The translations under genes and the position numbers were made by a program. Under the pieces are notes generated by a model. The model was not told the DNA's origin and did not search any database. It worked only from the letters and a program-made list of their open reading frames with translations. DNA of 64,000 nucleotides from Auriscalpium vulgare (Eukaryota > Basidiomycota > Agaricomycetes > Russulales > Auriscalpiaceae): NCBI GenBank assembly GCA_019915015.1, contig JAHBBC010000001.1, forward strand, positions 682,001 to 746,000. The letters are read 5' to 3'. Positions 1-64,000 of the stretch are shown here, piece after piece; the first letter of the stretch is position 1, and each line of letters opens with the position of its first letter.

Positions 1-296
1 GTGGAAAAAGTGCGTGAGACGAGTCCCAGCAAAACTTCTGACGAAGGCCAAATTACCATCATCTTCACTGGGTAACGCCGGTGGGTGCCAGTTCCCGTCG
101 CATAGCACCCGTCGGAAGCTGGCCTTCAGACCAGGCACGGCGCCTCGAAATTACAGATCAAGCCGTCTCGAGAGTTGCAATTATGTCCCGCCCGGGAGAA
201 TCAATATCATACAGCGGGTGATGCACGGCGCACGAAATCCACAGCAAGAAGCACTGTCCGTCTTATCCTGCAAGCCAAGAACTCCTATCCTGCCCA

Positions 297-1298
297 TTAT
301 CGGTTTGCGCCAAAGAAGCCATCCCAGACGCCGCCTTGCTTCGCCCGCCCACGCGACGGGCCGGACTTCCGCGGGCTGCTCTCCCCAACGGCGTCTGCAA
401 CCACGCGCACGACGGTCTTGAGCGTGAAGCACTCGACGGGGCACGTGCGCACGGTCGTGCGGCACGCCGGACATGTGTATTGCGGGCGCAATGCGGGGGG
501 GAGTGTGAGCAGTGTGTGCTCATTCAGGTGTGGGTTTGTGGCGAGATGCTTCGTACGGATCGTGGTGAACCAGTCGGTTATGCACGTTTGACAGAATGTG
601 TGGCCGCAATCGGGCATGCTGTGGCGACAGGTGAGCGGGCGGGTAGAGAGCAGCGAAAAGAGGATCGGGCGTACAGAAAGGGCGACCACATCTTGGCCGT
701 GCATATTTCGCAGCAGACTACATCCTCGAGCAGCGTTACAGGCACACTTGCGGCTTGCAGCTTCTTCTGGGAACGCAAGTGCTCGTTTTCCAGCAGATAC
801 TTGTTGTACAATTCTTTATTGCGTGCGTTCTCCTGCCCATGCCATCCGTTATTAGCCCCGGATGTGAGAGAGGTATCGAGACTGCCGCACCTGCTTGAGC
901 CGCGCCACATCCGCTCGCAATTTGGCGGCCTCCTGAACGAGGACGACTGCCTGAGCGCTCTGCTTAGATAGAAGAGAGAGGCGACGCACGTCTTTCACAC
1001 GCCGTAGCTCGGACCGGTCGTTTGATGATGGGGCTGCCGAGGACACTGAGCGTGTCGAGTCGGAGAGTTCGATGATTTCCAGTGACGCCTTGGCGGCGAG
1101 CATTCTGCTTTTCCCCTTGCCTTTCCTTCGGGCGGTTAAGGCTGGTTTGGTGTCCTCCTCGTCGGACGAGATGACAATGACGTCCGAGGAGCTTGCGGCA
1201 GGAGCCTTGGCCTTCCTGCTGATTGGCGGTGGCGAGCGGCTCGCATAGGGAGAACTGAAGGTGCGCGATTGCGCGGTCGATGCCCGTGTCACTGGCAT
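297..1298 (-). CDS. RING-finger protein, probable E3 ubiquitin ligase
   Basis: Three exons fit (891..1298, 675..832, 618..297), giving 295 aa with phases closing exactly; introns are 58 and 56 bp. The first 130 residues are Ser/Pro- and Lys/Arg-rich and carry acidic patches (SSDEEDT), as in nuclear disordered tails. A coiled coil runs across the first intron (LKQ then ENARNKELYNKY), followed by a C3HC4-type RING: CEIC, then CGHTFCQTCI, then CPACR. The second intron splits the RING between its first and second cysteine pairs. RING proteins of this design bind an E2 and promote ubiquitin transfer; the substrate cannot be told. The start at 1298 is the first ATG of the open frame. Family assignment is firm from the cysteine/histidine spacing; the ligase role is inferred. 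Confidence 0.85.
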
Positions 1299-1371
1299 GG
1301 ATAGCAGGTGTGAAGCAGTGAGGGCTGAGGCTGGGGGCTAGTGTGTTGGGATGGCGGCGAGGAGGAAACAA

Positions 1372-3330
1372 ATAAGCCTGAGCGCGCCGCGGTTGACATT
1401 ATCTACTGTGCTCACGTGACTATTTTCATTGTGCTGGCCCGCTCTGAATCTCTTGTCCTTTCCTCAGTCCTGTTTTGTCCTTTCCTGCCTTGTACTACCG
1501 GCTGATCGACTATCATCGGCCACACTCAGTCTACTTCCAGGAGAGTTTAGGATCTGCAATTCGACTACTAGGACCTACTAAGTACACGTGTGGCAGTTTT
1601 TTCGCTGTCGTACAGAGACCTGCCTTCATAGTATTCAAAATTCTGGTGATGAAATGGATCTAATGGCCTACAAAATGCCACGAATACGATAATCCCACCC
1701 CTCAATCTGTCGGGTGCATCCTCTGCCGCTCTGCCCCTACCACGCCAGATTTCGCCCACGAAACACCGCTCAGCGAATACTCTCTTCAGCGAATGATGCT
1801 TCAAATTTCTAGTGGTCGCGAGCGTTAAGCCACGAGCCAACTGAAGTAGGTCCCACGTTAGTTGCACCTACGAATTGGGATCATTTGTCGCACTCGTTGT
1901 CTAACCTGGTCCGGACGTGGGAGCATACGCGGTACGTCTGCACATCATCACTCGTGGCATCGTGCTTATGACTTTGTAGTGCGTTTACCACGTCGATTGG
2001 ATCTATTACCTAGGGGTCGCCTCGAATTCCCACTGCGTCTGTCAAGCGCCATCTCAGACCCGCGTCGACTCTGAATGCTCTCAATTTCCGGTCAATTCTT
2101 GCTCCCCGAGCGTTCCGCTTAATGCATCTGCCCTTATCTCGCAAGCGCTACGTTGAAAGCATCCATTCGCCCCGAAGCCTCCATATGGCCTCGCGGCATA
2201 CAGTCTCAAACCGCCCAGTATCTCCAAAGCGCGCTTCTACGCATCGACATCAACCTGAATGCCATCCTTCCCCCAGTTCGTCCTCGCTTCCCACCGATTA
2301 CCGGTGGCCGACCTCATCACTTGCCTCCGCAACGCATGGTGTCGCGTTTCGGGGAGCTTTCCACTCCTCGGCAGCGTGTGCCAGCGTCATTCTGGAACAC
2401 AGTACGTCTTCCTATCGCGAATCCCCACAGATCAATGGTCCTGACGTGGACAATGCAGATGGCGCCGTATACCCAATCGCGCATAAGGCATGCTGTGGCC
2501 AACTGCCGTCATTGTGATGGTGCTTGCATGGGAAATCAAAGTGTTGCAATCTGTGCGGTATGGCTAGAATACATGATGAGTCTCCGAGTCTGACCTATCC
2601 GGTATGATCACCTCAAATATGTGGGGATCGGCCTGACTTCGATGTACTGCATTAACGCAAGACGGACAATCAAATACGAGCGATGAATGCGGACTGGAAG
2701 TTCACGAAAGCCCTAAGCCACTTAGACAGACCGATGGAAGGAGGGGACTTCAACGGTGTGTTACATAAAATCCTGACGGCACTATTTCGAAGGCAGCGAG
2801 ACTCCAGGGCAAGGGCATATTTGGGGTCAGAACGCTGGGAAGATCATCAGGCAAGCACAAGGGATTCGAGGCAATCCTATTAAACTCAGTCTACATCACT
2901 CTACGCTAGAGATTGTAACCTCCGAGTACACGAACTAGATAGCTTATTCAAATCTAGACTACCTCGGCGTACTCGGAGATCGTTCGGCAGAACCCGGCCG
3001 CGTGCCTCCGAGTCCAGAGTCCACAACCTCCTTGCCAACAACGCACTCAAATGACTCGCTGAGCTGGCCCTTTGTTCTCGTCAACGTCTCTGTGCAGTAC
3101 ACGCGTCTCACTACGACACCTTGCAAGTGGTTTCAGGCGTATAAATAGGTTTGAACCACCGTCGGGTCCGAATCATGCATGCCCTGGCTGGTCAACTTGC
3201 GACAGATGGTAACTACTTCGTCACTGAACGATTCTGATTCTGGGCTGGCAAATCAGATTGCACCAAATGACTCGTGTCGTCTGCTAGGTTCCTCGGCTTG
3301 ATGCTCGACGCGCAACCAATCAAAGAGTCG
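1372..3330. other. Intergenic region without a supported gene
   Basis: Only short open frames without domain-like composition or consistent splice joins occur here on either strand. Nothing could be assigned. Confidence 0.5.
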
Positions 3331-3904
3331 TTACCTGGCGCTCATAGACCTCCACTCGCCGATCTCGACCCATCTGCGGTCCCCTTTGCGCTGTCTCTGC
3401 TTCTCTTGGGATCATATGTCCCATGAAGCATCGCTTCTACTGTCACGCTCTCATACTACCGGCCTTCGAATCGCCTCTGTGATATGTTCTGTCGGCGTCA
3501 ATCCAGAAGGCGCAGCCCTTCAAGTCCACTCTTTGCACCGCGTCCTCTGAGGCGCCGTCGCCCGCGGATCCAGCCACTGAACTTAACAGGCCCTCCTTCT
3601 TACGCTCGCTATTGGGATCCAGCCGCATGTGATACACCCCCAGCGCACGGTCAGCTTACAGCAAAAACACTTGCCATCTACAGCTCAATTTTGATACCTC
3701 CTGCCCGCGAGGCGGCCGCACAGCACGTCTGGGCATTTTCGGCACTCGGTATGTGAACATACCTCTACGTATACGGCGCAATCATCAACTTACAGCCTTC
3801 GATCAGTCTCTTGTACTCTTGTGCCTGGCGTTACCGTGGCTGCCTATATATGCGGCGGATCGCTAACGTTGATCTTTGGGCCCTTCCTGTCCTGTCTTTG
3901 TGAG
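3331..3904 (+). promoter_or_regulatory. Upstream region of DUF6534 gene A, duplicated upstream of gene B
   Basis: The stretch around 3333-3415 (ACCTGGCGCTCATAG..., then CCATCT and TCCCCTTTG...CTGT) recurs around 5958-6022 before the second DUF6534 gene. The tandem duplication therefore carried promoter sequence as well as coding sequence. No clear TATA box was recognised. Confidence 0.45.
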
Positions 3905-5629
3905 ATGTCGACGTCGCCGCCGCCGGAGGGTGTTCTTCTGTCTCATACTGCTGTCACTGAAATGTGAGTGCTTCCAACGGTTTCGTCACGTCTTCTGACA
4001 TGAAGCACACCCAGGATTGCACCCGTAGTACGCGCCGCAACGTTCTTGCTCCGTGAAAGGTCCACTGATCGCCGGGAAATAGTACGTGGGCATCCTTGCC
4101 AGCTGGTTGCTCTTCGGCGTGTGCGCCGTACAGCTCTGTGAGCAGGTTTCCGCACGTAGCCGACTCCTCCCTTACGTCGTTTCTAGATGTGTATCATGTT
4201 ACACCGTACAACGACCGCATGCTTATCTGGGCTTCAGGTGATTGTGCCCGTTTACAAATGCCATCTACTGCTCACAGCACTTCCAGTCTACGGAGTATTC
4301 ATCCTGGATATATTCCAGAGCATCGCAGGTTTCGACATGGGCTGGGGCATCATGGTTACGGGATGGGGGCAGTATCCGGCACTCCTATCGATCGGGTGGG
4401 CATTCGTGGCGATGCCGACAGTCTCGGGCGCAGGTGATTCTTCATTGTTTTTGAGGAATCCCGACACTGAAAGATGCTTCGCAGTCGGTACATGGGTGCA
4501 ACTATTCTACGCTTGGCGAATCCATGCGCTCTCACAGTGGTGGTGGTTGCCTGCCTGCATTGCCGCAGTATGTAGAGCTGTTTGCACACGCTTTCTCTAT
4601 ATTCATTAATATATTTACAGCTTGCTCTAGCAGCCCTGTCGGCTGCTCTGTCCATTACGATCGGGGTACGCTTGGTCCTCCGGCTTCAGAAATGCAATTT
4701 TTGAATGAGCAACAGGCGGCGCAGCTCACGGTGTTGGTCGGACTGGACAGTCTCACACCACGTATCAGTGTAAGTCATCACTATTTTAGGCTGATCTCCC
4801 TCGCATCTCAGCCGCTTTTTGCAGACCTGGCTGAGTATCAGTGCGTTTGTTGACGTGGTATGTAATCTTCTGCCCAATATCTGTAAGATACAGTGATAGA
4901 CGTTCCGCAGGTCATTACGGTCGCAATGGTGTACCTAGTGCGTTCGGCATACCGGCATCGCGTCGGGCAGAAACTTACTCCTGTATATAGCTCTACACCA
5001 AAAAAAAGGGCACGCTTTTCAAGCATACGGAGCACAAGATAAACGGTCTCATCCGGCTCTCTGTCGAGACTGGCCTCGCGTCGACGACCGTCGCTATGTG
5101 TGATTTGTTCATATTTATCTCTAATGAGAAGAGCAACTACCCGGCGGCCTTGTGAGTCGCGAGCCACCATTGTTTGAATCCTCTGATTCTGAGCACCCAT
5201 GCGACAGCACACTCCTCATCAGCAAAGGTGCGCGGAGTTCGGCGCCGTCTCGTCTGTTGCCGGCTAATCTTTGGCTCTGGCAGTTTACTCCATTGCCCTC
5301 CTGACCTCCCTCAACTCTCGCGAAGTGAGCTCGCAGGCCGCTGGAGGCGCTGTCGCTCTCATGGACCTGAGCTCGCAAGGGAGCGCTAATTATTACGCCG
5401 CGCACACAGTCAATTCCTCAGCGGCATCGCCTACGAAAGTGCATATCGCCGGGACGCGGGAGTTATTCCGTCCTCACGGCGTGTCGGATGTCGAGAAACA
5501 GGTACGCCCGTGTGTCAGTGTGCCAGTCACCGTATGTTCTCCTGCTCAACATTTTGCGATGGGTAGGTCATCTCGGATGTCATAGTCCACAGGTCTGGAG
5601 CGAGCTTCGACATGGCGAGTCGGCAATAG
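3905..5629 (+). CDS. DUF6534-family seven-helix membrane protein, copy A
   Basis: Fourteen small exons join in frame to 342 aa: 3905..3963, 4015..4027, 4083..4137, 4187..4237, 4287..4433, 4485..4567, 4621..4665, 4716..4769, 4825..4857, 4911..4937, 4991..5151, 5208..5227, 5284..5501, 5567..5629. Recognisable DUF6534 landmarks in order are a first helix (YVGILASWLLFGVCAVQL), the YxYHVTPYNDR turn, the FYAWRIHALS segment, LIRLSVETGLAS, and the closing LLTSLNSRE motif before a Ser/Ala-rich cytosolic tail. Members are integral membrane proteins widespread in Agaricomycetes; no biochemical function is known to me. The exon phases were cross-checked against copy B, in which every internal exon except the last two has the same length. 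That is strong support for the model. Confidence 0.88.
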
Positions 5630-6679
5630 TTTGCAATACATCCTATCTATTCTCTCGCTTCCAGTTCCTTCTTCCCGTTATGCTCTCATATCTGGACTTC
5701 TCCTGTAGCGACTCGGAGGGCAACCGAGATGAAGCGCTTTTCATTGATCTGTCGACATGAAGGTATCTCAATGTTGGGCTTCAAACCAACGTCACTTCAA
5801 TGTCGCTCCGCTGCCATGTTCCTCACGCGACGATGGCACAAAACAGGGATATTCGGTGTGTCATTCCGAGTCTCCGACTGCACGACGGAGCGCGGCTGTC
5901 TCGGCAAGCGCCGGCCGCGGCTCGCTCGGCAAATTCGCAACCAGTGTTGCTTAGTACCTGGCGCTCATAGTCCACTCGTCCATCTCGGTGCAGCGATCCC
6001 CTTTGGATTGTCTGTGCTATTGGTACCATGCGTTTTGTTTCCCTCTGTCTACCCGATACTGAGAACTCACGGTGGCGTCCTTGCTGTCACAACAGCGGCC
6101 CTCCTCGCCCTCATCAGCCCACCGTTCATCTCTGTATGCCGGTGCTTAGGCGCAGGTGTGTCCTGTTTCATGATCCGCAACGTGCTTGCTCCTATCTGTG
6201 ATAATCGTTCACGCCGATATGTGTCCATCAGCGTCTACACGGAAGGCGGATTGCCTGTCCATCAAGCCACCTGCCGTAGAGAATACGGTCCAGCATCGCT
6301 TTTCCATTGGACTGTGGAGCCACCGGGTATACAAGCACAGCATACGTTGGACACGAGGCGAGCGCATCCCCGCCTCGATGACCAAATGCATCGTAGGGCG
6401 TGATGCGTATGGACTGAGCGTCCCGGTTTATACGCAATGCCAGGCGTGCCGATGTGGTCGATTGCTGGCAACTCCAGCCGAAACGGCCGCACAGCACTAT
6501 AATCTGCATGGGGTATCGTCATCATTCCGTATGTCACACGTTCCTCTCTGAGGGCGCAATTGTTAACCTGCCGCCTTCAATCAGTGTTTGGTCTCCTATT
6601 GTACCGGGGGTCACGGTGATTCGTCTATATCTGATTCTCAGTCAAACTTGAACATTGGCCCACGTCCTGACCTTGTAAG
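5630..6679. other. Spacer between tandem DUF6534 genes
   Basis: Holds a diverged copy of the copy-A upstream region (about 5950-6030). No coding frame with domain-like content was seen; the longer open frames are not supported by splice-compatible structure. Confidence 0.5.
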
Positions 6680-8414
6680 ATGTCGTCTTCGTCGTCGTCT
6701 GAGGGTAGTCTGCCGTCGCAGACAGATATCACTCGATTGTGAGTGTTCCCTACTACCACCGTCAACGTTGTATAACATGTGCCACACCAAGGATTGCGCC
6801 CGTCGTACGCGTCGCCATGATCTTGCCGCTTTAGAGGTCCACTCACATTTCGACAGTACGTCGGCATTCTTGCCAGCTGGTTGCTCTTTGGCGTGTGCGC
6901 TGTACAACTCTGTAGGTGGTTCGCCACAAATCAGTTATCCCCTCTCACGCCGTTGCTCTAGATGTGTACCATGTCACGCCGTACAACGATCGCATGCTTA
7001 TCTGGGCCTCAGGTGAGTTTCCTCGCAAACGCATGCCATCCACTACTAATAGGTTTTCAAGTCTACGGGGTCTTCATCGTGGATATATTTCAGAGCATCG
7101 TGGGTTTCGACATGGGCTGGGGCATCATGGTCGCAGGCTGGGGGCAGTACCCGGCACTCATAACGATTGGGTGGGAGTTTGTGGCGATGCCGATTGTCTC
7201 GGGCGCAGGTGAGTGTTCGCCCCTTCTGATGACTCTGTGTGGCCGGCGCTGAGATACACTCTAGTTGGGGCATGGGTTCAGATTTTCTATGCTTGGCGAA
7301 TCCACAAACTATCGCAGTGCAAGTGGCTGCCTGCCTTTATTGCTGTGGTACGTAGCGGTTTCACTGGTCTGTCTTCCATACTTGAACATCGATCCAGGTC
7401 GCTTTAGCCGGACTGTCGACTGCTCTTTCCATCACAATCGGGGTATGGCTTGCCGCCTGCCCTCCGAGAAGCTCATATTCATTGACATGCTGCAGGCGGC
7501 GCGGCTCACGGAGATAGTCGGACTGGACACTCTCGTACCGCGAATCAGCGTAAGTCCTCTTTTAGACTGATCCCGCTCATGTCTGAGCCTCACTTCGCAG
7601 ACCTGGCTCAGCATCAGTGCGTTCGTCGACTCCGTATGTATCCTGATCCATATTATCTCTGAAATACGCTCATCAATATCATTCTGTCAGGTTATCACGG
7701 TCGCAATGGTGTACCTGGTGCGTTCGACATACTAGCATTGCACCGGGCATAAACTTACTCCTTGACAGCTCTACAGCAAGAAGAAGGGCACACTTTTCAA
7801 GCACAGCGAGCGCAAGATAAACCGACTCATCACCCTTTCCGTCGAGACTGGCCTCGCGTCAACAACCATCGCTATTTGTGACTTGGTCGCCTTTCTCTCC
7901 AACGAGAAGAGCAATTACCCCGCGGTCTTGTGAGTCTCCTAGCCGATTGTGTATCATACCATGAATCTAATCACTGTACGCGTCAGCACGCTCCTCATAA
8001 GCAAAGGTACGCAGAGTGCAGTTTAGTCAGTCTCTCGATCGACGCTTATCACTGGCAGTTTATAACATCGCCCTCCTGACGTCTCTTAACTCTCGTGAAG
8101 TGAGCCCGCAACATGCCCGCGGCGGCGGCGTCGCACTCATGAACCTGAGCTCGGAAGGGAGCGCTATTTCCTACCCCTCGCGCTCCTTGGCGACGTCGCC
8201 TACCAAAGTGCACATCTCCACGACGCAGGAGGTGTTTCGGCCTCGCGGCGTGCTGGATGTCGAGAAACAGGTACGCCTGCCTGTATGCCAGTCGGGCATC
8301 TGGCCTTCAGTACTCTTGCTCAAGTGTTGCGATGTTTAGGTCTTCCCCGAAGCCACGATGCCGCACCGGTCTGGAGCGAGCTTCGACTCGGAGATCATGG
8401 CCAGTAGGCAATAG
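6680..8414 (+). CDS. DUF6534-family seven-helix membrane protein, copy B
   Basis: Tandem paralogue of the preceding gene, 344 aa from 14 exons: 6680..6738, 6792..6804, 6857..6911, 6962..7012, 7062..7208, 7265..7347, 7398..7442, 7496..7549, 7601..7633, 7691..7717, 7769..7929, 7987..8006, 8059..8270, 8340..8414. Exons 1-12 have exactly the lengths of copy A; exon 13 is 6 nt shorter and exon 14 12 nt longer, both keeping frame. Motifs match: FYAWRIHKLS, LITLSVETGLAS, LLTSLNSREV. A 13-nt second exon and a 20-nt twelfth exon would be missed by most gene finders. Membrane location is inferred from the hydrophobic segments; function is unknown. Confidence 0.88.
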
Positions 8415-9460
8415 TTTAGGGTCATGGTTGCAATTGTCATATTTATCATTATGAGTCGTCCGTCGTGCTCCATCTCAGTACGTCTACTATAGCACTTTTT
8501 ATTGCAGCCTGAGTTATCGCTCTTGAACTTGTCTACCTCAAGACCAAGTGGCCGAAACATCGGCTGTCAATGTCCGTCGGATAAAAACGCTGACTGGATT
8601 TCTTCCCTTTTAGAGTCAGATCTATTTGGCCTCCGAGTAACCGAAGCGAAACAGCGCGTCGACTCTTGCACCGCGTCGTCCCCCCAGATGACCCCGTGAG
8701 AAAACTGTGAATGGGCGCATATATACACCTATATATACCTCTTGCGCCTCTTGTCTGCCGCGAGCCTTTTCTCCCTCCTCCCCATCTCCAGACTCCCGCG
8801 ACGTGCCACTAGTACTGGCAGTACCCACAGAACGACTGTCTTCTGTGCCAAGGTCAGCCACGGAGACTCGCAGTACCCTATGGCATTCGCCGGGGCCTGC
8901 CGTCAAGAGTCACTGACCACGGCACAAAGTTCAAGGAGCCGACCGAGCCCAGGCTCTCATGTTGAAGCTCTGAAGTCGGCCAGAACGCGCCTTGGTGGCG
9001 GAACCATTTAAGGCCGAACGCGCCTCGGTACTGGCTCCCGCTGCGTGCCTGTCCACGGGCCACGGCCCCCCGTCGCGGAATACAGCGGCATGCTGTACTG
9101 TCCAGGTGGCAACGGCGGCATCGTGCAGGCGTGCGCTGGCTATCCACGAATCGCACCGAGCGGATAGGCGCAGATACGGGGGCGGCCGCTCGACCTTCGT
9201 CGTCCATCGCCAGAGGTTCGAAATGCTCCCATTGGAGCGGGCGATTGGGGCGGGCGGCGCTGATAGGCCCAGCACAGCGGTTCGTCTGATTCGACGCGAT
9301 AGGACGGCTGCGACGAGTTGCGAGTTGCGAGGGGGACCGGGCAAGAGGATGTACGTGGGGGCGAGGAGGTGAAGGAGACTGGCGAGGGGAGTTGGCGGGG
9401 AGGCGAGGGCGACGGGGTCGCATCACGTGGGATCCGGGAACGGGCCGCGAGGTGGGAAGT
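8415..9460. other. Intergenic region left of the hAT insertion
   Basis: A TATA-like run (TATATACACCTATATATA) lies near 8719-8737 but no gene follows that I can support. The long minus-strand open frame over 8878-9684 is arginine/proline-rich, runs into the transposon and lacks domain character. Confidence 0.4.
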
Positions 9461-9468
9461 TGGAACGC
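9461..9468. repeat. Left 8-bp target-site duplication (TGGAACGC)
   Basis: Identical to 14799..14806 immediately outside the right terminal inverted repeat. Eight base pairs is the duplication length known for hAT elements. Confidence 0.92.
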
Positions 9469-9488
9469 TAGTGTTGCGGGAAAAACCT
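9469..9488 (+). repeat. Left terminal inverted repeat of the hAT element
   Basis: Matches the reverse complement of 14779..14798 in 19 of 20 positions; the only difference is T versus C at position 4. Confidence 0.93.
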
Positions 9489-9847
9489 CTGGCCAGTATC
9501 CCCCCGGTAAGGTACCGGTGGCGCTCCTAGCCGGGGAGGTATCAAACCGGTACCGTACCAGGGAAATAGTCACGTGATGTTTAGTTCCCACGCAGTAGCA
9601 GCTCGATTTTCGCGTACACACGAGGATTTGGAATGGTTTCAATGCATCAGATGAAGATTTAGCAGTGTATGTATCCATAGCCAAATTGCCAGAGCTTAGC
9701 CGTAGGTGCCCCGACCTGTACGAATTCGCTGCTGCCTGCTACACAAGTGTCATGATTTGTCAGCAGACGCGGCTTTTGCAAGGCTGCCGCAGCACTCGAG
9801 CGTACATTGTAACAACGCGTACAATACATACTGAAACCTCGGGAGGC

Positions 9848-12800
9848 TTATTGAAACAAGGCATCTGTGCTGAAATCATTGTCCTCTTCATCAGAATCTG
9901 GTATGCTCTCGTCCCTAGCCTGACCTGCACTGACTCCGACAGCAGGGTTCCGACGTGCAGGAAGCTGAGCTTCCTCCGCGAGGACATCAGATAAAATTGC
10001 AGACCTCAGGTTGATGTGAGGCATCTTGATGAAAGCATTGGCAGGTTCGTACGGTTCTGCCAGGTCTTCACCTTGAACGTCATTGTCGTCATTGTCGTCT
10101 TCTTCGTCCGACATCGGTGCGGGTGCGTTTTCTGAAGAGGGGAATACCTTCTTTTCGATGTTGTAGAACTTGACCGAAGGGAATTGATTAGTGTGCGCGC
10201 GCACCTGCTCGAATGGTTGGAACACTGTGTACTTCAATAAAGAACGGAGGTTGCTTACCTTGCTCTTAGACATGTGGTACTGTCGGACTTGAGTCATTGC
10301 AGACATGTTATGCACGGATAGCCGATTCCTATGCTTTGGAGTAAGCCATGTGAATGTAGAGCCAGTCCGTTCATCGGGCATGGAGTTGACTCGGACGGAA
10401 TACAGTTTGATAGCGAGATGCTATTCATGACAGCATCAGTCGGCAGCGCTCGGTGAATCATACGGACACGAACACGTACCGGAAGGATGTGCACATTATC
10501 AGAGCCAACACGGCCCTTCCACCACTTAAGGACCGCCTGCGGAACCGTATCGTCGAGCGGATGATCGAATGGGAACTGGTGTCGAGCATAGGCTAGAGTT
10601 TCCCTGTGAAGTTGGGCTGTAAATGATTTCCCTTTTTTTGCCCACTTCAAGAATGCCTTCTTATGGCCATGAACGATCTCTTTCTCTCCGATGTTGGCTA
10701 AGAAGCGGACAACGGACTCGAAAATTGATGGATGCCGAACACCAATGAGTGTCACCTTCTCGCCTTCCGGTAGCCACAGGTCCGACGTGATAAGATCTGA
10801 TTGATGCACACATAAGACAGCGACGAGATGCAAGCAAAAGAATGGCTCTAACCAGGGTTCAGATATGCTGCAGCAAGGTATGCATTATTAGCTATGTTGC
10901 CATCCAGAAAGAGTTGGCGATGTCGCGCATTGAGGATGCCGCGGATGGCGTTCGCGACCTCAGCGTCAAAATACAGCCTAGGATTTTGAAAGGCGTCCTC
11001 TGTTGCACGAATAACAGCATGCCAGAATATATAGACGTCGGCAGCAGTCGCCTCCAGAGCCTCCAGGCAGGCTAATGCCTTTGTTGCAGGCAAAGTGGCC
11101 GCGATGAACTGGGAGAGACCAGACTCGAACTTGAATGTCTGGTGATCATCCGGTGCAGGCTGAAAATACTCAGCAATTTCCTGCGAATGTTGTCAGCAAG
11201 TCATTTCGTCTAGTCGATCCATCAATTGTACCTCATAAAGTCCGTTAGGCGATTCACGGATGACTTTCTTGATCGCAGCTGAGGACCGATGGACAGAGCG
11301 AGCAGAGAGCGGGATTGTTGCGAATCTCGTCTTTCCGATAGCCTCCAGGCCGCGTCCTGTCTTTAGTTTTTCACGAGCTTTCTTGAGGGCTGCATGTCCA
11401 GCGTGCGAGGTATGAAATAATGTTATTGTCTGCCGCACCACACGGATGATCTGGTTGCGGATTAGATCTGATTAATGCTGGTAGTGTGGACGTTTGCGCA
11501 CCGGTTTGAAAACATCAATGAGATTAATCTCAAGGATTGTGCGATTCAAGTGATGGCAAACATCCGCAAGATTGAGCGCAGTGGGCATGAGGGCCAGAAT
11601 TGCAATGGAACGCGAGGCTCGCGTGTTACCCGTGCTATCACATGTCAGGCCGGAAAACCTGGACGGACCGATGGCATTGACAATCTGCGCGAAGTTGTTA
11701 GAAATTGCTGAAGTAGTTAAGTTCCAATGCCCACGCACCGGACTTGCGACATTCTCAACAATCCAAGGTGCAGTGTGCGACTCGGAAGTTGCCTCCCGTG
11801 TGTCCATCAAGTATACTTCACGGTCTGAGGTCGAGACGTGTACAGTCCAGTAGGACTCACGACCTGTCGAAGTTCCGCCGTCATAGGAGAGAGTGAGGTC
11901 TTCCTGACCTTGCAGATACTTGAGTTGCTCCCGGCGGACCCACGATGCTTCGTTTACGATGCCTTCATATTCGAGCTTGTCTCTGGTTGAAGGTGCATAT
12001 GATGGTAAGGCAATCTCAAGCATCTCCTTCCACTCCGGGCGCGAGACGATATATGTTGGCAAACCCGCGACGCATATGAGTTTAAGAATGGCAAGGTCGA
12101 GCTTTCTGTGACGCTCGAGCTTCCCAAGCGCCTTTGCTTGCCGAAAGAACGCATGTGTCGCGGCGCCTGCATCTTGCTTCTCCCCATCTTGTCCAATTCC
12201 ATCTTGAGCTCCTAGTTCCTTCGCAACCATCATGGATCCTTTCGAATTGGTGAGCTCCTGGACCTGCGCAGACAGTGCCTTTCCAGCTGAATGTATGTGC
12301 ACTTTCTCCCGCAGCTCTGAGGACAGCTTGGGGCAGTCCTTTGCATGACGAACGACTCGGATCAACGCTCGATGTCGGAAAGTATGATGGCAAGGGTTAT
12401 CAGGACCTCCGACACAGCGCCAGAGCAGCGTAGTTGGATTGTCGCGGCGATAGCAAGCCTCGGTGAGAGCGTCCATCAGAGGATCCGGCGGCCGTCCTCC
12501 CCGGCGCGCATCCTTCTTCGGCTGCACCCATTTGACAAGGTCACCAGGGTTAAGCTCAATCTCCATGTCGCTCCCATCTTCTTCCCCCATCTCGTTCACA
12601 TACGGAGCTGCGCCGTCCGCAACTCCTTCGGCATCTGATTTCTGTTCATCGAGCTGCTGGTCTTGCAGTACCGGTGAACTACTAGGCTGCTTGTGCGTAG
12701 CGACTGTGTTTCCGCCCGAACGCTTTGCAACCTGTAAGCAAAGCTTCTGTTACTTACTGCTGTCGCGCGCTGACAACCTCTTTGGGCACTTACAGTTGAC

Positions 12801-14365
12801 GTTCCAGCAATATGCAGATTCAACGGCGCCGGTTTGAAGACCTCGTCCCACTGCTGCTTGCTCCCCGCATTGCCGGAACTCTCCGCCGGTTCCTTTCCTT
12901 TCGAAGCGGCATTTTTCTTCGTGCGTTTGGCTGGCACGGTGAGTGGCGTGACATTGGTGGCTACACTCAGTCGCCTCTTAACGACGCCTTCTAGACTCAA
13001 TAACTGCGGCTTCGTGAACGCCGATGTGTGCGCACTTGCCCGTATAAGCATGCCAGGCGCTAGCATATTGGACTTGTATTTGAGACTGTCCTGCACTGTC
13101 GGTGAGTCGAGTCCGCAAGTAAGTGAAGCTGAGCGCGCACTGACCATGTCACGTAGGTAACACATTATGTCAGCAAGGTGTCGAATGCGTTGCACGACAC
13201 AGTCTGTATCCGAGAGGAGATGGATGTCGTCGGGGATGAGATGGTGAGCAAGAGAATTGTGGCTGAGGACAGAGCAGGAGAAGCTGTCGAGCTGTGGGGT
13301 GCATGGTAACACGTTGAGTGAAAGCGGCCCAGTCGCTCCGTGTTGTCCTAACCACCATTCTATCATCTCCAACAGCTCGCGGGGCGGCTTCCGTCCAAGA
13401 GAATCAGCATAGAAAGCCGTGTGTGGCTCTACGCTGATCGCAACGGACACCCAGTGATTTGTCTCGTGTACGGCTGCTGGCAAGAGCACATCCGCGCCAT
13501 CGATCCGCACCCCGATCGTCATTCCAACCTCCTTGAGTGATCCATCTTGCAGCTGCGAGCCAGCCAATCGTAGGGGAGTGATGCCGCGCATTGATTGGTA
13601 AGATGTTCCGCTAGCATTGAGTCGTGCGCGGTTGCGGTACGTGTCAATGAGCTTGACTGATGCCGCACTCGGCAGTATACATGCCGGCTTGCCTTGTCTT
13701 TGCAGACGATGACCTAGCAGCATCCCCAGCTGATCCATATGCTCCGCCGCCAGCCAACGCCGACCACAGTACGATGTAAGCGTCTTTGGATCGACGCCCA
13801 TCGTCGTTGGGAGGGGTACGTCCCATGGCCAGTCGTCGAGGAGTGCTGACGTGTCTGCAGCAAGGGACTTCACCTCGTCGTTGAGCAAGCCCTCGGTCCA
13901 AGTCTTCAACCACGCAGTGGCCAGAGAAAGGCGCGCCTTGGCAGCGAGTATGCGCCGGACCTCGTACCAGTAGGTGAGAACCCACATCGGGGTTTTGAGT
14001 GTTTGTTGAGTGACCGACTCTTGAACAGGATAGCCCAGGCAAGCATAGCCTGTCTCTAGGGCGGGGATGACGCGGTTTTGCAGGATTTCCAACACCTCGG
14101 TGTGCGGCGGCATCGGCCTAGAGAGCAGGACCATTGCATTTGCGGCCGTTATGAAGCTTTGGCCCTTCGAGAAGAGTGTGCTCTGCTGGAGCAGAGACGG
14201 CGCGTTCGCCTCCGGTGGGACAGGGAAATTTTGGATATCGGCATTGCGCAGGGCTGGTGTGGGTAGTAGGACATGTTTAATGTCGTCGGGAATGGGTATT
14301 CTTTTGAGGATATCACCCAGAGTTTGAAATGAGTCGATGTCGTGGATGACCTCGTCGTCCGCCAT
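9848..14365 (-). CDS. ULP1-like C48 protease fused to hAT transposase
   Basis: Seven exons (14365..12794, 12731..11502, 11450..11232, 11180..10853, 10796..10480, 10420..10259, 10204..9848) read through in frame to 1,394 aa. Residues about 200-400 form a SUMO-protease-like C48 domain with the expected triad: H304-W305, D321, then Q358 and C364 (in LDSFSC). A Lys-rich linker follows. Next comes a BED-like zinc finger (C630, C638, H653, C657), then the hAT core: SYDGGTST near 808, DSTGNTR, DVCHHLN, KTRFATIPLS, YLAAAYLNPD, and the C-terminal NSMPDERTGSTFTWL of the dimerisation region. The first intron (62 bp) joins protease to transposase in phase 0. The last intron (54 bp) is a multiple of three without a stop, so retention is possible. 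hAT enzymes cut and paste their element; the role of the protease in cis is unknown. Confidence 0.9.
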
Positions 14366-14778
14366 TTGACAGTTTTGAGGGTTGGCAAAATGTGCTAGGC
14401 CAGTGTCGAAGGTGAAGATTGCGCCCTCATTTAGTCACTCACTACGGAGTGTAAATGTCGATCACAGCAACGGGTCGATCATACACACGTTGCTGCATAC
14501 AACACTCTTGCAACTATCCCATGCCGAGGCGGGATGTGTCTAATACCTCCTTAAACATCCGCGTAGCATTGCACAACCACCTTACGACTGCCGGCCATGT
14601 CTGCGTGCGAGGCTGCGAGCCTCATGGCTCATGGGCCGGCGCCGGGCGCCGGAGGGGCCGACACACATCACGTGCTGGAGGTATTGTACCGGGTATATTG
14701 GGGCCCAGGGCAGGGCAGGTATGGTACCGGTACTATACAGGTACATTACCGGGGAAAAACGTTTTCGGGGAAAAACTC

Positions 14779-14798
14779 AGGTTTTTCCCGCAACGCTA
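14779..14798 (-). repeat. Right terminal inverted repeat of the hAT element
   Basis: Inverted partner of 9469..9488 (19/20 identity). Confidence 0.93.
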
Positions 14799-14806
14799 TG
14801 GAACGC
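14799..14806. repeat. Right 8-bp target-site duplication (TGGAACGC)
   Basis: Exact repeat of 9461..9468 flanking the element. Confidence 0.92.
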
Positions 14807-15203
14807 CGCACGCGGGAAGGGCATGTGATATGGGCGGGTTAAAGGCGACGGGGGCGGAATGAAGCAGCCAACAGCCCACGGCGTCGAGGGACACGCCTCG
14901 CCGTCGCCACCACCGCCTCCCCTTGCGCACTACCTCGTTCCGCCCGGTGTCCCGTAGGTCCCGCACGGGGCAGTTCGCCGGGACGGCTCGTGATACCTCA
15001 AGGCCTCGAATGCCGAATTGGGCCGTCGCATGTCGTGGCGCCGCCATTTAAACCCATTCCTCCACCTGCGTTTCAACATACTGCCCGCCCATCGTGCCAT
15101 ACACACCCGCACAGCAATCTCGAGCTGTCTTGTCCACCAAAAGGTGAGCAACATATCCCGTGTCCTTGCCAAATCGGTGCGGATCTTACCCCGCACATGT
15201 TTC

Positions 15204-15210
15204 TATATAA
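15204..15210 (+). promoter_or_regulatory. TATA box of the PEP carboxykinase gene
   Basis: TATATAA followed by a pyrimidine-rich stretch, about 103 bp before the ATG. Typical of strongly expressed fungal genes. The hAT element ends about 400 bp upstream. Confidence 0.65.
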
Positions 15211-15312
15211 ACTCCACCTCCTTTACCCCGCTTTTCCGTTTCCTTTGACACCTGCTCATCTCCCGCCCAGCCCATCCCCGACCCTCCTACACCACCCCCG
15301 CACGCAGACACC

Positions 15313-17339
15313 ATGGTTTACACATCGATGACCCCCTACGTGACCCCGCACATCCTCCACAAGAACTACGCGCAGGCGTTCGACAATGAGAGCCTTTCCA
15401 ACCGTGAGCCCGCACCCCCTGTTATCTCGCCCCGTTGCCGATGTGTTTGCTACAGTGATCGGCCGCGACCTCGAGTACTTCTCGCAGGCCGGCTTCGACA
15501 TGGACAAGATCACGCTCAAGCGCAACGCCCCCGTCGCCTCACTCTACGAAGATGCGATCCGCAACGAGGGTGCCATCATCTCCTCTTCCGGCGCGCTCAT
15601 CAACTTCTCGGGCAAGAAGACCGGCCGATCCCCGAAAGACAAGCGGATCGTGTACGAGGAGACGAGCAAGGACAACATCTGGTGGGGCAGCGTGAACATC
15701 AAGATGGACGAGCGTGAGTCACTCATCGATCTCGCGATGCGTGCCCGCCCCGCTCACGGCCCGCCGCAGACACGTTTGAGATCAATCGCGAACGCGCGAT
15801 TGATTTCTTGAACACGCGCGACAATGTTTACGTCTTTGACGGCTACGCAGGGGTGCGTGCCCCGCTATTTCGTCCCGCGCTTCATCTCACACCCGCCTTG
15901 TGTCCAGTGGGATCCCAAGTACCGCATCAAGGTCCGGGTCATCTGTGCGCGGGCTTACCATGCCCTCTTCATGGTGCGTTTCCACTCGTGACCACTTTAG
16001 CACCCTAATCTGGAAACTCATTCCTTTGTGTGCAGAACAACATGCTTATCCGGCCCACAGAAGAGGAGCTCACAAATTTCGGCGAGCCGGATTTCATCAT
16101 CTACAACGCAGGGCAGTTCCCGGCGAACCGCTTCACGAAGGGCATGAGCTCAACGACCTCCGTTGAGATCAACTTCAAGCGCATGGAGATGGTCATTCTC
16201 GGGACAGAGTACGCCGGCGAGATGAAGAAAGGCGTGTTTTCGGTCATGGTGAGCGGTTTTGTGCGCGCACGCCGGACGAGCTCTGACGTCATCGCAACAG
16301 CACTACCTGCAACCCGTCAAGTTCGGACAGCTCTCTCTGCACTCCTCATCAAACGTCGGCATCGAGAACGGCGACGTAACGCTCTTCTTCGGGCTGTCGG
16401 GCACGGGCAAGACGACGCTGTCCGCCGACCCGCGGCGGCTGCTCATCGGCGACGACGAGCACGTCTGGTCCGACACGGGCGTGTTCAACATCGAGGGCGG
16501 GTGCTACGCCAAGACGATCAACCTGTCCGCGGAGAAGGAGCCCGAGATCTTCAACGCGATCCGCTTCGGGAGCATCCTCGAGAACGTCGTGTACAACCCC
16601 GTGTCCCGCGTGCCCGACTACGACGACGTCGGCATCACGGAGAACACGCGCTGCGCGTACCCGATCGAGTTCATCCCGAACGCGCAGATCCCGTGTTCAG
16701 TCGACCGCCAGCCGAGCAACATCATCATGCTCACGTGCGACGCGTTCGGCGTGCTGCCGCCCGTCAGCAAGCTCACGCCCGAGCAGGCGAGCTACCACTT
16801 CCTCGCGGGGTACACCTCGTAAGTGCCTTCCCCGGCCGTTCGTGACCACCGCTCATCTCACGCGCTGTCGCAGGAAAACGCCCGGCACGGAAGACGGCGT
16901 GCTCGAGCCGATCCCGACGTTCTCGACATGCTACAGCGCGCCGTTCATCGTGCTGCCACCCGGGCGCTACGCGGAGATGCTCGCGGAGCGCATGGCGCGG
17001 CACAACGTGGACTGCTGGCTCATCAACACGGGCTGGACGGGCGGCAAGTACGGGCAGGGCAAGCGCTGCCCGCTCAAGTACACGCGCACGATCGTCGACG
17101 CGGTGCACTCGGGCGCGCTCGCGGCCGCCGAGTACGAGACGTTCGACACGTTCGGGCTGCAAATCCCCACCGCGCTCGAGGGCGTGCCGCGCGAGCTGCT
17201 CAACCCGAGCCTCGCGTGGCCGGACAAGGGCGCGTTCCAGCGCGAGGTGCGCAAGCTCGCGGGCATGTTCCAGAAGGCGTTTGCGCTGTACGAGCGTGAT
17301 GTAGATGAGAAGGTTAGGTTGGCGGGCCCGCAGCTGTAA
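15313..17339 (+). CDS. Phosphoenolpyruvate carboxykinase (ATP), gluconeogenesis
   Basis: Seven exons (15313..15403, 15456..15713, 15770..15852, 15908..15973, 16036..16248, 16301..16818, 16874..17339) give 564 aa, a normal length for fungal ATP-PEPCK (EC 4.1.1.49). The enzyme converts oxaloacetate and ATP to phosphoenolpyruvate, CO2 and ADP in the cytosol, the committing step of gluconeogenesis. Visible motifs: [14 protein letters not shown] near the N-terminus, NAGQFPANR, the P-loop [14 protein letters not shown] (about 268-281), the metal-binding [21 protein letters not shown] block, and [14 protein letters not shown]. All key residues look intact. GC content in the third exon half is clearly higher than in the neighbouring genes, as expected for a highly expressed gene. 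In yeasts and moulds this gene is repressed by sugars; any effect of the nearby transposon is speculative. Confidence 0.97.
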
Positions 17340-19761
17340 GGGGCGCCGGTGAGGTGACGGACGGACAAGTCTAGCAGTCTAGATGAGGTGTATTGTATGT
17401 CCTCTTGTTCTATTAGTGTTCTCTATCCCAGTATGTATGATCATTAGCATTGTTCCATGAGGTCGAAAGACGCATAAGTACTGTGTTTGCAACTCGCACA
17501 TGTTCGGTGTGGGCCTGAGTTCAAACAGCGAGGCAGAGCGACCGCCGGCGCCTATCGTCATTCGGCTCGTCGGCCCCGGTCGGCCACTACCCCTCCTGAG
17601 TCCTCCTGAGTCCTCTCATCCGATGTCAGTTCCCGGGCTGTAAGGCTTCTTCACTTCCGTGGTCTTCAGAAGGGCGGCGATTATATATCTCCAGCCTAGT
17701 AGCAATGCAATGCAGCGTCAGACAGGATCGCCCGGCGGCGGCGGGGCGAGCGCGAGCTACTATCCCAGCTTGAATACTTAGCGTGGTGGACTCCCATCCA
17801 GTCCACCGTCCCCGCCGTTTCTTATTTGTCCTCACGGTGAGTCTCCTAAACGGAACTTCCCATCGTCAAACGTTTCCTCCGTTGTGCCTTGCGTTTTCTC
17901 AGATTTTAGATGGCGACACAGTGTCTTGCGTCGCCTGGCAGTCTTGAATTCTTTCCATATTCAGCAACGGCATTCTGAACCACTGGTCTCCTCTCTACTA
18001 CTATAGCGTGTTCGCTGATCATGATGAAACTGCAGACGCGCAATTCATCGTCGCAACAGACCGACACGTCGGCGATCGGAGGCAGCGGCGAGACGGTGAC
18101 TGGCTGATGAGATCGCCATCGAATGCGCTGGATGCGTGCCTCCCCGTGCTCTTTGTTCATGCGTACGCATCCTGTACATGGTAGGCATATGGTAACGTTT
18201 CGCTGACGACTTTGCAGACCGCTACACGCGCCAGTCAACAACGCCAACGACGCTCTGCACGCCCACGCTGACAACGTCAACCTGACCACGTCGACGGCCG
18301 CCGCGGACGACACCCAGAAGGCACCAAGATTGACGCGCTGTAGGTGGGCACGCACGGCAGGTGCGGAATTGCGAAGATGGGCCGCGGGGCCGATTTGGGA
18401 CAGAGCCCGCGGGTCTGGGCGGGCTTGTATGCAGCGGTGCCGGCGTGGCGCCCGGTCCTGGCGGTGATCTCCTAGCAGTGCGCGGGCATCAGCTGCGCCA
18501 GCGATGCTGGGCGCGCCTGGGCCTGCGCTTTCGTGCCACCCACTTGTCACGCCTTTTGACGCCTACGTGTCTGATAGGCTTTCTCAGGGCTTCTCATTAC
18601 GGGGTCGGTCTTGTTGTGACTTATGGCCGTGATCGTGCGCCTGCTGATGTCTCCCAAAGCTTCATGCTCTTCCGGGTCTATCATAGTGCGTTCTTTTCCT
18701 GCGGCTTACTTGTTCTCACAGCTCATCAATAAGTGAGCGACCGGAACGTGTACCTCTGCGGTTTCATCGTAAGCGGTCTTGCTACTCGATCATGCTCTAA
18801 GCTTATTCTTCCATCTTTGCAGGGAGTCTTTACATTGGCTCATACCGGTGAGTGCGTCACTACATCAATATCAATTTAGCCGTTTCTGACGTCTGCGGTG
18901 GTTACAGGAGCTGTCTTTGGCGAGTCTCGGATTTTGCAGTCGTTTTGGAGTTTCTCTCATGGTATTTCGGTTGACAGCGTACCCAATTACTCTGGTCTGT
19001 GGTCTCCGCCTCTTGCAGTGAAATTGACAGCGATGTCATCCAGACCACTTTGCTCGGATTGCCGTCGATCGCTGCGTATCCCTTTCTTCTATCTCTCCGC
19101 CTTAATGCAAAGTATATTTGTCGCTGAAATACGAACCCCCGAGCTTGCTTGAGGCCCGAAATCAACAGTCGAAAATTCGCCCGCTTCATCTATGCAACTA
19201 TAGCCCACTGTTTGATATTCAGCGCTCTTGCTGCGGCGAACTTACGCACATGCATGCTCGCCTGCCGCCGAGGAAGGTCATCCTGAAGCATGAAGGTATC
19301 CGCCGTGCGCCGCAGTTCCCACGAAAAGCTACTCACATAGATGCATACACCCTAGGGTACTTTACGCCCGCCTTGCTCTGGGAGCAGGCGTGTTGAAAAT
19401 CTGATCCGCGAAGTCGGCGTCGACAATTTCTGCCGGCGTGCAATTGCTCGAAGACCTCCTCGGCTGATGCACCCTGAGGTGTTCATACAAGCCAAAGTAC
19501 AGTACTTACGAGTCGATGATAACAATATGACGCCGGTGATAACGTAGCACACCGTGCATGGTCGTAGCGGCATTCGATGTATACGCAATTACATGTTTGT
19601 TCAATCCCAGCTAGCTAGTCATTACGAGAAGGCGGTGGAAATCGATGCTGCTGGCTCGTCCTCTGAAACCCTTTCACTGCAGACCCGCGAAGCCTATGAA
19701 CGTCTGAGCTTAATCTCAGCACATGGACCGGACGGGAAGGACGTACGGCTGAGGACTCCGT
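17340..19761. other. Gap with no confident gene; possible decayed membrane-protein gene
   Basis: Around 18740-19135 on the plus strand short splice-compatible pieces occur (RNVYLCGFI, GVFTLAHTG, SEIDSDVIQTTLLGLPSIA), suggesting fragments of a multi-exon membrane protein. No complete frame or recognisable family could be assembled. The 645-nt minus-strand open frame at 17906-18550 has arginine/alanine-rich composition and no domain character. Confidence 0.3.
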
Positions 19762-21333
19762 TCAAAAATCATCAGAGTAAATGTCTTGATCGGAAGACCT
19801 GCCCTCATCGGACGACCTGCCCTCATCGGACGACCTGCCCTCATCGGAAGCCCTTCGGGCCTCATCGGAATCCCTGCCCTCATCGGAAGCCCTGCCCTCA
19901 TCGGCAGACTCGCCTTCATCGGCAGACTCGCCTTCACCGGAAGCCCCGCCGTCATTGGAAACCCCGGCAGGCGGGTCGACATCGGGTTCAGAGGGTTCAC
20001 TTCGGGTTCGCAATACCCTTGAAGACCCCTGTGCCACTGCTGCTCTGGTTCCTTTTCGATTTCTGTCCTTGTATGGCGAAGGGTTTTGTGCCGGCGAAGA
20101 CGAGTCTTCGTGGCCTGCAGCGACCGACATGTCGTACGCGTCGGATTCAGATCGCAACTTCATAGTTGCATTCAGGAGCGCTGCGGTGTCGGACTGTTCG
20201 AGCAATGAACTTAAGTGAGAACGCCGATATGCCAATAACGCAAGAGAGCGTACCACATCTGGTCGGATAATATCCGCCGGCGGTTGCATGTAGGACGGTT
20301 GGAAGGTACACTTTCCCTCAAGGACACCCATGACATCGTGCAGGGCTTGAAGAAAGAGTGGCGATAGCCGATCGTCTACGAGGACGCGCTCATTGTGGTA
20401 GAGTAGGGATGGCGGCCCGACGGGTGGGTAATTGTCTTGAGGGGAGATGTTACCTTGCTCTCTGTCCGCAGCGTCCTTCACCTTCGGGGGATCGGGTGCC
20501 CTTTCACCGTGCGCACGAAGCAGAAGGACCTGCACCCCTGCCTAACTGTGCAGTACCGGCACTATCCAGTCGTTTGCGCTTGTTCAGAGGGCGAGGAGGC
20601 GGAGTAGAAGGAGCAAGGGGCGTTTTGGAAGTTTTATCTTTATCTTTATCGGCCGAGGGCTGGGGGCGATCGAAGCGAAAAACGGAGAAAAATGTGGCAA
20701 CAACCAGAATGGCATAAACGACGTCGCCGGAATGGTGACGGAACCCGAAGTCGGCCTGCTCCATGAGCTGAGGAACATACATCGAGATTGTGGCACCGGC
20801 AGCCTCCTGTGCTTTCTCCGACGTCCATGCGGCCTGAATGACAAGGGGCTTGGCTTCCATCCAGAATAAAAGCTGGGAGAGTTTAAAGAGAGGGTGGTCG
20901 ACGCGATACTGGATATTGGTGATTGGCGCTCTCTCCTGCAAGTAAGTAAGAAGCATCGCCCAGTCGGGAATCCTGCGCGCACGAAGTCGAAACGGCCTCT
21001 TCGCCTTGTCGGCGTCGTCAATAAACACCGACTGCGGGTGGCATGAAACAGTCGCAGTTTCGTTGTACAGCCCCACGCGGGAGCAAAGATCCGTGAGGAT
21101 ACGGTTGTATGGCGCATAGAGGGCGGCTTCGACCTCGCGACGAGCAGAGGCGTTCTCGAAAAGGTTTTGGATCGCACGCTCAAATGAGCTAGCTGGAATA
21201 TACAGGCACTGTTTCGGATGTCAGGACAACTTGAAATGTAATATGACACAGTACTGGCCTCTGGATCCTTGAAGATGCGCTCAAGCTCGGCAGCGGCGGC
21301 GTCCATGATGGTTGGGGGCGAAGAAGTGTCCAT
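19762..21333 (-). CDS. Uncharacterised protein with PD-(D/E)xK-like motif and acidic repeat tail
   Basis: Exon 1 is 21333..21250 and exon 2 starts at 21208 (41-bp intron). The open frame runs to about 20547, and a third exon from about 20453 continues in the frame ending at 19762. The second join is not certain: two donor choices (GTACTG or GTGCAG) with the acceptor before AACATCTCC both keep frame. The middle domain has RRIPDWAML followed some 30 residues later by LFWMEAKP, a D...ExK arrangement seen in PD-(D/E)xK nuclease-like fungal proteins; this is resemblance only. The tail is low-complexity (DEGRSS and ADEGES repeats) encoded by a minisatellite, ending DIYSDDF. No function can be stated. 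Confidence 0.6.
19790..19945. repeat. In-frame minisatellite (about 18-bp and related units)
   Basis: Units of the form CGACCTGCCCTCATCGGA are repeated with small variations. They are in frame with the minus-strand gene, where they encode Asp-Glu-Gly-Arg-Ser repeats. Copy number is likely variable between strains. Confidence 0.8.
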
Positions 21334-21538
21334 TTTGATCTGGGGATTTATATCTGTCGGCCTGCAGACTGTGGGCTCGAGCTCCCCAGTTCAGCTTCAG
21401 TCAAGATCGATAAGCAACATTCATTGTTCGTGAGGCTGCGATGCAAGCCAGTGCGATTGTCCAACAAAGAACGCGCGCGGCCAGGCCCGCCACGTGTCTA
21501 AACTCCGCCTCGCGTTGCGGCTCCTTCACCCGCCCATC

Positions 21539-22228
21539 ATGTACGACTGGTCTCAACCTTCTTCTGCAACTTTGGATCCCAATCCTGAAGAGCTTCCACC
21601 CAACTTCTCTCTCCTCCCGGACGACGAAGACTATGAGAAGTACATGTACGAGCTCGCGGTCGACAATGATGGGCAGCCGATCCCAGACGGCTCGAGACCA
21701 GGCAGGTACAAGTACAGTGAGCGAGCGGAAGTCTGTCGCTATCAGGTCCGTCTTGTCCTTACTCTACTGCGCTGCTTTTCTCACGAGGCTGGGACACAGC
21801 ACTTCACAGACATCACGGAGCACAGAATGCCCATAGCAACTCTCCCACCCGAATACGATGTCCACCACACGCACAAGCCCCTGCTTCTTCATTACGGCCT
21901 CGGCACGTCCGAAAAGCAGCTCGTCGCGTACGCGCGCCGCCACGGCCTCATCGCGCAGGAGCACCGCTCCTTCTATCTCGCGGCGGGGCTCGGGCTCGTC
22001 CCGGCGCTGCACCGCCTGAAAAAGGTCGCGAACGCCCGGCTGCGCATCCAATACCCTGAGGATCGCAAGCACACACTCATGATATCGCTATACTCCAACT
22101 ACACGATGGACGACGAGCAGTACGAACCGCCCCATGAGAAGGCCGTTCTCGACATCCTACGCGAGGAGCTGCAGATTGAGGGGCAGCCTGCGATGTGGTT
22201 CTTTGACCGCCGGAATCCGTGGTATTGA
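21539..22228 (+). CDS. Lineage-specific protein of unknown function, 211 aa
   Basis: Two exons, 21539..21745 and 21800..22228, separated by a 54-bp intron with a GTCCGT donor; the intron has no in-frame stop, so a longer product is possible. The start MYDWSQ was chosen because the downstream copy begins MRDWTQ at the equivalent place. Central features are LPPEYDVHHTHKPLLLHYGL followed by SEKQLVAYARRHGL and a YSNYTMDDEQ stretch. No signal peptide or membrane segment. I do not recognise the family. The partial tandem copy just downstream shows that it duplicates locally. Confidence 0.6.
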   Translation: MYDWSQPSSATLDPNPEELPPNFSLLPDDEDYEKYMYELAVDNDGQPIPDGSRPGRYKYSERAEVCRYQVRLVLTLLRCFSHEAGTQHFTDITEHRMPIATLPPEYDVHHTHKPLLLHYGLGTSEKQLVAYARRHGLIAQEHRSFYLAAGLGLVPALHRLKKVANARLRIQYPEDRKHTLMISLYSNYTMDDEQYEPPHEKAVLDILREELQIEGQPAMWFFDRRNPWY

Positions 22229-22632
22229 ACCGGTCGCTTCGGTGTGTGATCTTCCTATGCTCCGTTTCGTGAAACTGACGGACATGCCCTTCAGATACCT
22301 CTTCTACCATTTCGCCCACTGCTGTCGCATTTGCTATCTGTCGCTGTGTATACGTATTACCCTTCCCTCTGTCCCAATGCAAAGTATAATCGTTGTCGAA
22401 ATGTCCGCATGCCACACACCCACCCTAAATACTCGGTGGAATATCCCCCGCCTCGCGCTCCTCCTTTGTATCGTGTAGCATTGCCAGCCATCGCGTACGA
22501 TGGGCTCAAACAACCCCAGTCTGTTACTGTACAGTAATACTAGTAATCTGTGTCTGAGCCGGACAAAACGCGGCCACGTGACTACTTGTATAGTAGCAAC
22601 TGAACTTGCGGCCACGGTTCTCCTCGCCCATC

Positions 22633-23185
22633 ATGCGCGACTGGACTCAAGCCTCTTCCGCAATCTTGGATGTCGACCCCGAAAAGCACAAGCCCGACCT
22701 TTCTCTGCTACCGAAAGAGGGAGAAGGGAGTTCATATACGAGGTCACTGTCGATGGCGATGGGAAACCGATCCGAGGCAAGTACACTGAGCGAGCGGAAG
22801 CCTGCCGCTCACGGAGCACAGAATGCCCGTAGCAACTCTCCCACCTGAATGCGACGTCCACTATACGCACAAACCCCTACTTCTTCACTACGGCCTCGGC
22901 ACGTCCGAGAAGCAGCTTGTTGCTTACGCGCGGCGCCACGGCCTCGTTGAGCAGGAGCACGACTCCTTCTACCTCGCCGCGGCGTCCACGCTCGTCCCCG
23001 CCTGGCATCGCCTGAAAAAGGTCGCGAACGCAGACCTCCACATCCGATACCCTGACGATCGCAATCACACCCTCGTTGTGTCCCTGTACTCTAACTACAC
23101 GATTGACGAAGAGCAGTGCGAGCCGGAGGAGGAGGACGTTCTTGACATCGTGCGCAAGGAGCTGCAAATCGAGGGCCATCATAAG
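22633..23185 (+). pseudogene. Frameshifted tandem copy of the preceding gene
   Basis: Homology runs from MRDWTQASSAIL to LQIEGHH, but three different frames are needed: the start frame, then the frame encoding REFIYEVTVDGDG, then the frame MPVATLPPECDVHYTHK. The intron region of the intact copy is missing, as though deleted with flanking bases. The 3' part from 22823 remains open and could still make a shortened protein. The last part after LQIEGHHK diverges and runs into a DUF6534 fragment. Confidence 0.75.
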
Positions 23186-23319
23186 GTAAGATGTCCACTT
23201 CTTTTCTCGAAACGGCTGAACCTCACTATACGTAGCTTCCTTGATCGTAACGCCTCCGATACGAATCATGATTACCTGAGGGTAAGTCCCCTGCCTTTCC
23301 TTCGCACGACAAATATTAG

Positions 23320-24305
23320 CCTTGACGAACGGTCTATGTCTAAGGGCGCGGCCGTTTCTGGAGTGGCGCTCGCCACAATGAACAATACGGCGTTGGCTGT
23401 AACGCTGGCATATAATCTCCACAGAGGCCGATCAGGCGCGAAGCGGTGAGCATTAATTGAGAGCAGCTGCATGACAGATACTGAAATTTTTGCCGCGGAC
23501 AGCACGGACACTATGCTCAATAAGCTTATCTTATATGCAGTTACGACGGGCATTGTGCCAAGGTCTGTTTTTCTAACGTGCTACTGCCTACCGCTGTACC
23601 CTGACGTTTTCCTTGTCAGCTTGAATTGCATCTTGACCCTGATCTTTGTAACTCCCCGCCCGATTTTGCCAGTTGTGTTTACTGATTTTTTTTTCGCCGG
23701 CAGTTCGTCGCTCTACCCCACTATTTCTGCTTTCAAATTTTCAACTTCATGATCTGCAAACGTGATTCCGGTCACGTCGTCCTTTGCAAGCCATGCATTT
23801 GTGAGCTGACTCACTCTCACAGTATACACGAACACCTTACTGGCTACGTACGCTCTCTTGTCGTCTATTAAGAATTTCAGTAGCGATGGCAGCTGAATGC
23901 ACAGACTCAATGTACGGGCCTCGGTAAGATCTCTGGGGAATGGTAGTGTCCCCGAGTCTATTTCCTTTGCCACCCTTGGTATCGACCGCACCTCGGAAGG
24001 AAAGCCGAGCAGGTGCATCTGCCACGGTGGGATTGAGAGCGGGACGACCGCAGAGGCACACACGGAGAAAGTCGATATGGTGAGATTGACCTGCGCCATC
24101 TCCGTGTTGGATTACATGAACACAACTTGCAGGTTCAGAACGACGTCGAGCTGAAGGTTCCTGCTGGTGGTCCCAAGGTGAGTAACCTCATACATGGCAC
24201 ATGTACCCTTTCGTGACGAGTTCGCAATTTAGACGGGGCACAGTTTGTCCTTTGCAAACCCTACAGACTCTAACGCGTAGTCGTTTACGATCAGCTAGCT
24301 ATGCT
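23320..24305 (+). pseudogene. 3' half of a third DUF6534 gene
   Basis: Splice-compatible pieces match the C-terminal half of DUF6534 proteins: AAVSGVALATMNNTALAV, then FAADSTDTMLNKLILYAVTT, then LNCILTLIF, then VYTNTLLATYA (the YSNSLLATLN motif) and a tail NDVELKVPAGGPK. The first four helices are absent upstream, where the decayed unknown gene sits. Likely a truncated duplicate; expression is doubtful. Confidence 0.55.
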
Positions 24306-24763
24306 ATCGATCGTTCAATCTTATATTTTGGGCTGTCGATGGGAAACTCGGAATGGAGGACGTGGAAATGAGCGATTAAGCACAGCACCCAGTGTGAAAA
24401 TTTCAGAATAAGTCGGCTGCATCCTCGAAGTGATCACGTGCTACGATATCTCGCCGCATATTGAGGCGTTACGCGATATTGCTCTCCCCCTCCCCAGACG
24501 CCCCTCCATGCTCCTACCTGTGCGTGCTGTCATTGCAGCATCGCGTTCTGAAGACTTGAAGACAACCTATTGAGGAGGTTACTTCATGCGTGGCTCGCGG
24601 TGTGTAACCATGACACGTACCGACTTCGAGCATGGCTGAACCACTTTCAGACCCTCGCCTCTCGCCCAAACCACTTGTCGTGCAGCAATCGTTCACCACT
24701 TTGAACTCCATCGAATTCAACTTTAGTGAAAGACGTACGCACGCGTGCCCTACATGCCCAACC

Positions 24764-27700
24764 ATGGACGACTCCGATGACTACTTCACCGACGATCTGA
24801 TCCTCGACGAGCAAACCCTTGCCGCACTCGACGCGACAGAGAGCCAGTTTCTTACCTCGACTGCCGCTGCTCCCACTACTACTGCTCAGCATGCCCATCC
24901 CCGGCCTCCAGCCGCGCCTCCACCCGCCAAGCGTCAAAAGAACGATCAAGGATGGACCGCTCGCCCTCCCCCACGCATCACTGCGCCTCAGATCAACTCC
25001 AATGTAAACTCCCGTGGCCTTCAACCCGTACAAATGAAAGCGGGGTTTTCGTTGGACGACATGCCGGATATCACCATCCGGGGTGGCTTCTACGGCTTGC
25101 CGGGGCATGGGCATAGCCAGTCAGACCCGTCTGCGAGCCAGCAGTCAAGTGTACACCCCGGCCTTGCGGGTCCAGCGCAGCTCGAAGCTGAAGTCCAGCC
25201 CCCACATGCAGAGCCTCACCGCGCCCAGCCTGTGCCGCCTCCCGCACATCAACCTCTACCCCATCGTCCACGTCCACCAGATTCCTACCCCCCGCGCGCT
25301 GCCATCCCCACATCCGCCAACACCTTTCGTCCTGGACCCAGCCAAACTCGCCGAACGCTCACTCGAGCTATGAGCCAGAGCCAGAGCCAAAGTCAAAGCG
25401 TCAATGTCGAGAAGCGCCGCGCTCTGCAACGCGAGCCGTCGTTCCGCGCGAGCATTGCGGCTGCCGTGCGTGCAGAGGTCTCTGCGATTCGCGGGGAGTC
25501 ACCTGTGCCAGCGCCCGCCCTACCAGCAGCGGTACGTTGTTTCTGCGTAATGAGCGCCTTCTCGGCTCACGTGTGCGCGTCGCAGGAGCCCCCGGTGCAG
25601 CAGCAGATACGTCAGTCGCCCATGATGGGTCAATTGCACGCGCAGCTTTTGAGGTCGACTGCGGTGCAGAAGCAAGGCTCGCGGGCACGCAGTGCGTCAA
25701 TACCGATTTCTGCGCCGCCTCAGCCACCTCAGCCCCCGCCGCCTGTCGCGCAGGTGCAAATACAAGGCCCCACGTTTAACGTGCCAGAGTCAGTACAACC
25801 TCCTGTATCTGTGCAGGCGATCGCCAATCGGGAACAAGCCGACTCCTCGGCATTGGTCGATGAGGTCGCCTCGTTGCGGGAGCGACTCGACGCGGTGCGC
25901 GCCGCCCATGGTCTTCTCCGCTTACCAGCTTGGCTGACCTGTCGCGAGATCAGCTTCAGCGCGCAAACGAACAGACACAGGCGGCGCTCGCCCAGGCGGT
26001 GCGGGAGAAACAGGCGAAAGCGGGCGAGGCGGCAATCTTGCGGCACAACTTCGACAAGGTGCGTCCACTCGCGCTATCTTTCCATACACTCAGCTTTCGT
26101 GACACTATTGCCCAATCTTGATGCCCTTCTGCCAGTTATGTATTAATGCTGATCATTGACTTCAGGTAGCCGAAGAGCACCGCGTCGAGCACGCACGCCT
26201 GCTCGCCGCCAAAAACGCGCTTGAGGCTGCACAGGCTGATGCACAGCGGCAGCAGCAAGCAGAGCTGGAGCGCCTCCGCACGCAGCTTATCTTCAAGCAG
26301 CATGAGGTCGAGACGTCTGTCCGCAAGCCGCCACTGTCCGCGCGGCGGCCCGCAGGCTATGAGCACGCAACACCAGTGGGAATGCGCAGATGGGACGAGG
26401 GGCCTGGGCCGAGTACAATGCCCGTGAGCCCGCTGCGTATTGCCCAGCCGCCACGTAGCCCGCCCGCTCAGCATAGGTCCCGGCCCGGCGTGCCGCCTCC
26501 GCCACCGTATAGGTCCGCGAAGAAGCCAGCCGTGCTGCCCGGTTTTGTGAATGCGTTCACTTCAACGCAACCCATTGGCAAGAACAAACCCAAGGAGGCG
26601 GAGAGAGGGAAGGGAAAGGGAAAGGAGCGCGAAGTGCCGTTCTTCGGGCGAAGTCAATGGGAGATGGACCGCGAGGATGCAGGCATGCCGCCCCCCTCCC
26701 CGTCTCCGCCTAGCAGCCCGACACGGCCTCGAATATGGAAACCCAAGCCAATGGACTTGGACGTACCCATAGCCGATGTGAGCATGGATGTGGACATGTC
26801 TTCTGGTCGGGAAATGAGCGGTAGGGCAGTTGATGATGCAGAGGTGTACGAGGACGTCGAGCCTCCAGATTGGGTGCACCGGGTACGCATTCTTGTGGAC
26901 CTTTCATCGCGCCTGCATACTGATAGTTGTAATTTGGAACAGCTGAAACAGATCGTCTTTACGCACTCGCTCCTGCCCACCCGTGCGAACACCTTCCAAC
27001 TCCTTATGGCCGCCTCTTTTCCTAGCCCCAGCGCCGACACCGACGCCTATGCCCGCGCGTGCTCTAGCATCCTAGGTGTGCTCAGCATTTCCGCACCCTC
27101 GCTCACAAACGACTTCGAGAGCACGGCGCGCACAGTATGCGCCGCGCTCACTCACATGGCCTACCTCCTTCAAGCCCATTCACTGGTGCGTTCGCCAATT
27201 ACCTTCCGTACACGTGAACACATTTGACGATTCGTCGTGCGTTGTGCAGACTGCTCCTCTTTCCGCATTGCTGAATCTACTCGCCACGCTAACTGTGTCC
27301 TTGCCGTATTTTGTAATATGCTTGATGACGCCGACGCATGACGCTGTGTCCAAATCCAAGCACATTATTCTGAGCACCATTGCCCACACCGTCGCGAAGC
27401 ATCTGCATCCTGCAGATCCAGGCGAAGAATCAGGTCACCAGCACAGCGATCTTGCTCAGGAGCTATTTCATCTCTTGGATGTTCTAGCATGGTCAATTCC
27501 TCCGGAACTGGAATCTCAGTGCGTGGCGTTCTTGCACTGCAAAATGCTCGCACTAATTCCATTCGGCAAGGCTCGCGCCTTTGCCTCGTGCTGCCGGTGT
27601 GCTCTCGACGCTGACAAATCCCGCGCAGTCGACGAAATTCCTCCTCAAATCCATGTGCTCACTTTCGCTTTTGGCATGTCGTTAGTGATATTCCCTACGC

Positions 27701-28578
27701 GTGGAAAACAATCCCTGACAAAGTTCACACGTAGGGCCGGGCAACTTCCGCTCGCTGCTCGCATTTCCGCAAGGCACACTCGAGGACGAAGATGCCAGAG
27801 ACTTCCGCAAGCTCCCGCAAATCGAAAACATGTGCGCATTGTTAATGGACAACGAGCGCATTGGCTCTGAAGTGAGCTACCTCTTGTCGTCCGATGTGAT
27901 GAGATGGATACTCATACATGTCGAAGGCCAACGCGATGCGGGAGCACCTTCTTGTGACACTTGTGCAGCTAGCGCTGGCTCACGCAGACGGCATCACGAT
28001 TCTCTCGGAGTCTGAGTCCCTTATCCCAACACTTGTCGTGTTTTTAATGCACCATAGCACCGTACTGTGGGAGGAGGACCCTGCCATCATGTCCTCACCT
28101 GTCCACATATCCGAGTACGTCCATATGTCCAATCCTTCTCCCCATTCACAAACCAGAGCTCTCGACAGGGTCATCCGTGCGTTAGCCCATGCGCTCCTTC
28201 TGCTACATTATCTCGTCTTCCACACCGACGCGCCGCTCAACCTGCGGCTGAAGCTGCAGCACGCGCCTCACCGGCCGTTCAATGGTCTGGGACATATGTT
28301 TGTGGTCGCGTTCGGCCGGCTGAGCTATGCGGATGCGCCGGAGCAGGTCGACAAGGACGGGAGGGTTAAGCTCGAGCAGCTGTCGGGTGTGTGACTCCTT
28401 GGCCTTTTGCTTCGTACCGCAAATGCTGATGATTCTCGGGTGGGCTGTAGAGCCGGCGCGTGATATCATGGAGCTCGTCATTGAAGGCCCAGAGAGCGAG
28501 AGCATATGGGCGGCTTTTCAGGACGCGTCGGACCCAGAGGACGATGGCTCGGAGGTCATCATGCTGGATGACGACTAG
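24764..28578 (+). CDS. ATRIP/Rad26/Lcd1-like DNA-damage checkpoint protein
   Basis: Eleven exons (24764..25531, 25586..25894, 25954..26058, 26166..26882, 26943..27185, 27250..27518, 27571..27680, 27735..27871, 27927..28114, 28157..28386, 28451..28578) close in frame at 1,067 aa. The acidic N-terminus DDYFTDDLILDEQTLAALD, a long Pro/Gln-rich linker, and a coiled coil ending LRTQLIFKQHEVETS are the layout of the ATR partner ATRIP. They are followed by PGFVNAF, an acidic stretch and a helical C-terminal half ending IEGPESESIWAAF before an acidic tail. In fungi this protein binds RPA-coated single-stranded DNA and recruits the Mec1/Rad3 kinase. Two introns (60 and 42 bp) are multiples of three without stops and could be retained. 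Assignment rests on architecture, since the family diverges fast. Confidence 0.78.
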
Positions 28579-29796
28579 GCGTGCAAGATCGATTCTGATT
28601 CCTCAGCCAAGTCGATTTCGCTGGCACTCTCGACATCTAATTTCCGAGTCGCCATGAGGAATGCATATTTACGCAGAGGGCCGTTGCGCATCCATGACCT
28701 TCGTCTCATCTCGCAACTTGGATATTTATGCTCAAATTTAGCATGATCGAATATCCCGCAGGACCTTTTCGGCAGGCGGGTTAACGGGCGTCGCGAAAGG
28801 CGCGCCCTGGCTATGTACATGTCCACGCGGCCGGCTAGGGGCGAGGATGCACTCAAGGAGCGCGTACCTCAGCGCGATGGACATGTCGATCAGCGAAATA
28901 TGCTGCTCGTGTCGCAGGTGCTCTGGAATTTGCATGTGGGCAGAATGAGGTAGCACGCACACATCCGTCTTGACCCTTCGCAATTTTATCAGTGGGACCA
29001 TTTCAGTCCGGATATATGCGTTGTCGACAGCAGGATAGGATAGGATAGGATTAGATAACAACCCGCAAGGGTCCCATCGAGGAACATAGCAGGATTGTAC
29101 ATATGGAGGATGTTATTTCGCCAGTTGTGCTGGTGAGAGAGTTCACGCGCACGACGGAGGCGCGGCGCTGATCTAGGCCCCGACCTCATGATCCGTGATT
29201 GAACTAAGTAGCAGGGCCACATAGTGCCACGCACCCACCGTAAGCCAGTATCACTCTCCGGCCCGCGCACGAGGCTATGCCAGGGATTCGTTCACCAAAT
29301 CGTGCACTATCGCGTGACTTTGCTCGTACGTCAACGCAACGTGCAGGAGCGTGCAGGTACAGAAATTGGCGGGATAATGCAGGGTCGCAGCGAGGTGGCT
29401 GCCGATCTTGGGAAGCGTCTGATAGCGTCTGATGCGCATGAGTGGACATGCCGCCGCAAAGCAGTTCAGGCCCAGGGGGAGCTCGTGCGAGAAAATGGAC
29501 CCTGGGGCTGCGGCTCCGAGTCCAAAGACGAATACATCATAAAGGTGGACCTACAACAAGAAAAAATACAAATGGCCTGAAACCGTATCGGCGCGTAGGC
29601 AACGAAGGTATGGATCTAGGGATCGTGAAGGTGCGCATGGGGTTTTGAAGAGGAGGGGAAAGGCCCATAGTATATCTCACGACTGCACTGCGGGCATGAG
29701 AAGCTACGCAAGGGACTGCAGGGCAGTCATCCAGGGTGAGTGAACATCTTTGAGACCATAGACTAGTCGGGACCGACCGGCTGATGAACGAGCATC
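28579..29796. other. Gap, no supported gene
   Basis: Several minus-strand open frames (for example 28738-29061 and around 29280-29560) have protein-like composition, but no family was recognised and no consistent exon chain could be built. A short TAGGA tandem run lies at 29036-29050. Confidence 0.35.
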
Positions 29797-30264
29797 TCAA
29801 GTCGTTGCTTCCTCGTGTACGTGATCGGTGAACAACCCTTCATCGCGCGCTGGGAGAGTGGTATTAGACTCACTCGTGTGGCTGGATCATCGGTACTCAC
29901 CCTTATTTTGAGCACCCTCGTGGACGTGGCCGGTAAATAGTATACCGTCAGTTTGCCGCGCTGTCAAATGACAACGATGTATGAGGCGATGTTCACGTCG
30001 TGTCGGTTCCGGTGGACACCATGAGAACGGCTTACCTTCGAGGCGTCGTGCCACTCCTTGACGAGCTGTTGCACGCAAAACGGTTGAGGGAAGTTTCGGA
30101 GATCCGAACATAGAAGACTGACCCTGGAGAGCGGAGGCTGGAGAACAGGTGAGCACGGGGTCGTATGACGCTATGAGAGACAACTGACCGTCGCTATCGA
30201 TGGGTGCTCCGGAGACCGCCAGTACGAGCACTGAAAGGGCAGAGAGGAGGATAGAGGCACGCAT
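29797..30264 (-). CDS. Secreted repeat peptide precursor 1 (candidate RiPP precursor), 77 aa
   Basis: Five exons: 30264..30189 (76 nt), 30137..30123 (15 nt), 30065..30036, 29960..29901, 29849..29797; all join in phase 1. Exon 1 encodes a signal peptide (ILLSALSVLVLAVSGAPI) with likely cleavage near SG/AP. The microexon encodes SALQ. Exons 4 and 5 each begin Ala-Arg and encode related units with the cores GILFTGHVHEGA and GLFTDHVHEEA. The family has two more members in this window with the same exon 1 and 2 lengths. Multi-core secreted precursors next to UstYa-like oxidases are known for ustiloxin and asperipin; calling this a RiPP precursor is inference. Dibasic ARR precedes the repeats, but unit borders are single Arg (NKAR). 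Confidence 0.72.
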
Positions 30265-30341
30265 GGCAGGAGAGCTAATAGCTGGCCAGAGGATGCAGGG
30301 GAGGATCAAGCTCGAGGAGACGAGGCTACTGTGGCCCGATG

Positions 30342-30349
30342 CTTAAATA
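30342..30349 (-). promoter_or_regulatory. TATA-like box of precursor gene 1
   Basis: TATTTAAG on the minus strand about 80 bp before the ATG, at the position equivalent to the perfect TATAAAAG boxes of the two paralogues. Confidence 0.6.
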
Positions 30350-30582
30350 GCCGATGTTAGTCCACTCTGCCCATTGTCACCCTAACATGCACATGCCGCG
30401 TGCTATACATTGATTCCCAAGATATGTGCGAAGATCACGACCGACCGTCCTTTCCAGTTCACTGGAAACTCTTCTGATTGTCCATCAGATCCATGGAGTC
30501 ATCCCGCGGCCGGTGCGGGCAGACAAAACAAAATGCACCAGATGATGTGATTCGCTGAAGCAACTCGGTATTTTTTGTGGGA

Positions 30583-30831
30583 TCACAAGCTGTCGTATGG
30601 ATTGGGGCGAGGAAGATTGTATGTGTCCGTGTAGTCCAGGTGGTTCCGCACGACTGCTACCACGCTCGAGACCGTCCGCGCAGACAGCCCGAGAAATATC
30701 ACATTCGCCGCTAGAAGCACGAGGATCGCGGCGATGAATACGCCGGGGAGCAACGGATGATCGCGCTCGGGGCGGTTATTAGGCTGTTTCTTGACGTTTT
30801 CATCCTGGCTGAGAGGCACGTAGTCAGACAT
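30583..30831 (-). CDS. Single-pass membrane mini-protein 1, 82 aa
   Basis: Uninterrupted frame starting MSDYVPLSQDE, a polar Arg-rich linker, one hydrophobic helix (VFIAAILVLLAANVIFLGL) and the end YTDTYNLPRPNPYDSL. It resembles the N-terminal anchor region of UstYa-like proteins but has no HxxHC catalytic motif. It recurs twice downstream (41581-41829, 54909-55160), each time just upstream of a precursor-peptide gene on the same strand. The near-identical C-terminal motif argues for selection on the protein. Function unknown; a partner or anchor of the modifying enzymes is conceivable. Confidence 0.7.
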   Translation of the reverse strand: MSDYVPLSQDENVKKQPNNRPERDHPLLPGVFIAAILVLLAANVIFLGLSARTVSSVVAVVRNHLDYTDTYNLPRPNPYDSL

Positions 30832-31859
30832 GTTGTACCTGAGGAGATCCTGAGCTTAGTCGGTGATCGAAAGAGAACTGGATATCGCCCACCTCCTACA
30901 GCGCAGTGAATACGATGCAGACCAGAAGAGCGCGCCGCCACGAAGGTAATAAGTATGCAATCCACATGTCAACCCACGATCGCGATCGGAGGTAGGTTTC
31001 ACCGACTTCGGATAAGAACACGAGCTGCAAGTCGAGGCTGCAAGCAGCAATGAGGTGTGCCGCCGAGATCAAATGGAACGCAGATCGGAGAGCAAGCCAA
31101 TTGGAGTTCCAGCATTCCCATCAGGAGCCTCTCCGCGCAATTCTTCGGCTCGAGTGTGTTTGCGATACCGCCTAGATACCGCACCAGAAGGCCTTGAATG
31201 CGGTGACGTCGACCTCGAGGCGTTGTTTGGGGGACAATCATCCGAGCAGACTGGCTACGTGCAGTGCTCGTGTCTAGACAACGCGGCGCCGGCGGGAGTC
31301 CGACCTTCATAGAAGAGGGCGCCATGTGATGCCTGCCTTGATTTCTTTTGTCAAAGAAGAGAAGGCATTATTGCAGTGATGATTGTATGAGGATGCAGAG
31401 ATTATTCGATGTCGCCAGCATGGAGGAACAAAGTGAGACCAAACAAGCGTGTGACATCACAACTCGGCTAAGTCGATTTTCGCACAGCGGTGACCGTGGC
31501 ACGCGGCCTCCGTCTTGTCCTTGTCGTCCATCAAATAGATCAAACCTAACTGTCCACCATCTGGGATTTTGGACCTCTTACTACTGGCCACGACAAGGGA
31601 ACGCAGTGGGAACGCGAGCACCCAGTGACCGGATCAGTGCGAAAGGCCAAACATCCTCCATCAATCGCGCAAAAGATCTCGGCCATTTGTACGGATGTCT
31701 CGAAAGCTCTAGCAGTGCTCTAGCCAGCCCGCGATCGATTGATTATTAGTTGCCGAGCCCCTCGGGGACTGAAAATCTAAATTCGGGGCCTGGCTGGTCT
31801 TATCTACCGGCGGTGGAGAGTTTGACTTTGACTACAGTACTGCCGCTGCGTCGCGGTCA

Positions 31860-32559
31860 ATGCAGCCATTCTATGCTTGGTCTGTCCACGGGGAGAGGCC
31901 AGGCTGGCTCCATAGCTCGCTCGTCCACCTCTCTAGCCCACTCGCCGTCTATGTCTGTCTTCTCGCAGCAGTCGTCACAACGTTTCTGAATCTCGCCGTC
32001 ACATTACACAACGTACAGCTCTTGAACGAGCTGCTGCCTCCCGCTCCAAAAGAGTACAGTGCGTCTGCACGCCCTCCCTTTGTATCTCTATCACTCACCT
32101 TCGCGCTTAGGTTATGCCGGGAGTGACCATCCTGCACAGCTCCCACTCGACCTTCCCGCTGTCGGTCTCGTACTCGAATACGGTGACCCGCACTTTTCAT
32201 TGTGGGACGATGCCGAGTGGGGAACACTTTTCCCCGCTGAAGGTTTTACCGACCTCGGGCCTGCGCAGCAGCCGTACCTGCTGTCCATGATCCACCAGAT
32301 GCACTGCCTCGACATCATCCGAGTCGGCTTCCTCACGAACCGGACCGGCGCCGCGCACCACGTCGAGCACTGCCTGCGCTACCTGCGGCAGATCGTCCTG
32401 TGCAAGGCGGACACGACGCTCGAGGAGACGGTGATGAAGGAGATCGACGGGCGGAATGAGACGGGGGGGAGCGGCGTGGGGATGGTGCATCGCTGCCGAG
32501 ACTGGACCAAGGTCAGGCAGTATCTGCTCGACAATCCCAGTCATGTGTCGCGGGCGTGA
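31860..32559 (+). CDS. UstYa-like (DUF3328) oxidase 1
   Basis: Two exons, 31860..32058 and 32111..32559, 215 aa. One transmembrane helix (YVCLLAAVVTTFLNLAV) is followed by a lumenal domain with both family motifs: HQMHCLD and, 25 residues on, HVEHCLRYLRQ, the HxxHC pairs required for UstYa activity. UstYa/Yb proteins carry out oxidative cyclisation of ribosomal peptides in ascomycetes (ustiloxin, asperipin) and also act in other pathways. Here the gene lies next to a repeat-peptide precursor, a mini-membrane protein and a P450. All key residues are present. Unlike copies 2 and 3 it lies on the plus strand. Confidence 0.9.
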
Positions 32560-32928
32560 TGCGGTGCGCAACACAACACAGCGGTGACCGGTGATGGACG
32601 ACGCGATGTAAGTACTGTATGTATCTAGGCATGTACACTAGAATTCTGGAGTGCCGCGACCACTGTGATCAGAGCAAAAGCTACTACTGATTTCGAACTC
32701 GAGGTTTTCTGGCGGTGGTAACTCGGTGCGACGGATATCATTTGAGAGCCGACATTGAATGGCCTATGTCAGGATGATCATTGGCAGGCACGGCGGCGAC
32801 CCAGTCCATATACAAAAGAATAAGTTCAGGATGCAGCAAGGCGTAAGGCGTCAAAGTGGTGTACAATACAACAACTGTCTCCGCGTTAAATACGACTGTC
32901 TTCCCCACATCGCGCAGACCTACCCAAA

Positions 32929-34189
32929 CTAAACCGACGCACGGACCGCGAACTCGCTGCCATGCATACTGCTGCCCTCGTCGCTCTTCACACCCTGCGT
33001 GCGGGAGAAGCTATCGCTCCGCATCGCCTTCAAGTCGATGTCGGCCGCAGGATTGGTGCTGCCGTCCGTGAAAGCAGTTGTCGAGTACCCGACCCGCAGC
33101 TGCGATGGTGGCTTCGAGTTCCAGGAGATGTTCGGGTCGCTGTAGCGGCCGGGTGTGTTCATCGTCGAGAGGCCCATCCCCACGCGAATCATGATGAGGG
33201 TAGGCGCGATGCCCTGATAGCAGGAGATAAAACCACACGTCAGATGACATACAAAAGTGAGATGGAGAAAATACTGCGCACATAAATTTGCACCGCAATT
33301 ACGGCGAGGATGGCTTGCGAGGGAACCTCTTTCGTAAAGGTGGCGACTAAGATGGCCTGGACGAGGAGGTATAGCGCGCCGGACTCGATGATGATCTCCA
33401 TGGCCTTGTGGCCCATTGCGGTCGTCGAGGAGGTCACACCCCACTCGCTCTGTGTGCGCGGCGTGAGGTACCATATGCGCCCGACGATCAGCGCCGTGAC
33501 GATTACATTCGTGCAGAGCGGGAGAGTGTAACCGGCGATGCCGAGCGGTACCAGGTTCGAGGGGGCAACAGGAGCGGTCGGGCTGATCGCAAGCACCTCG
33601 TGAACGACGGCACAGATGCAGGCTGGTGGACGTAGGTCAGCGGCGGACATATGGGAGAAGAAAGTCGCGTACCAAGGCCACCTAGTGCGGTAAGGAAAGG
33701 AATGATGACAATGTAGATATTCTTCCCGTAGATGAGGTAGCAGCGGTAGAGGAGGATCGTGTCGCCGACGAGGTCGGCGATGGAGATGAGGAGGTCGGCT
33801 CCGAAGAGGGGGGATGTCTCATTGGCGTAGCCCTTTACAACGCCATTCCTGCCCTAGATATACGAAGAAAAATTAGCCAAGCCTTCAGAAACATGGAATG
33901 TAGCGACTCACGAGTGTGACGTAGAAATGATTGAATTCGATGGCGAAGTGGGTGGTACAGATGAGAAAAAGAAAGACACTGGCGACCATGATTGGGATGT
34001 TTGCTTCGCGCTTACGCCGCCCCCAGAAGATCAACGTCAACGCCACGATGAACAGGATACAGTACGCCCCTGGGGAAGCAATTCAATCAATGCCGCAATT
34101 CAGGAGACAAGCCTGACTAAACACTGACCGTACAATAGCGTCTCGCACGCGAAGCCAATCAAGGCTGCCATGTCATTGGAGAGCGGCAT
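32929..34189 (-). CDS. Seven-helix membrane protein 1, uncharacterised
   Basis: Five exons (34189..34129, 34069..33912, 33853..33673, 33622..33282, 33213..32929) give 341 aa. Seven hydrophobic segments are visible: MAALIGFACETLL, YCILFIVALTLIF, VASVFLFLICTTHF, ADLLISIADLVG, IYIVIIPFLTALG, LPLCTNVIVTALIVG and ALYLLVQAILVATF. A Ser-rich cytosolic tail follows. Conserved pieces include LLYRCYLIYGKN and GHKAMEIIIESGALY. The topology resembles fungal GPCR-like families common in Agaricomycetes; no ligand or role is known to me. A paralogue lies at 38043-39284. In this cluster it could be a sensor or a transport/tolerance factor, which is speculation. Confidence 0.82.
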
Positions 34190-34949
34190 GGCTATCGCGA
34201 GGATGCGGAGAAGGCACGGAGGGGGTATGATCGTGCACGCAGCAACGTCGAGCTTTGTATGCGGATCACAGCGGGATCCTCATAACTGCTCTCTCGATCC
34301 AGCCTGCCGTCATGGGAAACTGCGAAATGATAAATAGTTGATGCAAGAAGATTGTGAGCTCTCATACAGAATGGGCTTGCAGCGATGTCTCGGTTGAACC
34401 CATCGTCCATGGGTCCGTCCTGAGGAAGTGGGGTAAGCGACATGATACGGTTAGATATCTCACTTCACCACGCGATCAGTCTCGCCAATCTGTGCAGGGA
34501 TCTGTCGGCAGGGACGGAGACTGCGACACCGAGGAAACCGATCCTACCCCGAATCTGACCAACAGCCATCCCATCCCAAAGTTCAAGAGACTATGCAGAG
34601 CTTTGCAGAGACCTTCTTGACTTCTACCGGGGCAGTTTCAGTGGCGGACACTTCATACTCTCGGTACCAAGCCTACCTGCCCACGATACCCGAACCCCAG
34701 CGCCGGGCCTGCATCCACAAGACTGCAGGGTTCCGAGCTGCTTCCAGGTTCTTTCATCTTTGATCGGTGGCATTTCGGCCATCCCCTTGTCCCGTTCCGG
34801 AAATGCTTGTGGGCACTGCCGAATTACCGCGGCCCGTCCATATCGCTGTCTGTGGGTAAGGTCAGCAACGGAGACTACCTGGGACCTACCTCTGGTTGCC
34901 TCGAGGCCACTGGTCCGACGCCAGACACCAACCTTCTTGACTGCCACCC

Positions 34950-37421
34950 ATGTCATTCTCACACGTCTTCGGCGCTTTGGTCGTTGCGTTCGTTCTCTGG
35001 AAAGTTGTGAAAAGGTCAACAGCGCCGAAGTCCCTGCTGGCCGACGTCGCAGGACCGGAGAAAGAGCATTGGTTGAAAGGTACGGCTGCGCCTTTGATCA
35101 CGTGCACGCGCGTTGACGACCTTTGACGACCCTCAATCGCAACCTCGAAGGCAACTTTCATAGGATCTTCCAGGATGGACGAGACTACAATCTCAGCATG
35201 GCGGACCGCTATGGAGGGGTGGTGAAGGTGTACGGTCTTCTTGGGGTGAGCTAGTCTTCAATTCGCTTTGTGTTTTGTCTTACGCGGGACACAGCAAGAG
35301 CAACTCTACGTGTCGGATCCTCGCGCCCTCCACCACATCGTGGTGAAGGATCAGCACATATATGAGGAGACAGATATGTTTATCATGTATGCTTATGGTT
35401 GGGAATCATCATGTTCTTCGTCGGCTCATATTCAACTAGGGGAAACAAGATCATCTTCGGCGAAGGCTTGATCTCCACGCTTGGTATGCACATATGAGCT
35501 CTCTTCATCGAGCCTTGCTAATTGATACTATGAAGGCGAGCAGCACAAGAAGCAGCGCAAGATGCTCAACCCTGTTTTCTCGCTCGCAAATATGCGTGTT
35601 CTGCTCCCCATCATCCAACCCATTGCGGACAAGTTGCGAGACCTCTTGACATCCCAAGTCCAGGAGAGCGGGCGTAAGACCGATCCCATTACATTGTAAA
35701 ATGGCTCATATGTCACCCTAGGGAGCAAAGAGATCGACGTACTGCCATGGATGACACGCGGGACGCTGGAGTACATCTCGCAGGCCGGCTTAGGTTATTC
35801 ATTCAACGCTCTAGAGGCTTCCAAGTCTCATCCATACACAGAGGCCCTCAAGTCGCTAGCGTGCGTACGATTTCTTGGTCTCAACACGAGCAAGTCCTGA
35901 CCTGCTCCCGCCACTTCAGTCCGACTGCCTTGGGCATCATCATGCTAAGACCGCTCGTGCCTGTCGCCATACGCAATTTCTCCTCACACTGGCGGAACAA
36001 GCTTATCGACTGGCTCCCTATCAAAGGCCTCAAGAAGATGCGTGAGATTGTCCAGGTCATGGACCGATCCAGCCGGCAGATATTCCAAGAGAAGAAAGAC
36101 GCGCTGGATAAGAACGCAACGGACGCCGGTGAAACGCCTGTTGAAGGGGACGTCGGAGCACGTCTGCTCGGGAAGGATATCATGAGCATTCTCCGTCCGT
36201 TTTTGACTCTCTCTAATGCTTCACTGATGTACGACTGACTTCTTGACATAATTTCTAGTGAACGCGAACACAGCGTCCGATGACGCGGACAGACTTACGG
36301 AGGCTGAGATTCTCGGACAAATGAAGTGCGCCGCCACGAAATTGCACTGCTTTGTTTGATAGCTGACGGATTATGTCTCAGCACCATTATTTTTGCCGGC
36401 TTCGAGACCACCACAACCGCGATATGCCGTATCCTGTATATTATCGCTTCGAATCCCGAAGTACAGGCACGTCTGCGTAGCGAACTCAAGAAGGCACGGC
36501 TCGCGTACAAGGCCGCGCAGGGGCTCCCAGAGGAGCAGCGGTGGGAGGATGTGCAACTGCCGTACGACACACTGATGGCGCTTCCCTACTTGGACGCAGT
36601 TGTGCGAGAAACTCTGCGCGTGCATCCACCCACTTCTCTCCTCAGCCGCGTGTACGCATCGCTCTTCTCCGCGCGCTCTAGCCAGCTAACTGTTCCTGCA
36701 GCGCGCGGCAGTCAACCACGCTCCCTCTGCAGTACCCCGTGCGCGCTGCGTCGGGTGCACAGGTATCCTCCGTTGCAGTACCCGAGGGAACGACTGTGAT
36801 CATCTCGATCCTCGCGGCGAACCACAACAAGGATGTATGGGGCGAGGATGCGTCCGTGTGGAAGCCGGAGCGCTGGCTCACGGCGTCGGGCGATCGCATA
36901 CGATTTTCGCACGACCTCGACGGCGCGCTCGGAGAGAATCAGGAGTATGAGGGCGAGGGCACGCCGGGGAGCAAGACGGGCGTGAAGTACCCTGGCGTTT
37001 ATGCGTCCATGTGAGTTGGGCTGGAATACCCATCGTGCCCGTGATGCCGACTGATTTCCTCACGCATCAGGATGACCTTCCTCGGCGGTGGGCGGGCATG
37101 CATGTGCGTTCTTCTGATTCCATAGCAGAAGCGTTTCAAGAACTAACATCGTATACAGTGGCTTCAAATTTGCCGAAATGGAGATAAGTAAGCGGTCGTC
37201 GTGCAGCCCCTTTGTCTTTACCTTCACGACTGATCCTTCGCGCAGAACAAGTCGTCACCGCACTAATATCGACACTCCACTTCTCACTGCCTTCCGAAGA
37301 TAAGGAAATTTATTGGAAGATTAACGGGCTCCAGGTGCCCGTGGTACGCCCCCCTTCTGGAGACGGTGTAACTCCTGCGGTGCCGCTCGACGTGCGACTT
37401 GTCCGCGAGAGCGACTTCTGA
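34950..37421 (+). CDS. Cytochrome P450 monooxygenase 1
   Basis: Thirteen exons (34950..35079, 35151..35245, 35295..35386, 35440..35483, 35536..35673, 35722..35860, 35920..36194, 36259..36325, 36382..36651, 36702..37010, 37071..37103, 37159..37187, 37246..37421) close at 598 aa. N-terminal anchor (FGALVVAFVLW); I-helix FAGFETTTT; K-helix ETLRVHPP; KPERWL; heme loop FLGGGRACIGFKF with Cys530. All canonical P450 residues are present, so an ER-bound monooxygenase is expected. The subfamily was not assigned. The nearest relative in the window is 44707-47189 with matching exon structure. Proximity to UstYa-like genes and precursor peptides suggests a tailoring role; that link is inferred. Confidence 0.93.
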
Positions 37422-38042
37422 GCTTTCATTGTACTCCTTCCTTTGTGCCGTATTCAGTCTTTTCAGACTTCCAGTCATCCGGAATCGATTTCGTAAGGTG
37501 CTTATCTTGAATTACTGCACTGTGCCGGACTGCATATCCTCGGGTTCCGACACTGCGTATCTTCGGATTGCTCGTTGCTACCCACCTCTTTCGACTCGCT
37601 CGAGAATGTTTCTCACCGACCAGTCTCACAGTCGCCACCTTGTGCGCGCATAGTCCATCCCTTCAGCGATTCGGTATGCGATACATAAATGAATAGAGAA
37701 ATATGTATAAGTCGCAGCGCGAATCGCCGAGTCCCCGCGGTTCCCGCAGGCCGTCCATCGGCACATATTATGTTTGTATATTGAGAACAAGAAAAGGAAC
37801 TTGTCGTGGTTGGGGCTGGGAGACAACGGAATGGCAACTCGGCCCGCTGTACCCGATGACCAGGACCCGCGGCGTACATACGCTGGGTGTAACGGTGGAT
37901 GGAATATAGAGTAGCAGTGTTAGACCTCGTTCACAGTCATGCATTTGGCAGCCCAGCACCGAGACCGGCGCGAGAACGGAGCCTACGATAAAGTGTACCG
38001 AATACAAATAAGTGTCGACAAACAACCGCGTAACACGCACAC

Positions 38043-39284
38043 CTAAACCTCTGCGGTGATCACAAATTCGCTGCCAAGCAGACTGCTGCTGCCCTCCTCC
38101 CCCTTTGGGCGCTGAATGCGGGAGAAGCTATTGTTTTTCAAGTTGATGCTGGCTGCGGCACCTGTGCTCCCGCCCGCAGTTGTCGAGTACGCAAACTCAA
38201 GCTGCGATGCTGGCTCCGCGCTCCGTGTGCTTGTGCCGGCGGTGGTATGGCCGGCTGTTGAGAGGCCCATCCCCACGCGGATCACGATGAGGGTCGGCGC
38301 GATGCCCTGAATAGCAGGTGTCATGGACATGTCAGACAACATCGAAATTGCCACAAAGAAAGCACTGCGCACGTAAATTTGCACCGCAATGACGGCCAGG
38401 ATAGCTTGCGATGGGATCTCCATCGCAAACGTGGTAACCAGGATGGCCTGGACTACGAGGTACAGCGCGCCGGACTCGATGACTATCTCCATCGCCTTGT
38501 GGCCCATTGCGGTCGTCGAGGCGGGGACGTTCCGCTCATTCCCTGTATGCGGCGTGAGGAACCATATGCGCGCAGCGATGAGCGCCGTGACAATCGCGTT
38601 CGTGCAGAGCGGGAGCGCGTAACCGGCAATACCGAGCGGTACCAGATTCGTGGGGGCGACAGGGGAAGTGGGGTTGATCGCAAGTACCTCGTGGATAACG
38701 GCACAGACGCAGGCTGGTCAACGTAGGTCAGCGGAGGACGTCTATGAGAAGGCAATCGCGTACCGAGGCCGCCTAATGCAGTAATGAATGGAACAATGAC
38801 GATGTAGAAGTTCTTCCCGTAGATCAGGTAGCAGCGGTAGAGGAGTATCATGTCGCCAACGAGGTCGGCCAGAGCGATGAGGAGGTCAGCTCCGACGAGC
38901 GGTGACGTCTCGTTGGCGTAGCCTTTCACAACACCATTTTTACCCTGAGATGATCGAAGACGATTTTGTTGAGCGTCTGAGCAAGAAAAAGTGAGCTACT
39001 TACGAGGGTGACATAGAAATGATTGAATTCGAGGGCGAAGTGGGTGGTACAGATGAGGAACAGAAAGACACTGGCGGCTGTAATTGGGAAGTTTGCCACG
39101 TGGTTTCTTCGCCGCCATAGTGTCAACCTCAACGCCACGATGAACAAGACGCAATACGCGCCTGTAGAGGCAAGCGGACGAACGTCAGTCAACGCCTTGA
39201 ACGAAGGACTGCGTACCACTGACCATACAGCAGCGTTTCGCACGCAAAACCAATGAGGGCTGCCATGTCGTTGGAGAGTGCCAT
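38043..39284 (-). CDS. Seven-helix membrane protein 2, uncharacterised
   Basis: Paralogue of 32929-34189. Exons 39284..39224, 39161..39004, 38944..38764, 38713..38373 and 38306..38043 give 334 aa; the first four exons have exactly the lengths of copy 1. Helices and the motifs LLYRCYLIYGKN and GHKAMEIVIESGALY are conserved; the tail diverges and is shorter. The last intron (66 bp) has no in-frame stop. Function unknown. Confidence 0.82.
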
Positions 39285-40748
39285 CTTTGCGTTGAAGACG
39301 CGGTGAAGACACGAAGAATTTAGTCCTTAGTGCAGCAGGATTGATATAACTCCTCGACGTGCTGTCGCCCCGAGGCCATCCTGCGAAAACGTAGATCAAC
39401 GCCCACAGAGGATGCTTGTGGGCAAACGTACGGAATGTAGCTCATCGTGTCGTACCTTCGATCATACGTCCTTCGTGTTTGAGGGACATAAGAACTGATT
39501 ACCGGATTATATCTAGGTAATCGGAAGCAAGAGCATGGCGGGCAACCCTCAAGGTATCCCTTCTTGTTCTTCGATTTCCGGCTACCGGGACCTGAGAGCT
39601 TCCCATGGGATTATAGGGGCAGAATTCGCTTGCCGAAGGTGGTCTACGTCAGCGCCCGCCCAGAGTCTTCTTGATTGTTGGTTGCTGCCATTCTGGCGGC
39701 CACAATCTGAACGAGTGACATTACGCGCGAGGGTTCCTCGGCGTGAGACCAGGCTACCGGATCAGACCACATGCCTCCGGAAGGACGTCGCGATGCGTAC
39801 TTATCGGTTTCTCAGTGATTCTTGGGTGATTCTGCGGACTTCTACCCGGACGCAGGATGCGCCGAAGGAGATGAGTCAGATGGAACCAGGAAGATGATGA
39901 CCACCGACAGGAGAAAGAAATCTCCCGTGGTGAACACGCCCGTAAGATGCATGAAGGCGCCACAAAGGCATCGTACGCCGCCAGCGCCTCGCAGGGGAAC
40001 AGCGCCCAAGCAGCGCAGAGAGAACTCGCACCTGAAACATATCCGACGAGTCGCGGCACCCCTGGCCCATGACCGCCCGTCAGAGACGCACGAGGACGCC
40101 TCAGGGCACGCTGCACAATGTTAGACCGTGAGTCCAAGGCAGGCGACGGGGACGGCCGCAGGGTTGTGTGACCGCATAGTTGTACTGTCAGACGCGCTAA
40201 ATAGGGACGTCGAGTTAGATGAACGAGGGAGTCGGCGCTGCGTGAACTGAATGTTTAATACTCATTCGCAGCAGCAGGTACCCTTCCCTCCTGCAGCATC
40301 TGTTCTCCTGAAGTGGGCGGTATGGTGGGCGTCAGCTTGCGGTAGTTGAGGTGCGCTGGAGATAGACGTCGGAGCATCGGGTATCAGTGTCTCTGGGCGC
40401 TTGAAGTGCACGCCAGCCACGGGCCGGTGCCCGGCCCGGTTCAAACTTCAACTTCGTGCCAGTGGTTGGCCATTTGATTCAGAACGACTATCTCCTGATA
40501 CCATAAGGGAGACTAGCTTGGCCCTTCTTTCCTCAGGTGCACTCGTTCGATAAAAAACACCATACAGAGGCTCGCTGCAGCATCCCCGAAGTTGAATTCG
40601 TACGAACGCCTTGCCATTACGACAAATTACAGTCAAGCAGAAAGTATACAAATCAGAAACTATACGAATAAACTCAAAAGATCGTGGAAGTGATTGATAT
40701 CACGTAATTCAGAAGTGGGGCTTCTCGCACTGAGATGTCGCGCAATTC
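39285..40748. other. Gap; part is duplicated at about 53380-53780
   Basis: No complete gene found. About 40120-40460 is homologous to 53380-53780 (shared CTTCCCTCCT, GAGTGGGCGG/AAGTGGGCGG, ATGGTGGGCGTCAGC blocks). A minus-strand piece at 39850-39990 encodes a hydrophobic run (FFLLSVVIIFLV) that could be a small membrane protein, but no full model could be made. Confidence 0.4.
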
Positions 40749-41249
40749 TCAGTCGGATGCCTCCACATGGACGTTGTCGGTGTACAAACAATTGGGGCAC
40801 TGGCGTGCTGCGAGACGAAATTTAGCCTCCTTCGTGCGTCAAAATCGTGCTGGTTTACCTTTTATCTTAGGCTCGTCGAACTCTTCCTCGTGCAGTTTGT
40901 GATCGGACAATATTTGGAGAGCTGTCAATTTGACGGTATGAGTCGCGGAACACGTTGATATCTCAGTAGATGATCACCTTGGAGGTGCGCAGCGCCGGGA
41001 AATGCCTCCTCACGCAGTTTCACAACTCCTCCTTGACGAGCTGTTATAGGACACGGATGAGCATTGCCTCGAAGATCCAGATGCGGAAGACTGACCCTGG
41101 AGAGCAGAGGCTGAAGAAGGTACACATCTTTGAGTACAGATTTGCATAACGCAGCATGAAAGAAATAACTGACTATCACCACCAATGGGGGTGCCGGCGA
41201 CGCCCAAGACGAGCGCCGTAAGGACAGAGAGGATGATCGAGGAATGCAT
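40749..41249 (-). CDS. Secreted repeat peptide precursor 2 (candidate RiPP precursor), 91 aa
   Basis: Exons 41249..41174 (76 nt), 41110..41096 (15 nt), 41040..40978, 40921..40859 and 40807..40749, all phase 1. The signal peptide (IILSVLTALVLGVAG/TPI) and the SALQ microexon match the other two precursors. Exon 4 encodes ALQILSDHKLHEEEFDEPK and exon 5 ARQCPNCLYTDNVHVEASD with a stop. Exon 5 has an extra CxxC and keeps the core Leu-Tyr-Thr-x-x-Val-His. If the second intron is not removed the frame ends early at 41010, so alternative splicing would give a 58-aa secreted peptide without cores. Assignment to a RiPP pathway is inferred from neighbours. Confidence 0.7.
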
Positions 41250-41340
41250 TGTCAAAGGGAAAGCAACTGGCGAGAGGTATACAGATGATAGCGCGGCGAA
41301 GTCAAATCGGAGAGCACTGAATGAAATTTGCGCCCAACAC

Positions 41341-41347
41341 TTTTATA
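41341..41347 (-). promoter_or_regulatory. TATA box of precursor gene 2
   Basis: TATAAAA (minus strand), 92 bp upstream of the ATG, within a block (TTGGCTATAAAAG) also found before precursor gene 3. Confidence 0.75.
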
Positions 41348-41580
41348 GCCAATGCTAGGGAAGCTTAGAAATCGTCACAGGTGTTTTCCGCGTCCGAGAC
41401 GCTCACAGGCTTCCGAGAATGTGTGCGAAGATCAAGACTCACCGTCCTTGCCAGCCCACCAGAAACTGTTCTAATTGTTTATCAAATCGAGTGGAGCCAC
41501 CCTTGCGACCGAGGCGGAGACAATATAGAGTTAGATGATGTGATTCGACTAGAGCCTCAGCTAGAGTATCTAGGGGATGA

Positions 41581-41829
41581 TCACAAGCTGTCGTATGGAT
41601 TGGGGCGAGGAAGATTATGTGTATCGGTGTAGTCCAGATGGTTCATCACAACTGCTACCACTCCCGACACCGCCTGCGCGGACAGCACAAGGGATATGAC
41701 GTTCGCCGCTAGAAGCAAAAGGATGGCCGCGACGAACACGCCGTGAAGCAACGACGTATGCTCGCGCTCCTGACGGTTAACCTGTTCGGCGTGTTCGTTC
41801 TGGCTGATGGGTACGTAGTAGTCCGGCAT
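41581..41829 (-). CDS. Single-pass membrane mini-protein 2, 82 aa
   Basis: Starts MPDYYVPISQNEHAE, one helix (VFVAAILLLLAANVISLVL), ends YTDTHNLPRPNPYDSL. Same length and end as copy 1. The frame is open further upstream, but the start was placed at the ATG shared by all three copies. Immediately upstream lies precursor-independent sequence with a hydrophobic piece (STAAYIIFVAALFC) that is partly conserved in copy 3; it is in another frame and may be 5' leader. Confidence 0.7.
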   Translation of the reverse strand: MPDYYVPISQNEHAEQVNRQEREHTSLLHGVFVAAILLLLAANVISLVLSAQAVSGVVAVVMNHLDYTDTHNLPRPNPYDSL

Positions 41830-42927
41830 GTCTGTCCTGCAGGGACTGTGAGCTCTAGCCTTGGTGGATCGAGGGGGGAAAATGAGGCTCACCTACAGCG
41901 CACAAAGAATGCAATGCTAGCAGAAGAGCGCCGCGACGAAGATAATATACGCAGCAGTCGAGGCGTCCCGACTTGTCACAGTGTCACGCCAGAAATCCCG
42001 CTGCCAGCAGCACCGAGCAACTAGTATGTCGACGAGATCAGCAGATTGGAAAGGGAAGTCAGAGCCAGCCATCTGGAGGTCCATGAGCATGGCGAGCATT
42101 CCCAACAGGCGTCTCTTCGTGCGTAATAATCTCCGTCTTGCCGGCCAGCGTATGATCGTTGTCGCACCGGACTAACGGAGCGTCTGTGGGTAGCTTGAGG
42201 TCAGCCACGGAGACGGTACGATCAACGTACCATGACCGCGCCAGGCATCCCGAGCGCTGTAGACACTTCAATGGACACAAAATCGTATGCCAGACAAACA
42301 CCCTCGAGCATACGGAATCCTCTTTGAGAAGGCAGACCATCTGGGCGTCTTGTGCGTTGTAGTACTAGAAAATTCTAAGCTGCCGCGCGCAGGCCCGGCG
42401 CTCCCCGGCGGCGGCGCGGATGACGCCGTCGGCCCGTCGCGACTTGTTACATATTGTCAACGCGCGACGCGCGTGGCGCTACGTATCGATTGCCAGCCAG
42501 AACCTGATTGTTTTCAAACACGTTGAGCTGATGATATACCATCTGCACCACAGACTTCAACATCGAATTCAATCATTTCGATGACGTGCTCATAAGCATA
42601 AGTCATCATGTCATGAGTAGCTTGCGTTATCTTCGACAGTATCAAGTTCTCAAGTCCTCAGCGCATTTTACACTGGGCATGGGCTCTCGACGCGACACTT
42701 GCGTACAACTGCTACACCGTCGGGTCGGCGCAGTTGCGATGCTGGATATACGTCACGATTTGGCGGACGGTCACCGCGGTCGATAAGGACTGGAGCACTA
42801 GTTTCTCCCGCATCCAGCTGTCGAGGACAGCAGTCTGGATTCGTATGTATTAGTGTATCTGTCGTTTTCGACAGCCGTATGATACGAAAGGAGTGTACAC
42901 CGAACACCGCAGTACTGTATACGTGCT

Positions 42928-43636
42928 TCATGCCCGCGACACATGACTGGGATTATCGAGCAGATACTGTCTGACCTTGGTCCAGTCTCGGCAGCGATGC
43001 ACCACCCCCACGCCGCTCCCGCCCGTCTCGTTCTTCCCGTTGACCTCCTGCACCACCGTCTCCTCGAGCGTCGTGTCCGCCTTGCACAGCACGATCTGCC
43101 GCATGTAGCGCAGGCAGTGCTCGACGTGGTGCGCGGCGCCGGTGCGATTCCTCAGAAATCCGACGCGGATGACGTCGAGGCAGTGCATCTGGTGGATCAT
43201 GGACAGCAGATACGGCTGCTGCCCGGGCCCGAGGTCGGTGAAGCCCTCAGCGGGGAAAAGTGTTCCCCACTCGGCGTCATCCCACAGGGAAAAGTGCGGG
43301 TCGCCGGACTCGAGGACGAGGCCGACAGCGGGTAGGTTGAGTGGTAGCTGAGCGGGATGGTCGCTCCCGGCATAGGCTAGGGAAGACGAAAAAAAAGATG
43401 ACTGATCCATTCACGTTGAAAGGGCATGCGGACGTACTGTACTCTTTTGAAGCGGGAGGCAGCAGCCCGTTCAAGAGCTCTACATTGTGGGATGTGGCGG
43501 CGATATTGAGAAAGGTTGTGAAGATCGCGGCAAGGAGACACGCGTAGACGGCGAGTGGACTAGAGAGTTTGACAAGAGAGTTTCTGAGCCAACCAGTCCG
43601 CCGCCCATGAGCAGACCAAGTAAAGTACGACTGCAT
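42928..43636 (-). CDS. UstYa-like (DUF3328) oxidase 2
   Basis: Two exons, 43636..43438 (199 nt, as in copies 1 and 3) and 43376..42928 (449 nt), 215 aa. Anchor helix YACLLAAIFTTFLNIAA; motifs HQMHCLD and HVEHCLRYMRQ intact; conserved end CRDWTKVRQYLLDNPSHVS. Transcribed away from P450 gene 2, with a shared upstream region containing repeat R. The predicted role, oxidative modification of a secretory-pathway peptide, follows the family; the substrate is inferred. Confidence 0.9.
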
Positions 43637-44199
43637 TGGCGACGATGCAGCAACAACCAACCTCCGTAGCCTTTAGAGGGGACGTGAGGCTCCGAGTTCG
43701 TGTTCTCATAGTTACCGAAGGTTTGGGCAGCAATGATACATCGTGGGTTGGACATTCTGTGCGCGAATGATCATCTGGGATAGTGGGAATCAGATGACGG
43801 TGAATGGATGTTCCAGAGCCATGGCAGGAAAGAAAAAGACGGACCCTCTCACATCCGATTCGGCATCAGTCCAGTGTTGGGTGAGTGTCTGAAGAGGTCC
43901 CGAGAAGACCATTGAAGAACTGCCGGTGATGGACGGCTTCCCGCGGACTCAGTAGATCTCAACACAGTGCAGGCGCATCATCACGAATGGAAGTGCTCGT
44001 AGCACAATTGCGCGCGCTAGCACTGCCTTTTGAGTCATGTTCCGCACGTGCCCCCTTGGGCACACGATGTTGGAAAGCGGGTTGGGACCCAAGATGTTGA
44101 CCACCCACCATACATAAGGCAACGACCGTTGTCGAATTGATGCCACCAGAAGTGAAAAGCTTCCGAGCTCGTGCTCCCGGCGCTGCGGCTGCAGCGATG

Positions 44200-44480
44200 C
44201 TAATATTCATGCGGCACGAACTGTGGAAGGCCCTTCGGCGCCCAAACTATCAGAGCAAAACTAGAAGAGTCAAGGAATCGATAACGTACCGTGTAACGCT
44301 GCGCACACTTGCTAGCCTCTCGTCCAGCCCGGCTCCAATGTGCCGTACTGGAAGCGCGTTAACGTTACTGACGCGCCCATGGAGGATGACCACAAAAGGC
44401 TGCCACTTGCTCCTTCCCGTGCTTCGCGGCTGTTCGATGCCGCGGAGCGCCTTCGATGGAGACGAGCACGGGGCAGACAC
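44200..44480. repeat. Repeat R, copy in the UstYa 2 / P450 2 divergent promoter
   Basis: Shares GGAAGGCCCTTC, AAACTATCAGAGCAAAACTA, ATCGATAACGTAC, CACAAAAGGCTGCCACTTGC and TTCCCGTGCTTCG with 52670-52930 and 57860-58110, and partly with 52040-52200. All copies have the same orientation. No conserved frame spans it, so it is most likely regulatory or an untranslated leader. Confidence 0.7.
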
Positions 44481-44706
44481 ATTCGCGACTCTCTGATTCT
44501 CTCCTCTTCCCTCGGATCTGAAAAGATCCGTGAAGCAGGCGCTGGCTTTTAGCGAGGTGCATTGAGCACTGACGGTGTGCGATGCGAACGATCAGGCCTT
44601 CAGGATGGGCTATTCGAACTCAGTTAGCTCGTGCGTCCCCAAGTACTTATACGACAAGCGCCATATCACCTCCGAGTCAGTCAGTACTGACCTTCTTCTA
44701 CCACCC

Positions 44707-47189
44707 ATGCCATCCCTGCAAGTCGTCGGCGCGTTGATCATTGCATTGGTCCTCTGGAGGGTTGTGAAGAAGTCGACAGCGCCGAAGTCTCCGCTGGCCG
44801 ACGTCGCAGGACCGGAGAAAGAGCACTGGTTGAAAGGTACGGTTGTGTCCTTAGTCACGTGCACTCGAGTCAGCATTGACGAAGCCGCCTTGGCAAACTT
44901 GAAGGCAACTTTCATAGGCTCTTCCAGGATGGGCGGGACTACAATCTCAGTATGGCTGATCGCTATGGGGGAGTGGTGAAGGTGTACGGTCTTCTTGGGG
45001 TGAGCCTGTCCTTGGTGTCGCCTTCTCTTTGTCTTACACCGCGCCACAGCTAGAGCAACTCTACGTGTCGGATCCTCGCGCCCTCCACCACATCGTGGTG
45101 AAGGAGCAGCACGTCTATGAAGAGACAGACATGTTCATAATGTATGTTTATGTTTCGGACCATCATGTTCTTCGTCGGCTCATCGTCAACTAGGGGAAAC
45201 AAAATCATATTTGGCGAAGGCTTAATCTCCACGCTTGGTATGCATATGCGCCTCTCTTCGTCTAACCTTGCCTCATTTTGTCCTGTCATTATAGGGGAGC
45301 AGCACAAGAAGCAACGCAAAATGCTCAACCCTGTCTTCTCGCTCGCAAATATGCGTATTCTGCTCCCCATCATTCAACCCATCGCGGACAAGTTGCGAGA
45401 CCTCTTGACATCGCAAGTCCAGGAGAGCGGTGGTAAGACCCATCCAATCTCATTGAAGAGAATGGCTCATATTTTATCCTAGAGAGCAAAGAAATAGACG
45501 TACATCCATGGATGACGCGCGGGACGCTCGAGTACATCTCGCAGGCCGGCTTAGGTTATTCGTTTAACGCTCTAGAGGCGACCGAGACTCATCTCTACAC
45601 GGAGGCCCTTAAGTCGCTAGCGTGCGTACGAGATCTCGGTCTCAAACGCGAGCAATTCCTGACCTGTTCCCGCTACTTCAGCCCGACTACATTGGGCATC
45701 ATCATGCTGCGACCGCTCGTACCTGTCGTCATACGCAACTTCTCCTTGCGCTGGCGGAACAAGCTCGTAGACTGGCTCCCTATCAAAGGCCTCAAGAAGT
45801 TGCGTGAAATTGTCCAGGTCATGGACCGATCCAGCCGGCGGATATTCCAAGAAAAGAAATACGCGTTGGGACAGAATGCAATGGACACCACTAGTGTCAC
45901 GCTCGTTGAAGGTGACGTTGGGGCACGTCTTCTTGGGAAGGATATCATGAGCATTCTCCGTCCGTTTTCGACTCATGCTTCGCTGATCTACGACTGACTT
46001 CTTCTCTCTAATTTCCAGTGAACGCGAACACGGCGTCCGATGATGCGGAGAGACTTACAGAAGCTGAGATTCTCGGGCAGATGAAGTGCGCTGCGCCACA
46101 ATCCTGCACTGCTCGATTTGATAGCTAACAGATTGTTTCTCAGCACCATTCTCTTTGCCGGTTTCGAGACCACCACAACAGCAATATGCCGCATTATGTA
46201 TATCCTCGCTTCGAATCCCGAAGTACAGGCACGGCTACGTAGCGAACTCAGGAAGGCACGGCTCGCGTACAAGGCTGCGCAGGGGCTCCCAGAGGAGCAG
46301 CGATGGGAGGACGTGCACCTGCCGTACGACGCCCTGATGGCGCTTCCCTACTTGGACGCAGTTGTGCGAGAAACTCTGCGCGTACATCCGCCAACTTCTC
46401 TCCTCAGCCGCGTGTACGCGTCGCTCTTCTCTCCGCACGCACCAGCTAGCTAACTGTTCCCGCAGAGCGCGCGAGTCAACCATGCTCCCTTTGCAGTACC
46501 CCGTCCGCGCAGCGTCGGGTGCGCAGGTGTCCTCCGTTGCTGTACCCGAGGGAACGACTGTGATCATCTCGATCCTCGCGGCGAACCACAACAAGGATGT
46601 ATGGGGCGAGGATGCGTCCGTGTGGAAGCCGGAGCGCTGGCTTACGGCGTCGGGCGAGCGCATACGATTTTCGCACGAGCTCGACGGTGCGCTCGGAGAG
46701 AATCAGGAGTTTGAGGGCGAGGGCACGCCGGGGAGCAAGACGGGCGTGAAGTACCCTGGCGTTTATGCGTCCATGTGAGTTGGCCTGGAATACCCATCGT
46801 GCCCGTGGAGCGAACTGATTTACTCGCGCATCAGGATGACCTTCCTCGGCGGTGGGCGGGCATGCATGTGCGTCGTTCTGATTCCATGAGTAGTAGAAGC
46901 GTTTCAAGAACTGACACCTTATACAGTGGCTTCAAATTCGCCGAAATGGAGATAAGTAAGCGGTCGTCGTGCAACCCTTTTGTCTTCGCCTTCACGACTG
47001 ACCCTTTGCGCAGAACAAGTCGTCACCGCACTCATATCGACACTCCACTTCTCATTGCCTTCCGACGATAAGGAGATTTATTGGAAGATTAACGGGCTTC
47101 AGGTGCCCGTGGTACGCCCCCCTTCTGGAGACGGTGTAACTCCTGCGGTGCCGCTCGACGTGCGACTTGTTCGCGAGAGCGACTTCTGA
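44707..47189 (+). CDS. Cytochrome P450 monooxygenase 2
   Basis: Paralogue of P450 1 with thirteen exons (44707..44836, 44905..44999, 45050..45141, 45194..45237, 45295..45432, 45483..45621, 45682..45959, 46019..46085, 46144..46413, 46466..46774, 46835..46867, 46927..46955, 47014..47189), 599 aa. Only exon 7 differs in length (3 nt longer). FAGFETTTT, ETLRVHPP, KPERWL and FLGGGRACIG are intact. Divergently paired with UstYa-like gene 2. High similarity down to the 3' end suggests recent duplication or gene conversion. Confidence 0.93.
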
Positions 47190-47271
47190 GCTTTCATCTG
47201 TACTCATTCATCTTTAGCCGCTTGAGCGTGGTCCATTGTGCCGTATTCAGTCCTTTCGTACGGTGCTTATC

Positions 47272-47662
47272 TTCCCCGACTCCAGCTCCTAGGGGCTGTA
47301 GGTTCGGATCAAACCCCCCGCCTTACGGGTCTTGGTATGGGGGCTGAAGCGATTCGCGCCGTGGGATATTAGTTTTGGTGGCTGAGCTATCTGATTAGAT
47401 GGACTCCTGCTCTTCGCATCTCTTCGTCCCGTTCGTCTCTTGCACTCTAGCGCACCAGACTACTCTGCCAACATCTTGCTCTATCGCTATCACTTTGGTC
47501 ACCACGTCACTTCCTGCATCGCACATTTGCCTGTTTAGTTTGTATACCGCCGCGCGGTATTTTCTTTTGAGTTTTGTTTACAGCTGATCTACCAGACGAC
47601 ACGACTTCATCACAACATCAGCTATCTAGCAAAGTCGGGATCAGCGCACGCGGCACTGCTGC
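47272..47662. mobile_element. About 390-bp insertion in the 3' flank of P450 2
   Basis: The 3' flanks of the two P450 genes align on both sides (GGTGCTTATCTT then GAATTA(T/C)TGCACTGTGCCGG), but gene 2 has this extra block between the aligned ends. No inverted termini or clear target duplication were found. A GGTTCGGATC box near 47291 recalls a pol III B box, so a SINE-like or solo element is possible. Alternatively gene 1 lost the block. Confidence 0.4.
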
Positions 47663-48151
47663 GATGAATTATTGCACTGTGCCGGACTGCATATCCTTGA
47701 TCCAGCACGTCCCGTCACACTTTCAGCATATTATTTGCGAGCCATGAGCCGCCGGGAGCAGTTCCTGATCGTCCGATTCACTTGTCGCCGGGAGATCCGT
47801 TACCACTAGGTTCAGAAATTTGCTCATTCCGTCCACGAATATCGTTTCAAACCTTTCATCATTGCGACCTGCACGTCCGACCCGTTCGCTCACAATATTG
47901 TCGTAATTTCAGGAATAACATCGCTCACTCAAGTCATGGAGTTAACGGACCCCACTAACACTCAGTGTTACTAACAAAGTTGCCGGCCGCCGTCGCTAGG
48001 CTGGGACCACGTGCACTGGAATTTTGGTTCGCGGTGCCTTCCTTGACTACACATCCTTGCGCTCACAAGCGATGCAGCGCGGACCGGAATACGAGCGTTT
48101 TAAAAAGCGTCCCATAGTCGCTGCGTCTACCTAGCGAACATCCCGCCCAAA

Positions 48152-48955
48152 ATGTCGCCGAACACCTCGGAGCCACTCCGGAAGACTCGCCTTTTTGCCT
48201 TGGCGTTCTGTCGGCTGGTCACCAACGTCACGGGCGGTTTCAGCGTACACGATTTGAGGAGGTGCGTACCTCAATGCTTCCGTACGGTATTACGGACCGT
48301 CGCGTCGCTGTTCTGACATGACTTAGGGAGAGCGCGACCAAGTCAGCCATGAAGCGCGATGCACATCCTGGTGTTACTCTGCAAATCGATACGACGAGTA
48401 AGCCGTGTGCCAGCTTTGACCCTCGCCCAAGGCCCACCACAACATGCCATCCTGGCCATCTCGATCCTCAGCAACATCGTCGCAGGCAACTGTGCCCAAT
48501 TGATTATCCGCCCCAAGCCCTTCTACCGCATGTTCCGTCGCTGGGTGCGCGCTGACGGCCCCCCGCTGGCGACGCGCACCCTGCGCGCGCAAGCCGTCAT
48601 CTTCGCCGTGTGCACGCAGGCGCTGCTCCCTCCACAGGCCGCGTACACCATCACCTTCGCTTCCAAGAGCCCCACCGCGAGGGCCTTCCAGGACGGCGTG
48701 CAGCTCCCGGACGTGTCGGAGCAGCCGTATCGGAAGCTTGGTTTCTGTGAGTCCTCCGTTGAATGCGTCTGCATTTGCGGCTCCTGATTGACGGGTCCGA
48801 TCGGATGGTATGCAGTACTCTTGCAGCTCATCGTGCCGTGGGTCGGCGTGCTGTCGGCCGTCGTCGCCACCGTCGTGCTCTTCGTGGCCTCGCACCGGCG
48901 TGTGCGAGAGGGGCCGGGCGAAGGCTCAGTGGAACTCACCGCTTTGGTACAGTAG
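48152..48955 (+). CDS. Small multi-helix membrane protein, uncharacterised
   Basis: The best supported part is the frame through ILAISILSNIVAGNCAQLII, PFYRMFRRWVRADG, AQAVIFAVCTQALLPPQAA and, after an intron, LLLQLIVPWVGVLSAVVATV, ending SVELTALVQ at 48955. The 5' part is uncertain: an ATG at 48152 (MSPNTSEPLRKTRL) joins through an intron from 48265, then needs either a very short (about 34-nt) intron near 48399 or an alternative start at 48359. About four membrane helices. Family not recognised. It lies between the two P450 groups. Confidence 0.5.
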
Positions 48956-49445
48956 TCTCTGTATACGATTACTGCAATTGATTGATACCCCTGCATAGGA
49001 CTACAATACCCGACTCAAAACAAATCTCTTCGACATGCCAGCATCCACAACCCCAACGTGTACGCACATTTCAACGACGTCGAGCCCCCTCTTTTGGCGC
49101 TGTCCTAAGGCCGTCGTTCGAGGTTGACTGTGTTCTTCCCGCTGGTTGGGATACCACTGCCAGTGGCGCTGGTCGTCTCGCTCTCGAAACCAATTGACCG
49201 CCTTGTGGCCTCCTTTGGATGTCATCGATACATATCTGGATTCCTACCCGAGCTGCCCGAGAGAACGCCGTCCGCGTGGGGAGAAGCGTCGAGTATGCAG
49301 ATCGTCTGCCCGCGTTAGGCGGCGTGGGGGACGTCAATCGCCGCTCTCCCGGCATCGTGGACAGGTGCGCACTGTGCCAGCCGTTGCAAGCGCTTTGAGC
49401 GCCGCCAATCCCCCAGCGCGATATCGCCCTTTTCCTTCGCCCCTC

Positions 49446-51827
49446 ATGCAGCCGGCCATCCTCCTTGCCGCCTCCCTGACCCTCGCTTACGTCGTCCATG
49501 TACTCCTCAATTTCCGCCGCGCGCTGCAGGAAGTTGGGCACTTCCCTGGCACCCGCTCGCTCCTGTCTCCCGTCTCCCTCGTTGGCAAGCTCATGCCGTA
49601 CGTCAAGGGGGTCAACGCAATCCCCTTCAGAGCGATGGTGTATAGGTTCCAAGGTGCGCTAGTATGCGCATGCGGGTGTTTATGCCTTCTTACTTTCTTG
49701 CGTTCAGAGTTTCACAACTTTGGGTGGACCACATTTACCCATGTAACCGTCTGTCTTCGGACTTCCTCAGCTTTGTGTACTTAACTGGTGCTCGTGTCTT
49801 TTAGGTTAGCGCCTGGCCACGACCACATATCTTCATCTACATCGCCGACCCTGTCACAGCCAAGGTGCGCGCCCCTCAGAGTGTATGCACTCAACTCTCA
49901 ACTTATCCTACGGCAGGAAGTGACCAGCCAACGCGCGCGCTTCCCCAAACCCGCACATTTCTATACGATCGTTACATGCCTCGGACCAAACATTATCTCC
50001 GCTGTCGGCGCACAATGGAAAAGGTACCGCAAGATCGCCACACCAGCCTTTTCGGAAGTGCGCAACGAAGTTACCGATCCCGATGGTTCAATGCTGACGC
50101 GGCTGAACAGAGAAACAACAAGCTCGTGTGGGATGAAACTGTTCTCGTCGTGCGCGGGCTGTTTACTACGCACTGGTGCGACGGCTTAGAAATTACGACC
50201 GACGACGTTACTGAGGTCACCATTGCGGTATGTCCACCACCTTCCCTCTCGTCCAGACCTCTCACATCAGCATGTAGATGGCAGTCCAAGTGATCAGCGC
50301 CGCCGCCATCGGCCGGCGCATCTCCTGGACCGACACTGAACACCCGCCCGCTGGGCATGCGCTCACGTTCAAGGACGCGCTGATCACGGCGTCGAGCAAC
50401 GTCCTCCCTCGGATTGTCCTCCCGCGCTGGACAATGTGGCTTACGGCGCACCTTCGAAAGGTCCGCTGTGCGTTTGACGAGCTGGACGTCAGTCTTACCT
50501 CCTACGGCTCATCCCTCATATCTTCGCGCGTGACTGATTTGATGCCCCAGTCATACCTCGATGAAATGATTCAAGAACGGAAGAGCGCGCTGGCGGTAGG
50601 CGGCGCAGGGGATGAGAAGGGCGATTTGTTCAACAACCTCGTCGCCGCGTCTGTGGCTGAGGACGGTGACTCCATCTTGTCCGACAGAGAGCTGACCGGT
50701 GCGTTAATTGCATGTCTTGCCACGCGCCGTCTCTTTTCTTACAACCTACGGGTATGTGCGCACAGGCAACATGTTCGCGTTCCTGCTCGCTGGGCACGAG
50801 GTGCGTGCTGCGTCTCGTGTAGTTCGTTTGGACTGATGGAGCATACATCTTTCAGTCCTCTGCGCACACGTTGGCATTCTGTTTTGCCCAACTGGCTTTG
50901 CACCCGGACGTCCAGGAGCGCTTATATGCGGAAGTCAGCACTGTTGTTCCCAGTGGTAACCCAGTGAGTAATATGCGTGACGTCTTTGCCCTGAAGTACT
51001 CAACTACTGACAATCGTGCCTGGTGCCATCTAGACATATCACCAAATGTCGTCGCTGCCATATTGCTTGGCGTAAATTCCTTCTCTGACCCCCTTGTGAA
51101 TCCCATCTGACACATCCAAGGCAGTGTTTTGTATGAGGCGCTCAGGCTGAGGTATGTCTCTTCACCACCACCTTCTACCGTCCTCTCATTGTCGCATGAA
51201 GTCCCGCAGTACGTCTGACCACACCCACATCTTGAACATTTGTTCATGTCCGCTTCTGCGCGCTTAGGCCGTTACTTTCCCCAAACAAAGCGCAGAAGAC
51301 ACCACCCTTCCCGTCACGCGTACCGACGGCACCGATGCGCGCGACAGGATTGTGGTGCCCAAAGGCGCAATCGTGAGCATCCACGTCGCGGGTCTACACA
51401 CCAACCGTACGTATGTTCGCCTCACCGCTCTCGGCCTCGCCTGATCTGGATCGCTCACCAGCGATGTACTGGGACGACCCGCTGGCGTTCAAGCCGGAGC
51501 GTTTCCTCGGCGACTGGCCCCGCGACGCGTTCGTGCCGTTCAGCCAGGGCGCGCGCGCGTGCATCGGCCGCAAGTTCTTCGAGACCGAGGGCACGGCAGT
51601 GCTCGCGATGCTCGTCGCGCAGTACACCATCGCCATCAAGCCGGAGAGCAAATTTGCGCACGAGACAGCGGAGGCGCGCGCGGCGCGGGTCATGCGGGCG
51701 GTGCCGGGGGTGACGACGACGTAAGTCTTCATGCGAGTCGGATACTAGGGCAGATGGATCGATGGATGCTGACGGGGCGGGCTCTAGGCCGGTACGGGTG
51801 CCCCTCGTGTTTCGACGGAGGATATAG
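49446..51827 (+). CDS. Cytochrome P450 3, different family, one doubtful junction
   Basis: Exons that join in phase are 49446..49653, 49708..49742, 49805..49864, 49917..50057, 50111..50227, 50278..50487, 50551..50698, 50766..50800, 50856..51015 and 51121..51151. A second in-phase set is 51268..51406, 51462..51720 and 51788..51827. Features: N-terminal anchor; IFIYIADPVTAKEVTSQRARF; WKRYRKIATPAFSE; I-helix LLAGHESSAHT; K-helix YEALRL; FKPERFLGDWP; heme loop PFSQGARACIGRKF. The sequence after the K-helix, where Phe-Pro-Pro is expected, cannot be joined in frame between 51151 and 51268. Either a microexon was missed or the gene carries a lesion. This P450 resembles a separate polypore family, not P450 1 and 2. 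Confidence 0.72.
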
Positions 51828-52039
51828 GGACCGGCGCGCAATAGGATGGTTGTGCGAGGCACGTCAACACGCCGTAGCCTAGGCCTGACACGTTTCAACC
51901 AGGGATAAATTGGGAGGATGATATAAAAGCGACAACACAGAGCGCAAGACAGCAATGCGAGAGAGACGGGCGCGATCTCTCTTAGTATGCAAGCTGCAAG
52001 CGATGCAAGGGAGCGCGAGGGGCGAGAATTGTCGACCGA

Positions 52040-52200
52040 GGATTTTGGATCGACGCTTGCTAGCCTCGCCTCACCGATGTGGGGGACGCGCTCATGGATG
52101 ATGAGCGAGGGTGTCGACACCACAAAATGCTGACACCTACTTCTTCCCGTGCTCAGTGACTGTGAGTCCGATGTCGGAGCGCCTTCAGCTCACGATCCGC
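52040..52200. repeat. Repeat R, partial copy
   Basis: Contains GCTAGCCTCGCCTCACCGATG, CATGGATGAT and CACAAAATGCTGACACCTAC-like blocks corresponding to the 3' part of repeat R at 44310-44460. Confidence 0.6.
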
Positions 52201-52267
52201 AATAATGATTTCTCCCTGACGAGCTACTTTGAATAGCCCAGCACATTGAGAGGGCATGCGGACGTAC

Positions 52268-52466
52268 TGTACTCTTTTGTAGCGGGAGGCAGCAGCTTGT
52301 TCAAGAGCTGTACATTGTAGAGTGTGACGGCGAGGTTGAAAAAGGTTGCGTAGATTGCTGCGAGGAGACATGCGTAGACGGCGAGTGGATTGGAAAGTTT
52401 ACTTCGAGAGTTTCTGAGCCAACCAGGGCGCTGCCCGTGAGCAGACGAAGTAGAGTATGATCGCAT
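52268..52466 (-). pseudogene. UstYa-like gene fragment, exon 1 only
   Basis: Exactly 199 nt from ATG to a GTACGT donor, the same as exon 1 of the three intact copies, encoding the anchor (YACLLAAIYATFFNLAV). Exon 2 with the HxxHC motifs is absent downstream, so no oxidase can be made. Confidence 0.88.
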
Positions 52467-52659
52467 TGACGACGCAGTAACATCCAGCCTCCATAGCCTT
52501 CATGTAAGACACAATTGAGGCTCGGGATTCGCGTTCTCAGAGTTACGGAAGGTTTGGGCTTGGGCAAGAAGCATTAAACGGACGGCATCGTGGGTTTCAG
52601 GTTTCAAAGAGACGTATAGATATCTGTAATTTGTGCGCGATCGATGATCTGGGACAGTG

Positions 52660-52935
52660 GGAGCGAAGACTGCATTGCGGAAGGCCCTTCAACCCCCGAA
52701 CTATCAGAGCAAAACTAGAGTATTCAAGAGATCGATAACGTACAGTTGAAAGGCCGCGCACGCTTGCCAGCCTCGTCTATCCCCGCACCGATGTGCCGCA
52801 CTGGAAGCGCATTGGGGATGCGCTCATGGATGATTCGCGAGGGCGTCGACACTACAAAAGGCTGCCACTTGCTTCGTCCCGTGCTTCGTGACTGTTCCGA
52901 TGTCACGGAGAGCCTTCAGTTCGATGCAATTCAGC
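52660..52935. repeat. Repeat R copy between UstYa fragment and P450 fragment
   Basis: Same order of blocks as 44200-44480 and the same position between a minus-strand UstYa start and a plus-strand P450 start. Confidence 0.7.
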
Positions 52936-53227
52936 ATGGGGCAAACGCACACGCACCAGTGGCCTTCTGATCCCCTCCTCTTCTTCTAACTCCAACTGCA
53001 ATGATCCGTGACGCGTGCGGTCGTGATGCGGTTGTTTGGAGAGCTGCGTTGAGGACTGACGGTGACCGATGTAAACGATCAGGCGTTCGGGGTACGAGGT
53101 ATTCATCTGTTGAAGTCACTGGTCAGCTACGGAGACTAGCAGTAAGCTCGGGAGTCCCCAACCACTTAAACTTACTGATAGGACAGCGCCATATCACCTC
53201 GGCACTGGGCAAGTTCTTGTACCATCC

Positions 53228-53358
53228 ATGCCGTCGCTGCAAGTCATCGGCGCATTGATCGTTGCTTTCATCCTCTGGAGAGTTGTGAAAAGGTCGACGT
53301 CCGTGCTGGCCGATGTCACAGGACCGGAGAAAGACTCAGAGAGCATTGGTTGAGAAGT
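53228..53358 (+). pseudogene. P450 gene fragment, exon 1 only
   Basis: Encodes MPSLQVIGALIVAFILWRVV and VLADVTGPEK, matching exon 1 of P450 2, with a small deletion (APKS lost), an insertion before the WLK end and no GT donor. Nothing homologous to later exons follows. With the UstYa fragment it forms a truncated copy of the 43.4-44.9 kb interval. Confidence 0.88.
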
Positions 53359-53876
53359 TTCACGTGCACGCGCATTGCCCATAGTCTAAGGCAGACGACG
53401 GAGTTGTCGGGGACGTGTGAGCTCACTGTACTGTCGGACGGGGGCGCTGATCAGGGTAGAATTAGATGGGACGCTCGCTGCGTCTACGGCGCGTTGGATA
53501 CTAACGCACCATTGTCAGCAGCAATATCCTTCCCTCCTCCGCGAGTCCATGAGTGGGCGGTAAGTATGGTGGGCGTCAGCTCGCGGTGCGCTGTGGAAAT
53601 GGCCAACGGCGGTGCGAGCACTAAGTCGAAGGGTTCATCGTCGACTTGGGCCTGAGGGAAAGCACTCACCGGGCACCGGCCGCATAGTAGCCGCCCGGCG
53701 CCCGGCCCGCGATGGCCGGCCCCTTCGGATGGCAACTCAAGCTTCAGCGTCGTCGCGCAGCTTCCTTCCTTAGGATGAATCGTGCAAGGAAAATAACATA
53801 GAGGAAATGGCTGTAGTGACCGCAAAGTTGAATTTATTCGACGGTCTTACAACGGTACATAAACACGAAAGAACAG

Positions 53877-53956
53877 TCAGAAGTTCGACAGAGGCCAGCC
53901 ACGAATTGTCACGAATGTCTGTAAACGGGTATACCACCGAGTACCACATTGTCGTG
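53877..53956 (-). pseudogene. Possible extra core exon of precursor 3, degenerate
   Basis: After a TTGGCAG acceptor the phase-1 frame reads ARQCGTRWYTRLQTF, sharing ARQC and a following Tyr-Thr with exon 5 of precursor 2. It lies downstream of the current stop of precursor 3, so it is probably an abandoned repeat exon. Confidence 0.35.
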
Positions 53957-54086
53957 CTGCCAAATAATAATGTTACGTTAGTCTGAGTGGGCTTCACGCA
54001 TTGAGGTGAATTTATTACCATCGAGGACCAATTCAAACATTTATCATTTGCCTTCGTGTTTCAAAATCGTAATTCCAGGTTCCATT

Positions 54087-54576
54087 TTACGTTGACTTCG
54101 GGTGCCGAAAGTACGGCCTTGAGGCCTGAGGCTCGTCGGACGCTACCTCGTGGATGTAGCCTATGAAAAAACTGCGTGCTGCGAGACGCGTATATCAGTC
54201 GCCTTCGTGTTTTAAAATTGTGCTTATCTACCTTCTACCTTCGGCTCGTCGGACGCTACCTCGTGGAGGTGGGATAGGAACACATCGCGTGCTGCGGGAC
54301 GCGTAAGTATCGCTTGTGTGACGCAAATCATCCTTACATACCCTCAATTTGAGCTTCAGGTGATGCATCCTCCCGAGCTGTTACACGACACAATTGAGTA
54401 CTGCCTCAAAGATCCAGATGCGGAAGACTGACCCTGGAGAGTAGATGCTAAAGGAGAGGTGAATATAATTTGCATCACGCAGTATGAAGAGATAGCTGAC
54501 TATCGCCACCGATTGGGGTACCGGCGACGCGCAGGACGAGCGCCGTAAGGAGAGAGAGGATGAACGAGGGATGCAT
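54087..54576 (-). CDS. Secreted repeat peptide precursor 3 (candidate RiPP precursor), 92 aa
   Basis: Exons 54576..54501 (76 nt), 54447..54433 (15 nt), 54377..54342, 54291..54232 and 54178..54087, all phase 1. Signal peptide FILSLLTALVLRVAG/TPI; microexon STLQ; two core exons, ARDVFLSHLHEVASDEPK and ARSFFIGYIHEVASDEPQ, followed by a short Arg/Pro-containing end. The two core exons and their preceding introns are visible direct repeats of about 113 bp, so the unit multiplied by exon duplication. Core residues Phe, Tyr and His are candidates for oxidative cross-linking by UstYa-type enzymes; this is inference. Confidence 0.74.
54130..54305. repeat. Tandem exon-intron duplication inside precursor gene 3
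   Basis: GGCTCGTCGGACGCTACCTC at about 54130 recurs at about 54243, each followed by a core exon start (GCGTGCTGCG) and a similar intron. The period is about 113 bp. Confidence 0.85.
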
Positions 54577-54660
54577 TCAATGGGCAAGCAACCGGCGAGA
54601 GGTAGACGGATGAGAACGCGACGAAGTCAAGCTGAAGAGCACTGTATCTTGCGCCCAACG

Positions 54661-54668
54661 CTTTTATA
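54661..54668 (-). promoter_or_regulatory. TATA box of precursor gene 3
   Basis: TATAAAAG (minus strand), about 85-92 bp upstream of the ATG, in the same sequence context as in precursor gene 2. Confidence 0.75.
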
Positions 54669-54908
54669 GCCAATGCCAGTTAAGCTTAGAAATCGTCCCT
54701 GGTGTTCTCCCCGCCCGAGATACCCCCGCCGCTTCCAGGTTTCCCAAGATGTGTGCGAAGATCACGATTGCCCGACCTTACCAAAACCGGGAAACTGTTC
54801 TTATTGTTTATGAGCTCCATTAGAGCCACCTTGCGAGCTAGGCGGAGAAAAGAAAAGTCGAGCCAGAAGATGTGATTCGACTGGAGCAGCTAAAGTATCT
54901 GGGGGTAA

Positions 54909-55160
54909 TCACAAGCTGTCGTACGGATTGGGGCGAGGGAGATTGTATGTATCCGTGTAGTCCAGATGCTTTAGAACAACTGCTACCACTCCAGACACTG
55001 ACTGCGCGGACAGCACGAGGGATATAACATTCGCCGCTAGAAGCAATAGGATGGCGGCAATGAACATACCGGGGAGCAGCGAAGTATCGTGGCGCTCCTG
55101 ACGGTAAACCTGTTTCTCGGCATGTTCGTTCTGGCTGAGGGGCACGTAGTCGTCCGACAT
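54909..55160 (-). CDS. Single-pass membrane mini-protein 3, 83 aa
   Basis: Starts MSDDYVPLSQNEHAE, helix MFIAAILLLLAANVISLVL, ends YTDTYNLPRPNPYDSL. One residue longer than copies 1 and 2. Same strand and order relative to the precursor gene. Upstream (55185-55370) a hydrophobic stretch (STAYIIFMAALFC) is conserved with copy 2 but lies in a different frame across an intron-like gap. Confidence 0.7.
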   Translation of the reverse strand: MSDDYVPLSQNEHAEKQVYRQERHDTSLLPGMFIAAILLLLAANVISLVLSAQSVSGVVAVVLKHLDYTDTYNLPRPNPYDSL

Positions 55161-55649
55161 GTCTGTCCTGGAGGATTTGTGAGCTCTAGTCTTCGTAGAT
55201 GGAGGGAAAAATGTCGCTCACCTACAGCGCAAAGGATGCAATGCTGGCAGAAGAGCGCAGCCATGAAGATGATATACGCAGTCGAGGCGCTCCCACTTGT
55301 CACCGTGTCACGCCATAAATCCCGCTGCCAGCAGCACAGAGCAACCAGCATGTCGACGAGATCAGACAAAGCGCAGAGTGGGAAAGGAAGTCAGAGCTAG
55401 CGATCTGGAGGTCCAAGCGCATGGCGAGCATGCCCAACAGACATCTCGTCATTGGTGCGAATCTTCGTCGTGCCCTGGTCGTGCCTGCGATGAAGCGGCC
55501 AGCGTGTGATCGTTGTCGTAGCGAAGGCCATCGGTGCGGACGTCCTGTGCGTTCGTTGATAAAGTCGTCGCATCGCAGTGACAACTTTGTGACACCTGTA
55601 TTTGTCACTGCGCGCGTGACGCCTCCGAGTCCTCGACTCGCAAACACTC

Positions 55650-56578
55650 AAGTTTGTTGCCAACATCTACCCTCTGCTTTGCGCGTTACGCCCTCGAAGT
55701 TCAAACCTCTTCTGCTTATCTGTGACGTCCTTCAATCGGTAGCTTCGGCCACGCGGACAACTTGAAGGGCATCCTCGTCGCATCGATATCTATCTACACG
55801 ACGAAGTGCGAGCATGCCACGCGTCAAGGACTTCTATCGGTTCGGTGCCAATATATGGGAAGCTCCCTAGTCTCCGTAGCTGAATTTGACAGAGATAGTC
55901 GATAAAGCTCCCGGAGTTCGCGAGGCTGCACTAGTTTTGGACCTTTGCTACGCCACGCCAAGAAATGTTTGCACGCTCGCGCTCGACGTCGGTTTGTTCG
56001 AATCGTAGCGTCGGAGAGAAAGGGCGCCTGCTGTCGGGCACTGACATGGTATTCGAGCGCCACCACGGGCTTGCTTCGCAGTGCGACATGATTTGCGGTG
56101 TGTGATCGTCCCTTGCCCCTACTCAAATCTTTCTTGTCTATGAGTGACTCGGACGGATTGCACCCGGTTTATCGTGTCTCGCTGATATGGGCGCTGCAGA
56201 TGTGCTTCTATCCTTTTCCTTATCGCGCCACCGACCTCGACATCATTTCGACCCCCTGCTTGTGAGTAGCATCTTTTCATCCTCTGCTGTCAGCGCACAC
56301 CGCATCGCGATTCCACCGAGTATGGGCTTTCGACGTGATCAATGCCTCGACTGCTACACCGTAAAGCGTCTCACCGTACGAGGATCGGCGAAGGTGCGAT
56401 GCAGCCGCGGTCGATATCGACTCGAGCACTAGTCTTCTCAAGGGCCGCTCTAAGGTGTCGGGGACAGTTAGTCTAGATCTGTATGCATGACGATTCCTTG
56501 TAAGTATATCTGGTGAATTCAAAAACCGCATGATACAATATGAGGGTACACCGACCACCGCAGTACTGTATATGTGCT
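55650..56578. other. Gap, no supported gene
   Basis: Short frames only. The 3' flank of UstYa-like gene 3 (56280-56578) is homologous to 42660-42927. Confidence 0.45.
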
Positions 56579-57284
56579 TCATGGCCGGGACACATGACTG
56601 GGATTATCGAGCAGATACTGCCTGACCTTGGTCCAGTCTCGGCATCGATGAACCATCCCCACGCCGCTCGCACCCGTCTCTTTCTTCCCGTTGATCTCCC
56701 CCACCAATGACTCCTCGAGCGTCGTGTCCGCATTGCACAGTACAATCTGCCGCATGAAGCGCAGGCAGTGCTCGACGTGATACGCGGCGCCGGTGCGATT
56801 CCTCAGAAAGCCGACGCGGAAGACGTCGAGGCAGTGCATCTGGTGGACCATGGAAAGCAGGTACGGCTGCTGCGCCGGCCCGAGGTCGGTGAAGCCCTGA
56901 GAGGGGAAAAGTGTTCCCCACTCGTCGTCATCCCACAGGGAGAAGTGCTCGTCGCCGTGCTCGATTACGAGACCGACCGCGGGGACGTTGAATGGCAGCT
57001 GAGCGGGATGGTCGCTCCCAATATAAGCTAGGCGCAAAGGTAAAGATGAGTGACCCGGGCACATTGAGAGGGCAAACGGACGTACTGTACTCTTTTGCAG
57101 CGGGAGGCAGCAGCCCGTTCAAGAGCTGTACGTTGTGGATTGTGACGGCGATATTAAGAAACGTGGTGAAGATCGCTGCGAGGAGACATGCGTAGACGGC
57201 GAGTGGACTAGAGAGTTTGACAAGAGAGTTTCTGAGCCAACCAGGCCGCTGCCCGTGAGCAGACCAAGTAGAGTATGACTGCAT
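56579..57284 (-). CDS. UstYa-like (DUF3328) oxidase 3
   Basis: Two exons, 57284..57086 (199 nt) and 57027..56579 (449 nt), 215 aa. Motifs HQMHCLD and HVEHCLRFMRQ intact; ends CRDWTKVRQYLLDNPSHVS. More diverged than copies 1 and 2 in the central part (LVIEHGDEHFSLWDDDEWG). Repeat R lies upstream as in copy 2, but no P450 follows on the other side. Confidence 0.9.
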
Positions 57285-57849
57285 TGGCGGTGATGTAGCA
57301 ACATCCAACCTCAATAGCCTTTAGATAAGAGTCAAGTCTCTGCGGGGTTCGGACTTCAGGTTCTCAGTTTGGGCGGCGACATGACTCATACGTTCACGGC
57401 ATCGTGGGTTGGAGGTTTCGAAGCGCCGTACAGATAGCTGGATTTTATGCGCGATTAATCATCTGAGACAGTGGGAATCAGAGGAAGGTGAATGGACGTT
57501 CCAGAGCCGTGGTAGAAGACAGAACACGCACTTCTATCACATCCGATCATCGTGTGAGATGAAATGAGTGTTTGTAGAGGTCCCCTGGTGAAGACGGTTT
57601 TGCCCGCGGAAGAACGGCGGCGCATGAAGGCCGCCGCAGATAGCGCTGCCGGTGAAGTATGCCTTTGCGGGGACTCACTAGATCGCACACAGTGCGGGCG
57701 CTTCATGACTGTTCGCAGTACAATTTAGGACATTAGCACTGCCTATGAGTCAAGGTCCAGCATGTGAGCAGAAGCCACAAGGCAACGCCCGTTGTCGACT
57801 TGCTGCCACCAGAGAAAAATCTTTCCGTGCTCCGCTGCGGCTGCACAAG

Positions 57850-58110
57850 GGAAGATTACATGCGGCACGCACTGCGGAAGGCCCTTCAGCCCCCAAACTA
57901 TCAGAGCAAAACTAGAAGGGTCAAGGGATCGATAACGTACCGTGTAACGGTGCGCACGCTTTCTCGCCTCGTCCAGCCCGGTACCAATGTGCCGTACTAG
58001 AAGCGCGTTGTGGACGGGCACATGGATGATAGGCGAGAGCGTCGACACCACAAAAGGCTGCCAGTTGCTTCTTCCCGTGTGTTCGATGTCGCGAAGCGCC
58101 TTCGGTGTTC
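57850..58110. repeat. Repeat R, copy upstream of UstYa-like gene 3
   Basis: Contains GCGGAAGGCCCTTCAGCCCC, AAACTATCAGAGCAAAACTA, GATCGATAACGTACCGTGTA and CACAAAAGGCTGCCAGTTGC in the same order as 44200-44480. Confidence 0.75.
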
Positions 58111-60860
58111 AAGGGAGGGGCACGTACCGTATGTTCTACGCTCAGCTCAGAGCTCCCTGTTACCCAAAACCCTCTGGTCTTGGAGAACTAGCAGAACCTG
58201 TCACCGATTGACCAGCGAGCGGCGTCGGACGGCGGCGCCGTGTCGGTCAAGATTGAGTACTGCACAGCGGGCGTCTACGACAGCTGGTCTTAGCGCGGGG
58301 ATAGCTAAGACATTATTGTGCAAAGACACACACCGAATTCACGGCGTACAGTCTACCATAGCTTGGAAGCGCTAGCACAACGCATGTTACCTATCCGTTT
58401 GCCTCGGAGGCATCGCTCGAGCGATGGGGTCGGAGGAATGCGTGCAGGGAGCGATGTCAGCTTCGGGGACGTCGAAGGACATGCCGGAGGGCGTGAGCGC
58501 GCGAGATGAGCTCGAGGAACTGTGAGGCAGAGACATTGAGGATGATAATGGCTGGTTGGAGAGGGTGTTGGGCTCACGCGGGCGTCGATGTGTAGCTTGT
58601 CGGCGGTGAGAGCGCGCTCGACTGCCTTCCCGCGGATAACAATAGAGCCCCTGTTGCAGTGTGAGGACGCTGCTCACAGAGTATAGTGCACAGAAACGTA
58701 CGACATGCGAGATCCAGGCCTGTTTAGATGCCTTCGACTGTGTAGTATGTCACTCCAGACGCTCATAATCAGGTCCTTGTAGCCCCACTCCTGTGCAGTA
58801 TCACGGACAGTCGGCCGCGAGTACCTTTCGGAGGAGGTTGTTCAGAAGCACGGATGCGTGCCGTTCACGCGATTGTAGCTGCGATGTACCAGCATAAGTA
58901 GAGATGCTGGGCCGCGACGGGCCAGCGCGAACACGTACGCGGTCATGAGATTCAAAATCCATGGATCAGACTCTTTGTTGGCGTGCAGCAGTTGCGACCA
59001 GTCGACGGAGTATAGTCGTTCTGGCTGTACGATACGCATTCAAGCGGACTGATAGATGGTATGGGATCAGCCTCAGACATATTTTGAAGATAACGGGAGC
59101 AGCTACGCACCGTATGGCATACCCCATACACATGGTCCGATCGAGTCCTAGTCCTCCTGCGCCTTCCACGTACGCTCTTTTCTGCTACAATGTACGGGTA
59201 CTGTCCGAGCACCAGTCAGAGCTAGTGGAAACATCGGATGACAGCCGAAAAGACGTTGCTTTTGTTCGGGCTCGTCGTCCTATACGAGCAATCTAGGTCA
59301 GCATCCGTACGCCACCTCATATAGGGTGCTCACCGTTCGCCAACAAGCATCCCACCCATCAATTTAGACATCGGACGCCGGCATATCATCCCGTCGAGGT
59401 TTGCAGTGTGCACATCCAGGCGAGGTTGTCCCTTCCGAGTGGACGAGACGATCTCTGTTCTCTTGTCAGGCATCGATGTTTTTGAGGTGCGGATTGTGAA
59501 AGTGAAGCATGGTTCATAGACGGAATTTGTTGTATCAGGCGAACGCTCGTCGACGTGGGACGCGCGGCTGCGGATGTACCTCAGGGTCGTCCAGTACGCG
59601 TGGGAACATAGGATGTCTGGGCCTCTGCCACTACTTACCACCTCGAGCTCCAGTGTCGACGCCCACAACCTTGAAGCCCCCACTTAAGGGTTTGGGTATG
59701 AATTTTACTGTCACATCACCGCGAGTGACCTAGGCAGACTTACCAAAGTGCCCAGATTATCCTGACGATCTCGCAACCGGCGCACCGCCGCATCACATCT
59801 GCCTAAGCTCGTGAATCGAGAGCTCCCCTTGTCAGCAGTGCTTTCAGATTAGCAGCTACCATTTGCGTGAGTATTTACTCATTGTTACAGGACATTGGTA
59901 CGCGCGGGGAACGATGCAAGAAACGCTGGCGACCAAATCTGCGGATAGTACCTGTCGACTGCGCGGTCCCAGAAGGAGCGCCGATCCATCCTGCTGCCGT
60001 AGGAGAAATTATGGGAGAGACGACGTATAGCGCACAGGGGCCACCCCCTTGGATGCTAGCTTGGACTGCAATCGATTACGATTCCCTGAGTTTACGAAGT
60101 TGAATCGTTTACTAGGGGGTTTTTCGAGGTCGTGCCTGCATCTATTCGGTCATGGTCGCCGGGTGCCGGTGTGATCTCCGGTTTGATTACCGGTGCCTTC
60201 CCGTCCGGCCGGCCCGACGCTGGCCCACACTGTGAGCCGTCACTCGCGCGTTCACTTCTACCTCGATTACCACTGTGTCCCCGCACTTCACCCTCAGTCC
60301 ACTTACCCATTCTGCCGCCTCCACCACCTGCATGCCAAGGAGAAGAGTAGAGTGAATGAGAGGACGACAGGGCGACAGGGCGACAGGGCGTCAGGGTGAC
60401 TCGAGCAAAGCACAGGTAAGTGTTGTCTCCGTGATCACCTCCCTTGCCGCCGCACCACCCTGCCCATACCGACTCTCCGCTGACGCGCAGGCTGGTCCAG
60501 CGCACATCGCCCTGCTGCACTCCATGGGCCCGCACTGGCGTTGCCATGCCAACACTGTCGCCCTCTCGCAATGCGTCCTGTCCTCGTCCTCACACTCTCG
60601 CTCTCGTCCATCCACGCCGGCACCCTCCTCGCACGCCGGCACCCGCGCACGCCGATTCTCATCGCCCGCAGCACACCCACGCCGTCGAGCCCGTCGTCAC
60701 GCGCGCCACGGCACGCCGCTGCCTCTCGCCCCCCACGCCGCCCACGCTTCCTCCGTCCGCACTGCACGCCTCGCCTGCGAAACCCTCCCTCATCCACTAC
60801 ACCATCACCCCTCCTCCACGGAGCTAGCGTCTGAAGTTTCTGCGTAGGGAGCGTGATCTG
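58111..60860. other. Gap with decayed coding-like sequence
   Basis: The minus strand at 58842-59039 (SDPWILNLMTAYVFALARRG, NRVNGTHPC) and parts of 58390-58680 and 59330-59683 look once coding, but stops and frame changes prevent a model and no family was recognised. 60130-60850 is C-rich and low in complexity. Confidence 0.35.
60366..60390. repeat. Short tandem repeat, GACAGGGC units
   Basis: Three consecutive units, partly extended by a TCAGGGTGAC variant. Confidence 0.8.
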
Positions 60861-61086
60861 TGGCCGTGACCGTGCCCCAAGAGACTGGCATGCGGCTTGT
60901 GTCACTACGGTCCTCAGATGCCCCGCCCGAGTTGTCAAATCTGCTTCCGCTGTCGCCCTTCAATCGAAGAGAACGTGCGCCCATCGAAGATATCTGGCCG
61001 CCATATGGGGACAAAGAAGGGAAACGAGGTGTCGATGTTCGTTCACGTTTTTTTTCGCCTGCGCAGTCGACTGCCGCACGTACACA

Positions 61087-61890
61087 ATGATCTCACCCGC
61101 AATCCAGGAACCCCCGCCGTACTCATCGTTACCACTAATGCTCAGCCAGCATCGACGACGAGCGGATCGTCGTTTCCGGCTTCATCACAATCACCTTCCA
61201 CATCGTCGCGTCCGCGTGCATCATCCAGCGAGGTCCCCGCGGGCCTGTCCCCGGCCAACTTCCTGCACATAAGCGAGCGGAATGGCGGTTTGAAGGGTTG
61301 CTACCTGCTCGACCTCAGGCTGCCCCGCCCACCCGAGGGTGCTTCTGCGGAGAACATCACGCTGGAATCACGCAACGGTACGGTCAGTGCGGAGGTGTGG
61401 GTCGCTAGATCGGAGGGCGCGCGCGCGCATGCGAGCGGCTCGAAGGCGGGCCGCGCGCGTCTGATGTCCTCCAGCCGCAACGGCGCTTTGTGGCCAACGT
61501 TGTACGTCCTTCTACATATTGTATTCTCGCACCAGTTGCTGAACGCCCGCTTCGCGCTATGCGCCCGCCTTCGGGACACCGCGCGCGCCTTACTCACCAT
61601 CAACGTCAAGTCGCAGAACGGAGCGATGTCGCTCACTCTCCCGCGCGACTTCTGCGGCCAGCTGACGACACACACAGACAAGGGGCGCGTGTCGCTGTCG
61701 AAGGAGCTCGCTGCGCGCGCCGCCGTGCTCTCGACCGCGGACGGCACGCACACATACTTTCTCGGGCAGTGCCCGGCGAGCAATAGCTGGACGACTGGCG
61801 ACGGGAACAGCTCTGGGGACAGTGTCGACGATGCAACGGTGTGGTCGTGTCCGTCTTTCTCGTGTGTTCTCGCCCTCGTCGGCTCTCGCA
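61087..61890 (+). CDS. DUF7330-like protein, ends uncertain
   Basis: The frame encodes FLHISERNGGLKGCYLLDL, ENITLESRNGTVSAEVWV, SSSRNGALW, TINVKSQNGAMSLTLPRDFCG and THTYFLGQ. These repeated S(R/Q)NG strand motifs and the LPRxFxG turn are what I know from DUF7330 proteins of Agaricomycetes. The N-terminus is unclear: MISPAIQEPPPYSSLPL at 61087 has the usual composition but is one frame off, so an intron or an indel lies near 61120-61150. A stretch between ALWPTL and TINVK may hold an intron that I could not place. Beyond GDSVDDA the usual C-terminus is not seen. Function unknown. Confidence 0.5.
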
Positions 61891-62563
61891 CTCTCATTTT
61901 TTTGTATCAGTGCTACGTAGAATCATGTAATTATCTAGTAATGGAGTTGGTGCTTCGACGTCCTTGCAAGCCCCGCAATCTCTTGAAACCACTGCAGGCC
62001 CTTGACTCTGCAGGGTCTTACCGTGCCTGGTGCCGCTTATAACCCGTTGCCAGCGCTGGCAGGCAAACGAGCAACGCAAGGCTGGTGGTGGCTGGCAGCC
62101 GCTTACAAGCCCCTCTTAGGGATCTTATGGAGGGTTACAGCCATAAGGGCTTTAAGTTAAGTAATTGCAAGCGGGTCTGCCGGCTGATATTCGAGACCCG
62201 GATCTTGCGGCGCTGGGCCACCTTGTGAAGGTTATAACTGCCTACAACCGGCCATAATTTCCTTGCACATTTGCTGATGTAAGTGATCGAGCACAAGCAA
62301 AAGGCGGCGACGTACGCTCTCGTACGCTGTGATCATTGCCGCCATCCGGCTAAACCAGCTCCCGTTGAGCACGTCGGGGGTACTACCTGGTACTACAAGA
62401 CGATGCTACAAGACGCATCATCAGTATTGTCGCCGCGGATACAGATTGAGCCTGAGAGATAAGGAATCGTACTGCCATGCTCAGCAATGGCTCTCTAAAA
62501 GCTAGTGGCTCTGCCGAACAGTGTTTTCAGCACGTTCAATCCCATTCGTCACAACTATCACCA
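61891..62563. other. Gap, possibly repeat-derived
   Basis: No coding frame. The Cys/Trp-rich continuation of the upstream frame to 62042 is not protein-like, and 61920-62300 has the look of inserted repeat sequence, but no termini were found. Confidence 0.35.
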
Positions 62564-63230
62564 TTACTCACCGCCTGAGCCAGGACCGCCGGTTACACCC
62601 ACAGAGATGTTTACATTGGCACCAGACTGAGCAGAGCCATGATTGGCATTTATGCCCACGGAGATGTTATTGTTGGCACCCTGCGGAGTGTGGAAAGGCA
62701 GCGTCGGCGCTGCAGACTGTTGCGGAGCTCCAGCTGGACTCCCGGCGGCGCCGTCGCGCAGAATATTCCGACTGTGCTCATCTTGAACAGCGTCCGACGC
62801 TATCTTCCCGACATATCAAGTGACAAATGAAATTGGTGATGCAGGATCCAAAGGCTAGAATACGTACCCGAACGGCGCATTTTGCCTTGTATGTTATATT
62901 CGCATATTCCCGGACTTGAAAGAATGTGCGTATACCGATATTGCCGGTCTCGAGCTTCGACCTCCTCTTGGTAATTCTGCTAGCTCATGAATAGCTGTCG
63001 GCGAAAAGAAGATGGATGCATACTCTTCAAAAATGAGTCCTAGTTTCTCACGTGTTTCTTTGGGCATTAGAGCCCCAAATTCATCTACTAATGCCTTTAT
63101 TTCATTAGTGTGAGCGATCGCCTCCTTGAAGCGCTTCTTCGGCGACAATTTGTCCAGGGCTTTATCGAACAATCAAGCCAGAATCTTGGACATCAGTTTC
63201 TCTGCTTCGGGTGAGATCGCAGCCGCCATT
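62564..63230 (-). pseudogene. Small helical protein gene with a frameshift
   Basis: Pieces join as 63230..63024, 62976..62868, 62803..62564. The start MAAAISPEAEKLMSKILGL is out of frame by one base with the following FDKALDKLSPKKRFKEAIA. The remainder is intact: NEIKALVDEFGALMP, an intron inside EEYAS, then IGIRTFFQVREYANITYKA, then a Gly/Asn-rich tail with two ANVNISVG-like repeats and a stop at 62564. Similar helical proteins with this N-terminus occur in polypore genomes as I know them. A sequencing error at about 63175 is an alternative to true loss. Confidence 0.6.
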
Positions 63231-63637
63231 TGGTGAGTCGACGAGATCGAGCAGAGTGGGAAGGGTAAAGCTGGGCAGCTAGTAGTGACGGGGAGATGGC
63301 AGATTGCTGAGGCAGGTACCGTGACAATGAGACGATTGACAGACGTGTGGTTTTATATGATGGAGCTGTGTGAGAATCCGGGAACTTTTCCCTGCGCTCC
63401 TGCGCACGAACGGCTCAGCCGCGACTGCGCCATTGTTCCCGAAGTATTAAGCAGAGCATAGAAATAGAGGCGCCTCTGTACTGATTGACTGGAGTGGACC
63501 GTGTCGTTCTCAGGGTCGGCGGCCGAAACTTTGGCACGCGTACGGCACTGGATACGGACACGCGCCGTTGTCTTCTCTATTGGCCCTCCCCTGCCCCCTC
63601 CCCCTTCCCTTCCGCTCCACTCCCCCTATACTCTACC

Positions 63638-64000
63638 ATGACATCTAGACGCGAAAGGAAGGCAGCTGAACGCGCAAGGAAGGCTGCTGAAGCCGAAGAG
63701 TGCCGACTGCAGGACGAGCGTGCTACGGCATGGTTGAGCACCATTGACATGACTGACACCAGGTTAATGGAGGCAAACCCCGCACACCTTCCTAAATACG
63801 AGAGAAGCTGGCTTGAAAATCAGAAGGTAATAGAGGCGGCAGGATACAGGCTTCGTCCTCGTTATCGGGAGGGCTGGAAGCCTTCATGGACTCGGTGGAG
63901 GCTGCCGCAGAGCTGGTTCGAGGACGGCCAGTTCAACCCGGTGAGTCATCTACATGACAGTGGCGACAGCAACTGATTCTGCTAGACACCCACTGTCATG
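63638..64000 (+). CDS. 5' end of a kinase-like protein gene, cut by the window edge
   Basis: Exon 1 is 63638..63940; a 45-bp intron (GTGAGT...GCTAG) leads to exon 2 from 63986. The protein begins with a charged coiled coil (SRRERKAAERARKAAEAEE) and continues GYRLRPRYREGWKPSW..., then NP/TPTVM. The PGWKPSW-like element before the first kinase strand is typical of a fungal kinase-like family in Agaricomycetes. The catalytic part is outside the window, so activity cannot be judged. Confidence 0.6.

Follow-up and report, generated by a model that had tools for sequence, protein, structure and literature searches.

The pinecone mushroom, Auriscalpium vulgare, carries a family of at least five small genes that probably encode precursors of secreted ribosomal peptides modified by an adjoining UstYa-type (DUF3328) oxidase; together these would form a dikaritin-like RiPP system in a mushroom-forming basidiomycete. 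Judging from sequence, the most likely form of such a system is one with single-arginine [LIV]xAR sites in place of dibasic Kex2 sites; membership of the dikaritins themselves is not claimed. Three of the genes lie in the window, meaning the whole stretch of 64,000 nucleotides that was analysed, and two further paralogs (genes 4 and 5) lie outside it.

Exon-Modular Precursor Genes

The original prediction described three genes for small secreted proteins. Their coordinates proved exact, all three are on the minus strand, and GT-AG splicing gives proteins of 77, 91 and 92 aa.

30264-29797, minus strand: precursor gene 1, 77 aa
30189-30264, minus strand: gene 1 exon 1, signal-peptide-like leader; joins agree with P0078
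30123-30137, minus strand: gene 1 15-nt microexon (SALQ)
30036-30065, minus strand: gene 1 exon 3 (ARQGVARRLE)
29901-29960, minus strand: gene 1 exon 4, core LFTGHVHE
29797-29849, minus strand: gene 1 exon 5, core LFTDHVHE
40749-41249, minus strand: precursor gene 2, 91 aa; cores ILSDHKLHE and LYTDNVHV
41249-41174, 41110-41096, 41040-40978, 40921-40859, 40807-40749, minus strand: gene 2 exons
54087-54576, minus strand: precursor gene 3, 92 aa; cores FLSHLHE and FFIGYIHE
54576-54501, 54447-54433, 54377-54342, 54291-54232, 54178-54087, minus strand: gene 3 exons

The layout is shared across the family. A 76-nt leader exon and a 15-nt microexon recur with identical lengths in all five genes, extending what had been described for three, and the leader is hydrophobic in every case (judged by eye). 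From exon 3 on, 13 of 14 exons begin with Ala-Arg as predicted, the exception being gene 2 exon 4 (Ala-Leu); gene 5 is one exon shorter than the rest of the family. All 19 introns run GT...AG and measure 50-75 nt. The in-frame joins also held up, with internal exon lengths (15, 30, 36, 51, 60 and 63) that are all multiples of 3, while intron lengths leave remainders of 0, 1 and 2 on division by 3, which fits non-coding introns. The joins were set by eye to close the frames, and their support is the repetition of the same joins in five genes. The internal core exons are symmetrical, with phase 1 at both ends, so core exons could be gained, lost or skipped without breaking the frame. These gene structures support a predicted secreted multi-core architecture with one core per phase-1 exon.

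An independently annotated A. vulgare protein, P0078 (98 aa), is the ortholog of gene 1. It gives the identical reading over all four gene 1 joins, and the gene 1 structure is therefore not a product of chance. P0078 has an extra Ala-Arg block, seen at the level of the protein sequence alone. For P0078 and for two A. vulgare UstYa proteins alike, the listed contig is 58,890 bases long; it is taken here as one contig, on which the precursor-UstYa pairing appears to persist. A profile built from the five precursors gave one match at E<=10 among 382 candidates in the protein database, which was P0078, and the gene 3 precursor as a single query gave none at E<=1 (4 candidates). These searches cover predicted proteins sharing exact 5-residue words, which makes absence elsewhere weak evidence.

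Cores and Ala-Arg Junctions

The junctions are the most regular feature of the precursors. Twelve of the 14 read [LIV]xAR and the other two do not; across the five proteins, 5000 shuffles gave a mean of 0.43 such sites and a maximum of 4. The AR falls exactly at the exon borders, and the exon before it supplies the codon of the [LIV] residue. There are no dibasic sites between cores, and the single RR pair across the five precursors lies away from the core flanks.

The cores are related in part. When core exons from different genes were compared with the first two residues dropped, 25 of 40 pairs were matched by <1% of 2000 shuffles, 6 fell at 1%-5%, and 9 were indistinguishable from shuffles; all 9 include gene 2 exon 4 or a gene 5 exon. 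The claim that the last two exons of each gene carry related cores stands for genes 1 and 3 on within-gene shuffles and is not supported by them for gene 2. Within-gene likeness was reached by 0 of 5000 shuffles in each of genes 1, 3 and 4, and is not significant in genes 2 (27% of shuffles) and 5 (18%). One histidine is invariant across all ten core exons, the choice of core exons being the authors' own. Phe or Tyr occurs in eight of the ten (the exceptions being ILSDHKLHE and NDVHE), and Tyr in four; it is missing from LFTGHVHE, LFTDHVHE, ILSDHKLHE, FLSHLHE, LFDHRVHM and NDVHE.

In the leader exons, dN < dS in all ten pairs. Purifying selection on the core residues had been set beforehand as a test, and whole cores do not show it: between the core halves of genes 3 and 4, dN > dS in five of six comparisons, each with just 2-10 changes.

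UstYa Oxidase Genes

DUF3328 proteins are described as a copper enzyme family with the pattern HxxHC(x)nHxxHC (PMC12435403). Three intact genes of this type lie in the window.

31860-32559 (exons 31860-32058, 32111-32559), plus strand: UstYa1, 215 aa; HQMHC and HVEHC motifs
42928-43636 (exons 43636-43438, 43376-42928), minus strand: UstYa2, 215 aa
56579-57284 (exons 57284-57086, 57027-56579), minus strand: UstYa3, 215 aa

The predicted adjacency was confirmed for genes 1-3, whose partner UstYa genes all have both HxxHC motifs (HQMHC and HVEHC in UstYa1-3). The PF11807 matches fall at window positions 32266-32526, 42961-43230 and 56612-56872, each ~2.1-2.4 kb from precursors 1-3, and every precursor of the family is 2.1-6.2 kb from a UstYa exon. 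The regions within 7 kb of any of the 14 UstYa exon matches make up 0.3% of the genome. Because duplication copied the module as a whole, this proximity counts as one association, not five.

UstYa1 agrees with A. vulgare P0003 at 213 of 215 residues. When UstYa1 is aligned with 31 of 75 database relatives, the HxxHC motif residues are invariant or conserved at >=90%. With dN/dS of 0.19-0.34 in three pairs, UstYa1-3 are, on substitution rates, under purifying selection. UstYa4, the sole UstYa near precursors 4 and 5, is frameshifted; it shows HVENC, as does P0004. The PDB offers no sequence relative of UstYa1 at E<=1, and the AlphaFold model of this protein is of low confidence (pLDDT 64, pTM 0.42).

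A Dedicated Small Membrane Protein

A gene for a protein of 80-83 aa with a single membrane span lies upstream of the precursor at all five loci. The three copies in the window are as follows.

30583-30831, minus strand: small membrane protein 1, 82 aa, single exon
41581-41829, minus strand: small membrane protein 2, 82 aa
54909-55160, minus strand: small membrane protein 3, 83 aa

Beyond the five precursor loci, the genome holds no other match to this protein at E<=1. Among the four intact copies dN/dS is 0.18-0.32 (six pairs), and the rates indicate that the protein is under purifying selection. Its tail, HLDYTDTYNLPRPNPYDSL, is rich in Tyr and almost the same from copy to copy. The copy beside gene 5 (C1:789 kb) is broken, and the precursor frame there is open. 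A resemblance of small membrane protein 1 to INV_N (19.2 bits, cut-off 27.8) was dismissed as that of a membrane anchor.

Cytochrome P450s and Other Neighbours

Two cytochrome P450 copies, given as spans without exon joins, and two fragments lie among the modules.

34950-37421, plus strand: cytochrome P450 copy 1, first ATG and last stop placed by eye; heme motif FLGGGRAC at 37078
44707-47189, plus strand: cytochrome P450 copy 2; heme motif at 46842
52224-52507, minus strand: UstYa first-exon-like fragment, 75% identity to 43394-43677
53222-53298, plus strand: P450 5'-end-like fragment, 78% identity to 34944-35020

The original prediction had overlooked the P450 copies, as well as paralogs 4 and 5 and the small membrane protein beside every precursor. 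Pfam found the families UstYa, P450, PEPCK and DUF7330 only, in 56 distinct ORFs of 129 listed, a set in which shorter exons could be missed; NCBIfam, run on 10 ORFs, added just P450 matches under the curated cut-offs. A PDB search with a membrane protein exon (38.0-38.7 kb) gave no sequence relative at E<=1. The genome gives one match over the cut-off to a kexin-type P domain; a stop interrupts the matched frame there and could mark an intron.

Other UstYa Sites in the Genome

Seven further sites of 9901 bases each, covering 10 of the 14 UstYa exon matches (14 being a lower bound), were scanned for precursors. None of this type was recognised in the ~9.9 kb at each site, by scans that are imperfect. 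In the exon-pair scan, overly strict donor rules kept genes 2-5 from being recovered, which makes its negatives weak; L041 contributed an Arg/Ala-rich set to its output, and L047 a long repeat that is not a precursor. Genes 1, 3 and 4 are recovered by the Ala-Arg chain scan, and 2 and 5 are missed. Chains that it found in L041, in L045 and antisense to the PEPCK gene (~16.8-17.2 kb) are Arg/Ala-rich and GC-rich, and were judged to be chance.

Ala-Arg exon pairs numbered 14 in 138,614 strand bases at the seven sites, against one in 90,570 and one in 100,000 in the controls, the first of which consists of 15 near-pattern loci and not random places. This surplus counts against reading the seven sites as empty, and divergent precursors may be present there. 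Of the 14 pairs, six are the Arg-rich L041 set and the other eight are unlike the core exons. Hydrophobic leaders in L042 and L043 look, by eye, like UstYa gene starts.

Proposed Mechanism and Alternatives

In the proposed pathway, the leader would take the precursor into the secretory pathway, where a kexin-like protease would cleave after the Arg of each exon-opening [LIV]xAR to release one core-bearing peptide per exon. UstYa, predicted to have a dinuclear copper HxxHC...HxxHC site, would sit in the membrane by a single transmembrane helix, its active domain facing the lumen. There it would oxidise the core, perhaps forming a side-chain cross-link in which the invariant histidine, the aromatic residue or both take part. 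Either the enzyme or the precursor could have the dedicated small membrane protein as its partner, and the P450s may tailor the product. Several observations speak against this explanation. The sites are monobasic, and two of the 14 junctions depart from [LIV]xAR. Core likeness is not significant within genes 2 and 5 or in nine between-gene pairs, six cores lack Tyr, and the core halves of genes 3 and 4 mostly have dN > dS, on very small counts. UstYa4 is frameshifted and the small membrane protein of gene 5 broken. The imperfect scans recognised no such precursor at the seven other UstYa sites, and P0078 is the one database protein that resembles the family.

A bolder and less likely version is that this is a basidiomycete RiPP class of its own. 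It would be marked by exon-modular precursors, single-arginine cuts, UstYa with a dedicated small membrane partner, a core whose sole constant residue is histidine, and symmetrical exons that serve as swappable or alternatively spliced cassettes. If so, such precursors would escape searches for repeats and dibasic sites, which could explain the orphan look of many mushroom UstYa genes.

It is rather unlikely that the products are linear, secreted, kexin-processed signalling or defence peptides like the KEPs (KEX2-processed repeat proteins), with UstYa acting elsewhere or not at all. Linear, minimally modified KEP peptides are reported from Coprinopsis, Lentinula and Pleurotus (PMC9769878), the six cores that lack Tyr would fit such products, and genes 4 and 5 keep open frames though the neighbouring UstYa4 is frameshifted. 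Genes 1-3, however, each have their own UstYa, those three enzymes are under apparent purifying selection, and the pairing seems to have been kept on the A. vulgare contig.

A poorer candidate is that the proteins act whole, as effector-like or structural secreted proteins, and that the Ala-Arg starts arose as a side effect of the duplication of exons and of their splice-site context. The cores do diverge freely, and an AR placed exactly on exon borders could be preserved by a duplicated phase-1 acceptor. The [LIV]xAR pattern nevertheless holds at most junctions although its first residue comes from the preceding exon, and the proteins are short, with no cysteine in three of the five and two in each of the others.

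There is a very slim chance that the small membrane protein, with its tail, is the true UstYa substrate and that the exon-core genes are passengers. Its linkage to the precursor at every locus and to UstYa in the modules, together with the near-identity of the tail, would suit a substrate; against this, it is without a signal-peptide-plus-repeat layout, an invariant tail resembles a binding or targeting motif, and at C1:789 kb it is the small protein that is broken while the precursor frame stays open. Equally improbable is a decaying cluster with no product in this strain. The UstYa4 frameshift, the broken small-protein copy and the fragments of UstYa (52.2 kb) and P450 (53.2 kb) might suggest decay, but three modules are complete and keep their frames open, and both UstYa and the small protein are under purifying selection.

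Relation to Known Systems

The novelty first claimed for basidiomycetes was overstated, as precursors beside DUF3328 genes have been published in general form (PMC7329392). A survey counted only 103 of 1680 Basidiomycota KEPs with a DUF3328 gene nearby, and suggested two readings: the phyla use different cyclisation factors, or Basidiomycota scarcely cyclise at all (PMC7329392). UstYa genes are nevertheless numerous in mushroom genomes; Pleurotus ostreatus is credited with 16, called probably involved in dikaritin production (PMC8893723). Should the Auriscalpium cluster function in the proposed way, there could be a third answer, namely that intron-split monobasic substrates are overlooked by gene callers and dibasic-repeat screens. 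The combination of UstYa, small membrane protein and exon-core precursor offers a concrete search pattern and a small gene set for joint expression.

MSDIN cycloamanides and borosins are likewise ribosomal peptide families of mushrooms. They are not known to have a signal peptide or a UstYa. They are described as processed in the cytoplasm by S9 oligopeptidases (PMC9769878). KEPs are small proteins in which several related short peptides come after a signal peptide, a plan that the Auriscalpium proteins appear to share. KEPs are defined by KEX2-flanked repeats and sought at the dibasic residues KR, RR and KK (PMC9769878), whereas the Auriscalpium family has one dibasic pair in total and cores that are alike just in part. 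The same source reports that agaricomycete KEPs expressed in Pichia pastoris gave products apparently cleaved after single arginines (PMC9769878). The epichloecyclins (gigA) also come from a multi-core secreted precursor with imperfect repeats and predicted oxidative cyclisation, but they are ascomycete, Tyr-based and likely Kex2-processed (PMC9233826).

The dikaritins (ustiloxins, phomopsins, asperipin-2a and victorin) have a secreted multi-core precursor beside a DUF3328/UstYa enzyme with HxxHC...HxxHC, a plan that the Auriscalpium system appears to share. Ascomycete dikaritin precursors are not known to spread their repeats over more than one exon. The Auriscalpium system, by contrast, is basidiomycete and has one core per exon with introns between the cores. 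A P450 is present in the ustiloxin B cluster, as here (PMC12048977), while no tyrosinase, methyltransferase or S41 peptidase was found by Pfam in the 56 of 129 listed ORFs covered. The Auriscalpium precursors have single-Arg [LIV]xAR sites where dikaritins have KR, RR or KK, and their diverged cores mostly lack the Tyr that is cross-linked in ustiloxin, phomopsin and asperipin. To the shared plan, the Auriscalpium system adds a small membrane protein.

Precursor Genes and Their Exon Structure

The exon-per-core precursor family of the original prediction, and the module it belongs to, are real. Its three proposed genes lie just where they were predicted, on the minus strand, and their joined exons give closed frames of 77, 91, and 92 aa. 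Two further paralogs are found on the same contig, 40–44 kb past the right end of the window (contig coordinates are prefixed C1).

29797-30264, minus strand, precursor gene 1
40749-41249, minus strand, precursor gene 2
54087-54576, minus strand, precursor gene 3
C1:785704-786175, precursor gene 4
C1:789488-789883, precursor gene 5

With the 26-residue leader exon as query, the 51.6 Mb genome gives five matches at E up to 10, and these are genes 1–5 only. A 19-nt leader/microexon pattern matches 22 times, with three exact and two 2-mismatch matches at the five precursor loci; the other 17, with 3 mismatches each, were judged chance as a group (a reversed control pattern gave 6).

Every gene of the family opens with a 76-nt leader exon followed by a 15-nt microexon; genes 1–4 then have three phase-1 exons and gene 5 only two. 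By eye, intron 2 of gene 5 starts like intron 2 of the other genes and has a 3' end resembling that of gene 2's intron 3. All 19 introns of the family are GT-AG and 50–75 nt long, with weak donors (GTAGAT, GTTAAT) among those of genes 3 and 4. Internal exons are always divisible by 3 in length and introns only sometimes. About 100 nt 5' of the ATG lies an upstream box, TATAAAAG in genes 2–5 and TATTTAAG in gene 1.

A Repeated Module

The repeated unit consists of a UstYa (DUF3328) oxidase gene, a small membrane protein gene, and a precursor gene. The module occurs three times in the window, the UstYa of the first being on the opposite strand; outside it there is one module with a frameshifted UstYa, and the gene 5 locus has no UstYa of its own. 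The small membrane protein gene, missed by the original prediction, emerged from the aligned upstream regions of the precursors as a second conserved gene at each locus.

30583-30831, minus strand, small membrane protein
41581-41829, minus strand, small membrane protein
54909-55160, minus strand, small membrane protein
C1:785129, plus strand, small membrane protein, outside the window
C1:788949, plus strand, small membrane protein, outside the window

The 80–83-aa product of this single-exon gene combines a short N-terminal stretch and one hydrophobic span with a tail, HLDYTDTYNLPRPNPYDSL, that hardly varies between copies. The start codon of the small gene is on the same strand as that of the precursor, 539–584 nt 5' of it. 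A genome search at E up to 1 returned 6 matches, all at the five precursor loci. The four intact copies show pairwise dN/dS of 0.18–0.32; the fifth, next to gene 5, is broken. Two copies were scanned against Pfam and matched no family above the cut-off.

None of the five precursors is more than 7 kb from a UstYa exon, and the zones so defined amount to 0.3% of the genome; because block duplication copied the unit, these pairings count as one association. At the seven other UstYa sites in the genome, imperfect scans recognized no such precursors, and chance-like Ala-Arg exon pairs were commoner than in controls. Fragments of a UstYa first exon (52224-52507, minus strand) and a P450 5' end (53222-53298, plus strand) suggest another, decayed module.

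An Independently Annotated Relative

A profile of the five precursor proteins searched against 5.77 billion proteins gives a single match, FA95DRAFT_1563383 of A. vulgare (P0078; 98 aa, E 4.4e-24), the ortholog of gene 1. It is identical to gene 1 through residue 46, keeps both cores, and has a 5-residue insert ahead of the first. An extra 17-residue block, ARDGGLLALRSREGVLN, precedes the ARQG leading to the second core (net 16 residues). There is no trace of the block at 29–31 kb of the window; known from the protein alone, it may be an added exon.

P0078 and the annotated UstYa proteins P0003 and P0005 are apparently on one A. vulgare contig (58,890 bases are listed for each), and this apparent persistence supports the association. 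UstYa1, paired with gene 1, is identical to P0003 at 213 of 215 residues. UstYa3, paired with gene 3, matches its counterpart P0005 (208 aa) at 201 of 215; given this larger difference, the source strain and the annotated strain are perhaps rather distant.

UstYa Oxidases and P450s

PF11807 (UstYa) has at least 14 exon matches genome-wide, four of them within the precursor cluster. UstYa1–3 are each 215 aa with HQMHC and HVEHC motifs, whose HxxHC residues are invariant or at least 90% conserved when UstYa1 is aligned with 31 of its 75 database relatives. Each N terminus has one hydrophobic span by eye, and an otherwise poor structure model of UstYa1 has a helix at 27–58. Relatives of UstYa2 outside Auriscalpium (42–68% identity) fall in what we take to be Polyporales, Agaricales, Boletales, Gloeophyllales, and Russulales, a spread read from species names, which many matched proteins do not carry. 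DUF3328 proteins are tied to hydroxylation, halogenation, and cyclization, and the reaction of UstYa1–3 may therefore be any of these. In the DUF3328 enzyme CctR, the HxxHC motifs are reported to build a binuclear copper site (PMC12435403).

C1:782990-783682, UstYa4 near genes 4 and 5, outside the window, frameshifted, HVENC
34.9-37.4 and 44.7-47.2 kb, two P450 copies, heme motif FLGGGRAC, Pfam matches in both

The annotated A. vulgare protein P0004 has HVENC as in UstYa4, yet is full length; going by these sequences, the state of this copy may differ between strains.

Other Features of the Window

A duplicated minus-strand gene with a membrane-protein-like product lies at 32.9-34.2 and 38.0-39.3 kb, its repeated stretches 82–84% identical in DNA; the scanned ORFs had no Pfam match, and one ORF had no PDB relative. 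The plus strand carries a phosphoenolpyruvate carboxykinase gene (16009-17339), a DUF7330 protein (60870-62042), and a row of long open frames at 24614-28394 (510, 355, 264, and 163 aa) with no Pfam match at E up to 0.001. An 18-nt tandem repeat of 9.4 copies (19789-19960) overlaps several long open frames.

Selection and Relatedness of the Cores

In the leader exons, dN is below dS in all ten gene pairs (0.082 versus 0.278 for genes 2 and 3), the ratio for the closest pair, genes 3 and 4, reflecting three differences only. Purifying selection on the core residues, which the original prediction called for, was not seen for whole cores: in the core halves of genes 3 and 4, dN exceeds dS in five of six pairs, with 2–10 changes per pair. 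On such small counts, this excess of dN suggests possible core diversification in the closest exons of the two genes. One histidine stands apart, aligned in 10/10 of the exons chosen as core exons. The claimed relatedness of the cores holds in part, with 25 of 40 between-gene pairs beyond shuffles at 1% and 6 more at 5%; the remaining 9 are not.

Putative Processing Sites

The Ala-Arg opening is borne out in 13 of 14 exons from exon 3 on across the five genes. The proposed single-arginine cleavage site, [LIV]xAR, is present at 12 of these 14 junctions; gene 1 has one exception (NKAR) and gene 2 the other (LQAL). Shuffled precursors have a mean of 0.43 such sites and a maximum of 4 in 5000 shuffles, and the 12 are not independent events because the gene copies are related. 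Dibasic pairs number one in total across the five precursors. Kex2 tolerates a single Arg when P4 is aliphatic. The kexin-type P domain has one genome match, above the cut-off, with a stop within the matched frame. For Coprinopsis KEPs (KEX2-processed repeat proteins) expressed in Pichia, one study reported products that were apparently cleaved after single arginines (PMC9769878).

Comparison with Known Systems

The open-licence literature yielded no report of exon-per-core UstYa precursors and no description of this gene family or module. For basidiomycetes, the introduction of a 2025 paper gives the classes amatoxins, phallotoxins, and borosins, and it places dikaritins in ascomycetes (PMC12048977). 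Because the dibasic-site feature, when tested, did not hold for these precursors and the product is known only by prediction, dikaritin membership is not claimed. The module is most likely a dikaritin-like RiPP system.
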